64,000 nucleotides of DNA from assembly GCF_007644045.2 (NCBI RefSeq), contig NZ_VMDW02000075.1, positions 1-64,000 of the forward strand, read 5' to 3'. Position numbers and translations under genes: made by a program. The first letter of the stretch is position 1, and each line of letters starts with the position of its first letter. Positions 1 to 64,000 of this stretch are shown piece after piece. Below the pieces are notes generated by a model. It searched no databases, was not told where the DNA came from, and worked only from the letters and a program-made list of their open reading frames with translations. The stretch is from Vogesella urethralis (GTDB lineage Bacteria > Pseudomonadota > Gammaproteobacteria > Burkholderiales > Chromobacteriaceae).

Positions 1-73
<73 letters not shown>

Positions 74-239
74 ACTGAGGCGTTACGTTGTGCGTCAGTC
101 ACAACGTGGGGCGCATAATAGACGCCCGTTTTGGGTGTGTCAAGCATTGGTCCGCATTTTTTTGCCAGATGGTGCCGGGCTGCGGTTTGGCGGCCACTTG
201 CCTTTATAATGCAGGCTTTGTTTCGGGCAGGGTGCTGTC

Positions 240-1076
240 ATGTCGGTAGGGCATTACGAAAACTTTCCGGTAGGGTCCATCCTGTTGCCGCGGCGCATGC
301 GCCGGGCGGTGCACGCTATCTACCATTTTGCCCGCTACGCCGACGATATTGCCGACGAGGGCGATGCGCAGCCGGCAGAACGGTTGGCCGCACTGCAGGC
401 GCTGCGCGACGAGCTGGGCCGCATCGAGGCCGGGCAGGCGCCGCAAACCGCGCTGATGCAGCGGCTGGCGGCGGTGATTGCCGAGTACCGGCTGCCGCTG
501 GCGCCGTTTTACGATCTGTTGTCGGCGTTCAGCCAGGACGTGGAGAAAACCCGCTACCAGAATTTTGCCGAGTTGGTGGACTACTGCCGCCGTTCGGCCA
601 ATCCGGTGGGGCGGCTGATGCTGCACCTGTACGGCGAGCACGACCCGAAAAGCGTGGCGATGTCGGACGGTATCTGCACCGCGCTGCAGCTGATCAACTT
701 CTGGCAGGACGTGGCGGTGGACTGGAGCAAAGGCCGCGTCTACATTCCGCAAGACGACCTGGCGCGGTTTCGCATTGGCGAGGCGCAGATTGCCGCCCGC
801 GACGCCGGCGGCGTGTGGCCGATGCTGATGGACAAGGAAGTGAAGCGCGCGCTGGCCATGCTGGAGGCGGGCTCGCCACTGGGGCTGAAACTGAAGGGCC
901 GCCTGGGGCTGGAGCTGCGCCTGATCATCCTGGGCGGCGAGCGCATACTGAAAAAGATTCACGATGCCCGTGGCGATGTGCTGACGCAGCGCCCGGTGCT
1001 GGTGTGGAAAGACTGGCTGTACATGGTATGGAAGGCACTGACCGTACCGTACGCCACCAAGAGGAGGCGGGCGTGA
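240..1076 (+). CDS. hpnC: Squalene synthase-like HpnC (hydroxysqualene synthase)
   Basis: This is a 278-residue trans-isoprenyl diphosphate synthase-like protein. It has the first Asp-rich motif (D35, D36, D39 in DDIADE) and a second one, QDVAVD (D157, D161), both of which coordinate Mg2+ and diphosphate in the squalene/phytoene synthase family. In the bacterial HpnCDE route, HpnC converts presqualene diphosphate made by HpnD to hydroxysqualene in the cytosol or at the membrane. It is the first gene of a tight three-gene operon; its stop codon overlaps the hpnD start by 4 bases. The identification rests on motifs and on the C-D-E order, which is typical of hopanoid or squalene producers. A squalene-hopene cyclase gene is not in the window, so the end product is unknown. 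Confidence 0.9.
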   Translation: MSVGHYENFPVGSILLPRRMRRAVHAIYHFARYADDIADEGDAQPAERLAALQALRDELGRIEAGQAPQTALMQRLAAVIAEYRLPLAPFYDLLSAFSQDVEKTRYQNFAELVDYCRRSANPVGRLMLHLYGEHDPKSVAMSDGICTALQLINFWQDVAVDWSKGRVYIPQDDLARFRIGEAQIAARDAGGVWPMLMDKEVKRALAMLEAGSPLGLKLKGRLGLELRLIILGGERILKKIHDARGDVLTQRPVLVWKDWLYMVWKALTVPYATKRRRA

Positions 1077-1918
1077 CCCCCCAACAATATTGCGAAGACA
1101 AAGCGGCGAAAAGCGGCTCCAGCTTCTATAGCAGCTTCCGTTACCTGCCGGCCGACAAGCGCGACGCCATGGTGGCGCTGTACGCGTTTTGCCGCGAGGT
1201 GGACGACGTGGTGGACGAGATTCACGACGACAACGTGGCGCGTACCACGCTGGCGTGGTGGCGCACCGAGCTGGCCGCGCTGTACGAAGGCACCCCCAGC
1301 CACCCGGTAATGCAGGCGCTGAAGCCGCATGTGGCGGCGTTCGACCTGCCGCAGGCCTGGCTGGCCGAGATCATCGACGGCATGCAGATGGACCTGGACG
1401 TGCCGCGTTACAGCCGCTACAGCGACCTGCAGCTGTACTGCCACCGCGTGGCCGGCGTGGTGGGCCAGCTATCGGCGCAGATTTTCGGCTACACCGACCG
1501 CGCCACGCTGAAATACGCGCACGAGCTGGGGCTGGCGTTCCAGCTCACCAACATCATCCGCGACGTGGGCGAAGATGCGCGCCGTGGCCGGCTGTACCTG
1601 CCGGTGGAAGACCTGCAGCGCTTTGGCGTGCCGGCGGCCGACATCATGGCGTACAAGGAGTCGGACGCGTTCGACGCGCTGATGCGCTTCCAGATCGAAC
1701 GCGCCCGCGAGTGCTACCAGCGCGCGTGGCAGCTGCTGCCGGCGGCCGACCGCAAGGCGCAGCGCATCGGTCTGGTGATGGCGGCCATCTACCGCGCCAC
1801 GCTGGACGAAATCGAGCTGGACGGCCCGCGCAAGGTGTTGAACCAGCGCCTGTCGCTGTCGCCGGGCCGCAAGCTGTGGCTGGCGTGGAAGACCGCCACC
1901 TTCGGCTACAAGCCTTGA
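1073..1918 (+). CDS. hpnD: Presqualene diphosphate synthase HpnD
   Basis: This is a 281-residue squalene/phytoene synthase-family enzyme that in the known pathway joins two farnesyl diphosphates to presqualene diphosphate. It has the motifs DDVVDE (D44, D45, D48) and NIIRDVGED followed by GRLYLP. I chose the GTG at 1073 because it forms a GTGA overlap with the hpnC stop, it is directly preceded by a GAGGAGGCGGG ribosome-binding stretch, and it gives the family's usual N-terminus (TPQQYCEDKAAKSGSSFYSS). A longer upstream reading in the same frame overlaps hpnC entirely and is not supported. Its own stop overlaps the hpnE start by 4 bases, so translation of the three genes is probably coupled. 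Confidence 0.92.
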   Translation: MTPQQYCEDKAAKSGSSFYSSFRYLPADKRDAMVALYAFCREVDDVVDEIHDDNVARTTLAWWRTELAALYEGTPSHPVMQALKPHVAAFDLPQAWLAEIIDGMQMDLDVPRYSRYSDLQLYCHRVAGVVGQLSAQIFGYTDRATLKYAHELGLAFQLTNIIRDVGEDARRGRLYLPVEDLQRFGVPAADIMAYKESDAFDALMRFQIERARECYQRAWQLLPAADRKAQRIGLVMAAIYRATLDEIELDGPRKVLNQRLSLSPGRKLWLAWKTATFGYKP

Positions 1919-3213
1919 CCCCGCGCGTTGCCATTATCGGTGCCGGCTGGGCCGGCTTGTCGGCGGCCGTGGCGCTGGCGCCGGCGGCCAACCTGGTACT
2001 GTATGAAGCCGGCAAGGTGGCCGGTGGCCGCGCCCGCCGCGTCGAGCTGGACGGCATGGCGCTGGATAATGGCCAGCACATCCTGATCGGCGCCTACCGC
2101 GACACCCTGCAGCTGCTGCGTACCGTCGGCGTGGACCCGGCGGCACAGTTGGCCGCACAGCCGCTGGCGTGGCTGCAGGTAGACGGCATGGCCATGCGCT
2201 GCCCGGACTGGCCGGCGCCGCTGCACCTGCTGGCCGGGCTGCTGAGCGCGCGTGGCCTGCGCTGGCGCGACAAGCTGGCCATGCTGCGGCTGTTGACTTG
2301 GCTCAGGTGGCAAGGCTGGAAAATCGGGCAAGATGCGCCGGCTTTGGCCTGGCTAGCCGCCCACGGCCAGAGCGAGGCGCTGCTGCAGCGCTTCTGGACG
2401 CCGCTGATTCTGGCTACGCTCAACACCCCGCCGGTGCAAGCCTCCATGCAGTTGCTGGCCAATGTGCTGCGCGACAGCCTGGGTGCGCCGGCGGCCGACG
2501 CCAGCCGCCTGCTGCTGCCGCGCTGCGACCTGGGCCGCCTGCTGGTGGACCCGGCGCTGCAATGGTTGGCCGCACGCGGCGCCGACATCCGCTTGGGGCA
2601 CCGTGTCGCCGAGCTTGCGCCACAACCGGATGGTAGCTGGCGGGTGGACGGCGACGCCTTCGACGCCGTGGTGGTGGCGGTGGCGCCGTACCACGCTGGC
2701 GCATTGCTGGACCACGCGCCGTTGCAGGCCTTGCTCAAGGGCTGGCAATACCAGCCGATAAGCACCGTATACCTGCAATTCGAGGGCAGGGTGCGTTTGC
2801 CGGCGGTGATGACCGGCCAGGCTTACGGCTGCGGCCAGTGGTGGTTCGACCGCCAGGCGCTCAGTGGCGAGCCGGGGTTGGTGTCGGTGGTGATCAGTGC
2901 GCAAGGGGCGCACGACACGCTGACGCGCGACGCGCTGCGCGAGCAGCTGCTGGCGGAAATGCGTCGCCATGTGCCGGATTTGCCCCCGCTGAAAGCCAGC
3001 TGGCAGATCACCGAGCAGCGCGCCACCTTTGCGGCCAACGTGGGCTTGCCGCGCCCGGACGTGCGTCTTGGCGTAGAATCCGCTTATCTTGCGGGCGACT
3101 GGCTGTGCGCCGATTACCCGGCCACGCTGGAAGGTGCCGTACGCAGCGGCATCGTGGCTGCCCGAACCCTCATGCAGGACTGGACTAAAAAGAATGATGG
3201 AAACCTTCGATAA
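1915..3213 (+). CDS. hpnE: Hydroxysqualene reductase HpnE (FAD amine-oxidase family)
   Basis: This is a 432-residue flavoprotein that in the known route reduces hydroxysqualene to squalene, completing the HpnCDE pathway. The N-terminus carries the dinucleotide-binding motif GAGWAG, followed by an acidic residue at the end of the second strand (LYEAGKVAGGRARR), typical of amine oxidase/phytoene desaturase-like enzymes. The C-terminal segment AGDWLCADYPATLEGAVRSG is the second FAD-binding block of this family. I use the rare start TTG at 1915 because it makes a TTGA overlap with the hpnD stop and puts the Rossmann motif four residues from the N-terminus. No in-frame ATG occurs before that motif. 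The gene's end overlaps the next gene by about 20 bases. Confidence 0.9.
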   Translation: MTPRVAIIGAGWAGLSAAVALAPAANLVLYEAGKVAGGRARRVELDGMALDNGQHILIGAYRDTLQLLRTVGVDPAAQLAAQPLAWLQVDGMAMRCPDWPAPLHLLAGLLSARGLRWRDKLAMLRLLTWLRWQGWKIGQDAPALAWLAAHGQSEALLQRFWTPLILATLNTPPVQASMQLLANVLRDSLGAPAADASRLLLPRCDLGRLLVDPALQWLAARGADIRLGHRVAELAPQPDGSWRVDGDAFDAVVVAVAPYHAGALLDHAPLQALLKGWQYQPISTVYLQFEGRVRLPAVMTGQAYGCGQWWFDRQALSGEPGLVSVVISAQGAHDTLTRDALREQLLAEMRRHVPDLPPLKASWQITEQRATFAANVGLPRPDVRLGVESAYLAGDWLCADYPATLEGAVRSGIVAARTLMQDWTKKNDGNLR

Positions 3214-3949
3214 AGATTACCTGGCCGGCCGCGTGCTGTTGGTGACCGGCGCTACCCAGGGCATTGGCCGCGAAACCGCGCTGGCCGCTGCGGCGCATGG
3301 CGCCACCGTGGTATTGCTGGCGCGCAGCGTGAAGGGCCTGGAAAAAGTGTACGACGCCATCGTCGAGGCCGGTGGCCCGGAGCCGGTGGCCATTCCGCTG
3401 GATTTGCTTACCGCCAGCGACGACGACTTCAACACGCTGGCCTACCAGATCAAGCAGGCCGTGGGCCGCCTGGACGGCATCGTGCACTGTGCCGCGCATT
3501 TCTATGCGCTGTCGCCGCTGCGCGACCAGCGTATCGATGAATGGATGAACCAGTACCGCATCAACACGGTGGCGCCGTTTGCGCTGACCCGCGCCTGCCT
3601 GCCCTTGCTGGTAGAGGCGCCGGACGCCAGCGTGCTGTTTGTGGGTGAAACCCATGGCCTGCAGCCGGGGCCGTTCTGGGGCGCGTTTGGCGCGTCCAAG
3701 GCCGGTGTCAGCTACCTGGCCAGCGTGGCCGCGTCGGAGTGGGACGTGTTCCCCAATCTGCGCGTGAACCAGCTGGTGCCGGGCCCGGTCAATTCGCCGC
3801 AGCGTACCCGCACCCATCCGGGCGAGGCCAAAAACGAGCGCGGCGAGCTGGCCGACCTGATGCCGCACATGCTGTACTGGCTGGGTGCTGCCAGCCGTGG
3901 CCGCAGCGGTGAAACCACGGTGCTGGATCTGCGCAAGAAACTTGCATAA
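3194..3949 (+). CDS. YciK-like short-chain dehydrogenase lacking the catalytic Ser and Tyr
   Basis: This 251-residue protein has an SDR Rossmann fold: the cofactor motif TGATQGIG near residue 18, the structural Asn in RINTVAPF, and PGPVNSP after the last strand. The catalytic segment is unusual. Where classical SDRs have YxxxK, it reads FGASK, so the general-acid Tyr is F165 although K169 is kept; thirteen residues upstream, where the catalytic Ser should be, it has E152. The protein may therefore bind NAD(P)H without classical dehydrogenase activity, or use another chemistry. From memory, Neisseriales relatives look similar, so this may be a conserved subfamily and not decay. It overlaps the 3' end of hpnE, but a role in squalene synthesis is not implied. 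Confidence 0.8.
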   Translation: MMETFDKDYLAGRVLLVTGATQGIGRETALAAAAHGATVVLLARSVKGLEKVYDAIVEAGGPEPVAIPLDLLTASDDDFNTLAYQIKQAVGRLDGIVHCAAHFYALSPLRDQRIDEWMNQYRINTVAPFALTRACLPLLVEAPDASVLFVGETHGLQPGPFWGAFGASKAGVSYLASVAASEWDVFPNLRVNQLVPGPVNSPQRTRTHPGEAKNERGELADLMPHMLYWLGAASRGRSGETTVLDLRKKLA

Positions 3950-3958
3950 GGACAAGGG

Positions 3959-4624
3959 ATGCGGGCTTATCTGTTACTGCCGGCGTTGGCATTGCTGACG
4001 GGCTGCAACTGGGTGATGAACGTCAGCGGCCTGGCCGCCGAGTCGAACAAGGCGATCGGTGCGTCCTGCCGCCAGACCGGCCGTTCGCTCGAGGAGTGCT
4101 ATAACCGCAACCCGGATGCAGACAAGGCGCAGATTTTTGCCGGCTGGCGCGAAATGCACGAGTACATGAGCAAGAACAAGCTGGAAACGGTGGCGCCGCC
4201 GCCCGACCCGGTGCCACCGCCGGTGGCCGAGGCCGAGGCGTCGCAACCGGCCCCGGCCGAGCAGGCTCAAAAAAAAAGTGACCACGCCGTAGCCCCGGCC
4301 GCGCCGGCAGCCGCAGCCGCAGCCGAGCACGGTGCGGCTGCGGCTCATTCCCCGGCCGCCGCTGCACAAGCGGCGGTGCCGCAGGGCAAGCGCGTGCTGA
4401 CCAACGAAGAAGCCGAAGCGTTGGCCAAGAACGACCCGCTGATCGATTCCATCCTGTCTACCGTGCGCGGTGCCGAAAAGCAGGAGGGCGCCGCCAAAGG
4501 TGCCCCCAGTGCCACCGACAACCGCCTGCTGAACATCCTGAACGAGCTGGAGGCCGACAAGAACGCGCCGGCCGCCCCCGCCAAACCGGCCACCCCGGCG
4601 CCCAAGCCGGCGGCAGGCCACTGA
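3959..4624 (+). CDS. Putative lipoprotein with Ala/Pro-rich middle
   Basis: This is a 221-residue protein with a lipoprotein signal peptide (hydrophobic stretch ending in the lipobox LLTGC, Cys at residue 16). A short folded-looking segment follows, with two further cysteines (ASCRQTG and LEECYNR) and the motif IFAGWREMHEYM. About 60 residues of low-complexity Ala/Pro/Glu come next, then a conserved-looking helix (LTNEEAEALAKNDPLIDSIL), and the protein ends in a Pro/Ala tail. I do not recognise a functional domain. The linker could span the periplasm from an anchored N-terminus. It sits 9 bases after the SDR gene and 10 before radA, so it is probably in the same transcript. Confidence 0.75.
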   Translation: MRAYLLLPALALLTGCNWVMNVSGLAAESNKAIGASCRQTGRSLEECYNRNPDADKAQIFAGWREMHEYMSKNKLETVAPPPDPVPPPVAEAEASQPAPAEQAQKKSDHAVAPAAPAAAAAAEHGAAAAHSPAAAAQAAVPQGKRVLTNEEAEALAKNDPLIDSILSTVRGAEKQEGAAKGAPSATDNRLLNILNELEADKNAPAAPAKPATPAPKPAAGH

Positions 4625-4634
4625 TTTCCCCGAC

Positions 4635-6005
4635 ATGGCAAAAATCAAGACGCAGTACCAGTGCGGCGAGTGCGGTGGCACCTCGCCCAAGTGGCAGGGC
4701 CAGTGTCCGCATTGCGGCGCCTGGAACAGCCTGAGCGAAACCGTGGCCGCGCCGCCGGCTGCTGCGGCCAACGCCCGCTTCCAGAGCTGGACGGCGCAGA
4801 CGCAGCCGGTGCAGCAGCTGTCGCAAGTGCAGGCGGCCGAGGTGCCGCGCGAATCGTGCGGTATCGAAGAGCTGGACCGCGTGCTGGGCGGCGGCATCGT
4901 CAAGGGCGCCGTGGTGCTGCTGGGCGGCGACCCCGGCATCGGCAAGTCCACGCTGCTGTTGCAGGCGCTGGCCACCATCGGCAGCACCCGCAAGGTGCTG
5001 TACGTGTCGGGTGAGGAATCGCCGCAGCAGATCGCGCTGCGCGCCACCCGCTTGGCGGTGGACGCCAGCCGCGTGCGGCTGCTGTCCGAAATCCGGCTGG
5101 AGGCCATCATCCCCACGCTGCAGGCCGAAATGCCGGAAGTGGCGGTGATCGACTCCATCCAGACGCTGTATTCCGACCAAGTGACGTCGGCGCCAGGCTC
5201 GGTGTCGCAGGTGCGCGAGTGCGCGGCGCAGCTGACGCGCATTGCCAAGCAGAGCGGCATCACCATCATCCTGGTGGGCCACGTCACCAAAGAAGGCTCG
5301 CTGGCCGGGCCGCGCGTGCTGGAGCACATTGTCGATACCGTGCTGTACTTCGAGGGCGACAGCCACTCCAGTTACCGCATGATCCGCGCCATCAAGAACC
5401 GTTTTGGCGCGGCCAACGAGCTGGGCGTGTTCGCCATGACCGACCGTGGCCTGCGCGGCGTATCCAACCCGTCGGCCATCTTTTTGTCCAGCTACCGCGA
5501 CGACGTGTCCGGCTCCTGCGTGCTGGTGACGCAAGAGGGCAGCCGGCCGCTGCTGGTGGAAATCCAGGCGCTGGTGGACGACGCGCACGGCTTTCAGCCC
5601 AAGCGCCTCAGCGTGGGCCTGGAACAAAACCGGCTGGCCATGCTGATGGCGGTATTGAACCGCCACGCCAGCATTGCCTGCTTCGACCAGGACGTGTTCC
5701 TGAACGCGGTAGGCGGGGTGAAGATCAACGAGCCGGCGGCCGACCTGGCAGTCATTCTGGCCATGGTGTCGTCGCTGAGGAACAAGCCGCTGCCGGAAAA
5801 GCTGGTGGTATTCGGCGAAGTGGGCCTGTCCGGCGAGGTGCGGCCGGTAACACGTGGCCAGGAACGCCTGAAAGAGGCGGCCAAGCTGGGCTTTACCCGC
5901 GCCATCGTGCCGGCGGCCAACAAGCCGCGGCAGGATATCGATGGCCTGGAAGTGATTGCCGTGGAGCGGCTGTCTGAGGCCGTCGATTATTGTGTGCGCC
6001 GTTAG
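4635..6005 (+). CDS. radA: DNA repair protein RadA (Sms)
   Basis: This 456-residue protein has the full RadA architecture. An N-terminal zinc finger uses C10, C13, C24 and C27. A RecA-like ATPase follows, with Walker A GGDPGIGKST at residues 97-106, a Walker B strand (VAVIDSIQT) and the RadA-specific KNRFG motif. The C-terminal Lon-like domain carries the sequence GGVKINEPAADLA. In known bacteria RadA is a hexameric DnaB-like motor that extends D-loops in recombination and natural transformation. That is notable here because the window also carries a candidate uptake-sequence motif. Length and all key motifs are normal. Confidence 0.97.
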   Translation: MAKIKTQYQCGECGGTSPKWQGQCPHCGAWNSLSETVAAPPAAAANARFQSWTAQTQPVQQLSQVQAAEVPRESCGIEELDRVLGGGIVKGAVVLLGGDPGIGKSTLLLQALATIGSTRKVLYVSGEESPQQIALRATRLAVDASRVRLLSEIRLEAIIPTLQAEMPEVAVIDSIQTLYSDQVTSAPGSVSQVRECAAQLTRIAKQSGITIILVGHVTKEGSLAGPRVLEHIVDTVLYFEGDSHSSYRMIRAIKNRFGAANELGVFAMTDRGLRGVSNPSAIFLSSYRDDVSGSCVLVTQEGSRPLLVEIQALVDDAHGFQPKRLSVGLEQNRLAMLMAVLNRHASIACFDQDVFLNAVGGVKINEPAADLAVILAMVSSLRNKPLPEKLVVFGEVGLSGEVRPVTRGQERLKEAAKLGFTRAIVPAANKPRQDIDGLEVIAVERLSEAVDYCVRR

Positions 6006-6012
6006 GATCGCC

Positions 6013-6576
6013 ATGACCATTACCCCGCAACAGATCGAAGCCGAACGCCCCTACTTGCTGCGCTATGCGCGGGCGCAGCTGCAAGACCAGGCCGCCGCCG
6101 AAGACGCGGTGCAGGACGCGCTGCTGGCGGCGCTGGAAGGGCAGGCGCGCTTTGCCGGCCAATCCAGCGTGCGCACTTGGCTCACGTCCATCCTGCGTTT
6201 CAAACTGGTGGATGTCATTCGCCGTCAGGGGCGCGAGCAGGCTACCGACCTGAGCGAAGACACCGACTTGTCCGACCTGGACGGCCTGTTCGATGGCCAT
6301 GGCGCCTGGCAGCAGGCGGTGCGCGCCTGGGGCGTGCCGGAGGAGGGCTTGCTGGCCAAGCAGTTCTGGCAGGTGTACCAGCAGTGCGCGCAGGCGATGC
6401 CCAAACGCACGGCGATGGTGTTTGCCATGCGCGAGGTCATGGACATGGACATCGCCGAGATTTGTCAGAATTTATCGATTACGGCGACTAACTGTTCGGT
6501 AATGTTGTACCGCGCACGCATGAGCCTGCGCGAATGCCTGGAGACGCGCTGGTTTCAGCAGGAGGTAGCCCGATGA
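6013..6576 (+). CDS. ECF-like sigma-70 family factor
   Basis: This 187-residue protein has sigma region 2 (ARAQLQDQAAAEDAVQDALLAAL, then the -10 recognition helix segment SSVRTWLTSILRFKLVDVIRR) and sigma region 4 (MPKRTAMVFAMREVMDMDIAEICQNL, then a helix-turn-helix ending NCSVMLYRARMSLRECL). It lacks regions 1 and 3, as extracytoplasmic-function sigma factors do. The stop codon overlaps the start of a small zinc-finger anti-sigma gene, the usual arrangement for a sigma/anti-sigma pair. The stimulus and regulon cannot be read from the sequence. The gene follows radA by 7 bases and could be part of that transcript. The ATG at 6013 gives a normal region 2 start. Confidence 0.88.
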   Translation: MTITPQQIEAERPYLLRYARAQLQDQAAAEDAVQDALLAALEGQARFAGQSSVRTWLTSILRFKLVDVIRRQGREQATDLSEDTDLSDLDGLFDGHGAWQQAVRAWGVPEEGLLAKQFWQVYQQCAQAMPKRTAMVFAMREVMDMDIAEICQNLSITATNCSVMLYRARMSLRECLETRWFQQEVAR

Positions 6577-6749
6577 TGATGAATTGCCAGCAGGCTAGCC
6601 GCCTGATTTCGGATGGCATGGACCGCCCGCTGACACGTAGCGAACAGGTGCGCTTGTCGTTTCACCTGCTGATGTGTCGCAACTGCCGCCACTTCCGCCA
6701 GCAGCTGCAGCAGTTGCGCCAGGGCATTCGCCGCGCCCGCGACGAGTAG
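6573..6749 (+). CDS. Small zf-HC2 anti-sigma factor
   Basis: This is a 58-residue protein containing the zinc-binding anti-sigma signature HLLMCRNC (H-x3-C-x2-C), with an additional Cys near the N-terminus (NCQQ). It has no transmembrane segment, so it is a cytoplasmic anti-sigma factor and not a membrane-anchored one. The first of three consecutive ATGs (6573) overlaps the sigma-factor stop as ATGA; a GGAGG sequence lies 9 bases upstream. The likely role is to hold the upstream sigma factor inactive until zinc is lost or the thiols are oxidised. That redox idea is inferred from characterised ZAS proteins. Confidence 0.82.
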   Translation: MMMNCQQASRLISDGMDRPLTRSEQVRLSFHLLMCRNCRHFRQQLQQLRQGIRRARDE

Positions 6750-6783
6750 GCGCAGGCGGCATGTGGCCGCAGACGATGCCCCG

Positions 6784-6819
6784 AAAAAGACGGCCAGCGC
6801 GCTACCCGCCGCTGGCCGT
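6784..6819 (-). terminator. Rho-independent terminator of the DUF2325 gene
   Basis: On the minus strand, ACGGCCAGCG and CGCTGGCCGT form a 10-bp stem around a 10-base loop, followed one base later by five T residues (AAAAA at 6784-6788 on the plus strand). It lies about 75 bases beyond the stop of the minus-strand gene ending at 6895. It may also stop transcripts arriving from the anti-sigma gene. Confidence 0.75.
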
Positions 6820-6894
6820 ATCACATGAAGAGGAAGCGATCGTCCGCGTACGGACACGGTCGGGCCGGGCAGGGCCGGCCCTGGGGTAACTTGA

Positions 6895-7257
6895 TCAGTG
6901 CTTGCGCGCCTTGCCGCCGTGGCTGGCTTTCTGGCAGGCATTCGGGCAGCTGGCACAGTGCGCTTTTTCGGCAATGCCGACACAGTCCAGCTGCTGCTTC
7001 AGCGAGCACACCGAACGGCGGCAGGCAATGAAGCGCACTTTTTCTTCGTTGGCCAGTTCGCGGAAGTGCTTCATCACGTTGTGGCCGAGGAAGTCGGTAA
7101 ACAGGATCAGCAGGTCGGTGCCGGCCGGCAGGCGGTCCAGCTTGCGCTGGTGCGAGCTGTTGCGGCCGCTCAGGTGCTTGTGGATGCTGATGCCGTATTC
7201 GTCCAGCACGCCCGGGATATTGCCCAAAGTATCTGCGCCTACCAGCATGGCATTCAT
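6895..7257 (-). CDS. DUF2325 protein with Cys-rich tail
   Basis: This 120-residue protein starts MNAMLVGADTLGNIP, the beta-strand plus nucleotide-loop-like N-terminus of DUF2325 proteins, continues with a conserved DLLILFTDFLGHN segment, and ends in a cluster of cysteines (C-x4-C, a lone C, C-x2-C-x3-C) in roughly the last 40 residues. The function of DUF2325 is not established. The Cys cluster could bind a metal or an Fe-S cluster. The upstream region contains AT-rich Fur-box-like repeats shared with the divergent TonB-dependent receptor gene, so expression under iron limitation is likely. A rho-independent terminator follows the gene. Confidence 0.75.
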   Translation of the reverse strand: MNAMLVGADTLGNIPGVLDEYGISIHKHLSGRNSSHQRKLDRLPAGTDLLILFTDFLGHNVMKHFRELANEEKVRFIACRRSVCSLKQQLDCVGIAEKAHCASCPNACQKASHGGKARKH

Positions 7258-7298
7258 GTTGCGACTCCTGCATTGGTGAATTCGATGCGTGGATGATA

Positions 7299-7340
7299 TC
7301 CATTCTCATTCTTGTTATCAAGAATAATTCTCATTAAAAG
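7299..7340. promoter_or_regulatory. Fur-box-like repeats between divergent iron genes
   Basis: This AT-rich stretch in GC-rich surroundings contains overlapping imperfect copies of the Fur consensus (GATAATGATAATCATTATC). One is CATTCTCATTCTTGTTATC, read on the minus strand as GATAACAAGAATGAGAATG. The other is GAATAATTCTCATT. It lies 42-83 bases upstream of the DUF2325 start and between two iron-type genes. Binding is predicted only from similarity. Confidence 0.6.
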
Positions 7341-7428
7341 TTTGTGACTGTCGCGCAAATATGACATTGGTCGTGATGGTGCCGCCTGTGTCGGTTTTGT
7401 CCGACTTTGTAGCAGGGTTGATGTTGAA

Positions 7429-7447
7429 AATAACAATCAGTATTATT
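7429..7447. promoter_or_regulatory. Second Fur-box-like site upstream of the TonB-dependent receptor
   Basis: AATAACAATCAGTATTATT matches the 19-base Fur consensus at about 12 positions and lies roughly 70 bases before the receptor start. It is weaker than the site at 45213. Confidence 0.45.
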
Positions 7448-7516
7448 CCGCGCCCAACGATAACAGCCGTGCCGCCACGACGGCCACGGCAGCCAACCCT
7501 CTCCGGACCCGAACGC

Positions 7517-9583
7517 ATGATGCACACACTTACTCCCCGTACCCTGCCGCTGCTGGTGCTGGCGGCGCTGGCCGGCCCGGCGCTGGCCGACGTCACGCTG
7601 CCGACAGTGACCGTTTCCGCCGACGAAGCCGCGTCTGCGGCCAACAACGCCCGTCTGCCAGAGGTGACCACCGCCACCCGCACCCGTACCCCGGCCAAAC
7701 TGGTGCCGCAAACCATCGATAGCGTGAAAACCGAACAGATCACCGCCTACGGCCAGCGCAGCCTTAGCCAGGCGCTGGTCGGCGTACCAGGCGTGGACGC
7801 CAGTGGCGATACCCGTTTCGATGGCGTTACCATCCGCGGCTTCAGCGCTGGCACCGATATGTACCTGGATGGTTTCCGCGACGACATGCAGTACACCCGT
7901 GACCTGGGCAATATCGAACGGGTAGAGGTGCTGAAGGGTCCGGCAGCGGTGCTGTACGGCCGTGGCAGCAGCGGTGGCATCGTCAACCGCATCAGCAAGC
8001 GCCCGCAAAAGGGCCTGCCGTCGACCGTCAGCGCCGAGGTAGGCAGCCATGACCGCTACCGCCTGCAGGCCGACCTGAACGGCGAGTGGCGTGACGATAT
8101 CCGCGTACGCCTGAACGCCGCGCAAGAGGAATACGGCAGCTTCCGCAATGGTGTGAACGGCACCCGCAAGCTGTTTGCCCCGTCGTTGAACTGGCGCCTG
8201 GCGCCAGACCTGAACTGGCTGCTGCAGTACGAGTACAACGAACACAGCCGCACGCCGGATCGCGGCATTCCCGGCGTGAACGGCGCGCCGGCCAACGTGC
8301 CGCTGGAAAGCGTGTATAGCGATACCCGCCGCGACAATATCCGCGATGTGTCGCAGTCGCTGCGCTCGCGCCTGAGCTACGACCTCAACGCGCAGTGGCA
8401 GCTGCGTCACCTGCTGGGCCTGATCCGCCTGGACAGCCAGTTCGACAATACCTACGTCACCGGCGTCAGCGGCAGCAACGTCAACCGCCAGCGCTGGCAG
8501 CAAGACCTGACGGCAGACAACCTGATCAGCCAGACCGAGCTGGAAGGCGAAGTCTACAGCGGCAACGTCAAGCACCAGCTGCTGCTGGGCCTGGACCAGG
8601 GCTGGCAGGAACGCAACCCCAAGCTGTACAACAACGCCACCACCATTGCGGCGGCCAACCTGTACCGGCCGGAAGCGCTGGCGCAGTACAACGGTGCCAT
8701 GCGCGTCAACAGCGACGCCCAGCACCGCGTGCGCAGCCGCGGCGTGTACGCGCAAGACCAGCTGACGCTGGGCGACTGGCAATTGCTGGCCGGCCTGCGC
8801 CACGACGTGTTCCACGTCAGCAGCCGCCGGCTGGACACCGGCGCCAGCGAGTCGCGCAATAGCAGTAGCCTCAGCCCGCGCCTGGGCGTGGTGTGGAACG
8901 GTCTGCCGGCGCACGCGCTGTACGCCAGCTACAGCAAGACCTTTGCCCCGGTGGGCGGTAGCCTGATCGGCCTGACGCCGGGCAGCCAGGGCAACACGCT
9001 GGACCCGGAATACACCCGCCTGTACGAAACCGGCATCAAGAGCGACTGGCTGGGCAACCGCGTGGCCACCACGCTGTCGCTGTACCGTCTGGAGCTGTAC
9101 AACCGCCGTACCACCGACCCGGCCGACCCCAGCCGCACCATCCTGACCGGTCTGCAGCGTAGCGAAGGCGTGGAGCTGAGCGCCCAGGCCCGCCTGCCGG
9201 GCCAGGCCTATCTGCGTGGCGGTGTGGCGGTGCAGGATGCCAGCCTGGTGCGTGCCGAGCCGGCCAACCAGGGCAAGCGCCCGGCCAACGTGTCCAAGCA
9301 TAACGGCAGCCTGTTCGTGGGCGTGGACGCCAGCCAGGGCTGGTTTGGCGAGGTGGGCGTTACCGCAGTAGGCAAGCGCTTTGCCGACAGTGCCAACACC
9401 ACCGTGCTGCCGGGCTACCAGCGCTGGGACGCCCGCGCCGGCTACCGCCAGAAAGCCTGGGACGCCACCTTGGCGGTGGAAAACCTGACCGATCGCCGCT
9501 ACTTCGTCAGCGCCACGTCCAGCGCGCAGATCATGCCGGGCAACCCGCGCCAGTTCCAGCTGAGCACGCGTTACCGCTTCTGA
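7517..9583 (+). CDS. TonB-dependent siderophore receptor
   Basis: This is a 688-residue outer-membrane receptor. The start ATG at 7517 gives a signal peptide (TLPLLVLAALAGPALA). A candidate TonB box (LPTVTVSA) follows, then the plug domain with conserved segments (RGFSAGTDMYLDGFRDDMQ, IERVEVLKGPAAVLYGRG, GGIVNRISKRP), then a barrel ending in the aromatic C-terminal strand QLSTRYRF. The FhuA/FepA-like siderophore class fits, but the ligand cannot be assigned. Reading the same frame upstream to 7361 would add an unsupported leader with no signal peptide at its start. Flanking Fur-like boxes indicate iron repression. The gene is followed by a strong perfect hairpin. Confidence 0.9.
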   Translation: MMHTLTPRTLPLLVLAALAGPALADVTLPTVTVSADEAASAANNARLPEVTTATRTRTPAKLVPQTIDSVKTEQITAYGQRSLSQALVGVPGVDASGDTRFDGVTIRGFSAGTDMYLDGFRDDMQYTRDLGNIERVEVLKGPAAVLYGRGSSGGIVNRISKRPQKGLPSTVSAEVGSHDRYRLQADLNGEWRDDIRVRLNAAQEEYGSFRNGVNGTRKLFAPSLNWRLAPDLNWLLQYEYNEHSRTPDRGIPGVNGAPANVPLESVYSDTRRDNIRDVSQSLRSRLSYDLNAQWQLRHLLGLIRLDSQFDNTYVTGVSGSNVNRQRWQQDLTADNLISQTELEGEVYSGNVKHQLLLGLDQGWQERNPKLYNNATTIAAANLYRPEALAQYNGAMRVNSDAQHRVRSRGVYAQDQLTLGDWQLLAGLRHDVFHVSSRRLDTGASESRNSSSLSPRLGVVWNGLPAHALYASYSKTFAPVGGSLIGLTPGSQGNTLDPEYTRLYETGIKSDWLGNRVATTLSLYRLELYNRRTTDPADPSRTILTGLQRSEGVELSAQARLPGQAYLRGGVAVQDASLVRAEPANQGKRPANVSKHNGSLFVGVDASQGWFGEVGVTAVGKRFADSANTTVLPGYQRWDARAGYRQKAWDATLAVENLTDRRYFVSATSSAQIMPGNPRQFQLSTRYRF

Positions 9584-9603
9584 GCGGGGTCGTATCCTGT
9601 TAA

Positions 9604-9642
9604 CGCACAAGGCCTGCCGGCATTGCCGGCAGGCCTTGTGCG
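9604..9642. terminator. Perfect 18-bp hairpin between convergent genes
   Basis: Two 18-base arms (CGCACAAGGCCTGCCGGC and its exact complement) flank a 3-base ATT loop. It sits between the receptor stop at 9583 and the convergent MFS gene ending at 9681. There is no T-run, so it is a strong stem but not a canonical terminator. A copy of the uptake-like motif follows 5 bases later. Confidence 0.6.
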
Positions 9643-9647
9643 CATCT

Positions 9648-9660
9648 TGCGGCCAACCTT
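9648..9660 (-). repeat. Intergenic copy of the GGTTGGCCGCA repeat (extended AAGGTTGGCCGCA)
   Basis: TGCGGCCAACCTT is present exactly. It is one of 21 exact 11-mer copies counted by eye and one of the few outside any gene. Confidence 0.85.
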
Positions 9661-9680
9661 GCGTCAGGCGTTAACCGGCC

Positions 9681-11210
9681 CTAGTGCGCCTGGCTGGTGT
9701 CGGCCACGCGGGTGGGGCGCGGTGCCAGCCAGATCATGCAGGCGGCCAGCACGAACGACAGGCCGGACAGCCAGAACAGCTCGTTGGTGGACAGCATGAT
9801 GCTTTGCGACTGGATCAGTTGCGACAGCTGCTGGCGACCGGCATCGATACTGCCGCCGCCCAGCTGCTGCAGTGCCTGCGGGCTGCTGTCTACCAGTGCC
9901 GTTAGTTCGGCATGGTAGTGGCTGGCCTTGTCGTCCCACGCGGTAGTGACGATGGAAGTGGCAAAGGCACCGGACAGCGTACGCATGAAGCTCATCAGGC
10001 CGGCGGCCGACGCCATTTCTTCCGGCTCCACGCTGGCCATGGCCAGGCCGGTGAGCGGCACAAAGAAGAACGGCATGCCCACGCCCTGGAACAACAACGG
10101 CAGCGCCACTTGCCAGAAGTCCATGTCGGTAGTGGCAAAGCTGCGGTACAGGGTGACTGCCCCCAGCCACATCACGCCGGCAAATACCAGCGGGCGTGGA
10201 TCCATCTTCTGCGACAGCTGCGCGGCCAACGGTGCTACCAGTACCGCCAGGATGCCGCTCATCGCCGTGGCGTGGCCGGCCTCGGTGGCGGTGTAGCCCA
10301 TATAGGCCTGCAGCCACTGCGGGGTCAGCACCGTGGCGCCAAAGAACGAGCCGAACGCCAGCGAGATGGTGGCCACGCTCACCCAGTAGCCGCGGTGGCG
10401 GAACACGCGCAGGTTCACTACCGGGTTGCGCTCGGTCAGCTCCCAGATCATGAAGGCGGCAAAGCCGATGGCGCTGACCACAGCCAGGCCTACGATGATG
10501 GGCGAGCCGAACCAGTCCAGGTTCTTGCCTTCGTCGATCATGATCTGGAATGCGCCCACCCACAGCACCAGCAGCGCCAGGCCAATGGTGTCAAAACGCA
10601 TCTTCACGATGGGGCTTTGGTAGCGTTTGAGCAGGCCCCAGCCAAAGTAACCGCAGGCAATGGCAATCGGCACGTTGATATAGAAGATCCACGGCCAGCT
10701 GGCCTCGTCACACAACCAGCCACCCAGAATGGGGCCCATGATCGGTGCCACCAGCGTGGTCATGCTCCACAAACCGATGGCGGCGCCGGCTTTTTCCTTG
10801 GGGAAGATCTGCAGCAGCAGCGTCTGCGACATCGGCATCAACGGGCCGCCGGCCAGGCCTTGCAGTACGCGGAACAGGATCAGCATTTCCAGCGAGGTGG
10901 CCATGCCGCACAGCAGCGAGAACACACCAAACAGCACCATCGCACCGGCAAACAGCCGCACTGTGCCAACGCGTGCCGCCAGCCAGCCGGTCAGCGGCAC
11001 AGTGATGGCCTCGGCCACCGCGTACGAGGTAATGACGTAAGTGCCCTGGCTGGACGACACACCCAGGCTGCCGGCGATATTGGGCACCGACACGTTGGCG
11101 ATGGTGGTGTCCAGCACGGCCACGAAGTTGGCCGCCGCCAGCAGCAGGGCCGCCAGCCACAGCTGGCCGCCTTGCAGCGGGGTGATGGGGGGGGAGTTGG
11201 GCGCGGACAT
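9681..11210 (-). CDS. EmrB/QacA-type MFS multidrug transporter (DHA2, 14 TM)
   Basis: This 509-residue inner-membrane drug:H+ antiporter of the DHA2 family has about 14 hydrophobic segments. It shows the family motif C region early (VLDTTIANVSVPNIAGSLGVS), the motif A loop (GWLAARVGTVRLFAGA) and the EmrB-like segment MPMSQTLLLQIFP. It is the last gene of a three-gene operon on the minus strand (OMF, membrane-fusion protein, MFS), with 9 bases between it and the fusion protein. The three products should form a trans-envelope pump as EmrAB-TolC does. The substrate is unknown; a divergent TetR repressor suggests induction by a hydrophobic compound. Confidence 0.92.
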   Translation of the reverse strand: MSAPNSPPITPLQGGQLWLAALLLAAANFVAVLDTTIANVSVPNIAGSLGVSSSQGTYVITSYAVAEAITVPLTGWLAARVGTVRLFAGAMVLFGVFSLLCGMATSLEMLILFRVLQGLAGGPLMPMSQTLLLQIFPKEKAGAAIGLWSMTTLVAPIMGPILGGWLCDEASWPWIFYINVPIAIACGYFGWGLLKRYQSPIVKMRFDTIGLALLVLWVGAFQIMIDEGKNLDWFGSPIIVGLAVVSAIGFAAFMIWELTERNPVVNLRVFRHRGYWVSVATISLAFGSFFGATVLTPQWLQAYMGYTATEAGHATAMSGILAVLVAPLAAQLSQKMDPRPLVFAGVMWLGAVTLYRSFATTDMDFWQVALPLLFQGVGMPFFFVPLTGLAMASVEPEEMASAAGLMSFMRTLSGAFATSIVTTAWDDKASHYHAELTALVDSSPQALQQLGGGSIDAGRQQLSQLIQSQSIMLSTNELFWLSGLSFVLAACMIWLAPRPTRVADTSQAH

Positions 11211-11219
11211 GCGGCCTCC

Positions 11220-12368
11220 TTATTCGCTACGGGTGTCGATGGTGGCGGTCATCGACAGGCCCACCTGCAACGGATGGCGTTGCAGCTCTGCCGGGTCCAG
11301 CGCAATGCGCACCGGTACGCGCTGCACCACCTTGATCCAGTTGCCGGTGGCGTTCTGGGCCGGGATGGTGGCAAAGGCAGCGCCAGAGCCGCCGGACAGG
11401 CCGGCTACCTTGCCGTGGTATTCCACCTCGCTACCGTACAGGTCGGCCTTCAGCGTGACCGGCTGGCCAATGCGCACGGTGCGCAGCTGGCCTTCCTTGA
11501 AGTTGGCGTCCACGTGTACGGCCTGCAGCGGCACTACCGACAGCAAGGCGCTGCCGGCCTGTACGCGCTGGCCCAGCTGCACCTGGCGTTTGGCCACCAC
11601 GCCGTCTACCGGCGCGCGGATCACGGTGCGCGCCAGGTCCACGCGGGCCTGGTCACGTTTGGCACGGGCCAGCGTCACTTCCGGGTTGGTATCCACGCTG
11701 CTGTCGCGGGTAAGAGTCTGGTTGGCTTTCAGGCTGCCTTCGGCGGCGCGCAGGTTGGCGGCACTCTGTTTGGCGGCTGCTTCGGCGGCCTGGTACGCCG
11801 CTTCGGCCACGTTCAGCGTACTGCGGGCGTTGCTGACTTCCTCGCCGGATACCGAGCCGTTTTTGGCCAGTGCCTGGCGCCGGTTGTAATCGAGGCGCGC
11901 GCGTTCCAGTTCGGCACGGGCCGATTCCAGCTGTGCCTGGCTGCGCACCTGCTCGGCGGCGCGGGCCTGTACCTGGGCGCTGAGGCCTTCATCGCTGGCC
12001 AGATAGCCTTGTACGCGGCGCTGGGCGCGTGCCAGTTCGGCTTCGGCTTGCGCCAGCGCCAGGCGGGCATCGGTATCGTCCAGCACCACCAGTACGTCAC
12101 CGCGCTTGACGGCTTGCGTATCCACCACGGTCACCTGACGCACGGTGCCGCCCACTTCGGGGGTTAGCTGCGCCATTTCGGCAGCCACGTAGGCGTTGTC
12201 GGTGCTGACGTGGTGGGACGCCACCAGATACCAGTAGCTGCCGTAGGCCAGCGCGCCGACGGCAACCACGCCGCCCAGCAGGGCAAACAGGGTTTTGCGG
12301 CGGGCGCCAGGGTTGGCCGCGTCGGCGGGCATGTCTTGTGGCGGGAGGGCTTGGGTGTGTTCGCTCAT
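11220..12368 (-). CDS. EmrA/HlyD-type periplasmic adaptor
   Basis: This 382-residue membrane-fusion protein has a short cytoplasmic N-terminus, one transmembrane helix (about residues 28-48, LFALLGGVVAVGALAYGSYWYLV), a lipoyl half (VGGTVRQVTVVDTQAVKRGDVLV), a long alpha-helical hairpin rich in Ala/Glu/Arg/Gln, the second lipoyl half (VIRAPVDGVVAKRQVQLGQRV) and a beta-barrel domain. It links the MFS pump to the outer-membrane channel encoded just upstream. Spacing to its operon neighbours is 9 and 31 bases. Confidence 0.92.
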   Translation of the reverse strand: MSEHTQALPPQDMPADAANPGARRKTLFALLGGVVAVGALAYGSYWYLVASHHVSTDNAYVAAEMAQLTPEVGGTVRQVTVVDTQAVKRGDVLVVLDDTDARLALAQAEAELARAQRRVQGYLASDEGLSAQVQARAAEQVRSQAQLESARAELERARLDYNRRQALAKNGSVSGEEVSNARSTLNVAEAAYQAAEAAAKQSAANLRAAEGSLKANQTLTRDSSVDTNPEVTLARAKRDQARVDLARTVIRAPVDGVVAKRQVQLGQRVQAGSALLSVVPLQAVHVDANFKEGQLRTVRIGQPVTLKADLYGSEVEYHGKVAGLSGGSGAAFATIPAQNATGNWIKVVQRVPVRIALDPAELQRHPLQVGLSMTATIDTRSE

Positions 12369-12399
12369 GATGTGTTTTCTCTCAATCGGTTTTGTCGGG

Positions 12400-13839
12400 T
12401 CAGGCGGGCTGGTGGTTGCCGCCCAGCGCCTTGGTCAGGGCGATGTCCAGTTGTGCCTGCTGGCTTTGCAACTGGGTCTGCGTGCGGCGTGCGGCAATCA
12501 CGCTGTCTTCGGCGTTCAGTACGTCCAGGTAGCTGGCCAGGCCGCCCTGGTAGCGGTCGTGGGTGAGCTCCCACGACCGTTCGGCCGCCTCGGTGGCCTG
12601 CTGGCGCTGTGCCAGCTGTGCGGCCAACCCTTGTTGACGGGTGTAGGCCTGGGCGATGTCTTGCAGCGCTTGCAGCAGGGTCTGGTTGTAGCTGGCGACG
12701 GCGCTGTCGTATTCGCCGCGTGCGCTGCGGTAGCTGCCTTGCAGTGCGTCCTGGCGGAACAGCGGCAGGCTGATGGCCGGGCCGAAGCCGGCAATGCCGG
12801 AGCCGCCACGGGTCAGTGCGTCCAGCCCCAGGCTCTGGGCGCCAACGTAGGCGCTGAGGTTGACGTTGGGGTAGAAGCCGGCACGGGCGACCTGAATGCG
12901 GCTGGCGGCGGCTTCGGCACGCAGGCGGGCGGCGGCGAGGTCGGGGCGGTGGCCGATCAGGTTGGCCGCAAGCGTAGCCGGCAGCGCTTGCGCCTGGCTG
13001 ACATTCAGCGCCGGGCGTTGCAGTGCCAGGCCGCGGTCGGGGCCGGCGCCCAGCAGGGCGGCCAGGGCCTGTCGTTGCAGGGTGATGGCTTCTTCGGCGG
13101 CCAGCAGCTCGGCTTCGGCGGCGGCGCGGCGCGAGGCGGCCTGGGCCACGCTGGCACGGTTTTCCAGGCCCTGGCTTTCGCGTTCGCGTATCAGGCCTTC
13201 GCTCTGGCTGCGTACCTTCAGCGCCTGCTGGCAGGCGTCACGGTCGGCAAACAGGCGCGCCAGCTCGGCGTACTGGCTGGCCACGGCGGTGGTGAGCAGC
13301 AGCCGGCTTTGCGCCAGTTCGGCCTGGGCGGCGGCCTGTTCGCTGCTGGCAGCGGCGATGGCGCTGCGGTTTTTGCCCCAGAAGTCCAGCTCGTAGCTGA
13401 CGTCCAGCGCCACGCGGCTGCTGGTGTTGAAGCCCGGCGGCACGAAAGCGGGCGGCATGCCGTTGTTCAGGCTCTGGCGCAGGCGGGTGAAGTCGCCGTT
13501 GGCGCTGACGCTGGGCTGCTGTGTGGCGCCGGCCTGTTGTGCCAGGCCTTCGGCTTGCAGCAGACGGGCGCGGGCACTGTCCAGCGACGGCGACTGCGCC
13601 AGCGCTTCCTGCATCAGCTGGTCCAGCTGCGGGTCCTGATAGCGCTGCCACCAGTGCGCGCCCGCCCACTCGCCGTGGCTGTCCGGCAGCGTCTGCTGGC
13701 TTTGCAACTGGCTGGCCGGCAGCAGGGTGGGGCTGGCGGGCAGGTCGGGAACGCTGGCACAACCGGCCAGCAGGCTGCCGGCACCCAGCAGCAGGGCCAG
13801 CCGGGTACGCACATGAGATGCGGGAAGGGTCTGGTTCAT
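12400..13839 (-). CDS. Outer-membrane efflux lipoprotein (NodT/OprM family)
   Basis: This 479-residue TolC-like outer-membrane factor has a lipobox (LLLGAGSLLAGC), two OEP repeats of long amphipathic helices, and the NodT-family segments TALVASQYAELARL-like and GHRPDLAAARLRAEAAASRIQVA. I placed the start at the ATG at 13839 because a GAGCGAG ribosome-binding stretch lies just upstream. A TTG four codons further upstream (13851) is possible but would consume that site. It is the promoter-proximal gene of the efflux operon and lies next to an operator-like palindrome. Confidence 0.9.
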   Translation of the reverse strand: MNQTLPASHVRTRLALLLGAGSLLAGCASVPDLPASPTLLPASQLQSQQTLPDSHGEWAGAHWWQRYQDPQLDQLMQEALAQSPSLDSARARLLQAEGLAQQAGATQQPSVSANGDFTRLRQSLNNGMPPAFVPPGFNTSSRVALDVSYELDFWGKNRSAIAAASSEQAAAQAELAQSRLLLTTAVASQYAELARLFADRDACQQALKVRSQSEGLIRERESQGLENRASVAQAASRRAAAEAELLAAEEAITLQRQALAALLGAGPDRGLALQRPALNVSQAQALPATLAANLIGHRPDLAAARLRAEAAASRIQVARAGFYPNVNLSAYVGAQSLGLDALTRGGSGIAGFGPAISLPLFRQDALQGSYRSARGEYDSAVASYNQTLLQALQDIAQAYTRQQGLAAQLAQRQQATEAAERSWELTHDRYQGGLASYLDVLNAEDSVIAARRTQTQLQSQQAQLDIALTKALGGNHQPA

Positions 13840-13857
13840 GATCTCGCTCAATAATTA

Positions 13858-13874
13858 AACTGTACGGTACAGTT
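13858..13874. promoter_or_regulatory. TetR-type operator palindrome
   Basis: AACTGTACGGTACAGTT is a 17-base palindrome around one central base. It lies between the divergent efflux operon and the tetR-family gene and overlaps a TATAAT-like -10 element (13874-13879) reading toward the regulator. A second, imperfect repeat (TGAAC-N6-GTTCA) lies about 50 bases further on. The position is that of an autoregulatory and pump-repressing operator. Confidence 0.7.
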
Positions 13875-13941
13875 ATAATCGTGGTGTACAATGGCTGTCA
13901 ATAGAAAATTGAACTGACTGGTTCAGTATTGAGGGGTGAGC

Positions 13942-14556
13942 ATGCGCGTCAAGACCGAAGCAAAGCGCCAGAGCATCGTGGATGCTGCGGCCGAGGTATT
14001 CATGGAGAAGGGCTACGAAGCGGCGTCGATGGCAGAAATTGCCAGCCGCGCCGGCGGCTCCAAGGCCACGCTGTATAGCTACTTTCCGTCGAAGGAAGAG
14101 CTGTTCCTGATGGTGATGAAAACGCTGGCGGAAGAGCGCATGAGCCAGGCCCACGCGCGGCTGACGGCCGATGGTGACTTGCGCGCAGCCCTGTTGCGTT
14201 TTGGCGAGCAGATGCTGCGCAATCTGCTTAGCCCGGAAATCGCCGCCTTACGCGGTATCGTGCTGGGCGAAGGGCGGCGTTCCGGCGTGGGCCAGCTGTT
14301 CTTCGATAACGGCCCGGCCATCGGCTGGGGCAAACTGGCCGCATTTCTGGAAGGGCAGATGCAGGCCGGTCGGCTGCGCCAAGCCAAGCCGTGGACGGCG
14401 GCGGTGCACCTGCTGGCGCTGCTGGAGGCCGAGTTCATGGAGTGGTTTATCGTCGGCGCGCGTGACATGCCGTCCGACGAGGCGGTCAGCGAGGCGGTAG
14501 TGGCGGCGGTGGACGTGTTTCTGGCTGGTTACGCACCGCCAGGCGCCGGCGCCTGA
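13942..14556 (+). CDS. TetR/AcrR-family repressor of the efflux operon
   Basis: This protein of about 204 residues has an N-terminal TetR DNA-binding domain (AKRQSIVDAAAEVFMEKGYEAASMAEIASRAGGSKATLYSYFPSKEELF, the canonical helix-turn-helix). The C-terminal ligand domain resembles the AcrR-type TetR_C group, with RGIVLGEGRRSGVGQLFF. A GAGGGG ribosome-binding site sits 5 bases before ATG 13942; the GTG at 13936 is inside that site and therefore unlikely. Divergence from the pump operon plus the palindromic operator between them implies that it represses the pump genes and itself. Confidence 0.9.
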   Translation: MRVKTEAKRQSIVDAAAEVFMEKGYEAASMAEIASRAGGSKATLYSYFPSKEELFLMVMKTLAEERMSQAHARLTADGDLRAALLRFGEQMLRNLLSPEIAALRGIVLGEGRRSGVGQLFFDNGPAIGWGKLAAFLEGQMQAGRLRQAKPWTAAVHLLALLEAEFMEWFIVGARDMPSDEAVSEAVVAAVDVFLAGYAPPGAGA

Positions 14557-14578
14557 GGCGGGGAAGGCGAGCAAGCAC

Positions 14579-14608
14579 AAGGGCGGCCTGCGCATGCAGG
14601 CCGCCCTT
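14579..14608. terminator. Bidirectional hairpin between convergent genes
   Basis: AAGGGCGGCCTGC and GCAGGCCGCCCTT form a 13-bp perfect stem around the loop GCAT, with flanking A/T residues, between the tetR stop and the convergent EF-hand gene stop. Confidence 0.75.
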
Positions 14609-14629
14609 GGTATTGGTATAGCGCCTGGC

Positions 14630-15727
14630 TCAGGCGGTAAGGTCTAGCTGCGAAATCAGGCCTGCCTGGCCGCTTTCGGTCAGGTAGACGCCGGCTTTGC
14701 GCATCTGGGCCACTGTGTGGTTGGCCGCATCGGTGTGGCGGAACTCGGCGTCCACGTGCGGCAGCAGCAGCGCGCCGATGCCAACGTCCAGCAGGCTGGT
14801 CAGCTGGTCCTGGCCGTCTTGCTGGCCCTGCCACAGTTGCAGGCGGGCAAACAGCGGGTCGCCCTCGTCGATGGCACCGTTGCCGTCGCTGTCCAGCGCG
14901 GCCAGCTCGCCAAAGCCGTTGCCGCTTTGCGGGCCGAACAGCTCGTTCTGCTGGTCGATCTTGCCGTTGCCGTTGCGGTCCAGCGCCAGCCAGCCGCCGT
15001 TCTTCGGTACCGGCAGCGTATTTTTCTTGCCGTCGTTGTCGATGTCGAACTGCACGGTCGCCCCCGACAGCGTGCCGGCGTCGCTGCCCAGGCTGATCAT
15101 CAGCGGGTCGCGTGCGGCAGCGCCGAAGTTCAGTGTTTCCTTGCTGCTCACCGAAAAACTGCGCTGCAGGCTGACGTCCAGCTGAAAGCTGAGGCTGCGG
15201 CCGTCGCGGGTGGTGATGTTGCCGCTGGCGGAAAACTGCAGCGCTTCCTGCTCGCTGTAACGCGTTTCGCGCTCGATGCGCAGCCCCCAGTCTTCGTTGC
15301 CCTGTTCGCGGCGCGACGCGGCCTGATCACCGTTGTCGCGCGTCTCGCCCTGCATGGCCTGTTCCTGGGCAGCCGCCTGCAGGTGTTCTTTGTCCATCGG
15401 GTAGACGTCGGACAGGTCGATGCGGATGCCGAAGGTGGACTCCAGGATATTGCGCAGCAAGGACAGCGTCGGGCTCAGGTCGGCCTCCAGCGGGCTGTCG
15501 CTGGCCTGCACGCTGTTAGCCGCCTGGGCGGCGTTGCTGTCGGCAACGTTCTGGCTGGCGGCGGACAGTGCACTGGCGGCGCGGCCACGCTCGCTGATGT
15601 CCACCTGGTCTTGTGGTGCGGTGTCACGCGGGTTCTGTTGCCAGAAGGTCACGCGCTGTTGCGTGCTGTGGGTTTGTTCCAGGTAATGCTGGCTGCTGAG
15701 GTCCAGCGACAGGCTGTCGATTCTCAT
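14630..15727 (-). CDS. EF-hand-like calcium-binding protein of unknown function
   Basis: This is a 365-residue protein without a signal peptide. The C-terminal half carries three Asp/Asn-rich loops: FDIDNDGKKN, LDRNGNGKIDQQNELFG and LDSDGNGAIDEGDPLF. The last two match the EF-hand loop D-x-[DN]-x-[DN]-G-x-[IV]-D closely. The N-terminal half contains an Ala/Ser/Asp/Gln-rich region and a segment (TLSLLRNILESTFGIRIDLSDVY) that looks helical. The start ATG at 15727 has a GGGAG ribosome-binding site; reading 20 codons further upstream adds a basic leader with no such site. I do not recognise the family. Some such proteins are secreted without a classical signal, but nothing here proves that. Confidence 0.7.
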   Translation of the reverse strand: MRIDSLSLDLSSQHYLEQTHSTQQRVTFWQQNPRDTAPQDQVDISERGRAASALSAASQNVADSNAAQAANSVQASDSPLEADLSPTLSLLRNILESTFGIRIDLSDVYPMDKEHLQAAAQEQAMQGETRDNGDQAASRREQGNEDWGLRIERETRYSEQEALQFSASGNITTRDGRSLSFQLDVSLQRSFSVSSKETLNFGAAARDPLMISLGSDAGTLSGATVQFDIDNDGKKNTLPVPKNGGWLALDRNGNGKIDQQNELFGPQSGNGFGELAALDSDGNGAIDEGDPLFARLQLWQGQQDGQDQLTSLLDVGIGALLLPHVDAEFRHTDAANHTVAQMRKAGVYLTESGQAGLISQLDLTA

Positions 15728-15814
15728 GGCTGTTCTCCCGCGTGCCCGTCTGCGCTGCAGCGGAGGCAGTGAGGCGGTTTGATGCACTTATATCGGCAGC
15801 ATGCCGCGGAGGCT

Positions 15815-15839
15815 TAGCGTTTTTTGATAGCGAACGCTA
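15815..15839. other. Short inverted repeat in a gene-free gap
   Basis: TAGCGTT and AACGCTA flank a 10-base spacer upstream of the EF-hand gene and downstream of the ABC1-kinase terminator. It could be a weak hairpin or a regulator site. Apart from this and the terminator I see nothing else in 15728-15935. Confidence 0.35.
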
Positions 15840-15842
15840 ATA

Positions 15843-15870
15843 AAAATGCCCGGCGCTGGAGCAGCCGGGC
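15843..15870 (-). terminator. Rho-independent terminator of the ABC1 kinase gene
   Basis: On the minus strand, GCCCGGC and GCCGGGC pair across a 9-base loop and are followed by ATTTTTATTA. It lies about 65 bases beyond the kinase stop. Confidence 0.7.
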
Positions 15871-15935
15871 AGTGTGGGTGTGCGGATGAAAAAGCCAGCG
15901 CCATCAGCAGGCTGGCAAGCAATGGCTGATCAGGC

Positions 15936-17618
15936 TTACAGGTGCTTGCCGGCGCGCCAGATCGACCAGATTAACCACAAACTGTTGAAAAAAGCAGCCA
16001 TAAAGCCAAGGAAACCGAATAGTGGCAAGCCGAACAGCGTGGGCCCGCCCTTGACCGTCATCACGATGGACGAGCCGATGATCAGGCAGCCGGTGACGAT
16101 GCCCATGGTCAGCCGGTTCACGCTCTTGTCCAACTGCTGACCAAACTGCTCCAGCCGCTTCAGGTCAAGATTGATGCGGAAGCGACCGTGGCGCACGTCC
16201 TTGGCCAGGCGGATCAGGTCGCCGGGCAGGTTGGCCAGCATGCCCAGGCCTTCGGTGACCGTGGTTTTGCCGCGTTTGAACAGGTTGCGCGGGTCGTAGC
16301 GCGCCAGGATCAGCTGCTTGACGAACGGTGCCAGGTGCTCCACCAGCTGGAAATCCGGGTCCAGCTGGCGCCCCAGGCCTTCCAGCGTGATCAGCGCCTT
16401 GAACAGCATGGCCATGTCCGGCGGCAGCAGGATGCCGTGGTCGCGGATCAGCGCCATGATGTCGTTGATCAGCTGGGTGATGTTCAGGTTTTTCAGCGGT
16501 ACGTGGTCGTACTGGAACAGGATCTCGCCGATGTCTTCGGCAAACTGGTCTTCGTCTACCGGCGTGCTGCCGGTCCACTCCAGCAGCACGTTCATGATGC
16601 CGCGCTCGTTGCGCTCGGCCAGTGCGGCCAACATGTCCACGATCTCGTCACGCCGCTTGTGCGACAGCCGGCCCACCATGCCGAAATCGATGAAGGCGAT
16701 GCGGTTGTCGGCCAGGAAAATCACGTTGCCGGGGTGTGGGTCGGCATGGAAAAAGCCGTTGATCAGGATCATCTTCAGCACCGCGTCGGCGCCGCGCTTG
16801 GCCAGTAGCGGCGGCGACAGGCCGGCCGCCGGCAGCGCGTCCACCGGCGTGGCCGACCAGCCGGCGATGTAGTCCTGCACGTTGATGCCGGGGCGGGTGT
16901 AGTCCCAGTACACCGCCGGCACGCGGATGTGCGGGTCGCCGGCAAAGTCCTTGCCGAAGCGCTCCATATTGCGTGCTTCTACCGCCAGGTCCAGTTCGCG
17001 CCGTAGCGAGCGCGAAAACTGCGCCACGATCTCGGATGGCTGGAAGCGGCGCGCGTCGGGAAACTCCAGCTCGATCAGGTGCGCAATGTGTTCCAGGATG
17101 CGCAGGTCGGCTTCCACCTTTTCCACAATGCCGGGGCGGCGCAGCTTGACCGCCACCTCGGTACCGTCTTTCAGTACCGCACGGTGCACCTGGGCAATGG
17201 AGGCAGAGCCGATGGGCTGGCGGTCGAACTCGGCAAACACCTCGTCAGGCTGGCAGCCCAGTGCCTGGCTGAGCAAGCCGTCCAGAAAGCCGTCGCCGAT
17301 AGGCGGTACCGTGCTTTGCAGTTTTTCGAATTCGGTAATCCATTCCGGGCCGAACACGTCAACGCGGGTGGACAGGATCTGCCCCAGCTTGATGAAGGTG
17401 GGGCCCAGCTCTTCAAAGGCGCGGCGCACGCGAATGGGGGCGGGGATAGCGTTGGCCGGGTCGGGCAGGGTGATGTTCAGCCACTCGCCGGCTTTTTCTA
17501 CTGCTCGCGGCAGGCGCAGGCGCTGCGCAAATTCGCCCAGACCGTGGCGGAACAAAATGCCGCTGATCTGTTTCAGACGGGGGAGGTCGCGCATGGCGAT
17601 CAGGGTTTCTCTGAGCAT
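15936..17618 (-). CDS. ABC1/AarF/UbiB-family atypical kinase
   Basis: This 560-residue member of the UbiB protein-kinase-like family has the invariant KxGQ motif (FIKLGQILSTR), the Ala-rich nucleotide loop (QPIGSASIAQVHRA) followed by the catalytic-lysine strand (EVAVKLRRPG), and the metal/catalytic segment HADPHPGN followed by IDFGMVG. The last 50 or so residues contain two hydrophobic helices, as in membrane-attached family members. In E. coli UbiB supports ubiquinone biosynthesis through ATPase activity. The N-terminus here (MLRETLIAMRDLPRLKQI) differs from E. coli UbiB, so I do not assign ubiB. Ubiquinone hydroxylase-like genes occur elsewhere in the window but not beside it. Confidence 0.85.
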   Translation of the reverse strand: MLRETLIAMRDLPRLKQISGILFRHGLGEFAQRLRLPRAVEKAGEWLNITLPDPANAIPAPIRVRRAFEELGPTFIKLGQILSTRVDVFGPEWITEFEKLQSTVPPIGDGFLDGLLSQALGCQPDEVFAEFDRQPIGSASIAQVHRAVLKDGTEVAVKLRRPGIVEKVEADLRILEHIAHLIELEFPDARRFQPSEIVAQFSRSLRRELDLAVEARNMERFGKDFAGDPHIRVPAVYWDYTRPGINVQDYIAGWSATPVDALPAAGLSPPLLAKRGADAVLKMILINGFFHADPHPGNVIFLADNRIAFIDFGMVGRLSHKRRDEIVDMLAALAERNERGIMNVLLEWTGSTPVDEDQFAEDIGEILFQYDHVPLKNLNITQLINDIMALIRDHGILLPPDMAMLFKALITLEGLGRQLDPDFQLVEHLAPFVKQLILARYDPRNLFKRGKTTVTEGLGMLANLPGDLIRLAKDVRHGRFRINLDLKRLEQFGQQLDKSVNRLTMGIVTGCLIIGSSIVMTVKGGPTLFGLPLFGFLGFMAAFFNSLWLIWSIWRAGKHL

Positions 17619-17865
17619 GGCAGTCGTCTTGCAGAAGGGCGCGGGGCCGTGGACAGCGCACGCCGGCCGGCGTGGCCAGCGCAGTATCGCAATATTTACC
17701 CTGCATCGACAATAGCCGTGCTACCAGCGCCAGGCATGCATTGCTGCTTGGTTACCCGGGGCGAACGATGGTATCGTTCAGCACAATTTTGTTCAAAACC
17801 AGCCGCAGGACAGACAGCCGGCAGCGCCACGCCGCGCCGGCCCGGGCAGAACACCGCTTGCATCT

Positions 17866-18708
17866 ATGACATTTCACCGACAACTGCTGGCCTTGTTTCT
17901 GGCAGGTTTCATGGCATTTGCCCACGCGGCGCCGGAAACCATGCCCGACGGCGAGGCCGACCCGATCGCCCGCTTTGCCGCCCCTGGCGAAGAAGCCGCC
18001 GGCGACCTGCTGCTACAGGCCATGAGCCTGCTCGGCGTAGCTTACCGCTTTGGCGGCAGCAACCCGGAAACCGGCCTCGACTGCTCCGGTTTCATCCAAT
18101 ACGTGTTCAAGAAGTCGCTGCGCGTCACCTTGCCGCGCACCGCTGCCGGCATGGCACAGGTTGGCCGCGAGATCGAACGCGATGAACTGAAGGCCGGCGA
18201 CCTGGTCTTTTTCAACACCCGAGGGTTCCGCTATTCGCACGTGGGCATCTACCTGGGTAACAACAAGTTCATCCACGCCCCGCGTACCGGCAAGAACATC
18301 GAAGTGGCCAATATGAGCCAGAGCTACTGGACAGGCCGCTATAACGGTGCCCGCCGTGTATCGCGTACCGGCTTGCCGGCAGCAGCGCCCGAGGCAGACA
18401 AGCCGGTCAGCGCTGCCGTGGCCGAGAAGCGCAGCAGCCAGTACCGCAAGGCAGAGGCCCCGGCCCGCGAAGAACGCGTGGTCAAGGGCAAGAAGCGCAA
18501 GGCCAGCGACGACAAACCGTCCGCCAAGAAACGCCGTGGCGATAACGAGCAGCCGGTGGCCAAGAGCCGCAAGGGCAAGCGCGAGGCCGCCGACAGCAAC
18601 GCGCGTAGCAAAAAGAAAACCTCGCGCGACGACAATGGCAGCAAGAAGTCCGCCAAATCGGCCAGCAGCGAGAAGAAAAAGAAAGCGGAGAAAAAGCACA
18701 AGGACTGA
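17866..18708 (+). CDS. NlpC/P60 peptidoglycan hydrolase with Lys-rich tail
   Basis: This is a 280-residue exported protein. The signal peptide (LLALFLAGFMAFAHA) is followed by a short linker and an NlpC/P60 domain of about 120 residues with catalytic C73 (LDCSGF), H125 (YSHVGIYLG) and H137 (HAPRTGKNI). The family cleaves D-gamma-glutamyl-meso-DAP bonds in cell-wall stem peptides. About 95 C-terminal residues are low-complexity and very rich in Lys, Arg, Ser, Asp and Ala. This unusual basic tail may hold the enzyme to the anionic wall or membrane. The gene is divergent from the ABC1-kinase gene; the 247 bases between them show no other clear gene. Confidence 0.88.
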   Translation: MTFHRQLLALFLAGFMAFAHAAPETMPDGEADPIARFAAPGEEAAGDLLLQAMSLLGVAYRFGGSNPETGLDCSGFIQYVFKKSLRVTLPRTAAGMAQVGREIERDELKAGDLVFFNTRGFRYSHVGIYLGNNKFIHAPRTGKNIEVANMSQSYWTGRYNGARRVSRTGLPAAAPEADKPVSAAVAEKRSSQYRKAEAPAREERVVKGKKRKASDDKPSAKKRRGDNEQPVAKSRKGKREAADSNARSKKKTSRDDNGSKKSAKSASSEKKKKAEKKHKD

Positions 18709-18794
18709 CCGTCTGCGGCTTTACCGCTTTGCCGAGGCCCCGGTTCTGCCGGGCCTTGCCGTTTTATCCGGGCAGCGCGTGCGCTGCCGGCCCT

Positions 18795-18807
18795 TGCGGC
18801 CAACCCT
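18795..18807 (-). repeat. Intergenic copy of the GGTTGGCCGCA repeat (extended AGGGTTGGCCGCA)
   Basis: TGCGGCCAACCCT lies 15 bases before the start of a small gene and just after a GC-rich inverted repeat (GGCAGCGC/GCGCTGCC, 18771-18788). Confidence 0.85.
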
Positions 18808-18821
18808 GTGGAAAGGTAAGC

Positions 18822-19034
18822 ATGAAACTGGATTTGCCGGTCTGGCACGGCCCCGATGGCAGTGTGGTGTCCTGCACCGAGAAGGTGAAGGTGATGACCG
18901 AAAACATGGAAGAACTGGCGCAAATGGCGCAAGACGCGTTTGAAGACGCCATCCTGATGGGCTGCGACGAGCACCAGGTGCGGGCCTTCCTGGTCAGCCT
19001 GATGCAGCAGCTGGACAACCCCTACCAGGCCTGA
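18822..19034 (+). CDS. Small conserved acidic protein
   Basis: This is a 70-residue soluble protein with two conserved-looking parts: an N-terminal strand region (LPVWHGPDGSVVSCTEKVKVMTENMEEL) and a C-terminal acidic helix region (DAFEDAILMGCDEHQVRAFLVSLMQQLDNPY). It has two isolated cysteines. An AAAGGTAAG ribosome-binding stretch precedes the ATG. It ends 5 bases before lolC and is probably co-transcribed with lolCD. I recall similar short hypothetical proteins in betaproteobacteria but know of no function. Confidence 0.7.
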   Translation: MKLDLPVWHGPDGSVVSCTEKVKVMTENMEELAQMAQDAFEDAILMGCDEHQVRAFLVSLMQQLDNPYQA

Positions 19035-19039
19035 GCCCG

Positions 19040-20287
19040 ATGTCGCTACCCTACGAGGTCTTTATCGGCCTGCGCTATCTGCGCGCGCGCCGTCGCAACG
19101 GTTTTATCTCGTTCATTTCGCTGATGTCGGTACTGGGCATTGCCTTGGGCGTGGCCGCGCTGATCGTGGTGCTGTCGGTGATGAACGGTTTTCAGCAGGA
19201 AATCCGCGGCCGCATGCTGTCGGTGGTGTCGCACCTGGAAATCGGCAGCTACGACGGCCAGATCGCCGGCTGGCAGCCGCTGCAAGCGCAGTTGCGGCAG
19301 CAGCCACACGTAGTGGCCACCGCACCGTATGTGAATGCGCAGGGCCTGCTGTCCAGCCGAGGCAATGTGCGCGGCGCGCTGGTGCGCGGCGTCGACCCCG
19401 CCGCCGAGCAGACGGTGGTGGCACTGGGCAAAGAGATGCTGCGCGGGAAGCTCACCGACCTGGAAGGCGGCAGCTTCCGCATTGTGCTGGGGGTGGAGCT
19501 GGCGCGCCAGTTGGGCGTGGAAGTGGGCGACAAGGTCACGCTGATCACGCCGCAGGGCAATGTCACGCCAGCCGGCATGATGCCGCGCCTGAAGCAGTTC
19601 ACTGTTGCCGGCGTGTTCAAGGCCGGCATGTTCGAGTACGACTCGTCGTTGGCCATGATCTCGCTGCGTGACGCGCAGGTGCTGTTCCGGCTGGGGCAGG
19701 ACGTGTCCGGCATTCGTCTGAAACTGGACGACGCCATGCTGGCGCCGCAGGTGAAAGCCGCGTTGCAGCCGCACCTGGCGGCCAACCAGGTGGCCACCGA
19801 CTGGACCGACATGAACGCCAACTACTTCCGCGCAGTGCAGATCGAAAAGCGCATGATGTTCATCATCCTGACGCTGATCGTGGCAGTGGCCGCGTTCAAC
19901 CTGGTGTCCACGCTGGTGATGGTGGTTACCGACAAGCAGGCCGACATCGCCATCCTGCGCACGCTGGGTGCCAGCCCGGGCAGCATCATGAAAGTATTCA
20001 TGATCCAGGGCTCGGTTGCCGGCGTGCTGGGTACCGTCGCCGGCGTGGCCGGCGGCCTGCTGCTGGCTTACAACCTGGGCGCGGTGCTGAGCACGGTCGA
20101 ACACCTGATCGGCGCCAAGCTGCTGTCCAGCGACGTGTACATGATCGACTACCTGCCCACCGACGTGCAGCTGGGCGACGTGGCTACCATCGGCCTGATT
20201 TCGCTGGCGCTGGCGTTGCTGGCCACCATTTACCCCAGCTGGCGCGCCGCGCGCGTGCGCCCGGCGGAGGCACTGCGTTATGAGTGA
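19040..20287 (+). CDS. lolC: Lipoprotein-releasing ABC transporter permease LolC/E
   Basis: This 415-residue inner-membrane permease has the LolC/E arrangement: an N-terminal helix after the conserved [20 protein letters not shown], a periplasmic domain of about 200 residues, then three helices. It includes the mechanotransmission-type segment [19 protein letters not shown] and the C-terminal [18 protein letters not shown]. In the known system LolCDE extracts mature lipoproteins from the inner membrane and passes them to LolA. Only one permease gene lies beside lolD, so the complex probably uses a homodimer of this protein (LolF-like) instead of the LolC plus LolE of E. coli. Confidence 0.93.
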
Positions 20288-20972
20288 CAAGCAAACCATC
20301 CTGCACTGCCAGGGCCTGGGCAAGCGCTTTACCGAGGGGCCGCAGGCGCTGGACGTGTTGGCCGGCGTCGATCTGGCCGTGGCACGCGGCGAGTTTGTCG
20401 CCATCGTTGGCGCTTCCGGCTCCGGCAAGAGCACCTTGCTGCACCTCTTGGGCGGGCTGGATACGCCGACCAGCGGTAGTGTCAGTGTGCTGGGCCAGGC
20501 GCTGGGCGGCATGAACGAAGCCGAGCTCGGCCGCTTCCGTAACCGCCACCTGGGTTTTGTCTACCAGTTTCACCACCTGCTGCCGGAGTTCACCGCGCTG
20601 GAAAACGTGATGATGCCGCTGCTGATCGCCCGTCAGCCGCGGGCCGAGGCCGCCAGCCGTGCCGCCGCCTTGTTGGGGCAGGTAGGGTTGGCCGCACGCG
20701 CCAGCCACAAGCCTGGCGAGCTGTCCGGTGGCGAGCGTCAGCGCGTGGCCATTGCACGGGCGCTGGTGATGCAGCCGGACTGCCTGCTGGCGGATGAGCC
20801 CACCGGTAACCTGGACCGTGGCAATGCCGAAGCCGTGTTCGCGCTACTGCGCGAACTGAACCGCACGCTGGGCACCGGCATGGTGATGGTCACGCACGAC
20901 CGCGAGCTGGCCGCCCGTGCCGACCGCGTGCTGCTGCTGGGCCCTGCCGGCCTGCAGCCGTTGGCTGAGTAA
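20280..20972 (+). CDS. lolD: Lipoprotein-releasing ABC transporter ATPase LolD
   Basis: This 230-residue ABC ATPase has Walker [10 protein letters not shown], the Q-loop region [22 protein letters not shown] (typical of the LolD/MacB subgroup), the signature [15 protein letters not shown], Walker [13 protein letters not shown] and the H-loop THD. It starts 8 bases inside the lolC reading frame, which implies coupled translation. It powers lipoprotein extraction with the adjacent permease. Confidence 0.95.
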
Positions 20973-20998
20973 AACCCGATTTACCCATAAGGACACGC

Positions 20999-22279
20999 AT
21001 GCTGGAACACACCTCCACCCTCACTTTCGACCGTCTGGTCGCCGCCATCCAGGGGCCGACCGGCTGGCTGGAGCTGCTGGTTGCCGCCATTGGCGTGGCG
21101 CTGGCGTTCTGGTTGTCGCGCCGCATCCACGCTCGTTATTTCGCCAGCGACAGTGGCGACTGGGGCTTTGGCAAATACCTGCTGTACCGGTTGGTGTTGC
21201 CGTTGTCGGCGCAATTGTGGACCCAGGTGGCGGCGGTGATCTGGCAACTGGTCGTGGGCGTGAAGTCCGACCTGCTGGTGGTGTCGGCCATGCTGCTGTT
21301 GTGGATGTCCATCATCCGTATCCTCGCGGCCGTGGTGCGCCATGCGCTGCCGGATGGCAAGCTGGAGCGCAGTACCGAGCATTTCCTGTCCATGTTGCTG
21401 TGGCTGGCATTTGCCAGCTGGGCAGTGGGCGTCGATACCGTGGTGCTGGACTGGCTGGAGTCGATCAGCTTCCGTGTCGGTAAAACCCAGATCGACCTGC
21501 TGATGATCCTGTCGGCGCTGGTGTGGGTGTCGGTGATCATGGTCGGTGCGATGTGGCTGAGCAAGCTGATCGAAAAGCGGGTGATGAAGCTGTCCGACGT
21601 GGACCTCAGCCTGCGCATCGTGTTTACCAAGCTGGCGCGCACGCTGCTGATGGTGGTGGGCGTGATGGTGGCGCTGCCTATCGTCGGCATTGATCTGACC
21701 GTGCTGTCGGTATTCGGCGGTGCGCTGGGTGTGGGCCTGGGTTTCGGTTTGCAGAAAATCGCCAGTAACTACGTTTCCGGTTTCATCATCCTGCTCGATC
21801 GCTCCATCCGCATTGGTGACCGCCTGATGGTGGACAACCGCGTCGGCTACGTCAGCAAGATTACCAGCCGCTTCGTGGTGCTGAAGAGCGCCGACGGCTC
21901 CGAGATCCTGGTGCCGAACGAGGCGCTGATCGCCAATACCGTGATCAACCAGTCGTACACCGACAAGGCGCTGTGGATCAGCCTGCCGGTACAGGTATCG
22001 TACGAAACCAATCTGGAAGAGGCGCTGGCGCTGCTGCGCCAGGCCGCCACCCACCCGCGGGTGAAAACCGATCCGGCACCCGCAGCCTTCGTCATCGGCT
22101 TTGCCGACTCCGGCATCAACCTGGAAGTAGGGCTGTGGGTCAGCGACCCGGAAAACGGCATGCTGTCGCTGCGCTCCGAAATCAACCTGCGCATCTGGAA
22201 ACTGTTTGCCGAGCATGGCATCCAGATTCCGTACCCGCAGCGCGAGGTGCGCGTGGTGAACGGGGCGGCGGCAGAATAA
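20999..22279 (+). CDS. MscS-family mechanosensitive channel
   Basis: This 426-residue membrane protein has about five N-terminal hydrophobic segments, the pore-lining helix (LGVGLGFGLQKIASNYVSGFIILLD, the Gly/Ala-rich MscS TM3) and the beta-domain (RIGDRLMVDNRVGYVSKITSR), ending in an alpha/beta C-terminal cage (QIPYPQREVRVV). Such channels open when membrane tension rises in hypo-osmotic shock. It has more N-terminal helices than E. coli MscS (286 residues) and resembles the YnaI/YbdG-sized class. It ends 9 bases before a response-regulator gene. Confidence 0.9.
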   Translation: MLEHTSTLTFDRLVAAIQGPTGWLELLVAAIGVALAFWLSRRIHARYFASDSGDWGFGKYLLYRLVLPLSAQLWTQVAAVIWQLVVGVKSDLLVVSAMLLLWMSIIRILAAVVRHALPDGKLERSTEHFLSMLLWLAFASWAVGVDTVVLDWLESISFRVGKTQIDLLMILSALVWVSVIMVGAMWLSKLIEKRVMKLSDVDLSLRIVFTKLARTLLMVVGVMVALPIVGIDLTVLSVFGGALGVGLGFGLQKIASNYVSGFIILLDRSIRIGDRLMVDNRVGYVSKITSRFVVLKSADGSEILVPNEALIANTVINQSYTDKALWISLPVQVSYETNLEEALALLRQAATHPRVKTDPAPAAFVIGFADSGINLEVGLWVSDPENGMLSLRSEINLRIWKLFAEHGIQIPYPQREVRVVNGAAAE

Positions 22280-22288
22280 GGAACCGAC

Positions 22289-22912
22289 ATGACGCAGAAA
22301 ACCCTGGCGGTCATCGATGATGACCTGGCGGTGCGGCAATCGCTGCTGTGGCTGCTGGAAACCCCGACGCTGGCCGTCAGCGGTTTTGACAGCGGCGAGC
22401 GCTTCCTGGCGCTGGGCGAGGCCGCGGCCAACTTCAACTGTCTGATCGTGGATCTGCGCATGTCCGGCATCAGCGGCATCATGCTGCTGGAGCGGCTGGC
22501 GCAGTGGCCGTACTGCCCGCCGGTGATCATGCTCACCGCGCACGGCGACGTCCCGCACGCCGTGGCCGCTTTCAAGCTGGGCGTGGCCGACTTCCTGGAA
22601 AAACCGTTTGACGACGCCCGCTTGCTGGCGCTGGTGGACGAATGCCTGGCGCGCGACGCGCAAGAGCGCGAGCGCTTCCAGCGCCGTGCCCGCGTGAGCG
22701 AGGCGCTGGCTACGCTGACCGAGCGCGAGCGCGAAGTGATGCAGCACATCCTGCAAGGGTTGCTGAACAAGCAGATCGCCGAGGTGCTGAGCATCAGCAT
22801 GAAAACGGTGGAAGTGCACCGTGCCCGCGTGTTCGACAAGATGGGCGTCAAGTCGGCAGTGGAGCTGGCCGGGGTGATGGCGGTGCTGGACGAGGCAGGC
22901 AGCAAGGCATGA
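22289..22912 (+). CDS. FixJ/NarL-type response regulator
   Basis: This 207-residue protein has a receiver domain (AVIDDDLAVRQSLLWLLE, phospho-acceptor Asp in NCLIVDLRMSG, Thr in MLTAHGD, Lys in FLEKPFDD) and a C-terminal LuxR-type helix-turn-helix (LTEREREVMQHILQGLLNKQIAEVLSISMKTVEVHRARVFDKMGV). This is the FixJ/StyR arrangement. No histidine kinase gene lies next to it, so the partner is unknown. It is in one transcriptional direction with the MscS gene (9-base gap) and overlaps nudB by 4 bases. Confidence 0.9.
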   Translation: MTQKTLAVIDDDLAVRQSLLWLLETPTLAVSGFDSGERFLALGEAAANFNCLIVDLRMSGISGIMLLERLAQWPYCPPVIMLTAHGDVPHAVAAFKLGVADFLEKPFDDARLLALVDECLARDAQERERFQRRARVSEALATLTEREREVMQHILQGLLNKQIAEVLSISMKTVEVHRARVFDKMGVKSAVELAGVMAVLDEAGSKA

Positions 22913-23352
22913 AAGCATTGAAACAACCGCAGTCGGTGCTGGTCGTCATCCACACCGCCGACCTGCAAGTGTTGCTGATCGAGCGGGCCGACAAGCCCGG
23001 CTATTGGCAATCGGTCACCGGCAGCCGCGAGGGTGACGAAGCGATGGCCGACACCGCGCGCCGCGAAGTGGCCGAAGAAACCGGCTTTGCCGCCGACGCT
23101 GGCCAGTGGCAAGACTGGCAACAGCAGAACGTCTACGAAATTTATCCCCACTGGCGTCACCGCTATGGCGAGGGCGTTACCCACAATACCGAGCACGTGT
23201 TCAGCCTGCAGCTGCCGGACACCCTGCGGCCAACCCTGGCGCCGGGCGAGCACCTGGCATGGCAATGGCTGCCGTGGGATCAGGCAGCCGAACGGGTGTT
23301 TTCGCCGTCCAATGCCGAGGCCATCCGCGCCTTGCCTTCACGGGTTATTTAA
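22909..23352 (+). CDS. nudB: Dihydroneopterin triphosphate diphosphatase NudB (Nudix)
   Basis: This 147-residue Nudix hydrolase has the complete box G-x5-E-x7-REVAEETGF. The flanking sequence (KQPQSVLVVIHT at the N-terminus, QSVTGSREGDE, HNTEHVFSL) matches NudB, which removes pyrophosphate from dihydroneopterin triphosphate in folate synthesis. The ATG overlaps the stop of the upstream regulator gene (ATGA), and the ribosome-binding site lies within that gene. A copy of the uptake-like motif lies inside it, read as Leu-Arg-Pro-Thr-Leu. Confidence 0.88.
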   Translation: MKALKQPQSVLVVIHTADLQVLLIERADKPGYWQSVTGSREGDEAMADTARREVAEETGFAADAGQWQDWQQQNVYEIYPHWRHRYGEGVTHNTEHVFSLQLPDTLRPTLAPGEHLAWQWLPWDQAAERVFSPSNAEAIRALPSRVI

Positions 23353-23433
23353 AGAATCTCGTTATTGATTCTTGCGCCATTTTGTAGCACCCACCATCAT
23401 GTAAGAGAGAAGACGTGATGGAAGGAGGACATC

Positions 23434-24159
23434 ATGGCGCTAGACCTGACCAAGCTCAGGATACTGGTGGTGGATGACCAGCTGCTGGTCCGTTCGCTAC
23501 TCACCCAGTCGCTGAAGGCGATGGGGGTGAACCCGGAAAACATCTATCAGGCTATCGACGGTGCCACCGCCAAGCGCGCGCTGGACGGCAAGCCGGTAGA
23601 CTTGGTGCTGTGCGACCTGCAAATGGAGCCGATGAACGGCATGGATCTGTTGAAAGAGATCCGCTGTGGCCGCACCATGAACCCGCCCAATATGCCCTTC
23701 GTGTTCCTGTCCGGCCACGCCGAAAAGCAGAACATCGTGCTGGCTGCCCAGCTGCACGCTGACGGCTTCGTCATCAAGCCCCCCAAGCCCGCCGAACTGG
23801 AAAAAAACATCGTGGCCGCGATGAGCCGCGCCCGCCCGGAGATGGACCCGTTCGCTTACTACCTGATTGCTACCGGCACCACCCACGACCGCGTGGTGTT
23901 CGGCGAGAAAATGGCCGAGGCCGCCCGCAAGCTGGATGAAGAAGGCCACCCGATGGAGACGCTGTCGCTGTCCGAGGTGAAAGCCGGCCGCATCCTGGGT
24001 GAAGACCTGTACAACAAGACCGGCCAGCTACTGCTGCAACGTGGTAGCGAACTGACGCTGACGCAGTTGCGTGTACTGCGCAACTACCCGGATCGTTTCG
24101 GCGTCAGCAAGGTGGTGTTGCGGCAGGAAGGCAGCCAGCAGGAAAGCGTAGACGCCTGA
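23434..24159 (+). CDS. Response regulator with HD-GYP-associated C-terminal module
   Basis: This 241-residue protein has an N-terminal receiver domain (ILVVDDQLLVRSLL, phospho-acceptor Asp in LVLCDLQMEPMNG, Lys in VIKPPKPAEL). The C-terminal part contains a motif like the one preceding HD-GYP or found in c-di-GMP regulators (LSLSEVKAGRILGEDLYNKTGQLLLQRGSELTLTQ split over residues 185-220), but no HD-GYP or DNA-binding domain. A strong ribosome-binding site, GAAGGAGG, precedes the ATG. It stands 28 bases before the large hybrid kinase, which suggests it may receive phosphate from that kinase. Confidence 0.82.
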   Translation: MALDLTKLRILVVDDQLLVRSLLTQSLKAMGVNPENIYQAIDGATAKRALDGKPVDLVLCDLQMEPMNGMDLLKEIRCGRTMNPPNMPFVFLSGHAEKQNIVLAAQLHADGFVIKPPKPAELEKNIVAAMSRARPEMDPFAYYLIATGTTHDRVVFGEKMAEAARKLDEEGHPMETLSLSEVKAGRILGEDLYNKTGQLLLQRGSELTLTQLRVLRNYPDRFGVSKVVLRQEGSQQESVDA

Positions 24160-24187
24160 GACCGGTACCGCTGCGGACGGAGGGGGT

Positions 24188-27100
24188 ATGGACAAAACGG
24201 TAAGGAGCACAGGGCAGACCTCGGCCATCGGCCGGGCGGTCGTCTACATCGTGCTGTTGCTGGGCGTCATCCAGCTGGTGGCATCCGCCATGCTGATCCG
24301 CTCCGGTATTGACGGTTACCTGCGCGCCCGCGAGCACGAAGGCCTGAACCGCGATAACCAGGGCCTGTTCACGGCGGCGCAGGCGCTGGCGCGCGAAAGC
24401 GACCAGACCATGCTGTTGCTGACCGGCTCGCGGGCGCCCTCCAGCATCGAGCTGGACCGGCTGCAGCCGCTGCGGCACCACACCGACCAGCAGTTGGCCG
24501 CTGCCGTCAGCCAGCAGCGGGATGACCCGGAAACAGCCGCGCTGCTGGCAGAGATCGGCAGCAAACGTGCCGTGCTGCAACGGCACCGCGGCGATATCGA
24601 TAAAGCACTGCGCCGGCAGCCCTACCAGCTGGACGAGAACGCCAGCTACGGCTGGCGACTGTTCGTGGCGTCGATGTACAACTCGATCGACAAGGCGCTA
24701 CGGCGCGACTCGTTCAACCTGGGCGACGAATCCGACCCCCGGCTCAACCGCATGGCCGAGGTGAAGTTCGATATCTGGAGCCTGGGCAAGGTGCTGAATG
24801 ACGAAGCGCACGCGCTGAACCTGCGTGCCGAATTCCAGCGCAAGCTCAACAGCACCGACGAATACCAGCTGATGCGCAACCGCGAACGCGCCCAACTGAT
24901 CATGGAACGGCTGCGCGAGTCGATCCAGTTTCTGCAGCAGCCCGCGCTGCAGGACAAGCTGCGCCAGCTTAACAGCAGCATTCTCAGCCTGAACCGCCAG
25001 ACCGACCTGCAACTGCAGTTGCTGGACAACCATCAGGCCACGCAGCTGGTCAAGGGCGATTACCTGCCGTTGTGGGGTAGCCTCAGTACGCAAATGGATG
25101 CTTTCTTTACCAGTCTGAGCGAGCTGACCCACCAGCGGGTGCAGGACTACATGCGCGAGTACCAGCTCGGTTTGCTGTTCAACGGCCTGTTCGCGCTGTT
25201 GTCGGTATGCCTGTACGTCTACCTGTTGCTGCGCATGCGCGGCCACATCCTGTACCCGTTGCGCCGGCTGCAGCGGCTGCTGGACGCCGCCGGCGACGCC
25301 ATCCTCACCGTGGACGCCGAGCGCAAGGTGGTGGTGGCCAACCATGGGGCCGAGCGCATGTTCGGCCGCAGCAAAGAAGACCTGGGCCAGTTGCCGATCG
25401 GCGAACTGCTGATCATCGATTCGCAAGACAGCGACTGGATGGAAAACGGTGCCACGCTGGATCGCCCGTTGCCGGGGCGTGGCATGCATGCAGATGGCAA
25501 CATCTTTTACGCCGGGGTGTCGATCAGCGCGCTGGGTGACAAGGAAGGCGACCGCGACGACTACTTGCTGATCGTGCGCAACGAGCAGGAGCGGCGGGTG
25601 GCCGAGGCGTCGCTGGCGCGCAGCCTGCAACTGCTGTCCGGCATTCACCGCGTAGAAGGGCTGCTGTTCGCACGCAGCCCGCGCCACAGCGTGTATGCCG
25701 AAATCCTGCGCATCCTGCTGGAGTACTTCCGGCTGGAGAGCGGCCTGATCCTGGCGCTGGAAACCGGCCGCGACAAGACCTCGTCCTTTCATGTACAGGC
25801 CAGCCGCGGCGTCACGGTGGTGCCGCAATGGGTAGAAGACTTCCGCCGCAAACCCAACGCCCAGACCTTGCAGCTGGGCAGCCAGCACAGCGTGGTGCGC
25901 GATGGCGACTGGGTTTACATTCCGGTGGAAATCGACGCCCGCACCGTCATGGTGGCCGGCCTGCAGGACTGCCAGCTGGACGACGCGCAGTACGTGGCAC
26001 TGCAGCCGCTGCTGGGTACCTGCGGCAGCATTGTCGGCTTCTATGCCGAGGAAGACCGGCGCCGCAATTCGGAACGCCACCTGCGCGAGGTGCTGCAGCA
26101 AGAAGAAGCCATCTACAGTGCGTCGCCGGTTGGCCTGCTGCGGCTTAATCGCGACTATGCCATCGTGCGCGCTAACCGCAGTGCCGAGCTGCTGTTTGGT
26201 GCCGGGCAGGATGGCTTGCAAGGCCTGGGTTTGCAAGAGGTACTGGCTACCGAAGGCGAGTGGCAAGTGCTGATGCAGCAACTGGAAAACGCCCGGCACA
26301 ACGACCGTCGTCTGAGTGCCGAAATCGAGTGCGTGCAGGTGGGCGGCAAACCGGTATGGGTGATGTTTACCGGCCAGTTGCTGTTCCCCGGCATGCCGGA
26401 ACAGGACATGATCCTGGCGTGCATGGACGTGTCGGCGCGCCGTAGTGCCGAAGAAGGCCTGCTGCGCGCCCGCGACGAAGCGGCCGAGGCGCGCAGCCAG
26501 CTGGTTGTGGCCATCGAGTCGCTGGAGGAGGCGTTCGCCTTCTTCGACGTGCACGACAAGCTGGTGCAGTGCAACCAGCGCTTTGCCGACCTGGTGGGCC
26601 ACGGTTACCAGCCCGAGCAACTGCGGGGGCGTACTTTCGAGACGCTGGTGCGCGGCGCGCTGGACGAAGGCGAGCACCCGGAGGCCGGTTTCAGCAACAG
26701 TGAATGGGTGGCCGAGCGCCTGCGCCGTCATGCCAGCGGCAGCGCGGCCTTCCAGTTACGCGTTGGCGAGCGCTGGTTCCAGGTAAGCGACCACGCCACG
26801 CCGGGCGGCGGTTCGGTGTGCATTCATGCCGATATCACCAGCCTGAAGCGGCAGGAGGGCGACCTGCTGCTGGCGCGCGATCTGGCCGAGCAGGCCAACC
26901 GCGCCAAGAGCGCATTCCTGGCCACCATGAGCCATGAAATCCGCACGCCAATGAATGGCGTGCTGGGCATGCTGGAACTGCTGGCGCTGACGCGCTTGGA
27001 GGCCGAGCAGCAGGAAACCGTGGAAGCCATCCAGGAGTCGGCGCGCACGCTGCTGCGGCTGATCGACGATATCCTGGACTTTTCCAAGATCGAAGCCGGC

Positions 27101-28471
27101 AAGCTGGACATCATGCCGGAAACCTCGTCCATTCCCGACGTGCTGCACAAGGTGCACCAGCTGTACGCCGAGATGGCGGCCAACAAGCAGCTGTCGTTCC
27201 GACTGGAAATCGACCCGCACGTGGCCCCGGCGCTGCAGGTGGACCCGTTGCGCCTGCGCCAGATCCTGCAGAACTTCTGCAGCAATGCGCTGAAGTTCAC
27301 CCAGCATGGTGAAGTGGTGATGCGCGTACGGTGCCTGGACGACCAGCCTTCGCAGCAACGGCTGCGCTTCGAGGTGCAGGATAGCGGCATCGGCATCTCG
27401 CGCGAGAACCTCAACCGTCTGTTCCAGCCGTTTACCCAGGCCGAAAACACCACTGCGCGCCGCTTTGGCGGCACCGGCCTGGGCTTGGCTATCTGCCGCC
27501 GCCTGGCCATGCTGATGCAGGGCGAAGTCGGTATGGAAAGCAAGGAAGGCGAGGGCACGCTGGCGTCGCTGGAGCTGGTGTTGTCCAAGGGCGATCAGGC
27601 CGATATCCGCAGCGCCCCGGTGGACATCACCCCGGTGGTGCTGGAAAGCAGCCGCGCTGAAGTGGCCTGCAACCTGCTGCCGGTGCTGTTTGTAGAAGAC
27701 AACCCCACCAACCGCAAGCTGACGCTGAAGCAGTTCGAACTGCTGGGCTACCCGGTAGAGGCGGCTGAAAATGGGGTGGAAGCGGTCAACAAATGGCAGA
27801 AGGGCGAGTACTCGCTGATCCTGACCGATTGCCACATGCCGGAAATGGACGGCTACGAACTGGCGCGCACCATCCGCTACTACGAGAGCACCGTGTTCGA
27901 TGCGCGCCGTATCCCCATCATCGCCTGCACGGCCAATGCCTCGCGCGAGGAGGTGGAAAAAACCAGCGCTGCCGGCATGGACGACTTCATGACCAAGCCG
28001 CTAAGCCTGGGCACGCTGAAGGCGATGCTGGAAAAATGGATGACCCAGGCCAACGAAGAGGCGCTGCAGGCGCAGGAAACGCACAACCTGCCCGCCGCCG
28101 CTGACGACGGTGCGCAGCAGCAGTTTGCCAGCGCCATGCCGATCGATCGCAGCGTGCTGGAGGTGTACAGCGGCGGCGACTGGATGATGGAGCGCGCCAT
28201 CCTGGACGAATTCCTGTTGGCTAACGACGACGACGTGGCGGTGCTGGAGAAGGCCGTCAACGAGCGCAATGCGGAGCGGGTAGCGTGGAGCGCGCACCGC
28301 ATCAAGGGCGCCAGCCGCATGGTAGGCGCGCTGATGCTGGGTGATGCGGCAGAACTGCTGGAAAAAGCCGGCAAGGCCGGTGAACTGGCAACCATCGATA
28401 CCGAGTGGCCGGGGTTTGTGCAGACGCTGGCGGTGTTGAAGGCGTGGCTGGAAATCCAGCCCACGGCCTAG
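24188..28471 (+). CDS. Hybrid sensor histidine kinase with PAS/GAF sensors, REC and Hpt
   Basis: This is a very large sensor of 1427 residues. In order it has a transmembrane helix (about 18-42), a periplasmic helical sensor region with Arg/Gln-rich coiled-coil-like helices, a second transmembrane helix (about 325-345), a PAS domain (about 355-475), a GAF-like region (about 490-620), two more PAS-like regions (about 640-760 and 775-890), HisKA with phospho-acceptor H916 (MSHEIRTPMNG), an HATPase (N box NFCSNALKF, G boxes DSGIGIS and GGTGLGLAI), a receiver with D1214 (LTDCHMPEMDG) and a C-terminal Hpt domain with H1370 (AHRIKGASRM). This is a complete BvgS/BarA-type phosphorelay in one chain. 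The adjacent response regulator is a candidate final acceptor. The signal is unknown. Confidence 0.92.
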   Translation: MDKTVRSTGQTSAIGRAVVYIVLLLGVIQLVASAMLIRSGIDGYLRAREHEGLNRDNQGLFTAAQALARESDQTMLLLTGSRAPSSIELDRLQPLRHHTDQQLAAAVSQQRDDPETAALLAEIGSKRAVLQRHRGDIDKALRRQPYQLDENASYGWRLFVASMYNSIDKALRRDSFNLGDESDPRLNRMAEVKFDIWSLGKVLNDEAHALNLRAEFQRKLNSTDEYQLMRNRERAQLIMERLRESIQFLQQPALQDKLRQLNSSILSLNRQTDLQLQLLDNHQATQLVKGDYLPLWGSLSTQMDAFFTSLSELTHQRVQDYMREYQLGLLFNGLFALLSVCLYVYLLLRMRGHILYPLRRLQRLLDAAGDAILTVDAERKVVVANHGAERMFGRSKEDLGQLPIGELLIIDSQDSDWMENGATLDRPLPGRGMHADGNIFYAGVSISALGDKEGDRDDYLLIVRNEQERRVAEASLARSLQLLSGIHRVEGLLFARSPRHSVYAEILRILLEYFRLESGLILALETGRDKTSSFHVQASRGVTVVPQWVEDFRRKPNAQTLQLGSQHSVVRDGDWVYIPVEIDARTVMVAGLQDCQLDDAQYVALQPLLGTCGSIVGFYAEEDRRRNSERHLREVLQQEEAIYSASPVGLLRLNRDYAIVRANRSAELLFGAGQDGLQGLGLQEVLATEGEWQVLMQQLENARHNDRRLSAEIECVQVGGKPVWVMFTGQLLFPGMPEQDMILACMDVSARRSAEEGLLRARDEAAEARSQLVVAIESLEEAFAFFDVHDKLVQCNQRFADLVGHGYQPEQLRGRTFETLVRGALDEGEHPEAGFSNSEWVAERLRRHASGSAAFQLRVGERWFQVSDHATPGGGSVCIHADITSLKRQEGDLLLARDLAEQANRAKSAFLATMSHEIRTPMNGVLGMLELLALTRLEAEQQETVEAIQESARTLLRLIDDILDFSKIEAGKLDIMPETSSIPDVLHKVHQLYAEMAANKQLSFRLEIDPHVAPALQVDPLRLRQILQNFCSNALKFTQHGEVVMRVRCLDDQPSQQRLRFEVQDSGIGISRENLNRLFQPFTQAENTTARRFGGTGLGLAICRRLAMLMQGEVGMESKEGEGTLASLELVLSKGDQADIRSAPVDITPVVLESSRAEVACNLLPVLFVEDNPTNRKLTLKQFELLGYPVEAAENGVEAVNKWQKGEYSLILTDCHMPEMDGYELARTIRYYESTVFDARRIPIIACTANASREEVEKTSAAGMDDFMTKPLSLGTLKAMLEKWMTQANEEALQAQETHNLPAAADDGAQQQFASAMPIDRSVLEVYSGGDWMMERAILDEFLLANDDDVAVLEKAVNERNAERVAWSAHRIKGASRMVGALMLGDAAELLEKAGKAGELATIDTEWPGFVQTLAVLKAWLEIQPTA

Positions 28472-29160
28472 GCTGGTGGCGGGTCTGCGCCAAACAGGTC
28501 GGGTGTAAACGGCTGGGCGGCCGGCGCTGGCCGTAATGGCGCCGGGCAATCGGCCATCAGCCCGGCGGGGTAGGGCAGCAGCAGACGCGCCGCACTGGCC
28601 GGCTGCCGGCAGCCCAGCCAGCGGCCATACTGGCCACGCGGCACGATCACCAGGCTGCGCTTTTCTTCGCCGGGCCGGTGCATGCGGCGCATCAGCGGGT
28701 GATCATCCGCGTTGATAGTGAGCTGGGCAAAGGCCAGGCTGCTACTGCCGTCGGGCTCCTGCCAGCGGCGCCACAGCCCGGCCACGGCAAACGGCTGGCC
28801 GTCGGCCAGCGCAATGCGGTGCCGCACTGCGCGGCCCGCTTCGTAACACGGCTCGAAAAAAGCCTGCATCGGCACCAGGCACAGTTGGCCGCGCTGCCAC
28901 GCTTCGCGCCAGGTGGGGCGTAGCGCGACGGTGTCGTCACGGGCGTTGAGCGTGGTCAGCCGCATGCCGTCGCGCTGGTGGCGGCGCGGGATGAAGCCAT
29001 AGTTGGCCGCATAGGCTTGCAACTGGCCGTTGTTGTCCAGTAGCAAGATGGGCGCGGCATGGTCTTGCCAGCATTCGTCTGGCCAGTCATTGTCTGGCGG
29101 GGTAACGCCAAAGTGCTCGCGCAGCTGCTGGCGGTTGGCGGGGAGGTAGTTCACACACAT
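28468..29160 (-). CDS. SOS-response-associated peptidase family protein (YedK/HMCES-like, SRAP)
   Basis: This 230-residue SRAP protein has as its second residue the catalytic Cys (MCVNYLPANR) that in HMCES/YedK forms a thiazolidine crosslink with abasic sites in single-stranded DNA after Met removal. I placed the start at the ATG at 29160 for this reason; the extra 17 codons upstream would bury the Cys and remove function. Other family segments are present (MRLTTLNARDD, MQAFFEPCYEAG in place of the usual FYEW, AGLWRRW, MHRPGEEKR). Its stop codon and that of the convergent kinase gene share the same CTAG tetranucleotide. Confidence 0.85.
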   Translation of the reverse strand: MCVNYLPANRQQLREHFGVTPPDNDWPDECWQDHAAPILLLDNNGQLQAYAANYGFIPRRHQRDGMRLTTLNARDDTVALRPTWREAWQRGQLCLVPMQAFFEPCYEAGRAVRHRIALADGQPFAVAGLWRRWQEPDGSSSLAFAQLTINADDHPLMRRMHRPGEEKRSLVIVPRGQYGRWLGCRQPASAARLLLPYPAGLMADCPAPLRPAPAAQPFTPDLFGADPPPA

Positions 29161-29254
29161 GGCGCCACTATACCAGCGCATCCCCCTCCGCCTGGCATTG
29201 CCATGCGACACTTCTCAAGCCTGCGCCTCAGCAAGGCATAGCGTTAACAGGCCC

Positions 29255-31285
29255 CTAAATGACGTATTCCGTGGTGGCGGTGCCTGCTGCTGGCGGCGGC
29301 GCCTGATGGCAGGCGGCCATTTGCTGCAGTGGTCGGCTCAGCAAGTAGCCCTGCATCTCGTCTACGCCTGCTTGCGCCAGGGTTTCACGTTGCCTTGGCG
29401 TTTCAACGCCTTCACCGATAACGCGGACACCCAGCTGGTGGGCCAGTGCCACGATATGGCGGATCAGCTCGTTGGCGTGTGGCCGCCGGATGAATTGCTT
29501 ATCCAGCTTGATGGCATCCAGCGGGAAGTCCAGTATGCGCGCTAGCGAAGAGTAGCCGGTACCAAAATCATCCATGTGAATTTCAATGCCCAGCTGACGC
29601 AACCCCTGCAGCCTTTGCTGCAGCAGTGCCAGGCTGGGTTCGGCAAACAGGCTTTCGGTAATTTCGAAGATGATGTGCTGCGGCGGCAGGCCGGATTGCA
29701 CCATGGCCTGTTCTACCTGGGCTATAAAGGGTTTTTCCAGTAACTGCTTCAGGGAAAGATTGACCGCAATCTTGCAGTGCTGTTGATCCGGGTGCTCGCC
29801 AAGGTAGGCGGCCATGCTGTGAAAAGCCTGCAGCATGACCTGCTGCCCCAGTTGCTGGATCTGGTTGCTTTGCTCGGCCAGCGGAATGAATTCGTCCGGG
29901 GCAACCCAGCCGAGTTCTTCGTCGTACCAGCGGCATAGCGCTTCGAAGGCGACGATACGGCCGTCTGCGATGGCGGCAATCGGCTGGAACTGCAAATGCA
30001 GCGTGCGGTCCTGCAGGGCCTGTTGCAAACGGCGCGTCACTTGCTGTTTGCGGGCTCGCTTTTGTAACTGAGTTTCTTCGAAGTACACCGAGCCGCGTCC
30101 TCCTGCAAGGGGGTGACAAGTACATCCGCGCAGCTTCGCTTCGTGCAGGGCGATGTGGGCGCTGTGCAGATAAAAATGGCTGGCCTGACCGGCTTGGGCG
30201 CGGCCCCGGGCCAGGCCGATGCTCAGATGCAGGCCGTTGCCGGCCTCGGCCTGCCGACAGCCGCTTAGCAGGCTGCTCATCAGTGACTGGTCCAGCCCGC
30301 TTTGCGACAGTGCGCTAAGCCTGGCGTCGGCGACCAGCAGGGCAAAACGGTCGCCGCCCAGACGCGCCGGATAACAGGTGCTGTGGTGTGCCCGGTGAAA
30401 CGCAGCGGCAAATTCATCTAGTGTCTGGCCAAGCGTGACCAGCAACTGGTCGCAGCGCTGGCTGCCCATGCTTTCGTTCAGATAGTAAAAGTCGTCGATG
30501 TCGATAATGGCGCAGAGTATCTCGTCGCCAGTGGCCATATGCCTGGCCAGCACATCGGTAAAGCCCTGGCGGTTGAGCAGGCCGGTTAGCGGATCATGCG
30601 TGGCCAGCTGCTGCAACTGGCGGGTGCGCTCGGCGATGCGTTGTTCCAGCAGCAGGTTGCTGTTGCTTACCGTTTCGTGCGCAGCTTTCAGCTGCTGTAC
30701 CAAGATGTCGTTGCGGTGGCGCAGGCGCACGGTGCCCGCCAGCAGGCGGTAGTTGTACTCATGCGCCACCATCATGCCGGCGCAGTACGCCAGCATCGAA
30801 AAAGCGAATACCCATTCCGCTGCTGGCGCGGTAGCAAGAAATAAGACGCCTGGCAGCAGCGTCAGGGCTATGTATAGCTTGCCTACAAGCCGAAGGCTGG
30901 CGAGCAGGGCACTGGCCCCTGCGGCAACCGAGCTGCTGATGACACAAATGGTAGGCAGTACCGCCAGGGCTGTCGGTTTTTGCCAGGCCCAGCACATCAA
31001 GGCGGGCCAGATGGCGCCGGACAGCGCCAGCAGCAATAGCAGCTGGCGTGGTGGCTGCCGGCTGTCGACGGGCGCTTGACGCAGGCGCTGGTAGGCAAGC
31101 CGGTACAGGCTCAGCAGGACGATGCTGGCCAGCTAGGCGTGCAACCATTTATCTGCCAGCGGCCACAGGTAGACGTAGCTGGCCAGGGCGGTACTCAGGC
31201 TGAGCAGGGTGCCGGGCAGAAACTGCTTGCCGGTATTGTCCAGCAACTGGGTGCGCCAGTCGTGATAGGGGTGGGAGGCAGGCAT
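29255..31285 (-). pseudogene. GGDEF/EAL protein interrupted by an in-frame TAG near its N-terminus
   Basis: An ATG at 31285 opens a frame that runs through membrane segments (LLSLSTALASYVYLW), hits TAG at 31133-31135 (codon 51) and then continues without further stops for over 620 codons. The continuation has more membrane helices, a coiled coil (LEQRIAERTRQLQQLATHDPLTGLLNRQGF), a GGDEF-like domain and a full EAL domain. The GGDEF active site reads GGDRF, so cyclase activity is doubtful. The EAL domain keeps EALCR, the Asn in AVNLS, EITES, DDFGTGYS, the Lys in IKLDK and the EGVE motif, so it should hydrolyse c-di-GMP if made. The residue before the stop context is Ala and a Trp codon (TGG) is the simplest ancestral reading. 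Translation could restart internally, for example at TTG 31036. A sequencing error is possible. Confidence 0.75.
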
Positions 31286-31293
31286 GGTGGTGT

Positions 31294-32906
31294 TCACAGG
31301 CGGAAACTGTTGACGGCCCGATGCAGCCGTGCGGCCAACTGATGCATCTCGTCGGAAGCCATGGCGGCCTGATTGCTGGCGGTGGCGGTGTCGCTGGCAC
31401 TGCTGGCAATACCTTCCACACTGTGGGCGATACTGTTGCTGGCCATGTGCTGCTCGCTCATGGCAGATGAAATTTCATGTAGCGCCTGCAATACCTGGCC
31501 AGTTGCCGTCACGATGCCGCCGATGGCGGCAACCCCTTCACGTGTGCACTGTTCGCCCAGCCCGACTGGCGGATGGCCTCTTGCATGTCTTGTATCGTAT
31601 GGGCTGACAGTTGGTGAATGATGCCAATCTTGCCGGTAATTTCACTGGTAGCGCCGGCGGTGCGTTCCGACAGTTTGCGCACCTCGTCGGCTACCACGGC
31701 AAAGCCACGCCCCTGTTCGCCGGCCCTGGCCGCTTCGATGGCTGCATTCAGTGCCAGCAGGTTGGTCTGCTCCGCCACGTCCTTGATCATGCTGACGATC
31801 ACCGAAATACCATCGATATTGCTGACCAGCTCATTCAGCGAACGTGCGGTGTTATCGACCACCTGTTTGATGCTGTCCATCTCGCTGGAGGCCTGGCTGA
31901 CGATGTCGCGCCCGGTGGCCGAACTTTGCCGTGCTGTTTCCCCAAGGTTGGCCGCATGGCTGCTGCTATCGGCAATATGGCTGATGCCGACATTCATCTG
32001 CTCTACCGATGCCGCAATGGCGGTAGCGGCCGCGCTTTGACGTTCCGTGCTTTGGTTGAGCTGGCTAACGCTGGCATTCAGCTGGTCGGCCACCGCCACC
32101 AGCTTGTCGGCATGGCCGAGCACATCAGCGACCATGGTGCGCAGCTGGGTTTTCATGTTGCCGATCTGGTACAGCAGGCTGCCTGCCGGCGGTGTCGCCA
32201 GCGCGGGGTCGGTCTGCAGGTTGCCTGCGGCCACGGCTGCCACCATACGCGTGGCCTCTGCCGGCTCTCCACCGAGGGTGTGGATGACCAGGCGGATGAT
32301 GTAGCTGCCCAATGCCAGGCAGATGACCATCACCAGTGCAATGCCAGCCAGCAACTGGATTGCCTGTGTCTTCACTGTGCGCTCGATGTGGTCTACATAG
32401 ATGCCGGTACCGATGACCCAGCCCCAGCGCGGGGTGGTGGCCAGCGCCACCTGCTTGTCTATCAGCGTGGTACTGCCGGGTTTTTTCCAGGCATACGTCA
32501 GCAAGTGATCGCCCTGCAAGGCTTTGGCCAGCAAGTCGCCAAGGCGGGTGTTGTCCGGCAGTTGTTGTGACAAGGTGCTGCTGCCTTGCAGCTGCGGGGT
32601 GATGGGGTGGTGCAGATAGCGAAGCTGTTTGTCTAGAATGAAAAAATACCCGTCGTCACCAAAGCGCATGGCATCCAGGGCGGCGATAGCCTGTTGCCGG
32701 GCTGTTTTTTCGTCCAGATCGCGGCGTTCTTCGTAACGGCGCACAATGCTGGCGGCAGTGGCTGCCAGGTCTCGGGTTTTGTCGGCAGAGGCCTGCTGCA
32801 GCGTGTCGGACAAGGTCGCCAGGCTCCATAGTGCAATGCCCAGCATGCCGATCAGGCTGGACGCAATCAGGATCAAGAGCTTGGTGCGCAAACTGAGATT
32901 CGACAT
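31294..32906 (-). pseudogene. Methyl-accepting chemotaxis protein split by a frameshift
   Basis: The protein begins with an N-terminal helix ([20 protein letters not shown]), a single-Cache sensor domain ([18 protein letters not shown]), a second helix ([21 protein letters not shown]), a HAMP-like stretch and the methyl-accepting signalling tip ([23 protein letters not shown]). After [10 protein letters not shown], at the CCC run at 31561-31563, the frame shifts; the correct sequence continues in the next frame as LGEQCTREG, then [16 protein letters not shown], and ends VNSFRL at 31294. Restoring one base (GGGG for GGG on the coding strand) rebuilds a normal chemoreceptor of about 537 residues. 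As read, the protein would stop at 31509 and lose about the last 75 residues of the helical bundle. The gap to the broken GGDEF/EAL gene is only 8 bases. Confidence 0.8.
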
Positions 32907-33053
32907 GATGTATTTTTATTAAATAAACAAGTGTTTGATTGTATCGATGGCCTTGCCTGGGGGAAGCTTTGTAGCGGCACTGAAACAATTGATGCGCCAG
33001 GCATGTCTTGATGGCGCGATAAAATGAAAAGTACATGGACGTGTACCTACAGC

Positions 33054-33797
33054 ATGACGCCGATTTCTATCGTGACCTACAACCTGCACAAAGGCATGTC
33101 GCCGCTGGGCGGGCGCGTGCGCTTGCCGCAGATGGCGGCGGCGCTGCAGCAGCTGGATGCCGACGTGCTGTGCCTGCAGGAGGTGCAGGGCCGGCATCAG
33201 CGGCGCCAGCTACGGCATGATGGTTGGCCGCAGCACGATTATCTGGCGGCGGCGCTGGCGCGGCAGGCGTGCTACGGCATGAACGCCCGCTACGATCACG
33301 GCCACCACGGTAATGCGGTGCTGGCGCGTTTTCCGCTGGCGATGGCGGCCAACCATGACCTGTCGGTAAACCGGCTGGAGCAGCGCGGCCTGTTGCATAC
33401 GGTGGTCCAGCCGCCGGGTTGGCCGCAGCCGCTGGCCTGCCTGTGCGGCCATTTCAATTTGCTGGCGCACGATCGCCGTCGCCAGTACCGCGTGCTGCTG
33501 GATTACCTGGCGCAGCATGTTCCGCCAGACATGCCGCTGATCCTGGCTGGCGATTTCAACGACTGGCGCAGCGAGGCCGACCGCCATCTGCTGGCCGAAG
33601 GCGGGCTGCAGGAAGCGCACGCCAGCGTACACGGCCGCCACGCGCGTAGCTTTCCTTCCGGTTTGCCGCTACTGCCGCTGGACCGCATTTACATACGCGG
33701 CCTGCATGTGGCCGAGGTGGCGGTGTGCCGCGGCGCACCGTGGTCGGCGCTGTCCGACCATCTGCCTGTGCTGGCAAGGCTGCAACTGGCAAGCTGA
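33054..33797 (+). CDS. Endonuclease/exonuclease/phosphatase family protein
   Basis: This is a soluble protein of about 247 residues with the EEP signature blocks: N-terminal ISIVTYNLHKG (metal-binding Asn), LCLQEV (catalytic Glu), LACLCGHFNL, LILAGDFNDW (Asp/Asn) and LSDHLPVLARL (catalytic Asp-His). The family contains DNases, sphingomyelinases and lipid phosphatases, and the substrate cannot be told from the sequence. I prefer the ATG at 33054, which starts at the domain; an upstream ATG at 33024 would add ten residues. Two copies of the uptake-like motif lie inside, both read as Gly-Trp-Pro-Gln. Confidence 0.82.
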   Translation: MTPISIVTYNLHKGMSPLGGRVRLPQMAAALQQLDADVLCLQEVQGRHQRRQLRHDGWPQHDYLAAALARQACYGMNARYDHGHHGNAVLARFPLAMAANHDLSVNRLEQRGLLHTVVQPPGWPQPLACLCGHFNLLAHDRRRQYRVLLDYLAQHVPPDMPLILAGDFNDWRSEADRHLLAEGGLQEAHASVHGRHARSFPSGLPLLPLDRIYIRGLHVAEVAVCRGAPWSALSDHLPVLARLQLAS

Positions 33798-33889
33798 AGC
33801 CGGCACCGCGTAGCGTGCAGTTGGTGATTGCACGCCATTTATTTCATTTCATTAACGAGTATGAACCGCAGTGCAAAAAGCGCTGGTTC

Positions 33890-33908
33890 GTTATTGCAAA
33901 TCATTCCC
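33890..33908. promoter_or_regulatory. Fur-box-like site upstream of the PepSY gene
   Basis: GTTATTGCAAATCATTCCC matches about 13 of 19 positions of the Fur consensus and lies about 95 bases upstream of the PepSY gene. The rest of the gap 33798-34001 shows an AT-rich stretch but no gene. Confidence 0.45.
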
Positions 33909-34001
33909 GTTGTCTCTAACATCGCCGCTCGCTGTACAAGCCAGCCGTGCGCGCACGGCAAGCCAGTCAGTTCCCTTTGTCATCACAAACCGAACCCGTA
34001 C

Positions 34002-34658
34002 ATGGCTTTCCGACTCTTTTCGCGCCGCGCCTCTGCTGCGGCCAACCCTGCTGGCGGCATCGCGCTGCGCACCCTGTTGCAATGGCACTGGATCAGTTCG
34101 GCTGTCTGTCTGGGCGGCATGCTGCTGTTTGCCATTACCGGCTTCACGCTGAACCACGCCAGCCAGATCGAAGCCAAGCCTGCCATTCATAACCAGCAAT
34201 TCCCGCTGCCCAAGGCGCAGGCCGAGCGTCTGCAACTGCTGGCCGAAGCCGAGGCGCCGCCGCCGGTATTGCCGCAGGAAACCCGCACCTGGCTGGCTGG
34301 CCTGTGCCGCTGCCAGGTGGACGAGGCGGTGCCGGAGTGGTCTGCCGACGAGGTTTACCTGCCGATGCCGCGCCCCGGTGGCGACGCCTGGCTGCGCGTC
34401 AGCCTGGCCGACCAGGTAGTGGAATACGAAGTCACCGACCGCGGCTGGCTGGCCTATTTCAACGACCTGCACAAAGGCCGCCACACCGGCGACGCCTGGC
34501 GCTGGTTCATCGACGCCATTGCCATTGGCAGCGTGGTGTTCTGCGTTACCGGTTTGCTGATCCTGCAAAAGCACGCCGGCAACCGTCCGTCTACCTGGCC
34601 GCTGTTCGGCCTGGGCCTGTTGCTGCCTGTCCTGATTGCCTTACTGACCATCCATTAA
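34002..34658 (+). CDS. PepSY-associated transmembrane protein
   Basis: This 218-residue protein has an N-terminal helix with the family motif (HWISSAVCLGGMLLFAITGFTLNH), a periplasmic PepSY-like region of about 110 residues, the conserved loop LHKGRHTGDAWRWFIDA, and two C-terminal helices. Such proteins, including FpvG in Pseudomonas, act as inner-membrane partners in reductive release of iron from siderophores. It is encoded with an exporter, an ApbE flavinyltransferase and a membrane flavoreductase, and a Fur-like box lies upstream, which supports the same role here. The ATG at 34002 gives a basic cytoplasmic N-terminus; an extended upstream reading is unlikely. Confidence 0.82.
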   Translation: MAFRLFSRRASAAANPAGGIALRTLLQWHWISSAVCLGGMLLFAITGFTLNHASQIEAKPAIHNQQFPLPKAQAERLQLLAEAEAPPPVLPQETRTWLAGLCRCQVDEAVPEWSADEVYLPMPRPGGDAWLRVSLADQVVEYEVTDRGWLAYFNDLHKGRHTGDAWRWFIDAIAIGSVVFCVTGLLILQKHAGNRPSTWPLFGLGLLLPVLIALLTIH

Positions 34659-34664
34659 GCCGAC

Positions 34665-36449
34665 ATGAACCCGACTTCCGCTTCCCCCCGTCGCCGCAGC
34701 GGCAAGCGCATTGCGCTGGCCGGCGGTATTGTTGCCGCCTTGGCGGCTGCCGGCTGGTATGGCTGGCAGCACTACCACGCCCAGGACGATGCGCTGTCCC
34801 GTTACCTGATCGCCACCGTACAGCCGGGCGACATCGAAGACCTGGTCACCGCCACCGGTAGCCTGCAACCCAGCGACTACGTTGACGTCGGCGCCCAGGT
34901 GTCCGGGCAGCTGGAAAAGATCTACGCCGAAGTCGGCTCGGTAGTGAAGAAGGGCGACCTGCTGGCCGAGATCGACTCCACCGTCTACCGTGCCACGGTT
35001 GACGCCCGCCGGGCGGCGCTGAAAAACCTGCAGGCAACGCTGGTGGCCCGCGAGTCCGACCTGCAGCTGGCCGAGCAGCAACTGCAGCGCCAGCAGAACC
35101 TGGCCCGTGACAGCGCCACCAGCGACGACAGCCTGCAGCAGGCGCAAGCCAGCCTGCGTAGCGCCCGCGCCCAGGTGGCGTCGGTGCAGGCGCAGATCGA
35201 GCAGGCCGAGTCCACGTTGCGTGTTGACGAAACCAGCCTCAAGTATTCGCAGATCCTGGCGCCGATGGACGGCGTGGTGGTGTCGATCTCGCTGAAGCAG
35301 GGCCAGACCATCAACGCCAGCCAGTCGTCGCCCACGCTGCTGCGCATTGCCGACCTGTCCACCATGACGGTGCAGACCCAGGTGTCCGAGGCCGACGTTA
35401 CCCGCCTGCGCCCCGGCATGCCGGTTTACTTCACCACGCTGGGCAGCCGCAACCGCCGTTACCAGGGCGAGCTGCGCAAGGTAGAGCCCACCCCCACGGT
35501 GAACAACAACGTAGTGCTGTACAACGCGCTGTTCGACGTGAAGAACCAGCAGCGCAACCTGCTGCCGCAGATGACGGCGCAGGTGTTCTTTGTGGCAGCC
35601 GAAGCGCACGATACGCTGGTAGTGCCGGCCGGCGCGGTGAAACTGGCGCGCATGGCACCGGGCAGCCGTCGCGGCCAACAGGAAGCGTCCGGCCCGGCCG
35701 GCGAGCTGCCGCGTGGCGACGCCAGTGCCGGCCACGGCCAGTCGCCGCAGGCTGGCGCCACGGGGCCGGGCAAAGAGGGCAAGGACGGCAAAGCGGCGGC
35801 TGCGGCCAACCAGCAAGAAACCAAGCGCCAGGCGCCGCCGGCCAATGCTGCGATGGGCGCAGGCAGAATGCCGCCACCACCCGCCGGCGAACGCCCGGCC
35901 GGCTTTGGCGGCGCGCCGCTGTCCGACGCCGAGCGCGAAGCGCGGCGCAAACAGTTTGAAAGCATGATGCCGGAGCAGCGTGAAGCGTGGCGTGCCCGTC
36001 GCGCCGAGCAGCGCCAGGCGCAGGGCGAGGGCGACATGCCGCCGGCCGGCGCACGTGGCGGCGCCACGCAGCAAGCCGCTGCGGCCAACCCGGGAAAAAC
36101 GGACAAAGCCGGCAAGGCGGCGGCCAACCCTGCTGCCGACACTGCCCGCGTCAAGCCACGCGCGTTGCCGGTGTGGAGCGGCGTCGGCAGTGGCGGCCGC
36201 CAGCAGCGCGTGCGCGAAGGCACCGTGCGCGTGGTGTTGCCGGACAACAGCATCGTGGAGCGCAAGGTAACGGTGGGCATTACCGACCGTGTCAGCTACC
36301 AGGTGCTGGGCGGCCTGAAGCCGGGTGAGCGCGTGATCGTGGGCGAGAAGGCGCAAGACAAGGAGGCGGCACGCAAGAGCAGCAACCGTAACGCCGAGAT
36401 GGGCCCGCCGCCGGGGATGGGCGCACCGGGCATGGGGGCCGGTCGATGA
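34665..36449 (+). CDS. MacA/PvdR-like periplasmic adaptor with a large low-complexity insertion
   Basis: This membrane-fusion protein of 594 residues has an N-terminal helix, a lipoyl domain ([26 protein letters not shown]), an alpha-hairpin (residues about 105-195), the second lipoyl half ([20 protein letters not shown]), the barrel domain ([20 protein letters not shown]) and the MacA-type membrane-proximal region. MacA proteins are usually about 370-400 residues. The extra length is a region at about residues 330-500, very rich in Ala, Gly, Pro, Gln and Arg, inserted before the last domain ([17 protein letters not shown]). It includes a charged helix ([25 protein letters not shown]). With the next two genes it should form a tripartite pump. 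Confidence 0.87.
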
Positions 36450-38389
36450 GCCAGCAGCCAGCCGTACCGCTGATCCAGCTGTCGGCGGTCACCAAATCCT
36501 ACCGCCAGGGCGAGCTGGAAAGTACCGTGCTGCACGGCATCGACCTCGCCATCCACGAAGGGGAGTTTGTCGCCATCGTCGGCGCGTCGGGTTCCGGCAA
36601 GTCCACGCTGATGAACATCCTGGGCTGCCTGGACCGCCCCGGCAGCGGCCGCTACTTGTTTCGCGGCCAGGACGTCAGCGGCCTTAACCGTGACGAACTG
36701 GCGCGCTTGCGGCGCGAAGAGTTCGGCTTTGTGTTCCAGAGCTACCACCTGATCGCCGCCGGCACGGCGGTGGAAAACGTGGAGATGCCGGCCATGTACG
36801 CCGGCGTGCCGCACGCCGAGCGCCGCGCCCGCGCCGTGCAGCTGCTGCGCGAGCTGGGGCTGGAAGAGCGCTTGTACCACCGCCCCAGCCAGCTGTCCGG
36901 CGGCCAGCAGCAGCGGGTGTCGATTGCGCGCGCGCTGATGAACGGCGGCCGCATCATCCTGGCCGACGAACCCACCGGCGCGCTGGACAGCAAGAGCGGC
37001 GCCGACGTGATGCGCTTGCTGAAAGACCTGTCGCAGCGCGGCCATACCGTGATCCTGATCACCCACGCCGCCGAGGTGGCCGCCCACGCCAGCCGCGTCA
37101 TCGAAATCCGCGACGGCCATATCCTCAGCGATAGCGGCCGTCACGGCGAGCTGGCGGCCAACTACCAGCCGCCGCTGGTGCACCGCGCCTTCAGCACGCT
37201 GGCCGATCTGGCCGAAACCGTGCGCCTGGCGCTGCGCTCGCTGCGCGGCAACCTGTTCCGCGCCGTGCTGACGCTGCTGGGCATCGTCATCGGCGTGGGC
37301 TCGGTGATCGCCATGATGGCCATCGGCGACGGCGCCAAGCAGCGCGTGGTGGACAATATCAGCGCCATGGGCAGCAACTTGCTGCTGGTGCGCCCCGGCG
37401 GCAGCAACCAGCGCGGTTTCAGCCCGTCCACGCTGGTGCTGGAAGACGTGGCCGCCATCAACAAGCAGGTAGACAACGTGCTGGCAGCGGTGCCGGAGCA
37501 ACAAACCAGCGTCACGCTGCGTGCCGGTGAAAACGACGTCAGCACCACGCTGATCGCCACCTCGGCCAGCTACCCGCTGGCGCGCAACTGGCCGCTGTCC
37601 AGCGGTACCTTCTTTACCGAAGAAGACGACGACAGCTACGCCGGCGTGGCGGTGCTGGGCAAGACCGCGGCGGAAAACCTGTTCCCCGGCAACCCCAGCC
37701 CGCTGGGCGAGTTCGTGATGGCCAATAACGTGATGCTGCAGGTGGTGGGCATCATGAGCCGCAAGGGCGCCTCGCCCAGCGGCACCGACCAGGACGACGT
37801 GATCATCGTGCCGTACGCCACCAACAACCTGCGCATCTCGGGCGCGCGCAGCCTGCGCAACGTCAACGTGGCGGTGAAGGATGTGGCACGTATCGATGAA
37901 ACCCAGGCCGCCGTGGAGCAGCTGCTGGCCGAGCGCCACGGCAAGGTGGATTTCCAGATCCGCAACATGGCGTCCATCATCGCCACCACCGAGGAAACGC
38001 AAAACACCATGACGCTGCTGCTGGGCGCCATTGCGGCCATCTCGCTGCTGGTGGGCGGCATCGGCGTGATGAACATCATGCTGGTGTCGGTGACCGAGCG
38101 TACCCGCGAAATCGGCATCCGCATGGCTACCGGCGCCCGCGAGCGCAATATCCTGCAGCAGTTTTTGATCGAGGCGCTGGTGGTGTCGGCCATTGGCGGC
38201 GCCATCGGTGTGGTGGCCGGCCTGGGCACGGCCTGGCTGATCGCTGCGTTCGATACCCCGGTCAAGATCACCGTCATGCCCATTGTGCTGGCCTTTGGCT
38301 GCGCGTTTTCCACCGGCCTGCTGTTCGGCTACCTGCCGGCGCGCAAGGCTGCCCAGATGGACCCGGTGGCGGCACTGGCGTCGGATTAG
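36446..38389 (+). CDS. MacB/PvdT-like ABC efflux ATPase-permease
   Basis: This 647-residue protein combines an N-terminal ABC ATPase (Walker [10 protein letters not shown], signature [15 protein letters not shown], Walker [12 protein letters not shown]) and a C-terminal MacB permease with four helices and a large periplasmic domain ([67 protein letters not shown]). It starts at an ATGA overlap with the adaptor gene. MacAB-type pumps use ATP hydrolysis to push periplasmic substrates through an outer-membrane channel, and PvdRT exports pyoverdine. The iron-gene surroundings favour a siderophore or related metabolite, but that is inferred. Confidence 0.93.
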
Positions 38390-38401
38390 GAGTCAAGCAT
38401 C

Positions 38402-39787
38402 ATGCGTTATCAAGCTTTTACCCTGTCGCTGCTGGCGGCCACGCTGGCCGGTTGCGCACAGACCACGCCGCCGCAAGACACTGCGCTGGCACTGCCCGAC
38501 GCCTGGCAGACGCCGGCGGGCGCCCGTGGCAACGCCAGCGTGCTGGATGACCGCTGGTGGCAGCTGTTCGGCTCGGCCGAGCTGAACCGGCTGGTAGAGC
38601 AGGCGCTGCAAGGGAGCCCGGACCTGGCGCAGGCCGTCGCCCGCGTGCAGCAGGCGCAAGCCAGCGCCGACAGCGCGGCGGCCAGCCTGTTTCCGTCGGT
38701 CAGCCTGAGCGGCAGCAGCAGCCAGCGTGAAACCGAAACGGCCGCTGGCGCCCGCAGTAGCAGCAAGAGCAGCAGCCTGTCGGCCGGCCTTAGCTACGAA
38801 GTGGACCTGTGGGGCAAGGTGGCCGCCAGCCAGCGCGCGGCGGCGGCCAACCTGCAGGGCAGCCGCTACGACCTGGCCACCGCACGCCAGACTCTGGTGG
38901 TGGCGGTGGTCAACGCCTACTGCCAGCTGCAGGCGGTGCGCGAGCGGCTGGCGCTGGCGCAGGCCAATCTGCGCGACAGCCGCCAGTTGCTGGACATCAG
39001 CGAAGCGCGTTTGCGCCACGGCGCCGCCACCGAGCTGGACGTCAGCCAGGTACGCAGCAGTTGGCTCACGCAGCAGGCCACGGTGCTGAGCCTGCAAAAC
39101 CAGCAGCAGCCGCTGTTGAACACGCTGGCCATTCTGGCCGGCCAGCTGCCGCAGGGCTTCAGTGTGGCCAGCGAGCCGTTGCTGGAGCTGAGGGTGCCGG
39201 ACGTGCCGGCCGGCCTGCCGTCCGAGGTGTTGCGCCGCCGGCCCGATATCGCAAAAGCAGAAAGCGAGCTGGAAGCTGCGGCGGCCAACCTGGACGCCGC
39301 CCGCGCCGCGCTGTACCCCAGCCTGCAGCTGTCCGGTAGCGCCGGGCTGGCCTCTAGCGCCTTGCTGTCACTGTCCGGCGCGACGCAAACCCTGAGCCTG
39401 GGCGCCAGCCTGGCGCAAACGCTGTTTGACGGCGGCAAGCTGCGCGCGCAAGTGGCCAGCAGCCAGGTCGCCCGCCAGCAATTGCTGTACGGCTACCGCA
39501 AGAGCACGCTGACCGCGCTGGGCGAGGTGGAAGACGCGCTGAACGCGGTGGCGCTGGCGCGACAACAGGAGCGCCTGCAACAGCAAAGCAGCCGCGAGGC
39601 CGAACGTACGCTACAGCTGACGCGCATTCGCCAGCAGCAGGGCCTGGTCGATATGGCGACCTTGCTGGCGGCGCAGAAGAGCCACGCCAGCAGCCGCGAC
39701 AGCCTGCTGCAGCAGCGGCTGGCACGCCAGCAAGCGGTGGTGACGCTGATCAAGGCGCTGGGCGGCGGCTGGCAGCCCGAGGCGTAG
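38402..39787 (+). CDS. Outer-membrane efflux lipoprotein (NodT/OpmQ family)
   Basis: This 461-residue TolC-like outer-membrane factor has a lipobox (LLAATLAGC), two OEP repeats, and the segments ELDVSQVRSSWLTQQATV and LRRRPDIAKAESELEAAAANLDAARAALYPSLQLSGSAG typical of the NodT family. It lies 12 bases after the macB-like gene and completes a PvdRT-OpmQ-like exporter. It is the second such lipoprotein in the window; the other serves the EmrAB-like pump. Confidence 0.92.
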   Translation: MRYQAFTLSLLAATLAGCAQTTPPQDTALALPDAWQTPAGARGNASVLDDRWWQLFGSAELNRLVEQALQGSPDLAQAVARVQQAQASADSAAASLFPSVSLSGSSSQRETETAAGARSSSKSSSLSAGLSYEVDLWGKVAASQRAAAANLQGSRYDLATARQTLVVAVVNAYCQLQAVRERLALAQANLRDSRQLLDISEARLRHGAATELDVSQVRSSWLTQQATVLSLQNQQQPLLNTLAILAGQLPQGFSVASEPLLELRVPDVPAGLPSEVLRRRPDIAKAESELEAAAANLDAARAALYPSLQLSGSAGLASSALLSLSGATQTLSLGASLAQTLFDGGKLRAQVASSQVARQQLLYGYRKSTLTALGEVEDALNAVALARQQERLQQQSSREAERTLQLTRIRQQQGLVDMATLLAAQKSHASSRDSLLQQRLARQQAVVTLIKALGGGWQPEA

Positions 39788-39879
39788 CTTGACCAGAGCG
39801 GCCACGCCGTATCGGCGTGGCGGCAGCAATAAGCAGTGATTGCATGCTTTTTGCATGAATGGTGTCGTGTTTTTATATA

Positions 39880-39894
39880 TGATAATAGTTCTCA
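39880..39894. promoter_or_regulatory. Fur-box-like site upstream of the DUF3857 gene
   Basis: TGATAATAGTTCTCA matches about 12 of 14 informative positions of the core Fur consensus TGATAATNATTATCA, in an AT-rich stretch that begins about 75 bases before the start codon. Confidence 0.65.
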
Positions 39895-39914
39895 AATGGA
39901 TTATTATTACGAAA

Positions 39915-41102
39915 ATGAACGCACCGCATCTGTTCCCGCTGGCCTTGTTGCTCAGCCTGCCGGCCATGGCCGAAGTCAACCTGGTGTACCACGTCGATCT
40001 GCAGCTACAGGTTGGCCGCAGTACGCAAGACATGACGCGCGACATCCTGCTGGAAGACGACAGCGACGTGGCACGCAACCGCGTCCGCCAGCTGGAGTAC
40101 CGGCCCGAAACGCAAACCGTCACCGTGCTGGAGGCCTACACCGTGCTGCCCGACGGCCGCCGCGTGCCGGTACCGGCCAGCGCGATGACTGACCAGCCGT
40201 ACAGCAAGGGGCAAGACAACCCTTACACGCAAAGCATGCGCAGCCTGGACATTGCCTTTCCGCAGGCGGCCAAGGGGGCGCGCGTGGTGTACCGCTTCCG
40301 TACCGATAGCCAGCGCTTACCGCTACAGGCAGCGCAGGGCGACTTCTACCCGGCCAGCGTCAAGAACCTGCGTTCGGTGCGCTTCAGCCTTGGCGCGCCG
40401 GCCAGCTCGGGCCTGAAGGTGGCGGCCAATGCCGACATCCGCGAGCAGGCGCCGGCCGATGGCCGCGTGCAATGGCAAGCGCAGTGGCAGTTAAACGGCG
40501 ACGGCGCGCAGCCGGTGCCGCACTTTGCCTACTCGGCCTACCGCGATTGGTCGGCCTTGGGTCAGGCCTACGCACAGCTGTGGCCGCTGCCGCAGCCGTC
40601 TGTTGCCGTCAAGGACAAGGCCGCGCAGCTGGTAGCCACCAGCGATGGCGAGCGTCTGAAAGAGATGCAGGCGCTGTACCGCTGGGTGGCCGAGCTGCCG
40701 GCCCCGTATCTGGCCTACAGCAGCCATGCGCTGCAGCCGCGTGCTGCCGAGCAGGTGCTGGCGCAGGGCTACGGCAATAGCCGCGACAAGGTGGCGCTGC
40801 TGCAGGCGCTGTTGGCCGCACGCGGTATCGACAGCTACCCGCAGCTGGCCCGGCGCCATCGCAGCGCGCTGCCACTGCTGCCCACCAGCCTGGCGTTTGA
40901 TTACGTACTGCTGCACGTGCCGGCGCAGGGCAGCATGCGGGCGCAGTGGCTGGACCCGGCCGAGCGTGTCAGCGCAACGGCGTTAACCATGCTGCCTGTT
41001 GTGCCAGACGTCACGCCGCTGCCGTTTGGCAGTTTCAGCCAGGCACTGATGGGCAGCCCGCAGTTGCCGCTGCGGGCACCGTACGACCCGCGGCCGCTGT
41101 AA
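39915..41102 (+). CDS. DUF3857/transglutaminase-like exported protein without the catalytic Cys and His
   Basis: This protein of about 395 residues has a signal peptide (FPLALLLSLPAMA) when started at ATG 39915; a longer reading adds 25 hydrophobic residues with no ribosome-binding support. The N-terminal half is a DUF3857-like beta domain (MTRDILLEDDSDVARNRVRQLEY). The C-terminal half is a transglutaminase-like fold, but where family enzymes have GxGDCKD this one has GYGNSRD, so the Cys is S289, and the expected His is Y330 (FDYVLLH). The Asp (WLDP) is kept. It is therefore probably a non-catalytic periplasmic protein. It is encoded after the exporter and before DUF2271/DUF4198, with a Fur-like box upstream. 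Confidence 0.78.
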   Translation: MNAPHLFPLALLLSLPAMAEVNLVYHVDLQLQVGRSTQDMTRDILLEDDSDVARNRVRQLEYRPETQTVTVLEAYTVLPDGRRVPVPASAMTDQPYSKGQDNPYTQSMRSLDIAFPQAAKGARVVYRFRTDSQRLPLQAAQGDFYPASVKNLRSVRFSLGAPASSGLKVAANADIREQAPADGRVQWQAQWQLNGDGAQPVPHFAYSAYRDWSALGQAYAQLWPLPQPSVAVKDKAAQLVATSDGERLKEMQALYRWVAELPAPYLAYSSHALQPRAAEQVLAQGYGNSRDKVALLQALLAARGIDSYPQLARRHRSALPLLPTSLAFDYVLLHVPAQGSMRAQWLDPAERVSATALTMLPVVPDVTPLPFGSFSQALMGSPQLPLRAPYDPRPL

Positions 41103-41162
41103 ACCGATTTTGCATTGCAGCCTGGCTGCACTTTATCCACCCCCCTCCTAGCGAGTTTGAGC

Positions 41163-41675
41163 ATGAAATACCGTTACCCCGTGGCGCTGGCGCTGGCGTC
41201 TGCTGCCGCACCAGGCATGGCGGCCAACCTGGCCGTGAAAGTAGAACTGCCGCAGCTGAACGTGGCCGAGTACCACCGCCCCTACCTGGCCATGTGGCTG
41301 GAAACCGCCGACCAGCAGTTCGCCGGCAACCTGTCGGTATGGTACGACCTGAAAAAGAAAGACAACGCCGGCACCAAGTGGCTGAACGACATGCGCCAGT
41401 GGTGGCGCAAGAGCGGCCGCGAGCTGACCCTGCCGGTAGACGGCGTGTCCAGCGCCACCCGTGCGCCGGGCGAGCACACGCTGGTGTTTGCCGACAACAA
41501 GACCGTGGTAGGCAAGCTGGCACCGGGTGCCTACCAGGTAGTGGTGGAAGTGGCGCGTGAAGCCGGTGGCCGCGAGCTGGTACGCGTGCCGCTGCAATGG
41601 CCGCCGAAGGGCGAGCAGCAGACCAGCGCCCAGGGTAAGGGCGAGCTGGGCAAGATCACCGTCATCGCCAGATAA
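41163..41675 (+). CDS. DUF2271 periplasmic protein
   Basis: This 170-residue exported protein has a signal peptide (VALALASAAAPGMA) and the DUF2271 core: EYHRPYLAMWLE, a WYDLKKKD segment, LNDMRQWWRKSG and a C-terminal beta region (YQVVVEVAREAGGRELVRVPLQWPP). The Trp-rich middle is characteristic of the family. Such proteins are found beside PepSY, DUF4198 and ApbE genes in iron-uptake operons, and a role as a periplasmic redox partner or flavin-carrying protein has been suggested by context only. It lies 15 bases before the DUF4198 gene. Confidence 0.82.
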   Translation: MKYRYPVALALASAAAPGMAANLAVKVELPQLNVAEYHRPYLAMWLETADQQFAGNLSVWYDLKKKDNAGTKWLNDMRQWWRKSGRELTLPVDGVSSATRAPGEHTLVFADNKTVVGKLAPGAYQVVVEVAREAGGRELVRVPLQWPPKGEQQTSAQGKGELGKITVIAR

Positions 41676-41690
41676 GCGGGAGCGCACACC

Positions 41691-42551
41691 ATGAACAAGA
41701 AACTGCTTGCCCTGGCCGCCATGGCCCTGGTCTCGCTGTCTGCCCAGGCCCACCGTGGCTGGCTGCTGCCGTCTGCTGGCGCCATCGAAGGCGACAAGCC
41801 GTGGGTAACCGTGGACGCCGCCGTGTCCGAAGCGCTGTTCGATTTCGAGCACCAGCCGCTGAAGCTGGATGGCCTCACCATCACCGGCCCGGACGGTGCT
41901 GCCGTCAACCCGCAAAACATTACCAGCAGCCGCTTCCGCAACAGCTTCGACATCGAGCTGAAGCAGCCGGGCAGCTACCGTGTTTCGCTGGTGAGCGAAG
42001 GCGCGATGGCCAGCTACAAACTGGGCAACGAAGTGAAGCGCGTGCGCGGTACACCGGCCACCATCGACCAGCAGATTCCGGCCGGGGCCACCGAGGTGAG
42101 CAAGTCGCTCAGCGTCAGCCGTATCGAAACCTTCGTGACCGCCGGTAAACCCACTGCCGGCGTGCAACAGCCAGTTGGCAAGGGGCTGGAGCTGCAAGCC
42201 GTCAGCCACCCGAACGAGCTGTTTGCCGGTGACAAAAGCACCTTCCGCCTGCTGATGGACGGCAAGCCGGTAGCCGGCATTCCGGTGAGCGTGGTACGTG
42301 GCGGCGTGCGTCACACCGGCCTGCTGGACGAGCAGGTGTACACCACCGACGCCAAGGGCGAGATCAAGGTGAGCTGGAAGCAGGGCGGCATGTACTGGGT
42401 GAATGCTAGTTGGCCCAAGCGCGAGGCTGCACCGCAAGGCGGCCAGCCGCCAGTAGCAGGCAAGCCGGGTCAGTCGGCACCGGCAGGCCAGCCGCCGGCG
42501 ATGCCGCCGTTCCGCGCCAGCTACACCGCCACGCTGGAAGTGCTGCCATAA
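41691..42551 (+). CDS. DUF4198 periplasmic protein
   Basis: This is a 286-residue exported protein with a signal peptide (LLALAAMALVSLSAQA) followed at once by HRGWLLPSAGAIEGDKPWVTVDAAVSE, the His-rich metal-type start typical of DUF4198. It has two beta-rich domains and a C-terminal Pro/Gln/Ala-rich stretch (GGQPPVAGKPGQSAPAGQPPAMPP). Family members are associated with nickel, cobalt or iron uptake, often next to TonB-dependent receptors. The adjacent DUF2271 and ApbE genes point to the iron-reduction module described for this region. Confidence 0.82.
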   Translation: MNKKLLALAAMALVSLSAQAHRGWLLPSAGAIEGDKPWVTVDAAVSEALFDFEHQPLKLDGLTITGPDGAAVNPQNITSSRFRNSFDIELKQPGSYRVSLVSEGAMASYKLGNEVKRVRGTPATIDQQIPAGATEVSKSLSVSRIETFVTAGKPTAGVQQPVGKGLELQAVSHPNELFAGDKSTFRLLMDGKPVAGIPVSVVRGGVRHTGLLDEQVYTTDAKGEIKVSWKQGGMYWVNASWPKREAAPQGGQPPVAGKPGQSAPAGQPPAMPPFRASYTATLEVLP

Positions 42552-42637
42552 GCACGCCGGGCGGGTCGCATGACTCGCCTGTTTTGACACGGCAGGCCGC
42601 TGGCCTGCCGCTTGACGTTGAAAGACTGCACAAAAGC

Positions 42638-43651
42638 ATGACTGCCATCCTCATTCCCCGCCATATCGACCCGGCCTGTCCGCCGGCCAGCGCCAGCGTA
42701 GTGCGCTTTGCCGGCCACGCCATGGGCACCAGCTGGCAGGTGCTGGTGGCGATCGATGGCGAGATCCCCGATTTTCTGGCCGCCGGCCTGCAGCAGCAGC
42801 TGGACGGCGTGGTGGCCGAGATGAGCCACTGGGAAGCCGGCTCCGACCTGGGCCGCTTCAACCGTGCGCCGGCGGGCAACTGGCAGCCGCTGCCCGGCGC
42901 TTTTTTTGGCGTACTGCAGTACGCGTTGCAGGTGGCGGCTGCCAGCGACGGCGCCTACAACCCGGCCGCCGGTGCGCTGGTGAACCGCTGGGGCTTTGGC
43001 CCGGCACCGCGCTACGACGCCCCCGGCTTTGTACCGCCGTCGGCGGATGAGGCCCGCGCCTTGCTGGCGCAGTGCCGCTGGCAGGCGCTGCAGCTGGATG
43101 TGGCCACCCGCAGCGCGCTGCAGCCGGGTGGCGTACAGCTGGACCTGTCGTCGGTAGCCAAAGGCTTCAGTGTCGATCTGCTGGCGCGCTATCTGCGCCT
43201 GTACGGTTACCGCCACTTTCTGGTGGAAGTGGGCGGCGAGCTGCGCGGCGAGGGCATGAAGCCGGACGGCCAGCCGTGGTGGGTGGCGCTGGCGCTGCCG
43301 GACGACAGCCAAGGCGCAGGGTGGGCCGCGCCGCGGCTGGCGCTGCATGGCCTGTCGGTGGCTACCTCCGGCGACTACCTGAAAGTGTTCTGGCACAACG
43401 GGGAGCGCTGCGCGCACACGCTGGACCCGCGCAGCGGCCAGCCAGTGCGCGGCGTGGCCTCGGTGACGGTGATCCACCCCGAGTGCATGGCCGCCGACGC
43501 CTGGTCTACCGCGCTGACGGTGCTGGGCCCGCACGCCGGCATGGCGCTGGCCGAGCAGCAAGGGTTGGCCGCGGCCTTCCTGCTGCGCGACGGCGAGCAG
43601 CTACAGGCGCGCTACAGCCGCGCCTTTCTGGACATGATGGAAGAGCAATGA
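42638..43651 (+). CDS. apbE: ApbE-family FAD:protein FMN transferase
   Basis: This 337-residue flavinyltransferase has the motifs VRFAGHAMGTSW, LDLSSVAKGFSVD (nucleotide and Mg2+ binding), FLVEVGGELRGEG, ATSGDYLK and HTLDPRSGQP. The enzyme attaches FMN to a Ser/Thr of a target protein. It lacks a signal peptide and lipobox, so unlike typical ApbE it appears cytoplasmic as annotated. The N-terminal start at 42638 has only a weak ribosome-binding site, and a start further upstream is not excluded. Its target may be a neighbouring membrane or periplasmic protein of this operon. Its stop overlaps the next start by 4 bases. Confidence 0.88.
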   Translation: MTAILIPRHIDPACPPASASVVRFAGHAMGTSWQVLVAIDGEIPDFLAAGLQQQLDGVVAEMSHWEAGSDLGRFNRAPAGNWQPLPGAFFGVLQYALQVAAASDGAYNPAAGALVNRWGFGPAPRYDAPGFVPPSADEARALLAQCRWQALQLDVATRSALQPGGVQLDLSSVAKGFSVDLLARYLRLYGYRHFLVEVGGELRGEGMKPDGQPWWVALALPDDSQGAGWAAPRLALHGLSVATSGDYLKVFWHNGERCAHTLDPRSGQPVRGVASVTVIHPECMAADAWSTALTVLGPHAGMALAEQQGLAAAFLLRDGEQLQARYSRAFLDMMEEQ

Positions 43652-45000
43652 TGGAACAAGAACGCCTGATCTGGGCGGCCGGCCTGGGGCTGGCCTATGC
43701 CGGTGTGTGTGTGGCCGCGTGGCGGCAGTGGCGTCGCAGCCGGCGCGCCGCCAGCGTGGCCGCGCCGTGGCTGGTGGCCTACGCCAGCCAGAGCGGTCAG
43801 GCCGAGGCGGTGGCGCAGCAGTCGGCCGCCGCCTTGCAGGCCGCGGGCCTGGCCGTGCAGTGCCTGCCGCTGGCGCAGCTGGACGTAGCCGCCTTGCAGC
43901 AGGCCAGCCGCTTGCTGCTGGTGGCCAGTACCGCGGGTGAGGGCGAGCCGCCCGATATGGCGCGCCGTTTTGCGGCCAACCTGGCCATGCCGGCGGCCTT
44001 GCCTGGCCTGCAGTACGCTGTGCTGGCGCTGGGCGATCGCCGCTATGCGCAGTTCTGTGCCTTTGGCCGCGCGCTGGACGCCTGGCTGGCCGATAGCGGT
44101 GCCCGGCCGCTCTATCCTTGCTTGGCAGTGGACGCGTTGGACGAAGTGGCACTGGCGACATGGCGGCAGCAGCTGGCCGAGCTGGCGGGCCTGCCGGACG
44201 GTGACATCGCTATCGATATGGCGCCGGCGGCACAGCCGTTTGCGCGCTGGCAGCTGCAGGAGCGGCGCTGCCTCAACGAGGGCAGCTGTGGTGCCGCCAC
44301 CTATCATCTGGCGTTGCGGCCGGCCGACGGCGGCGCGCTGCCGCAGTGGCAGTCTGGTGACTTGGTGGAGGTGCAGGTGCCGGCCGACCCGGCGCGGCCG
44401 CGCGAGTACTCGATTGCGTCGATTCCGGCTGACGGCAGCCTGCAACTGCTGGTGCGGGTACGCGCCGACGAGCAGGGGCGGATTGGCCTCGCCTCGCAGC
44501 ACCTTACCCGCGACTTGGCGCTGGGCGAGGTGCTGAATGTGCGCATTCGCCCGCACCGCCGCTTCCGCCTGGCCGATAACGCCACGCGCCCGCTGATCCT
44601 GATCGGCAACGGCACCGGCTTGGCCGGCCTGCGCAGCCACCTGCGCGCGCGCCAGCAGTTGGCCGCCGCGCAGCCGGGCTGGTTGCTGTTTGGCGAGCGC
44701 CAGGCCGCGCACGATTTCTATTACCGTCACGAGTTGCAGGCTTTGCAGCAGCAGGGCGTGTTGCAGCACGTGGATACCGCGTTTTCGCGCGATCAGGCGC
44801 AGCGCCGTTACGTGCAGCACGTACTGGCCGAGCAGGCGGAGCGCTTGCAACAGTGGGTGGCAGACGGCGCGGCCATTTACGTTTGCGGCAGCCTGGCCGG
44901 CATGGCCAGTGGCGTGGATGCGGTATTGCGCGAGGTGCTGGGCGAGGCAACGCTGGACGCGTTGGCCGCAGAAGGGCGCTACTGCCGCGACGTGTACTGA
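43648..45000 (+). CDS. Membrane-anchored flavodoxin/ferredoxin-NADP reductase
   Basis: This 450-residue diflavin reductase has an N-terminal transmembrane anchor (LIWAAGLGLAYAGVCVAAW), a flavodoxin domain (ASQSGQAEAVAQQ, STAGEGEPPDMARRF, LGDRRYAQFCAFGRALD) and an FNR domain with the FAD motif REYSIASIP, the NADP motif GNGTGLAG and the C-terminal aromatic RYCRDVY. It resembles sulfite reductase flavoprotein or P450 reductase. It should move electrons from NADPH via FAD to FMN and on to a membrane partner, most likely the PepSY protein or the ApbE substrate nearby. It starts at an ATGA overlap with apbE and is followed by a terminator. Confidence 0.88.
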   Translation: MMEQERLIWAAGLGLAYAGVCVAAWRQWRRSRRAASVAAPWLVAYASQSGQAEAVAQQSAAALQAAGLAVQCLPLAQLDVAALQQASRLLLVASTAGEGEPPDMARRFAANLAMPAALPGLQYAVLALGDRRYAQFCAFGRALDAWLADSGARPLYPCLAVDALDEVALATWRQQLAELAGLPDGDIAIDMAPAAQPFARWQLQERRCLNEGSCGAATYHLALRPADGGALPQWQSGDLVEVQVPADPARPREYSIASIPADGSLQLLVRVRADEQGRIGLASQHLTRDLALGEVLNVRIRPHRRFRLADNATRPLILIGNGTGLAGLRSHLRARQQLAAAQPGWLLFGERQAAHDFYYRHELQALQQQGVLQHVDTAFSRDQAQRRYVQHVLAEQAERLQQWVADGAAIYVCGSLAGMASGVDAVLREVLGEATLDALAAEGRYCRDVY

Positions 45001-45020
45001 GCCCGCAGCCCGTCAACGGC

Positions 45021-45059
45021 ATGCCCCCGTTTGCTATGCAGGCGGGGGCATGCTTTTTT
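45021..45059 (+). terminator. Rho-independent terminator of the DUF3857-to-flavoreductase operon
   Basis: ATGCCCCCG and CGGGGGCAT form a 9-bp stem with a 13-base loop, followed by GCTTTTTTG. The remaining gap to 45338 holds the Fur box below and no recognisable gene. Confidence 0.85.
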
Positions 45060-45212
45060 GCGGCTGGCGCTGTCAGGCCAGGCTTGTCCCTGCTGGTGGC
45101 GGCAGGGCTTGGCCGTTGCGTGGCAGGCTGGCCGGGTTCGTTCCCGTGGCGGGCCGCCGCCGGGTTTGTATCGCCAGTGTGTTGCCCGTGTATGAACAAG
45201 TGTTGCGTAAAA

Positions 45213-45235
45213 TTAATGATAGTTGTTATCATTAA
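45213..45235. promoter_or_regulatory. Strong Fur box upstream of the Fiu-like receptor
   Basis: A perfect inverted repeat, TTAATGATA-N5-TATCATTAA (9 bp each side), contains a near-consensus Fur site. It lies about 105 bases upstream of the receptor start, in an AT-rich window. Confidence 0.85.
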
Positions 45236-45338
45236 CAAATTCAAAAGCAATGTAGCCAGCCAGCTGTCGCCCGCCGCCTAGGGTGTTTGACGCAGTAAGC
45301 CAGCAAAACCACTCACGACATCCCGTTTGGAGAATCAA

Positions 45339-47561
45339 TTGGCTCACTCTGCATACATCAAAAGCAGCAAGACCCTGGGTCGACAAGCTGCTGCCATCGC
45401 GCTGCTGACCATGCCGGCCCTGGTGCTGGCGCAAACCGAAGCGACCCTGCCGACCACCAAGGTAGCGGCCCCGGAACAAACCACCCCGGTCATCAAGAAA
45501 GAAAAGTCGGCATCGCCCAAGCTGACGCAGCCGCTGGTGGATACCCCGCAGACCGTTACCGTGATCAGCAAGGAAGTGCTGCAGCAGCAAGGCGCGGTGT
45601 CGCTGATGCAGGCGCTGCAAAATACCCCTGGCATTACCATGCAGCTGGGCGAGGGGGGTAATACCAGTGCTGGCGATACCTTCAGCATGCGCGGCTTTTC
45701 CACCCAGACCAGCACCTTTGTCGACGGCGTGCGCGACCTGGGCGCGGTGTCGCGGGATACCTTCAACCTGGAGCAGGTGGAAATCGTCAAGGGCCCGTCC
45801 GGTGCCGACATCGGCCGCGGCGCGACCAGCGGCTACGTGAACCTGATCAGCAAGAGCGCCAATCTGGAAGACAATATCTCCGGCAGCATTGGTGCTAGCA
45901 CCGCCGACAACCAGCGCTTCACACTGGACGCCAACAAGGTCATCGACGATACCACCGCCGTGCGCGTGAACCTGCTGCGCCAGCAGGGTAGTGTGGCTGG
46001 CCGCGACAAAGTAGAAAAGAACACTGACGGTGTGGCAGTGTCGCTGGCTACAGGCCTGGGCACCAACACCGTGTTCACGCTGAATGCGCAGCACATCAAG
46101 CAAGACAACGTGCCGGATGGCGGCGTACCCACCATCGGCCTGGAAGGCTACTACAATAGCGGCATGCCGGCTGGCGTTACCGCTTCCCCGGTGAACAGCA
46201 GCAACTACTACGGCTTGAATGGCGATTACGAAGACGTGACTGCCGACATGATCACCGGCAAGCTGGAACACACTTTTGCCAACGGCAACAAGCTGACCAA
46301 CATCACCCGCTTCGGTAAGTCGGAGACCGATCGTATCCTGACCGCAGTGGGCTCCAGCACCACCAGCAGCACCAATTCTGCCGCGTGGACCAGCTCGCGC
46401 AGCCGCCAGAGCACGCTGCAAGACAACACCATCCTGGCCAACCAGACCAACCTGCAAAGCCAGTTCAAGACCGGCAGCATCGAGCACGACCTGCTGGTAG
46501 GCATGGAGCTGCTGCACGAAGGCCAGAACAGCTACACCCGTGATGGTCTGGGTACCGTGGCTGCAGCCAACGCCTACAACCCGAACAGCAGCGATACGCT
46601 GACCGCCTACGCCCCCAAACTGACCGGCGCGTCGACCAAGGGCTTTACCAATACCATTGCCGTGTATGGCTTTGATACGCTGAAACTGAACGAGCAATGG
46701 CAGATCAATGGCGGCCTGCGCCTGGAGCATTACAACACCCAGACCGATGTGACCACCGTGTCCGGCAGCAACCTGATTGCCAGCAACCTGGAAAAATCCG
46801 GCAACCTGCTGGGCGGCAAGCTGGGCCTGGTGTACAAGCCGGCGGCCAACGGCAGCGTTTACCTGGCGTACGCCACCTCGCAAAAGCCGGCCGGTAGCGA
46901 CAACTTCACGTTATCCACCAGCGCCACCAGCAGCAGCAATACCGCGCTGGACCCGCAGAAGACCGAAAACATCGAGCTGGGTACCAAGTGGGACTTGCTG
47001 GACAACAAGCTGGGCCTGACCGCCGCCATTTACCAGACCACCAACAAGAACGAGCTGGCCAAGGCCGATAGCGTCACCGGCGCCATCGTGCAGTACGGCA
47101 AGCGCGAAGTGAAAGGCGTGGAGCTGGGCCTGGTCGGCCAGATCACCCCGGCATGGCAGGTGACTGCCGGCGTGGCTCACATGAAGACCGACATCACCGA
47201 AGGTTCCACCACCTCTACTGCAGGCCTGACCGGCCAGTCGGCAGACTGGTCGCCGGAGTGGAGCGCCACCCTGTGGAGCAGCTACAAGGTAAACAATGAC
47301 CTCACCATCGGTGGCGGCGTGCGCTACATGGGCAAGAACACCAATACCAAGGTGCGTCCTACCGAGTACATTCCGGGCATTCCGGCCTACACCGTGGTGG
47401 ATGCCATGGCCAGCTACAAGCTGAACAAGAACGTCAGCCTGCAACTGAACGTGTACAACCTGTTTGACGAGGACTACATCGCTTCGCTGAACAACAACCG
47501 TACCCGTTATGTGCCGGGTACCCCGCGTACCGCCAACCTGACCGCGAACTTCACGTTCTAA
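45339..47561 (+). CDS. fiu: Fiu-like catecholate siderophore TonB-dependent receptor
   Basis: This is a 740-residue outer-membrane receptor. It has a signal peptide (AAAIALLTMPALVLA), the sequence VDTPQTVTVISKEVLQQQGA at the TonB-box region, a plug domain (LNLEQVEIVKGPSG-like, as NLEQVEIVKGPSGADIGRG, and SRDTFN), and a barrel with Fiu-type segments (PDGGVPTIGLEGY, ILANQTNLQSQF, SQYGKREVKGVE-like as VQYGKREVKGVELGL, QLNVYNLFDEDY). It follows E. coli Fiu closely by eye; Fiu imports catecholate siderophore breakdown products. I use the TTG at 45339 because GGAG lies 7 bases upstream of it; an upstream TTG at 45327 would overlap that site. The strong Fur box upstream indicates iron repression. 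Confidence 0.88.
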   Translation: MAHSAYIKSSKTLGRQAAAIALLTMPALVLAQTEATLPTTKVAAPEQTTPVIKKEKSASPKLTQPLVDTPQTVTVISKEVLQQQGAVSLMQALQNTPGITMQLGEGGNTSAGDTFSMRGFSTQTSTFVDGVRDLGAVSRDTFNLEQVEIVKGPSGADIGRGATSGYVNLISKSANLEDNISGSIGASTADNQRFTLDANKVIDDTTAVRVNLLRQQGSVAGRDKVEKNTDGVAVSLATGLGTNTVFTLNAQHIKQDNVPDGGVPTIGLEGYYNSGMPAGVTASPVNSSNYYGLNGDYEDVTADMITGKLEHTFANGNKLTNITRFGKSETDRILTAVGSSTTSSTNSAAWTSSRSRQSTLQDNTILANQTNLQSQFKTGSIEHDLLVGMELLHEGQNSYTRDGLGTVAAANAYNPNSSDTLTAYAPKLTGASTKGFTNTIAVYGFDTLKLNEQWQINGGLRLEHYNTQTDVTTVSGSNLIASNLEKSGNLLGGKLGLVYKPAANGSVYLAYATSQKPAGSDNFTLSTSATSSSNTALDPQKTENIELGTKWDLLDNKLGLTAAIYQTTNKNELAKADSVTGAIVQYGKREVKGVELGLVGQITPAWQVTAGVAHMKTDITEGSTTSTAGLTGQSADWSPEWSATLWSSYKVNNDLTIGGGVRYMGKNTNTKVRPTEYIPGIPAYTVVDAMASYKLNKNVSLQLNVYNLFDEDYIASLNNNRTRYVPGTPRTANLTANFTF

Positions 47562-47603
47562 GTCGCTGCCGGGCTACTGCGTGCAGTGGCCTGGCCTGTA
47601 CCG

Positions 47604-47633
47604 GCACCCCTGCTATAGGCAGGGGTGCGTTTT
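47604..47633 (+). terminator. Rho-independent terminator of the Fiu-like gene
   Basis: GCACCCCTGC and GCAGGGGTGC form a 10-bp stem with a 5-base loop followed by GTTTT, about 40 bases after the receptor stop and upstream of hemP. Confidence 0.8.
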
Positions 47634-47661
47634 ACATGATGACCCGACCCTGGTTACACCG

Positions 47662-47862
47662 ATGAGTACTCTCAGTCTTACGCTTGATTCGCTGGCCGCG
47701 GCACTGCTGCCGGCCGGCAGCCAGCCGGCAGCGCAGCCTGCGCTGCCGCTGATCAGCAGCGAGCAGCTGTTTGCCCACTGCAAGGCCTTGCTGATCGAAC
47801 ACAACGGCCAGCAGTACCGGCTGCAGATCACCAAGCAGAACAAGCTGATCCTGACCAAGTAG
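47662..47862 (+). CDS. hemP: Hemin uptake protein HemP
   Basis: This 66-residue protein ends in the family signature (HNGQQYRLQITKQNKLILTK), a short beta-rich HemP domain at the C-terminus preceded by a variable N-terminal half. HemP proteins of proteobacteria are encoded with heme or siderophore uptake genes and are thought to be needed for iron acquisition or regulation. It follows the Fiu-like gene, consistent with iron regulation. Confidence 0.85.
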   Translation: MSTLSLTLDSLAAALLPAGSQPAAQPALPLISSEQLFAHCKALLIEHNGQQYRLQITKQNKLILTK

Positions 47863-47983
47863 CCGCCGGTGGTCGTTATCCGCGCCCCGTGGCAAACCAC
47901 GGGGCGCGCTGCCGTCTGCAGCTTGCCAGGCTTGGCCATTGCCGGTAAAACGCCGTTTTGCCCAACGTAACGGAAACCCCGCC

Positions 47984-48745
47984 ATGACGCCCGATACCTG
48001 CCGCCAGGCTGCCATTACCCTCGCTTCCCGCCGTCTGTCCGGTAGTCGCGGCCCGCTGTTGGCCGCCGAACTGGCGCCGGCCACGCTAGACGACGCGCTG
48101 GCCATCCAGCAAGCCGTCAGCGCACTGCTGGGCAATGCCATTGGTGGCTGGAAGTGCGGCCTGCCGGACGCCGAGCGCAAGGTGGTGGCGCCGATCTACG
48201 CCAGCACCGTCAGCGACGGCGATACCTGCCACGCGTGGGTGCGTGATGGCGTGGTGAAAGTAGAGCCGGAGTTGGCCTTCGTGTTTGCCGAAGGCCTGCC
48301 ACCGCGCGCCACGCCGTATAGCGAGGCCGAGATTCTGGCTGCCATCAGCCAGGTACGGCTGGCGCTGGAGCTGATCGACAGCCGCTTTGACGCCGAACCC
48401 AAACCGCCGTTTTTGCAGTCGCTGGCCGACGGGCTGGTGAACCAGGGCCTGCACCTGGGGCCGGCGGTGGCCATCGACGCCGCACGGGCGGCCAGCACGC
48501 TGGCCTTGCGCGTGCAGCAGGGTGAGCGCGACGACACACTGGCTGGCGCGCACCCGGCCGGGCAGCCGCTGGCGCCCTTACTGTGGCTGGTGCAGCACCT
48601 GCAGGCGGGCGGGCAGGGCATTCTGCCGGGGCAGGCGGTGATTACCGGTAGTTACGCCGGGGTGCTGCTGTTGCAGCCGGGCGTGCCGGCCAGCCTGCAG
48701 TTTGGCGATTTGGGCACGCTGACCGTGACCTGCCAGTCGCGCTAG
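47984..48745 (+). CDS. 2-keto-4-pentenoate hydratase-like protein (FAH superfamily)
   Basis: This 253-residue protein of the fumarylacetoacetate hydrolase superfamily has the hydratase-like segments VKVEPELAFVFAEGLPP (metal-binding Glu pair), ALELIDSRF, GLVNQGLHLGPAV and PGQAVITGSY, ending with GTLTVTCQS. It probably adds water to a 2-oxo-alkenoate or decarboxylates it in catabolism of an aromatic or sugar compound. No pathway neighbours are present, so the substrate is unknown. I use the ATG at 47984; reading 15 codons upstream has no ribosome-binding support. Confidence 0.78.
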   Translation: MTPDTCRQAAITLASRRLSGSRGPLLAAELAPATLDDALAIQQAVSALLGNAIGGWKCGLPDAERKVVAPIYASTVSDGDTCHAWVRDGVVKVEPELAFVFAEGLPPRATPYSEAEILAAISQVRLALELIDSRFDAEPKPPFLQSLADGLVNQGLHLGPAVAIDAARAASTLALRVQQGERDDTLAGAHPAGQPLAPLLWLVQHLQAGGQGILPGQAVITGSYAGVLLLQPGVPASLQFGDLGTLTVTCQSR

Positions 48746-48766
48746 GCCGTGGTGGCAAGTTGCTGC

Positions 48767-48802
48767 AAAGGTTGGCCGCGGCGCTGATCGGCTGCGGCCA
48801 AT
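48767..48802. repeat. Inverted pair of degenerate uptake-like motifs
   Basis: AAAGGTTGGCCGCG and TGCGGCCAAT face each other and can form an 8-bp stem (TTGGCCGC/GCGGCCAA) with a 14-base loop, between the hydratase gene stop and the metNIQ promoter. Each copy differs from the 11-mer by one position. Confidence 0.65.
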
Positions 48803-48832
48803 GGCCAGTGGTAGTAACGTGGTAATAAATAC

Positions 48833-48861
48833 TTGACACAAACGAACGGGTGATGTTCAAT
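48833..48861 (+). promoter_or_regulatory. Promoter of metNIQ
   Basis: TTGACA (48833-48838), 17 bases, then TTCAAT (48856-48861). The spacing is ideal and the -10 is imperfect. It would start a leader of about 160 bases at about 48868. Confidence 0.6.
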
Positions 48862-48882
48862 TGCGATCAAGATTTTGATTTA

Positions 48883-48923
48883 ACGCCGATTTGACACAGC
48901 TTGCGGGCGTAAAACAGCTAAAG
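48883..48923 (+). promoter_or_regulatory. SAM-II-like riboswitch candidate in the metNIQ leader
   Basis: ACGCC (48883-48887) pairs with GGCGT (48906-48910) as P1. The loop begins GATTTGACAC and is 18 bases long, against 17 in the classic SAM-II. P1 is followed by AAAAC and AGCTAAAG, close to the SAM-II segments GAUUUAA, UAAA and GCUAAA. AGCT in the loop (48898-48901) can pair with AGCT at 48916-48919 as a pseudoknot. The class is assigned by eye from motif order and needs a covariance-model check. Confidence 0.5.
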
Positions 48924-48929
48924 CGTGGG

Positions 48930-48976
48930 GAGTAGCAACCGACACTACTCGCCAGAATTTTCAAAGCCGAAAATTC
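48930..48976 (+). other. Two leader hairpins upstream of metN
   Basis: GAGTAG/CTACTC (48930-48935 with 48945-48950) and GAATTTTC/GAAAATTC (48955-48962 with 48969-48976) are perfect stems between the riboswitch-like element and the terminator. Confidence 0.6.
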
Positions 48977-48983
48977 CCAGCTT

Positions 48984-49012
48984 AAGCCCGCCAGCGTTAC
49001 GGCGGGCTTTTT
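48984..49012 (+). terminator. Rho-independent terminator (attenuator) before metN
   Basis: AAGCCCGCC and GGCGGGCTT form a 9-bp stem with an 8-base loop followed by TTT, ending only 15 bases before the metN start. A strong terminator in this position implies conditional read-through. GCGGGC at 48903-48908, within the riboswitch-like element, is complementary to GCCCGC in the 5' arm. Confidence 0.8.
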
Positions 49013-49027
49013 GCTTTGGAGCTTTGG

Positions 49028-49765
49028 ATGATTCACCTCAAGAACGTACACAAGCGTTTCCGCAAGCCGGAAGGCGGCTGGTTCGACGCGGTACGTGATA
49101 CCAGCCTGCACATCCGTGCCGGCGAGATCTTCGGCCTGATCGGGTTTTCCGGCGCCGGCAAGTCCACCTTGCTGCGCCTGATCAACCTGCTGGAACGTCC
49201 GGACAGCGGCAGCGTCACCGTGGACGGCCAGCAGCTCACCGCGCTGTCTGCCAGCGCGCTGCGTCGCGCCCGCCAGAACATCGGTATGGTGTTTCAGCAG
49301 TTCAACCTGATGGCCAACCGCACCGTGGCCGACAACATCGCCTTCCCGCTGGAAATTGCCGGCTGGGGCCGCGCCGAGATCGACGCCCGCGTCGCCGAGT
49401 GTCTGGACATCGTTGGCCTCGCCGAGCGCGCCCAGCACTACCCGGCGCAGCTGTCCGGCGGCCAGAAGCAGCGCGTGGGCATTGCCCGTGCGCTGGCGCC
49501 GCGCCCGCACGTGATCCTGGCCGACGAGCCTACCTCGGCGCTGGACCCGAAAACCACCCAGTCCATCCTCGACTGCCTGCAGGACATCAACGCCCGCTTT
49601 GGCGTGACCGTGGTGATCGTCACCCACGAAATGCACGTCATTCGCTCCATTTGCCATCGTGCCGCGCTGCTGGACGCCGGCGAAGTGGTGGAAATCCTGA
49701 CCGTGCAAGACAAGCAGGTCAGCGCGCAGTCGGCGCTGGCCAAATCCCTGCTGGAGGTGGCGTAA
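49028..49765 (+). CDS. metN: Methionine ABC transporter ATPase MetN (short form)
   Basis: This 245-residue ATPase has Walker [11 protein letters not shown]-loop [10 protein letters not shown], signature [15 protein letters not shown], Walker [14 protein letters not shown] and the H-loop THEMHV. E. coli MetN has about 343 residues including a C-terminal NIL domain that binds methionine and inhibits transport. This protein ends after the ATPase core, so direct inhibition by methionine is not expected. A GGAG ribosome-binding site lies 7 bases before the ATG. It is the first gene of metNIQ. Confidence 0.92.
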
Positions 49766-50452
49766 ATGGAAGAACTGACCCTGGCCCAGGCGCTGGCCAA
49801 CCTGTCCGACCTGGCGCCCGAAATCTGGCAGGCCAGCCTGGAAACCGGCCTGATGCTGGCCATCGGCTTGAGCGCGGCCATCCTGCTGGGCGGCCCGCTG
49901 GGCATCCTGCTGTACCTGACCCAGCCCGGCCAGCTGTTCGCGCACCGCACCGTCAACGGCGTGCTGGGCTGGCTGGTGAACCTGGTGCGCTCCTTCCCCT
50001 TCATCATCCTGATGGTGTCGCTGGTGCCGCTTACCCGCGTGCTGGTGGGCTCCACCATCGGCCCGGTGGCCGCCGCAGTGCCGCTGTCGTTGGCAGCCAT
50101 TCCGTACTTTGCCCGACTGGTAGAGCAGACCTTGCGCGAGATCCCGCGTGGCGTGGTGGAAGCGGCGGAAGCGATGGGTGCGAGCCCGGCGCAGATCATC
50201 GTCAAGGTGCTGATCAACGAAGCGCGTGCCGGCCTGATTTCCAGCCTCACCATTCTCACCATCAGCTTCCTCAGCTACTCGGCCGTGGCCGGTGTGGTGG
50301 GTGGCGGCGGCATCGGCGACCTGGCCATCCGCTACGGCTACTACCGCTTCCAGAGCGAAGTGATGATCGCCATGGTGCTGTTGCTGGTGGTGATCGTGCA
50401 GCTGATCCAGTTTGCCGGTAACCGCCTGGCCGCGCGCCTGGACAAGCGTTAA
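49766..50452 (+). CDS. metI: Methionine ABC transporter permease MetI
   Basis: This 228-residue permease of five or so membrane helices has the EAA-type motif (IPRGVVEAAEAMGASPAQIIVKVLINEA) that contacts the ATPase. Its family segments include NLVRSFPFIILMVSLVPLTR and AVAGVVGGGGIGDLAIRYGYYRF. It starts directly after the metN stop, with no gap. Confidence 0.95.
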   Translation: MEELTLAQALANLSDLAPEIWQASLETGLMLAIGLSAAILLGGPLGILLYLTQPGQLFAHRTVNGVLGWLVNLVRSFPFIILMVSLVPLTRVLVGSTIGPVAAAVPLSLAAIPYFARLVEQTLREIPRGVVEAAEAMGASPAQIIVKVLINEARAGLISSLTILTISFLSYSAVAGVVGGGGIGDLAIRYGYYRFQSEVMIAMVLLLVVIVQLIQFAGNRLAARLDKR

Positions 50453-50496
50453 CCCTGTCAAAAACAAAGAGATCCCTCTCACAAGGAGCTAGAACA

Positions 50497-51306
50497 ATGC
50501 GTCGTATCGCCCTCAAGACCCTGGCAGTTGCCACCCTAGGCCTGGCTTTCGCGGCCAACGCTTACGCGGCCGACCCGGCCAAGAAAGAAATCGTGTTCGG
50601 TACCACCGTCGGTGACTTCGGCGACCAGGTAAAGCAGGCCATCAAGCCGATCCTGGAGAAAAAAGGCTACACCGTGAAACTGGTGGAGTTCACCGACTAC
50701 GTGCGCCCGAACCTGGCGCTGCAGGAAGGCTCGCTGGACGTGAACGTGTTCCAGCACAAGCCCTACCTGGACAACTTCTCCAAAGAGCACAAGCTGAGCC
50801 TGAAAGAAGTGTTCCAGGTGCCCACCGCACCGCTGGGCGTGTACCCGGGCAAACTGAAGTCGCTGAAAGACGTGAAAGAGGGCAGCACCGTGTCCGCCCC
50901 GAACGACCCGTCCAACTTCGCCCGCGCGCTGGTGATGTTCAACGACCTGGGCTGGATCAAGCTGAAAAAAGGCATCAACCCGCTGACCGCCTCCGAGCGT
51001 GACATCGACGTCAACGTGAAGAAGATCAAGATCGTTCCGCTGGAAGCCGCCCAGCTGCCGCGCTCCCGCGCTGACGTGGACTTCGCCGTGGTCAACGGTA
51101 ACTACGCTATCTCCTCCGGCATCAAGCTGACCGAAGCCGTGTTCCAGGAGAAGAGCTACGCCTACGTGAACTGGGGCGTGATCCGTGCCGCCGACGTGAA
51201 CAAGCCGTGGGCCAAAGACGTGATCGCGGCCTACAAATCGAAAGAATTCCGCGCCTGGGCCGAGCCGAAATACGCTGGCTACAAATTCCCGGCGGAATGG
51301 AAGTAA
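50497..51306 (+). CDS. metQ: Methionine-binding periplasmic protein MetQ
   Basis: This 269-residue NlpA/MetQ-family binding protein has a signal peptide ending AANAYA-A. The mature domain starts with EIVFGTTVGDFGDQV and contains EFTDYVRPNLALQEGSLDVNVFQHKPYLD and VSAPNDPSNFARAL, both typical of MetQ. Unlike many relatives it has no lipobox Cys, so it is probably a free periplasmic protein. A ribosome-binding site (ACAAGGAG) precedes the start. It binds methionine for the MetNI transporter. Confidence 0.92.
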   Translation: MRRIALKTLAVATLGLAFAANAYAADPAKKEIVFGTTVGDFGDQVKQAIKPILEKKGYTVKLVEFTDYVRPNLALQEGSLDVNVFQHKPYLDNFSKEHKLSLKEVFQVPTAPLGVYPGKLKSLKDVKEGSTVSAPNDPSNFARALVMFNDLGWIKLKKGINPLTASERDIDVNVKKIKIVPLEAAQLPRSRADVDFAVVNGNYAISSGIKLTEAVFQEKSYAYVNWGVIRAADVNKPWAKDVIAAYKSKEFRAWAEPKYAGYKFPAEWK

Positions 51307-51380
51307 CAACAGCTTTACCCGCGCAGCTTGCGCTGCGCGGCCGATTTCCTTGAAAACTCCTGGCATTCAAGGCTTCTTGC

Positions 51381-51405
51381 GCGGGCTTCGGCCCGCCTTT
51401 TTTTT
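51381..51405 (+). terminator. Rho-independent terminator of metNIQ
   Basis: GCGGGC-TTCG-GCCCGC forms a stem with a stable UUCG loop, followed by CC and eight T residues. Confidence 0.9.
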
Positions 51406-51444
51406 ATGCCGTGATCGTGGCAACATGCCCGCTTTCCCCGTCCG

Positions 51445-51825
51445 GTGCCTGCCGTGTCACGATTGATCGCCTATCTGCCTGCTGCCCTGTGGTGGCTGGC
51501 TACTGTTTACTTGTTGCTGCTGAAGCCGGGCGGGCCGCCGTCTGCCATTCCCTATTACGACAAGATCGGTCACTTTTGTCTGTTCGGGCTGGGCGGGGTG
51601 CTGCTGACCCTGCCGCGCGCCTGCCACGGGCAGTCATTACGCCAGCTCATGCCGCCGGTGCTGGGCCTGTGCCTGTTATGGGCGGTGGGCTCGGAGGTGG
51701 CGCAGGGTACGCTCACCGCCACGCGTAGCGCCGAGGTGCTGGACGCAGTGGCCGACATGGCCGGGGCTTTGACCGGCGTCATGTTGGCCGCGCATGGCGT
51801 CGCCCTGTGGCGCAGACGGGTGTAA
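51445..51825 (+). CDS. VanZ-like membrane protein
   Basis: This 126-residue membrane protein has the VanZ-like four-helix pattern: YLPAALWWLATVYLLLL, YYDKIGHFCLFGLGGVLLTL (the conserved Lys/His loop), VLGLCLLWAVGSEVAQG (conserved Glu) and VLDAVADMAGALTGVMLAAHG. The start is a GTG (51445); a GTG nine bases later is an alternative. The function of this group is unknown; the name comes from a teicoplanin-resistance gene and does not imply resistance. Confidence 0.78.
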   Translation: MPAVSRLIAYLPAALWWLATVYLLLLKPGGPPSAIPYYDKIGHFCLFGLGGVLLTLPRACHGQSLRQLMPPVLGLCLLWAVGSEVAQGTLTATRSAEVLDAVADMAGALTGVMLAAHGVALWRRRV

Positions 51826-51854
51826 ACTGGCGCGGTTTTCTCCTGCCTGGTTGC

Positions 51855-53150
51855 ATGCTCATGCCGCATAGCCTGCTTCAACGTCGCCAGCAACTGCTGG
51901 CCACCCTGGGCGACGCTATCGCCGTCCTGCCCACCGCCCCGCTGCAAGTCCGCAACGCCGACGCCCACTACCCGTACCGCGCCGACAGCCACTTCCTGTA
52001 CCTCACCGCGTTCGACGAGCCGGAAGCCGTGCTGGTGCTGGATGGCCGCCGTGGCAAATCCATCCTGTTCTGTCGCGATAAAAACCCCGACATGGAAATC
52101 TGGGATGGCTTCCGTTACGGCCCGGCGGCCGCCGTGGAGGCGTTCGACTTTGACGAGGCCTACAGCATTACCGAGCTGGATACCCGGCTGCCGCAGCTGC
52201 TGGAAAACGTGCCGGCGCTGTTCTGGCCGGTGGGCAACCGCAGCATCGATGGCCGCGTGGCTGGCTGGCTGGAGGCGGTACGTGCCCGCGCCCGCGCCGG
52301 TATCGATGCGCCGCAGCGCTTTGGCGACTTGCTGCCGTTGATCGACGAGATGCGGCTGATCAAGGACGAGCGTGAGCTGGCGGTGCTGCATCGTGCCGGC
52401 CAGATTTCGGCCGAAGCCCACGTGCGGGCGATGCAAGCCACGCGGCCCGGCATGTATGAGTACGAGGTGGAGGCCGAGCTGCTGCACCACTTCATCCGCA
52501 ACGGTGCGCGCTACCCGGCGTACGAAAGCATCGTGGCCGGTGGTGCCAACGCTTGCACGCTGCACTACGCGGCCAACAATGCGCGCCTGAACGACGGCGA
52601 TTTGCTGCTGATCGACGCCGGCTGCGAGTTTCGCGGCTACGCCGGCGACATCACCCGCACCTTCCCGGTGAATGGCCGTTTCAGCGGTCCGCAACGTGAC
52701 CTGTACGACGTGGTGCTGGCTGCCGAACTCGCCGCCATCGCCGAGGTCAAGCCAGGGGCGGCGCTGGATGCGCCGGCCAACGCGGCGCTGCGCGTGCTGG
52801 TGCAGGGCATGCTGGATTACCAACTGCTGCAGGGTACGGTGGATGGCGTGATCGAATCTGGCGACTACCGCCGCTTCTACATGCACGGCATCGGTCACTT
52901 CATCGGCCTGGACGTGCACGACGTGGGCGCGCGCAAGCCGGGCGGTCAGTGGCGCACTTTCCAGCCCGGCATGTGCACCACCATCGAACCGGGGCTGTAT
53001 ATTCGCCCGGACGACCGCGTGCCGGTGGCTTACCACCATATCGGCATCCGCATCGAAGATAATGTGCAGGTGACGGCCAGCGGCCATTACGTGTACACCG
53101 CCGCAGTGCCGAAACAGATCGACGATATCGAAGCCCTGATGCGGGGCTGA
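51855..53150 (+). CDS. pepP: Xaa-Pro aminopeptidase PepP
   Basis: This is a 431-residue metallopeptidase of the pita-bread fold that removes N-terminal residues before proline. All five metal ligands are visible: the Asp in LLIDAGCEF, the Asp in AGDITRTFPV, the His in HGIGHFIGLDVHD, the Glu in CTTIEPGLY and the Glu in GIRIEDNVQV. The N-terminal AMP_N domain (LPTAPLQVRNADAHYPYRADSHFLYLT) is complete. It begins at ATG 51855 or ATG 51861. The pepP-ubiH-type gene order is as in E. coli. Confidence 0.93.
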   Translation: MLMPHSLLQRRQQLLATLGDAIAVLPTAPLQVRNADAHYPYRADSHFLYLTAFDEPEAVLVLDGRRGKSILFCRDKNPDMEIWDGFRYGPAAAVEAFDFDEAYSITELDTRLPQLLENVPALFWPVGNRSIDGRVAGWLEAVRARARAGIDAPQRFGDLLPLIDEMRLIKDERELAVLHRAGQISAEAHVRAMQATRPGMYEYEVEAELLHHFIRNGARYPAYESIVAGGANACTLHYAANNARLNDGDLLLIDAGCEFRGYAGDITRTFPVNGRFSGPQRDLYDVVLAAELAAIAEVKPGAALDAPANAALRVLVQGMLDYQLLQGTVDGVIESGDYRRFYMHGIGHFIGLDVHDVGARKPGGQWRTFQPGMCTTIEPGLYIRPDDRVPVAYHHIGIRIEDNVQVTASGHYVYTAAVPKQIDDIEALMRG

Positions 53151-53194
53151 GCCGGTTTTCTTTGCAAGGGGGCGCCCGCACAGGGTGAAGCAAG

Positions 53195-54364
53195 ATGCAG
53201 AACATGCCACAGCATGGCGACGTAGTGATTGTGGGCGGCGGCCCGGTGGGCGCATTGGCCGCGCTGCGGCTGGCACAGGCCGGGCGCGACGTGATTCTGG
53301 TGGAGGCGCGGGCGCAGCGCGAGCCTGTGCGCGACGCGCGGGCGCTGGCGCTATCGTGGTATAGCCGCGAACAGCTGGCGCTGGCCGGTGCCTGGCCTGA
53401 CAGCCTGCCAGCCACGGTGATCGACACCGTGCACGTGTCGCAGCAGGGCGGCTTTGGCCGCACCGTGCTGCAGCATGACGACCTGGGGCTGCCGCATCTG
53501 GGCGCCGTTATCGACTACCCGGTGCTGACTGCCGCATTGGCCGACGCGCTGGCTGCGTCCGGCGTGAAGGTGTTGTGGCAAACGCGGGTGGAAGGCGCTC
53601 AGTCGCTGTCGCGCTACGCCACGCTAAGCCTGCGCACGGCGGATGATGCGGTGGCCACGCTGACCTGCCGCCTGCTGGTGCTGGCCGAGGGCGGCGCGTT
53701 GGCCGAGCGCCTGCCGGGCATTACCCGCCGCGTACACGATTACCGCCAGAGTGCGGTGCTGGCTGAGGTCAGCAGCAGCCAGCCGCACGGCAATGTGGCT
53801 TACGAGCGCTTTGGCTCTGAAGGCCCGTTTGCCTTGCTGCCGCACGGCGAGCGCATGATGCTGGTGTGGACGCGCAGCCACGACGACGCGCAGCGCCTGA
53901 AGGAAGCTGACGACGCCAGCGTGCTGGCCGAACTGCAGCAGGCTTTTGGCGAGCGGCTGGGGCGTTTTGACAGCATTGGCGAGCGTGCCGTGTTCCCGCT
54001 GGCGTTGCGTCAGCTCAATCGCGTGGTGTCCGGCCGTGTGGTGATGATCGGCAACGCGGCGCAAACCATGCATCCGGTGGCGGCGCAGGGCTTCAACCTG
54101 GGCTTGCGCGACGCGGTGGGGCTGGTGGACGCGCTGGCCGGTGCGGCCGACCCGGGCGATGCGGCTGTGCTGCGCCGTTACAGCGCCGGGCGCCGCGTTG
54201 ATAGCCACGCGGTGGTGGGCTTTACCCACGGCCTGATCCAGTTGTTTGATGGCCATCATCCGCTGGTAAAAGCCTTGCGCGGTGTCGGCATGAGCGCGCT
54301 GGACGCGCTACCGCCGGCGCGCCGTGCGTTTGCCAGCCACCTGGTGTTTGGCGTCGGCGTCTAG
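53195..54364 (+). CDS. ubiH: UbiH-like FAD monooxygenase
   Basis: This 389-residue flavin hydroxylase has the dinucleotide-binding motif VVIVGGGPVGALAALRLAQAG, the UbiH/COQ6-type middle motif (LAEGG), and the second FAD motif VVMIGNAAQTMHPVAAQGFNLGLRDA. By position after pepP it is the likely UbiH, which hydroxylates the ubiquinone ring precursor, but regiochemistry cannot be read from the sequence. The next gene, in the same direction, is a paralogue. Confidence 0.82.
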   Translation: MQNMPQHGDVVIVGGGPVGALAALRLAQAGRDVILVEARAQREPVRDARALALSWYSREQLALAGAWPDSLPATVIDTVHVSQQGGFGRTVLQHDDLGLPHLGAVIDYPVLTAALADALAASGVKVLWQTRVEGAQSLSRYATLSLRTADDAVATLTCRLLVLAEGGALAERLPGITRRVHDYRQSAVLAEVSSSQPHGNVAYERFGSEGPFALLPHGERMMLVWTRSHDDAQRLKEADDASVLAELQQAFGERLGRFDSIGERAVFPLALRQLNRVVSGRVVMIGNAAQTMHPVAAQGFNLGLRDAVGLVDALAGAADPGDAAVLRRYSAGRRVDSHAVVGFTHGLIQLFDGHHPLVKALRGVGMSALDALPPARRAFASHLVFGVGV

Positions 54365-54379
54365 CAATGACGGTTTTCT

Positions 54380-54410
54380 TGCGGCCAACCTTCGGTTAAG
54401 GTTGGCCGCA
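54380..54410. repeat. Perfect inverted pair of uptake-like motifs (stem-loop)
   Basis: TGCGGCCAACCTT and AAGGTTGGCCGCA, separated by CGGTT, form a perfect 13-bp stem with a 5-base loop. It lies between the two hydroxylase genes and has no T-run. Each arm is an exact copy of the extended repeat. Confidence 0.9.
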
Positions 54411-54430
54411 GTCATGTCAGAAAGCAGAAA

Positions 54431-55585
54431 ATGAACGAGCATTACGATGTGCTGGTGGTGGGCGGTGGCCTGGTGGGCGCCGCGCTGGCGCTGGCGCTGG
54501 ACAAACAGGGCCGGCGTGTGGCCTTGCTGGAAGGGCAGGGCGAGCCGCTGGACGGCCTGGAGCAGGGCTGGGACGCCCGCGTCTACGCCGTTAGCCCGGC
54601 TAACCGGGCGTGGCTGGCCGGGCTGGGTGCCTGGCCCGATATGGCGCGCATTGGCACCATCACCGCGATGGACGTGTGTGGCGACCAGGGCGGGCGCATT
54701 GCGTTTTCCGCCGAGGATGCCGGGGCCCAGGCACTGGCGTGGATCGTGGAAAACCGCTGGTTGCTGGCGGCGCTGTGGCAGCAACTGCAGCAGGCCAGTG
54801 GTGTGACCATCCTGCGTGGACAGCGGCCGCAAGCGCTGTGGCACGGCCCGCGCGAAGCCGGCGTGGTGCTGGCTGACGGCAGCAAACTGACGGCTGCGCT
54901 GGTGGTGGGGGCAGACGGGGCGAACTCCTGGGTGCGGCAGCAGAGCGGCATTGCGGCCAACGTCAAACCCTATGGCCACAGCGGCGTGGTTGCCAACTTT
55001 GCCTGCGAGCGGCCGCACGGCGACATCGCACGGCAATGGTTTCTGGGTGACGGCATCCTGGCGTGGTTGCCGCTGCCGGGCAACCGCATCAGCATGGTGT
55101 GGTCTACCAGCCAGCCGCAGCCGTTGCTGGCGCTGGATGATGCGCGGCTGGCTGCCGTGGTGGCCGATGCCGGTGGCCCCGCGCTGGGGCGCCTGGAGGT
55201 CTTGACCCCGGCGGCGGCCTTCCCGCTGCGCCTGATCACGCCGGAGCAGGTGATTGCCGAGCGCGTGGCGCTGGTGGGTGATGCGGCGCATACCGTGCAC
55301 CCGCTGGCCGGGCAGGGCGTGAACTTGGGCTTTCAGGATGCGGCCCGGTTGGCCGCAGCGCTGCACGGGCGCGACGACTGCGGCCAGTGGCTGGCGCTGC
55401 GGGCGTATGAACGAAGCCGCAAAGAGGCTGTCCGAACCATGCAGATTACTTGTGATACCTTGTTTGGCCTATTCCACGACAAGGGCACGCCGGGTCTGGC
55501 CTGGTTGCGTAATACCGGGCTGAACCTCACCAACCGCCTGCCGTTGATCAAGCGGCAACTCGCCCGCCACGCGGTGGGTTTTTGA
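54431..55585 (+). CDS. UbiF/UbiI/VisC-family FAD monooxygenase
   Basis: This 384-residue flavin hydroxylase, a paralogue of the preceding gene, has the motif VLVVGGGLVGAALALALDKQG and the FAD motif VALVGDAAHTVHPLAGQGVNLGFQDAARL. It probably hydroxylates another carbon of the ubiquinone ring. The E. coli pepP-ubiH-ubiI order supports UbiI-like function, but UbiF or UbiM cannot be excluded. A hairpin of repeat motifs separates it from ubiH. Confidence 0.83.
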   Translation: MNEHYDVLVVGGGLVGAALALALDKQGRRVALLEGQGEPLDGLEQGWDARVYAVSPANRAWLAGLGAWPDMARIGTITAMDVCGDQGGRIAFSAEDAGAQALAWIVENRWLLAALWQQLQQASGVTILRGQRPQALWHGPREAGVVLADGSKLTAALVVGADGANSWVRQQSGIAANVKPYGHSGVVANFACERPHGDIARQWFLGDGILAWLPLPGNRISMVWSTSQPQPLLALDDARLAAVVADAGGPALGRLEVLTPAAAFPLRLITPEQVIAERVALVGDAAHTVHPLAGQGVNLGFQDAARLAAALHGRDDCGQWLALRAYERSRKEAVRTMQITCDTLFGLFHDKGTPGLAWLRNTGLNLTNRLPLIKRQLARHAVGF

Positions 55586-55608
55586 GCAGAATTCAATAAA
55601 GGATGAGC

Positions 55609-56367
55609 ATGTCTTTCCGTTTCCGCCAGCTGGTGCTGGCCACCATGATGCTGCCGCTGATGGCGTGCAGTGCTTCCGCCGCCGATGAGTCCAGCGATGC
55701 CGTCAAAGCTGCCTTCAAGGGCAAGTTCCCGCAGCACGAGGTATCGACCGTGCAGCCGGCGCCGGTAGCAGGCCTGTACGAGGTGGTGGTGAAGATGAAG
55801 CGCGGTGGTCGCGAAGAGTTCACCATCGTCTACGTGGACGGCAAAGTGGACCACCTGATTACCGGCGACCTGATCGATACCAAGTCGCGCCGCAGCCTGA
55901 CCGAAGCCCGTCTGGATGACCTGAACAAGGTGGTGGTGGACTGGAAAACCCTGCCGCTGGACAAGGCCATCAAGGAAGTGCGTGGCAAGGGCGAGCGCAA
56001 GCTGGTGGTGTTCTCTGACCCGGACTGCCCGTACTGCAAGCAGCTGGAGCGCGAGTCGCTGGCCAAGCTGGATAACGTCACCGTTTACACCTTCCTGTAC
56101 CCGCTGGCGCAGCTGCACCCGGATGCCGAGCGCAAGTCGCGCCTGATTTGGTGCAGCAAGGACCCTGCCAAGACCTGGACCGCATTCATGCGTAACGGCA
56201 CCCCGCTGAGTGGCAAGGATAACTGCCCGACCCCGCTGGCCGAAGTGGCTGCCATCGGTGAAAAGCTGGGTATCAGTGGTACGCCGGCGTTGATCTTCCC
56301 GAATGGCACGCTGGTGCCCGGCGCCATCCCGCTGGCGACCATCGAGGAAAATCTGGCTGCCAAGTAA
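55609..56367 (+). CDS. dsbC: Disulfide isomerase DsbC
   Basis: This 252-residue periplasmic protein has an export signal (VLATMMLPLMACSASAA), an N-terminal dimerisation domain, a linker helix and a thioredoxin fold with active site C140-P-Y-C143 and the cis-Pro loop GTPAL. E. coli DsbC has CGYC; the CPYC variant here is compatible with isomerase function. The sequence PLMAC is also a possible lipobox, so membrane attachment is open. I use ATG 55609, which has an AAAGGA ribosome-binding site five bases upstream; the ATG at 55603 would overlap it. Confidence 0.9.
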   Translation: MSFRFRQLVLATMMLPLMACSASAADESSDAVKAAFKGKFPQHEVSTVQPAPVAGLYEVVVKMKRGGREEFTIVYVDGKVDHLITGDLIDTKSRRSLTEARLDDLNKVVVDWKTLPLDKAIKEVRGKGERKLVVFSDPDCPYCKQLERESLAKLDNVTVYTFLYPLAQLHPDAERKSRLIWCSKDPAKTWTAFMRNGTPLSGKDNCPTPLAEVAAIGEKLGISGTPALIFPNGTLVPGAIPLATIEENLAAK

Positions 56368-56370
56368 GCC

Positions 56371-56955
56371 ATGCAGCTGTTACCGCGCACACCTGCCGAG
56401 CGCCTGCTGTGTAGTGCCTTGCTGGCGCTGGCCTGTCATCTGGGCCTGCTATTGCTGCTGGATGCCTTGCCACCGGCGGCTGGTGGTGCAGCAGGGCTGA
56501 TGGTGCGGTTGCAGGCTGCGCCACCAGCCAAGGCCTCATTAGTCGCCCCGGAAAAGGTGGTAGCCGCTGCCGGGCTGTCAGCAGAGGCTGTTGCACCGCC
56601 GGCGGCACAGCAGGCGGCGGTTACCGCACCTGATGCAGCCCCAGCGGCGAATACCGTGGCGCCGGCTTTGGCGATGGCGCGCTTTTTTAGCGCCAACGAG
56701 CTGGATGTGCTGGCCGAACCATTGCAGCCTATCGTGTTACCCGAAACCGACGACTTGCCGGCTGATGTGCGTTTGCAGGTTTACATTGATGCCAGCGGGC
56801 ATGTGGTGCGGGTGACAGTGCCGACAGATCTGCCGGAAGCGTACGCTGAAGCCATCCGCCAGCGCTTTTATGCGGCCAGCTTTACCCCGGCGCGCAAGGC
56901 GGGGCAGCCGGTGGCGAGTGTGAAGCAGATAGCGCTGGATACCGAAGACTTGTGA
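56371..56955 (+). CDS. TonB-like protein with weak C-terminal domain
   Basis: This 194-residue protein has an N-terminal membrane anchor (LLCSALLALACHLGLLLLLDAL), an Ala/Pro-rich periplasmic linker and a C-terminal domain with the pattern of TonB_C/TonB-like domains (ADVRLQVYIDASGHVVRVTV, then EAIRQRFYAASFTPARKAGQPVASVKQI). It is shorter than typical TonB, and ExbB and ExbD are not adjacent. It may be a minor energy transducer for the siderophore receptors or an unrelated envelope protein. It starts 4 bases after dsbC. Confidence 0.65.
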   Translation: MQLLPRTPAERLLCSALLALACHLGLLLLLDALPPAAGGAAGLMVRLQAAPPAKASLVAPEKVVAAAGLSAEAVAPPAAQQAAVTAPDAAPAANTVAPALAMARFFSANELDVLAEPLQPIVLPETDDLPADVRLQVYIDASGHVVRVTVPTDLPEAYAEAIRQRFYAASFTPARKAGQPVASVKQIALDTEDL

Positions 56956-57060
56956 AACGATCGTTTCATGGTAAATTGACGCCAGCCAGATGGATATGGC
57001 GGCTAACAACACATGAACTGATGTTGCGAAGCAACACCACAGAATCGAAAAGGAAAAACA

Positions 57061-57318
57061 ATGTCCGATCTGAAAACCCTGTTCGAGCAAGCGCAGAAAG
57101 ACGTGACCAGCCTGGCCGAGCGCCCGGACAACCAGACCTTGCTGCAACTTTATGCCCTGTATAAACAGGCAACTGACGGCGATGTGCAGGGCGAACGCCC
57201 TGGTATGATGGATTTCATCAACCGCGCCAAGTATGACGCCTGGGCCAAGTTGCAAGGCCAGTCTGCCGACGAGGCAATGCAAGGCTACGTTGATGTTGTC
57301 AAGCAGTTGATGGCCTGA
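57061..57318 (+). CDS. Acyl-CoA-binding protein (ACBP)
   Basis: This 85-residue four-helix protein matches ACBP: LKTLFEQAQKDVTSLAERPDNQTLLQLYALYKQATDGDV, then GMMDFINRAKYDAWAKLQGQSADEAMQGYVDVVKQL. The Tyr/Lys residues of the helix-2 YALYKQAT motif and the KYDAWAKLQG motif bind the CoA head in known proteins. It buffers long-chain acyl-CoA in the cytosol. ACBP is scattered in bacteria. An AAAGGAAAA ribosome-binding site precedes it. Confidence 0.93.
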   Translation: MSDLKTLFEQAQKDVTSLAERPDNQTLLQLYALYKQATDGDVQGERPGMMDFINRAKYDAWAKLQGQSADEAMQGYVDVVKQLMA

Positions 57319-57430
57319 AGCGAATTTAACAAATTCTTAGCAGGATGACGGCTGACTTTTTCGTTGTTACGCTTCATAATGCAAAAGGTTGATCTAGACA
57401 ACCGATTGCATTTTATTTTTGGGAGCCCAA

Positions 57431-57733
57431 ATGATGAAGAAAACCCTGATGACTGCCCTGATGCTGGCTGTTGTTTCTAGCGCCGCTCTGGCGCAAGGTG
57501 CTGGTGCTGGTGCTGGTACTGGTACTGGTGCTGGTACTGGTGCCGCTGGTGCTGGTGCTGGTGCTGGTGCTGGTGCTGGTGCCGCTGGTGCCGCTGGTGC
57601 CGCTGGTGCAGTTGGTGGCATTGCTGGTATTTCTGCTGCCGGCCTTGCTACTGCTGCTGCGGTTGCTGTCGGTATCGGTGCAACATCCTCCAGCAATGCC
57701 GCTGCAACACACCACGCTACCACCAATCATTAA
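57431..57733 (+). CDS. Small exported Gly-Ala repeat protein (YjbE/GfcA-like position)
   Basis: This 100-residue protein has a signal peptide (LMTALMLAVVSSAALA), then a region almost wholly Gly/Ala/Thr built from a 6-base tandem repeat, and then a hydrophobic Ala/Val segment and a Ser/His tail. It is the first gene of the polysaccharide locus and sits where E. coli has the small Gly/Ala/Thr-rich exported proteins YjbE and GfcA. A ribosome-binding site (GGGAG) lies 5 bases upstream. The function is unknown; similarity to YjbE is by composition and position, not by alignment. A terminator-like hairpin follows. Confidence 0.7.
   Translation: MMKKTLMTALMLAVVSSAALAQGAGAGAGTGTGAGTGAAGAGAGAGAGAGAAGAAGAAGAVGGIAGISAAGLATAAAVAVGIGATSSSNAAATHHATTNH
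57499..57609 (+). repeat. GGTGCT hexamer tandem repeat inside the Gly-Ala protein gene
   Basis: About 18 imperfect hexamers of GGTGCT/GGTACT/GGTGCC run in tandem. Gain or loss of whole hexamers would change the length of the protein without shifting the frame. The repeat opens spurious frames (Val-Leu on the same strand, Ser-Thr on the other). Confidence 0.85.
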
Positions 57734-57750
57734 TCGGTACGCGTCGCAAA

Positions 57751-57781
57751 AGCTGCCTCGATTATCGAGGTAGCTTTTTTT
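57751..57781 (+). terminator. Hairpin terminator between the repeat protein and the YjbH-PAP2 gene
   Basis: AGCTGCCTCGA and TCGAGGTAGCT pair with one mismatch around TTA and are followed by seven T residues. It may lower expression of the downstream export genes relative to the small protein. Confidence 0.75.
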
Positions 57782-57803
57782 GTGTCCTCCTCCCGGAAGT
57801 TCT

Positions 57804-60599
57804 ATGCGCCTCAGTCCCATCGCGTTCGCCGTGTTTTGTGTGTTGCAACCCGCATTTGCCGCCTCGTCGATGACGGGGCAGGCCGGCATACTCAATATGC
57901 CCGATGGCAGGGTGGAAGAGGATGGTACCTTTGCCTTGGGTTATACTTTTGATCGGCCTTACAGTACGCTGTGGACTAATCTGACGGTATTACCGTTCTT
58001 GCAGATGAATGGTCGCTTTGTCGCCATTCGTGGCACCCCGGGCTTTGACAATGCCAAGCTGGCGGCGTCTTATGGTAGTTACAAAGACAAAGTCATCGAC
58101 CTCAAGCTGCGCCTGCTGCAGGAAGGTCAGTACTTGCCCGAGGTATCATTCGGCAAGACGGATTTGTTGGGTACACAGTTGTTCGATGGACAGTACATTG
58201 CGGCCTCCAAACGTTTGGGGCCGGTGGACGCCACGCTGGGCTACGGTTCCGGCAAGATTCAAGGGCTCTTTGGCGGCATTAACTGGCGTTTGCCCTACGA
58301 TGATGGTGCTTGGTCATTACTGGCCGAGTACGATGCCAATAATTACAAAAGCCACTTTCGCGCCGCCGAAACATTTGCGGGCCAGCGTGAGGCTGGCCCC
58401 GTAGTTGGCCTGTCGTACCGCTTTGGTTGGTTGACTACCACGTTGGCAAGAAGCAAGAGCCACAGCAGCATCAGCACCAATTTCTCTGCACCATTCCAGC
58501 AAAAAGAATTCATTCCCAAGTTTCTTGAGCCGGCCCCGTACAGCGCCTTGCGCGAACGACCTACTGCTCAAGCTTGGCGTGACAGTCCAACGCACCGCCA
58601 GGAACTGGTGGCTGCCTTGCACAAGCAGGATTACCGTGGCGTCAAGGTGGCTTACCACAATGGCGTTTTCACTCTGGCGCTCAGCAATACTCGCATTGCA
58701 GACCAGGGGCGTGCTGTTGGCCGTGCTGTTCGCACAGCAATGTATTTCGCCCCCTTGGAAACCCGCGTCATCAAAATCCGGCTCAATCGTGAAGATATTG
58801 CCATCGCTGATTACGAATTCTTCAATGTAGCCGTGCTGAATGACTATCTGAATGGAAAAGCCAGCCGCCAGCAATTGAGGGATGTGACGCTGGTGAGCCA
58901 TGCAGCACCCACTATGGCAACCGATGATTTTGATGCCGTTTCGGCAGATCTGGAGCAGGGCATCGATGTGGCTGTGGTGTCGAATGAAGACGGCAATACC
59001 TACCAGCTAAAGGGCCGGGATGCCCAGTTCAACAGCTTCGGCATCGCACCTAAGCTTTCCATGTTTTTCAATGACCCGTCCGGGGCGTTTCGCTACGAAA
59101 TTTTCGCCTTGGCCAGTGGCAGCTGGCGGCCGGCCAATGGCAATTACTTTGACGCTGGGTTCAAGCAGAAGCTGGTAGAGGATGTCAGCAAGGTAGAAAA
59201 CCCGTCCAATAGCTTGCTACCTCATGTGCGGACCGATATCGCCGAATACAAGCGCGTCAATACCCCAAAGCTCAATCAGCTTTCCTATACCTATGTCATG
59301 CAGCCGGCGGAGCGCACTTATGCCAAGCTGTCAGTAGGTTTGTTTGAGGAAATGTACCGAGGCGTTGCCGGGCAATTGGTTTATTTTGCGCCAGGCTCGC
59401 GTTGGATCGGTGAACTGTCGACCGAGGCGGTTGAGCAGCGCGACTTCAAGGGCTGGTTCGGCAAGCGCGATTACAAGACAGTGACTGGCCTCGCTTCCTT
59501 GCATTACAAACTGCCAGAAGGCATCACGGCGACTGCGCGCGCCGGCCGCTTCCTGGCCAAGGATAGTGGCGTGCGCTTCGAGTTCAAGCGTCGTTTCAAG
59601 AGTGGTATTGAGGCTGGTGCCTGGTATACCATCACCGATGGCAAGGATACGACCTCGCCAGGTACCCCTTCCAGTCCTTACCATGATAAAGGGGTTTTTC
59701 TGAGTATCCCGCTCAATACCCTGACGCCGACCGATACCCAGTCGGTTGGTCACTACTCGCTGTCCCCCTGGACGCGGGATGTGGGGCAGCAGGTTGGCGT
59801 GCCACACGACTTGGTCAGAATGCTGGAAGAATCGGAGCGCCAGTTGTCGCTTGGCGACGGCTTGGGGGAATTTGGTGATCGTCGCGAAGCGGATTCACCA
59901 GATGTACTACCAGATCCCGTATGGTGGCCCAGCGCCTCGGGTGTCAAGCTCCGGGTAGGTGGTGCTGCGGCCAACTTGCCGGACATCGGTAGCGCGGCAG
60001 TTGCATCGAGCGTAGGTATTGCTGCAGTAGGGTTGGCCGCAACGAGAGACAAGAGCATCCAGCAGCAGTTTGGCAAGCGCCAAGGCAATGCGGTGGTCAA
60101 GGCCTGGGATAAGGTTGGTAAATGGGCGCCGCTGGCCGCGGTGGGCGCTGCCGGTGTGGGCATGACCCTTGCGGATGATCCAGTGCTGGTGAATACCAGC
60201 ATCATCAGTTTACAATCGGCAGGGTTAGCCGCCGGTTTATCGATAGCGACCAAGAAGCTGGTTGACCGTGCGCGCCCCGAAGACAGTGGCGGTAAAACAT
60301 GGGCTACTGCAAACAAACAGTCTGCCAGCTTCCCGTCGAATCACAGTGCCGTCACCATGGCTGTACTGACGCCTTATGCTGAGGAGTATCAGTTGCCTTG
60401 GCTTTATGTTGCGGGCGGGCTGGCGAATGCCGGTCGGGTGGCTGGTAACAAGCACTGGATGTCCGATGTAGTGGCCGGTAGTTTGCTCGGTTATGCAGTC
60501 GGGTATCAGTTATGGAAAGGGCAGCGGGATGCGGTCCTGATGCCGACAGCCAGCGCGGATGGAAAGTCCCTGGCGTTGACTTTGCACAAACAGTATTGA
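57804..60599 (+). CDS. YjbH/GfcD-like outer-membrane protein fused to a PAP2 phosphatase domain
   Basis: This is a 931-residue protein. A signal peptide (IAFAVFCVLQPAFA) is followed by about 690 residues of YjbH-type sequence, starting SSMTGQAGILNMPDGRVEEDGTF and containing repeated beta-rich segments (SYRFGWLTTTLARS, YTYVMQPAERTYAKLSVGLFEEMYRGV). A Gly/Ala-rich hydrophobic linker leads to a PAP2 domain (about 735-910) with all three phosphatase motifs: K817-x6-R824-P825, P844-S-N-H847 and R878-x5-H884-x3-D888. In E. coli YjbH/GfcD are outer-membrane proteins of polysaccharide export, and PAP2 enzymes dephosphorylate lipid phosphates or pyrophosphates. The start is ATG 57804 with GGAAG upstream; the TTG at 57780 lies within the preceding terminator and is unlikely. 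Confidence 0.85.
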   Translation: MRLSPIAFAVFCVLQPAFAASSMTGQAGILNMPDGRVEEDGTFALGYTFDRPYSTLWTNLTVLPFLQMNGRFVAIRGTPGFDNAKLAASYGSYKDKVIDLKLRLLQEGQYLPEVSFGKTDLLGTQLFDGQYIAASKRLGPVDATLGYGSGKIQGLFGGINWRLPYDDGAWSLLAEYDANNYKSHFRAAETFAGQREAGPVVGLSYRFGWLTTTLARSKSHSSISTNFSAPFQQKEFIPKFLEPAPYSALRERPTAQAWRDSPTHRQELVAALHKQDYRGVKVAYHNGVFTLALSNTRIADQGRAVGRAVRTAMYFAPLETRVIKIRLNREDIAIADYEFFNVAVLNDYLNGKASRQQLRDVTLVSHAAPTMATDDFDAVSADLEQGIDVAVVSNEDGNTYQLKGRDAQFNSFGIAPKLSMFFNDPSGAFRYEIFALASGSWRPANGNYFDAGFKQKLVEDVSKVENPSNSLLPHVRTDIAEYKRVNTPKLNQLSYTYVMQPAERTYAKLSVGLFEEMYRGVAGQLVYFAPGSRWIGELSTEAVEQRDFKGWFGKRDYKTVTGLASLHYKLPEGITATARAGRFLAKDSGVRFEFKRRFKSGIEAGAWYTITDGKDTTSPGTPSSPYHDKGVFLSIPLNTLTPTDTQSVGHYSLSPWTRDVGQQVGVPHDLVRMLEESERQLSLGDGLGEFGDRREADSPDVLPDPVWWPSASGVKLRVGGAAANLPDIGSAAVASSVGIAAVGLAATRDKSIQQQFGKRQGNAVVKAWDKVGKWAPLAAVGAAGVGMTLADDPVLVNTSIISLQSAGLAAGLSIATKKLVDRARPEDSGGKTWATANKQSASFPSNHSAVTMAVLTPYAEEYQLPWLYVAGGLANAGRVAGNKHWMSDVVAGSLLGYAVGYQLWKGQRDAVLMPTASADGKSLALTLHKQY

Positions 60600-60630
60600 C
60601 AATCTGACTATTCAGCCTTTGGTAGCGGTG

Positions 60631-62478
60631 ATGAGTAAAAATAAAATCAAATTGATGGTTGCCGGCATGATGGTGCTGCCATTCGCGGCTAATGCGGCAG
60701 ATACTGCAGCGCCTGAGGCCAGCGTTGCGGGTATGTCTAGCGCCCCTGTGATTGCCAGCGGCAAGCGCGATGGCATGACGGTGACTCAGGTGGTTTCCAC
60801 TGCCCGTGTCGATACGCCGGCTCCGGCGTTTGCGCAGTATGTCGCCGATACACTGGGTGAAAGGCTGCCGCTTTACGGGTCTTCTTTCTTTAGCCAGTCG
60901 CCTGCTACCTTTGCCCCCATTCAGAATCAAAACGTACCAGACGACTACGCAATCGGACCTGGGGATGAGATCCAGATTCGTGGTTGGGGCATGGTCGATA
61001 TCGACCTCGTCAGCAAAGTAGATCGCAGCGGTGCGATTTATATCCCGCGCGTCGGTAATGTTGGCGTGGCAGGGGTCAAGTTCAAGGACTTGCAAGCCCA
61101 CCTGAAAAAGTCCATTGGCAAAATCTTTACCAATTTCGAACTCACCGCTTCGCTTTCCCAGACGCGTGCCATTCAGGTATACGTCACGGGCTTTGCCCGC
61201 CAGCCCGGCAGTTATCAGATCAGTGCCATGAGTACACTGGTGAACGCACTGTTTGCCGTTGGCGGCCCTTCTGCTGAGGGTTCTGTGCGTCGTGTCGAGG
61301 TAAAGCGCAATGGCAAGACCATCGCTACGTTTGACTTGTACGCCTTCCTGAATGAAGGTAGCAAGCCGTCCGATGTCCAGTTGCAAGACGGTGATGTCAT
61401 CCATATCCCCGCTATGGGCAATTTGGTCGCCTTGACCGGTCTGGTCAAACAGCCAGCCATTTACGAAGCCCTGCCGAAAGAGTCGCTTGCGGCATTGTTG
61501 AAGAGAACCGGCGGTGTGCAAGCGGTTGCCGAGCAAGTAGAGTTGCAGCTTGAAGTTGTCGATAAAGGCTGGCTCCGTCAAGAACAGAGCGGCAAGAAGC
61601 ACGCCGGCTACGATGACCTGCTGCGTGCAGTGGCGGCAACTTCGCCGCGTCAGGGCGGGATTTACCGTATCAGCAGCCCGGACGCCGTGGCACTGCGGGC
61701 TAATGCATCGCAGTATTACGTTAAGGTGGATGGCGAAGTTGTGAACCCTGGGGTGTACAAGCTGCAGCGGGGCGAGACCTTGCGCGACTTGATGGCCAGG
61801 ATTGGTGGTGTTGGTGAGGATGCCTATTTGTTCGGGTTGGTACTTAGCCGCTCTTCCATTCGTGAGCAGCAACAGAAGGCATTGAATGAGGCGGTAGATC
61901 GTTTCGAGAAAGAAGCCGAAGCGGCGGCGTCGAACAAGCTTGCTACGACCAGTGTGTCGGATAATATGCAAGCGATTCAGGCAGAGCTGGAGCGTAACCG
62001 CAAGCGTGCGCAGAATATGCGCAAGGTACAGGCGGTTGGGCGTGTGGCTCTCGAGTTTTCCGATTACAAGGTGAAGCTGAAAGATCTTCCTGATCTGCCT
62101 TTGGAGAATGGAGACGCCATTTATGTGCCACGTCAGCCGGGCACTATCAATGTCTTTGGTTCTGTCAATAACGCCACCGCCTTCATGTTCAAACCGAATC
62201 GTCGGGTAACCGATTACCTGCAGCTGGCTGGTGGGTTGACTCGGTTGGCTGACGAGAAGGAGTTGTACGTATTGCGAGCGGACGGTACGGCGATCAGTCG
62301 CGCCAGTGCGGGCTGGTTCACGTCGGTCAATAGCTACCGCCTGTTTCCTGGTGATAGTGTGATCGTGCCAGAGGCTATTGAACGTGATATTTCCACCACT
62401 CAGAGCCTGAAAGAATGGACCACCATCCTGTACCAGTTTGGACTGGGTGCGGCGGGCCTGAAAGTGCTGAAGGACTGA
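60631..62478 (+). CDS. Wza-like polysaccharide export protein with multiple SLBB domains
   Basis: This 615-residue exported protein has a signal peptide ending FAANA, a Poly_export domain (DDYAIGPGDEIQIRGWGMVDIDLVSKVDRSGAIYIPRVGNVGVAGV) and several SLBB beta-grasp domains (VTGFARQPGSYQISAMSTLVNALFAVGG, KVDGEVVNPGVYKLQRGETLRDLMARIGG, VFGSVNNATAFMFKPNRRVTDYLQLAGG). A coiled-coil-like helix (QAIQAELERNRKRAQNMRKVQ) lies between the second and third. It is longer than Wza (379 residues) and lacks a lipobox Cys, like the Wza-type proteins of O-antigen-linked systems. It probably forms the outer-membrane export pore. Confidence 0.88.
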   Translation: MSKNKIKLMVAGMMVLPFAANAADTAAPEASVAGMSSAPVIASGKRDGMTVTQVVSTARVDTPAPAFAQYVADTLGERLPLYGSSFFSQSPATFAPIQNQNVPDDYAIGPGDEIQIRGWGMVDIDLVSKVDRSGAIYIPRVGNVGVAGVKFKDLQAHLKKSIGKIFTNFELTASLSQTRAIQVYVTGFARQPGSYQISAMSTLVNALFAVGGPSAEGSVRRVEVKRNGKTIATFDLYAFLNEGSKPSDVQLQDGDVIHIPAMGNLVALTGLVKQPAIYEALPKESLAALLKRTGGVQAVAEQVELQLEVVDKGWLRQEQSGKKHAGYDDLLRAVAATSPRQGGIYRISSPDAVALRANASQYYVKVDGEVVNPGVYKLQRGETLRDLMARIGGVGEDAYLFGLVLSRSSIREQQQKALNEAVDRFEKEAEAAASNKLATTSVSDNMQAIQAELERNRKRAQNMRKVQAVGRVALEFSDYKVKLKDLPDLPLENGDAIYVPRQPGTINVFGSVNNATAFMFKPNRRVTDYLQLAGGLTRLADEKELYVLRADGTAISRASAGWFTSVNSYRLFPGDSVIVPEAIERDISTTQSLKEWTTILYQFGLGAAGLKVLKD

Positions 62479-62491
62479 TTGATACAAGCCG

Positions 62492-63643
62492 ATGCAAGAT
62501 AAAAACATGAATGACAAAACTCCGTCGGATTCCATGATGCGTGACGAGATTGACTTGGGCCAACTGATCAATGAACTGTGGCGGGGTAGGCGCACAGTAT
62601 TGTTATCAACAGCGGTGTGCGGTGCTGCGGCGCTGGCCATCGCCTTGTTGATGCCCCCCGTTTTTACTGCGCGCAGCAGCGTGATGCCGCCGCAGCAGCA
62701 GTCTTCTGGCTTAGCAGCAGCATTGGGCTCTCTGGGTGCGCTGGCTGGTGTTGGTGGTAGCAGCGCCCTGAAGAATCCTAACGACTTGTATGTCGGCATT
62801 CTGAAAAGCCAGAATGTGTCCGATAGTCTGATCAAACGGTTCGACCTCAAGGCGCGTTATGAAGTAGAGACCATCATTGAGGCGCGAATGGCACTGGAAA
62901 AAGTTGCCAATATCCAGTCCGCAAAGTCTGGGTTGATCGAGATTGCTGTCGAGGACAAAGACCCCGTATTTGCTGCAAAGCTTGCTAATGCCTATGTTGA
63001 CGAGATGAAACGGGTCAATCAGAGTTTGGCGGTGACAGATGCGGCCAAGCGGCGTTTCTTTTTCCAGCGGCAGCTGAAGGATGTGCGGGCAGATCTTGTT
63101 TCGGCTGAGAGCCGATTGGAGCAATTGCAAAAAAACACAGGCTTGATTCTGCCTGAAGGCCAAGTGTCTGGTGTAATCAAGGCCACGGCCGACCTTAAGG
63201 CCCGTATTGCGGCGAAAGAAGTGCAGCTTGCCACCATGCGCAGCTTTGCCACCGACAAGAACCCGGATTTCATCCGTACCCAAGAAGAGTTGACTGCACT
63301 CAAGGCGCAGCTACAGCAGTTCTCGTCAGCTGGCCACGATGAGGCCGGTTTGTTGCCTGGTGCTGCCAGATTACCCGAGAAAGGGCTAGCCTATATCCGT
63401 GCCTTGCGTGAGGTAAAGTATCAGGAGGCCTTGCTTGAAGTGATGGCCAAACAGTACGAATTGGCCAGAATGGAAGAGGCCCGTGATAGTTCACTTATTC
63501 AGGTGCTAGATGTGGCCACGCCGCCGGATCGCAAGAGTGGTCCCAAGAGAGCCATGATTACCATGCTCGGTGCTCTGCTGGGTGCAATGGTTGGTGCGGC
63601 ATACCTTTTATTTAAAACGTGGCGTCGCGGCGCTCTGAACTGA
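62492..63643 (+). CDS. Wzz/PCP-type chain length determinant
   Basis: This 383-residue inner-membrane protein has two terminal helices (VLLSTAVCGAAALAIALLMPPV and AMITMLGALLGAMVGAAYLLF) and a periplasmic Wzz domain with a coiled coil (RRFFFQRQLKDVRADLVSAESRLEQLQKN) and a GNVR-like end (VLDVATPPDRKSGPKRAMI). No C-terminal tyrosine-kinase domain is present, so it is PCP-1/2-like and not Wzc-like as annotated. It sets the length of a polymer made by downstream enzymes. ATG 62507 is an alternative start. Confidence 0.87.
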   Translation: MQDKNMNDKTPSDSMMRDEIDLGQLINELWRGRRTVLLSTAVCGAAALAIALLMPPVFTARSSVMPPQQQSSGLAAALGSLGALAGVGGSSALKNPNDLYVGILKSQNVSDSLIKRFDLKARYEVETIIEARMALEKVANIQSAKSGLIEIAVEDKDPVFAAKLANAYVDEMKRVNQSLAVTDAAKRRFFFQRQLKDVRADLVSAESRLEQLQKNTGLILPEGQVSGVIKATADLKARIAAKEVQLATMRSFATDKNPDFIRTQEELTALKAQLQQFSSAGHDEAGLLPGAARLPEKGLAYIRALREVKYQEALLEVMAKQYELARMEEARDSSLIQVLDVATPPDRKSGPKRAMITMLGALLGAMVGAAYLLFKTWRRGALN

Positions 63644-63699
63644 TGTGGTCGCATCGTTTTCTGGTTTTTCAAGTGTCAGGTCCGGGAAGTAACCTTTAG

Positions 63700-64000
63700 A
63701 TGTCTTTGTATATCCTGTTGACGGCTTTGTTCGTCTCACTTTTGACTGCGGCGCTGATTATTCGCTTTCAGCATCTGCACGCCCATCTGTCCATGGATCA
63801 TGATCTGGATGGGGTGCAGAAATTCCATGCTACGCCAACGCCTCGTGTGGGGGGGGTGCCGATTCTGGCGGGTTTGCTTGCTGCTTTTGCAGTCTGGCAG
63901 TGGGTAGGCACTGATGGATTGGAAGTGTGGCTACTACTGCTGGCGGGGGTGCCGGTTTTTCTGGCAGGTCTGATCGAAGACCTGACCAAAAAAGTGTCGC
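63700..64000 (+). CDS. WecA-like polyisoprenyl-phosphate glycosyltransferase (partial)
   Basis: The gene runs off the window at 64000. The first 100 residues show the family's N-terminal membrane helix, a cytoplasmic loop (KFHATPTPRVGGVPILAGLLAAF, resembling MraY/WecA loop 1) and a third helix ending FLAGLIEDLTKK, where the Asp-rich motif begins. Such enzymes transfer a sugar phosphate to undecaprenyl phosphate to start polymer synthesis. GGGAAG precedes the ATG by 8-10 bases. Confidence 0.8.
   Translation, partial: MSLYILLTALFVSLLTAALIIRFQHLHAHLSMDHDLDGVQKFHATPTPRVGGVPILAGLLAAFAVWQWVGTDGLEVWLLLLAGVPVFLAGLIEDLTKKVS

Follow-up and report, generated by a model that had tools for sequence, protein, structure and literature searches.

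What is the 11-base word GGTTGGCCGCA that recurs throughout this stretch of Vogesella DNA, and is it a DNA uptake sequence (DUS), as the original prediction proposed? We counted 21 exact copies in the window (the whole stretch of DNA that was analysed, 64,000 nucleotides), 12 on the plus and 9 on the minus strand, and every coordinate and strand that had been read by eye proved correct. In 100 dinucleotide shuffles the expectation was 0.14 copies per window with a maximum of 2, in line with the earlier estimate of less than one. AA or AG preceded 10 of the 21 copies, so that the 'about half' given earlier for an A[AG] prefix was right. The copies of the 11-mer are thus real, but the true unit is slightly different. 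Its core is the 9-base GTTGGCCGC, found 60 times in the window (21 of these within the 11-mers), with A favoured at +10 and A, A and G favoured at -3, -2 and -1. The 11-mer should give way to the frame AG-GTTGGCCGCA, with +10 relaxed in the source genome. The sites in the window are as follows.

382..392, plus strand: exact 11-mer GGTTGGCCGCA, inside the called gene 204-962
2564..2574, plus strand: DUS-like 11-mer, exact match
9648..9658, minus strand: DUS-like 11-mer, exact match, intergenic by gene calls
12619..12629, minus strand: DUS-like 11-mer, exact match
12960..12970, plus strand: DUS-like 11-mer, exact match
14719..14729, plus strand: DUS-like 11-mer, exact match
18795..18805, minus strand: DUS-like 11-mer, exact match, intergenic by gene calls
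20686..20696, plus strand: DUS-like 11-mer, exact match
23225..23235, minus strand: DUS-like 11-mer, exact match
31946..31956, plus strand: DUS-like 11-mer, exact match
33222..33232, plus strand: DUS-like 11-mer, exact match
33417..33427, plus strand: DUS-like 11-mer, exact match
34037..34047, minus strand: DUS-like 11-mer, exact match
35801..35811, minus strand: DUS-like 11-mer, exact match
36080..36090, minus strand: DUS-like 11-mer, exact match
40010..40020, plus strand: DUS-like 11-mer, exact match
43971..43981, minus strand: DUS-like 11-mer, exact match
54380..54410, minus (54380-54390) and plus (54400-54410): inverted pair of the 11-mer between the called genes 53195-54364 and 54431-55585, hairpin fold
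55347..55357, plus strand: DUS-like 11-mer, exact match
60031..60041, plus strand: DUS-like 11-mer, exact match
1984..59975, both strands: 39 further exact 9-base cores GTTGGCCGC, some of which will be chance copies (first base in plus coordinates, then strand): 1984-, 2148+, 3031-, 4764-, 5409-, 5913-, 7637-, 8651-, 10222-, 11127+, 12312+, 16624-, 18160+, 19778-, 22424-, 24493+, 27176-, 28884+, 29002+, 31331-, 33345-, 35671-, 36120-, 37154-, 38843-, 39281-, 40811+, 41220-, 43564+, 44658+, 44961+, 46842-, 48058+, 48771+, 50551-, 51783+, 52569-, 54953-, 59967-

We observed 1,169 copies of the 11-mer in the whole source genome (G000; Vogesella, Chromobacteriaceae), split 584/585 by strand, against 4 of the reversed word used as a control, and the excess is thus genome-wide. 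All 13 Vogesella genomes carried 1,141-1,510 copies, while the 48 genomes of nine other genera had 1-22 each. The 9-base core was present 425 times (42 expected) in a 464-kb sample of the source genome, which also served for the codon shuffles below. A contig search with AroB as the query gave related loci, and at 8/8 loci of Vogesella and its nearest relatives the 10-mer GTTGGCCGCA occurred 9-16 times per 14-21 kb. Between species, the word was kept more often than other 10-mers in 28/28 comparisons among the eight loci, which are not independent of one another (in one example, 10/11 were kept as against 0.354 for other 10-mers).

A bias in codons, dicodons or peptides might produce such a word where GC content is high, and most copies of the 10-mer do lie within called genes (143/220 in the source genome and 192/290 in G060, a closed Vogesella chromosome). 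However, synonymous-codon shuffles within called genes (60 for each genome) gave a mean of 7.8 copies and a maximum of 14 where the sample of the source genome had 144, and a mean of 7.2 and a maximum of 13 where G060 had 192. The density of the 10-mer was also about 5-fold (source genome) and 3-fold (G060) higher outside genes than inside, the word occurred on either strand and in each of the six frame classes (although unevenly), and relatives of similar GC content have few copies. Codon or protein bias had been called a poor explanation from the window alone; with these numbers we consider its probability negligible.

The word is also exact. The 27 one-base changes at +1 to +9 (of 30 possible for the 10-mer) were nearly absent, with 0-11 copies each against 220 exact copies in the source genome, and 0-13 against 290 in G060. 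At +10 the source genome was relaxed, with 220 A, 99 G, 94 C and 12 T, and G060 was strict, with 290 A, 20 G, 14 C and 5 T.

Short exact copies in the hundreds to thousands across a chromosome would also fit a chromosome-maintenance word (Chi, KOPS, a nucleoid-occlusion or a condensation site), read by a DNA-bound protein of the cell rather than by an uptake receptor. Chi and KOPS are, like the Vogesella word, short, abundant and chromosome-wide, but they are strand-polar. When we assigned strands from the GC skew in 20 stretches of G060, no replication-strand bias was seen (150 copies on the G-rich strand, 140 on the other), in keeping with the mixed orientation, unlike that of Chi or KOPS, remarked on in the original prediction. 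The adjacent dyads and inverted pairs at gene ends, the variation of +9/+10 between genera, and the in-register likeness to Neisseria DUS (all described below) also speak against a maintenance word. Its absence from genera nested among carriers would be hard to explain for such a site, and we regard this reading as quite improbable.

The sites were densest at convergent gene ends. Convergent intergenic regions had 3.77 sites per kb in the source genome and 4.87 in G060, tandem ones 1.69 and 1.86, and divergent ones 0.79 and 0.63. Inverted pairs were present in 11 (source genome) and 20 (G060) intergenic regions, with none in divergent ones, and adjacent dyads of the word also occurred; the original prediction had named inverted pairs near gene ends as a trait of the DUS of Neisseriaceae. 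This clustering, and the strong hairpin formed by the one inverted pair that we folded (positions 54370-54430, -28.8 kcal/mol, z -5.6), would suit a dispersed mobile or REP-type element, or a plain terminator stem. However, most copies lie in genes, and beyond about -4/+13 (within about 4 bases of the 10-mer on each side) the flanks carry little more information than background, and therefore no longer element is being copied. We consider such an origin highly improbable; use as a terminator would be at most a secondary role.

We also looked for the word in other Chromobacteriaceae. Sister words, GTTGGCCGAA or GTTGGCCGAG, were present in 10/48 genomes of other genera at 238-2,223 copies; GTTGGCCGAA was carried by g6, g7, g9, Pseudogulbenkiania and G010, and GTTGGCCGAG by g5. 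In a sample of the order outside the family, 0/386 genomes had more than 223 copies of GTTGGCCGMR, and six Vogesella genomes in the same survey had 2,164-3,107. The word dialects follow the species tree: on an RpoB tree of 30 genomes, the labels required 8 changes (shuffled mean 15.4; as low in 0/200 shuffles). The four GCA rows formed one clade, as did the two GAG rows, while the eight GAA rows did not (5 changes). Word-free genera were nested among the carriers. No other word was seen in samples of these genera (100 kb for g2 and g4, 140 kb for g3, 160 kb for g8), in which an unrelated word of low density could have gone unnoticed. As a positive control, the same k-mer method found the simDUS word AGGCTGCCTGAA in Stenoxybacter (39 copies against 0.11). 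Two candidate words were rejected. TTTACCCTGATCGA in g4 was a sampling artefact: the stretches taken were rich in pilin genes, and most of its copies encode the prepilin motif. GGACTGGCTG in Chromobacterium (14 copies against 0.83 in 140 kb) was judged from its contexts to be a peptide word, and could spell a tripeptide (GAC-TGG-CTG).

The Neisseriaceae combine DUS with a ComP receptor, in the dialects AT-DUS, AG-DUS, mucDUS, simDUS, kingDUS, king3DUS, eikDUS and wadDUS (PMC3630211). We found that AGGTTGGCCGAA is in register with mucDUS and simDUS at 9/12 bases (shuffle P 0.0037 on the same strand, 0.0057 on either), while the Vogesella and g5 words match published dialects at 8/12 (P 0.016-0.034). 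The two systems share a length of about 12 bases, a weakly conserved A-G lead-in of two bases, and a 3' GAA. Both have more than a thousand exact copies with few degenerate ones and one main word per lineage, and place them on either strand, inside genes as well as at their ends, with inverted pairs and dyads; both have a ComP-type minor pilin. They differ in the core, where +6 to +8 is CCG here and CTG there, and +5 is G here; +10 is G in one genus here and relaxed in the source genome. CTG was reported for all eight dialects, and as invariant and essential in Neisseria (PMC3630211, PMC12061091, PMC7371117). We found CCG in every word, and the form with T at +7 had 6 copies in the source genome and 4 in G060, against 220 and 290.

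The Chromobacteriaceae could also have evolved an uptake sequence of their own, independent of that in Neisseria and similar to it by chance. This is compatible with an uptake role, and contests the common origin only. The lack of a common CTG core is in its favour, as are the limited match (at most 9/12 bases, at the P values above) and the absence of any such word from samples of Chitinimonas (162 kb) and Andreprevotia (115 kb). The ComP-type pilin in both families, the equal length, the A-G lead-in and the 3' GAA argue against it, as does king3DUS, described with a change parallel to the +9 A to C of Vogesella (PMC3630211). On balance we consider an independent origin unlikely.

The uptake signal sequence (USS) of Pasteurellaceae was compared by inspection only. 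It shares the logic of self-specific uptake and a short word in many copies, and its core is AAGTGCGGT; a core of this type is unrelated to the Vogesella word. The receptor proposed for the USS is a PpdA/ComN-type pilin different from ComP (PMC12616744).

The source genome appears to encode a ComP-type minor pilin. The predicted orthologue (G000:C46:60833-61255:-) had 2nba, 2m3k and 5hz7 as its top three PDB matches, and the profile of its globular domain scored 69.3, 68.0 and 64.4 bits against them, with the next pilin at 37.5. The PDB names 2m3k and 5hz7 as ComP and 2nba only as a 'prepilin-type protein', which we take to be N. subflava ComP. As a control, the PilE-like pilin of the source genome had PilE as its best match and did not match any of the three entries at E <= 0.01. 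With the full-length Vogesella ComP profile, PilA/PilE chains ranked among the ComP chains. L031, which had the best score to PF16732 (ComP_DUS), was PilE-like and L032 was taken instead. PF16732 was above the cut-off in 60/61 family genomes, and was rejected as a marker of DUS genomes because nearly everything matches it. ComEC was above the cut-off in 57/61 family genomes, the source genome among them; no such match was found in the Vogesella genomes G058 and G059, or in G019 and G045, where the gene is in pieces.

Together, the abundance, strand symmetry, codon independence, scarce variants, inverted pairs, sister words, DUS likeness and ComP orthologue favour the uptake reading. The CCG core and the ComP-like pilins of word-free genomes (below) complicate it, and the uneven frame use, the poor discrimination by PF16732 and by the full-length profile, and the missing ComEC matches also count against it. 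From these sequence features we conclude, with a probability of about 0.9, that GGTTGGCCGCA is the Vogesella dialect of a DUS-type uptake system like that of Neisseria, with a new core. ComP binding of the word, an uptake bias and a copy-maintaining drive are what we infer beyond this. Free DNA with the frame AG-GTTGGCCGCA would be preferentially bound by the globular domain of the ComP-type minor pilin on a type IV pilus. The pilus would retract and the DNA cross the outer membrane; ComEC would then pass one strand inward, to recombine into the chromosome. Since word-bearing DNA would be taken up at a higher rate, alleles that carry the word would also be copied at a higher rate into the population. 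Exact copies would therefore accumulate and stay, and one-mismatch forms would be swept out. Sites would settle where they are least harmful, as at gene ends, where inverted pairs may double as terminators.

The Vogesella word, DUS-like but with a different core, lies in a family reported to be without one. Frye et al. reported that five Chromobacteriaceae genomes lacked an obvious DUS and that ComP could not be identified in C. violaceum; Lutiella nitroferrum 2002 was also reported without an obvious DUS (PMC3630211). Lutiella nitroferrum 2002 is a name of Pseudogulbenkiania ferrooxidans. Our literature search (most subscription journals and preprints being outside its scope) found no uptake sequence described for Chromobacteriaceae, as the original prediction had stated, and no paper on natural transformation of Vogesella. 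In contrast to the published absence, the genome matched to P. ferrooxidans 2002 had 1,152 copies of GTTGGCCGAR, and a genome identified as C. violaceum was among the 26/38 word-free genomes with a candidate ComP-like pilin. As such pilins occur in word-free genomes, a ComP-like pilin alone is no predictor of the word.

Contrary to the published view, DUS-like uptake was probably ancestral in Chromobacteriaceae and was lost in Chromobacterium and others. We lean, with modest confidence, towards a fuller joint reading. DUS-directed uptake would predate the split of Neisseriaceae and Chromobacteriaceae, and the ancestral word of the latter would be AG-GTTGGCCGAA. As the two families differ at the core base +7 (T in Neisseriaceae, C in Chromobacteriaceae), the core specificity of the receptor would have switched once. 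The word would have been lost several times (in Craterilacuibacter, most of g2, Chromobacterium and g8) with the ComP-like pilin retained, there without the [YF]K and the N-[TVA]-D loop, which almost every word-bearing lineage has. If this is true, self-specific DNA uptake would have a greater age, a wider range and more losses than has been assumed. A core C for the supposedly essential T, read by orthologous receptors, would be a natural experiment on how ComP reads DNA, and from the words one can predict what DNA would be accepted by these genera.

The loop residues would, in this joint reading, be candidate contacts for the word. The 26 word-free rows compared are candidates from 38 genomes, some of those from g8 being so divergent that their orthology is uncertain, and the link between residues and word is post hoc and underpowered (1 contrast on the starred branches of the RpoB tree, 3 on all branches). 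[YF]K was present in 21/23 word-bearing rows and 0/26 word-free rows, and N[TVAS]D in 22/23 and 1/26.

The original prediction had noted 21 copies of the 11-mer GGTTGGCCGCA in the window, with fewer than one expected by chance. We observed all 21 copies, each at its predicted position, against a computed expectation of 0.14. In the genome of Vogesella urethralis (G000; 4,028,666 bases, 157 contigs), the word occurred in 584 forward and 585 reverse copies, and the reversed control word in 4. The 10-mer GTTGGCCGCA was seen 220 times in a 464-kb sample of this genome (400 kb of stretches and the window), where a fourth-order Markov model predicts 8.3. Each form with one mismatch at +1 to +9 had 0-11 copies in G000 against 220 exact ones, and 0-13 against 290 in G060, a closed Vogesella chromosome. 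Flanking information lay chiefly at -4 to -1 and was weak at +11 to +13, so a longer repeat was rejected. The repeat unit is best written -2A -1G +1GTTGGCCGCA+10.

Position +10 was relaxed in the G000 sample (A 220, G 99, C 94, T 12) and strict in that of G060 (A 290, G 20, C 14, T 5). A dialect shift inside Vogesella is possible between these two genomes; their ComP proteins (the minor pilin that is the DNA uptake sequence (DUS) receptor in Neisseria) are 42% identical. We also observed seven 11-mers, one forward and six reverse, in 90 bases at G000:C28:74176-74265 (L084:14176-14265). The six reverse copies formed a head-to-tail array with a 12-base period, intergenic by our own gene calls.

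Codon bias had been judged a poor explanation, and this held. Genes were called by our own hexamer-based script rather than by a standard gene finder. When synonymous codons were shuffled inside them, G000 gave a mean of 7.8 and a maximum of 14 words in 60 shuffles, against 144 observed. For G060 the corresponding values were 7.2 and 13, against 192; codon bias was therefore rejected. Density was 0.34 (G000) and 0.56 (G060) words per kb inside genes, and 1.67 and 1.70 outside them. Use of the frame classes within genes was uneven, ranging from 4 to 59 words per class in G000 and from 10 to 66 in G060. A strand skew tied to replication would have favoured a polarity role instead; the G-rich strand carried 150 copies and the other 140 in 20 stretches spread round the G060 chromosome (a count slightly too low, as L094 is partly masked), and replication polarity was rejected.

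Among intergenic regions, convergent ones were the richest, with 3.77 (G000) and 4.87 (G060) words per kb, followed by tandem (1.69 and 1.86) and divergent ones (0.79 and 0.63). Inverted pairs, at most 40 bases apart, were found in 11 intergenic regions of G000 and 20 of G060, and in none of the divergent ones (0/49 and 0/46). One such pair lies in the window:

54380-54410, inverted pair, folding at -28.8 kcal/mol (z -5.6)

In 5-kb windows below 58% GC, we counted 1.60 cores (9-mers) in G000 (n=5) versus 4.78 elsewhere (n=87), and 1.67 words in G060 (n=3) versus 3.70 (n=77). Positions 56000-64000 of the window are low in GC, have few words and encode exopolysaccharide functions (a YjbH/PAP2 protein, a polysaccharide export protein and a GNVR chain-length protein); this segment was possibly acquired. 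In the G000 sample, the longest stretch without a core measured 8.5 kb (G000:C9:21513-29983, L067:1513-9983) and covers what we take to be a ribosomal-protein, secY and rpoA region.

We further estimated conservation between species. The named species closest by AroB were V. aquatica, V. indigofera, V. alkaliphila, V. margarita and V. fluminis. Compared by eye, their ComP proteins match those of G050, G052, G049, G054 and G051 respectively (for V. fluminis, from an internal start onward), which places the 13-genome genus as Vogesella, in the family Chromobacteriaceae of the order Neisseriales. In eight loci of 14-21 kb with AroB identity of at least 75%, words were conserved above other 10-mers in 28 of 28 pairwise comparisons (mutually dependent, with 3-16 words in each), for example 11/12 versus 0.389 and 10/11 versus 0.354; the lowest example was 1/6 versus 0.071. 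Comparisons with G000 itself involved small numbers and went in the same direction (e.g. 3/4 versus 0.165 and 1/3 versus 0.075).

Across the family, GGTTGGCCGCA had 1,141-1,510 copies in 13 genomes of Vogesella and 1-22 in 48 genomes of nine other Chromobacteriaceae genera. A related word, GTTGGCCGAR, was carried by ten of the latter:

Copies of GTTGGCCGAR in its carriers
G034 2,017; G035 1,668; G036 744; G037 2,223; G038 1,258
G045 1,872; Pseudogulbenkiania ferrooxidans 1,152; P. subflava 942; G010 1,386
G047 238 (assembly 84% complete)

The remaining 38 non-Vogesella genomes had 26-93 copies (except G040 with 154 and G043 with 130), and Vogesella genomes 24-59. The word ends in AG in genus g5 and in AA in the other carriers. 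Since the C. luteus locus L186 held 11 GTTGGCCGAG in 20.9 kb, g5 is probably Crenobacter. The count in G047 was low beside its two congeners (1,152 and 942), perhaps reflecting ongoing erosion or poor assembly, given its incompleteness. G040 and G043 had two to four times the 37-78 copies of the four other genomes of their genus (g8), possibly relics of a lost word; 80 kb of samples gave no clear word. In G010, a second word, GTTTGCCGAA, occurred 19 times beside 41 of the main word GTTGGCCGAA in 100 kb (L256-L260), recalling the two dialects of Simonsiella as described in PMC3630211.

We also counted GTTGGCCGMR in 399 genomes sampled from the order; the 386 that lie outside the family had at most 223 copies each. 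Within the family, six Vogesella had 2,164-3,107, G010 had 1,442, G038 had 1,304 and five word-free genomes 72-109. Neither Chitinimonas (162 kb sampled) nor Andreprevotia (115 kb sampled) showed a similar word. The same method recovered AGGCTGCCTGAA (39 versus 0.11) in 77 kb of Stenoxybacter, presumably one of the Neisseriaceae.

When compared with eight reference DUS (king3 constructed from the description in PMC3630211 and wad taken as generally known), AGGTTGGCCGAA agreed in register with mucDUS and simDUS at 9 of 12 positions (P from shuffles 0.0037 on the same strand and 0.0057 on either), and the Vogesella and g5 words matched published DUS at 8 bases (P 0.016-0.034). The eight published dialects are described as all having CTG at +6 to +8 (PMC3630211; likewise PMC12061091, PMC7371117), whereas the Chromobacteriaceae words have CCG there. 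We therefore call the element DUS-like, its core being new, and do not count it as a ninth dialect of that set. The titles and abstract openings listed by our searches (few subscription journals, no preprints) yielded no published uptake sequence for Vogesella, Pseudogulbenkiania or other Chromobacteriaceae. The word may already stand, unrecognised, among the over-represented 10-mers for P. ferrooxidans in the supplement of PMC3630211.

The RpoB tree held 30 genomes, of which 27 belong to the family, and several of its deep branches were unstarred (under 95/80). In it, word-bearing g6, g5, Vogesella, g7 and Pseudogulbenkiania surround word-free g4, g8, g3 (taken as Chromobacterium, from G029) and most of g2, with G010 and g9 inside. 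Word presence needs at least four changes. The plainest reading is a single ancestral word, GTTGGCCGAA, that changed to GAG (g5) and GCA (Vogesella) and was lost several times.

The ComP-like minor pilin that the original prediction had proposed to look for has a candidate:

G000:C46:60833-61255, minus strand, 141-residue prepilin (best PDB matches 2nba, 2m3k, 5hz7)

Its neighbours presumably encode a fimT-like pilin, a TPR protein, aroB and msbA. Pfam ComP_DUS scored 35.8 bits on it; 2m3k and 5hz7 are named ComP in the PDB, and 2nba we take to be ComP of N. subflava. A profile of eight globular domains gave 69.3 (2nba), 68.0 (2m3k) and 64.4 bits (5hz7), with the next pilin at 37.5. A full-length Vogesella ComP profile intermixed ComP with PilA/PilE. 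For the PilE-like pilin of G000, the top match was PilE, and 2nba, 2m3k and 5hz7 were absent from its matches at E <= 0.01. Candidate ComP homologues were read in 26 of 38 word-free genomes. The candidate C. violaceum genome (G029, which we take to be ATCC 12472) has a ComP-like pilin with 2nba, 2m3k and 5hz7 on top, and no excess of either word (6 GGTTGGCCGCA, 59 GTTGGCCGAR). PMC3630211 did not find ComP in C. violaceum.

The pattern fits uptake mediated by ComP and biased toward word-bearing DNA, after which recombination would favour alleles with the word. The word, its dialects, its conservation, a putative ComP orthologue and ComEC (the inner-membrane DNA transporter) can be read from sequence; binding, uptake bias and drive we infer. 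Two Vogesella genomes (G058, G059) had no ComEC/Rec2 match above the cut-off, yet 1,194 and 1,284 words, pointing to either an assembly gap or recent loss.

ComP carried [YF]K in 21/23 word-bearing versus 0/26 word-free genomes, and N[TVAS]D in 22/23 versus 1/26. As this association was noticed post hoc and holds 1 to 3 independent contrasts, we offer it as a hypothesis only. In g9, two adjacent pilin genes lie at G045:C3:1518578-1519700 (L335); the second looks more ComP-like, with YR where YK would stand and no N-T-D loop.
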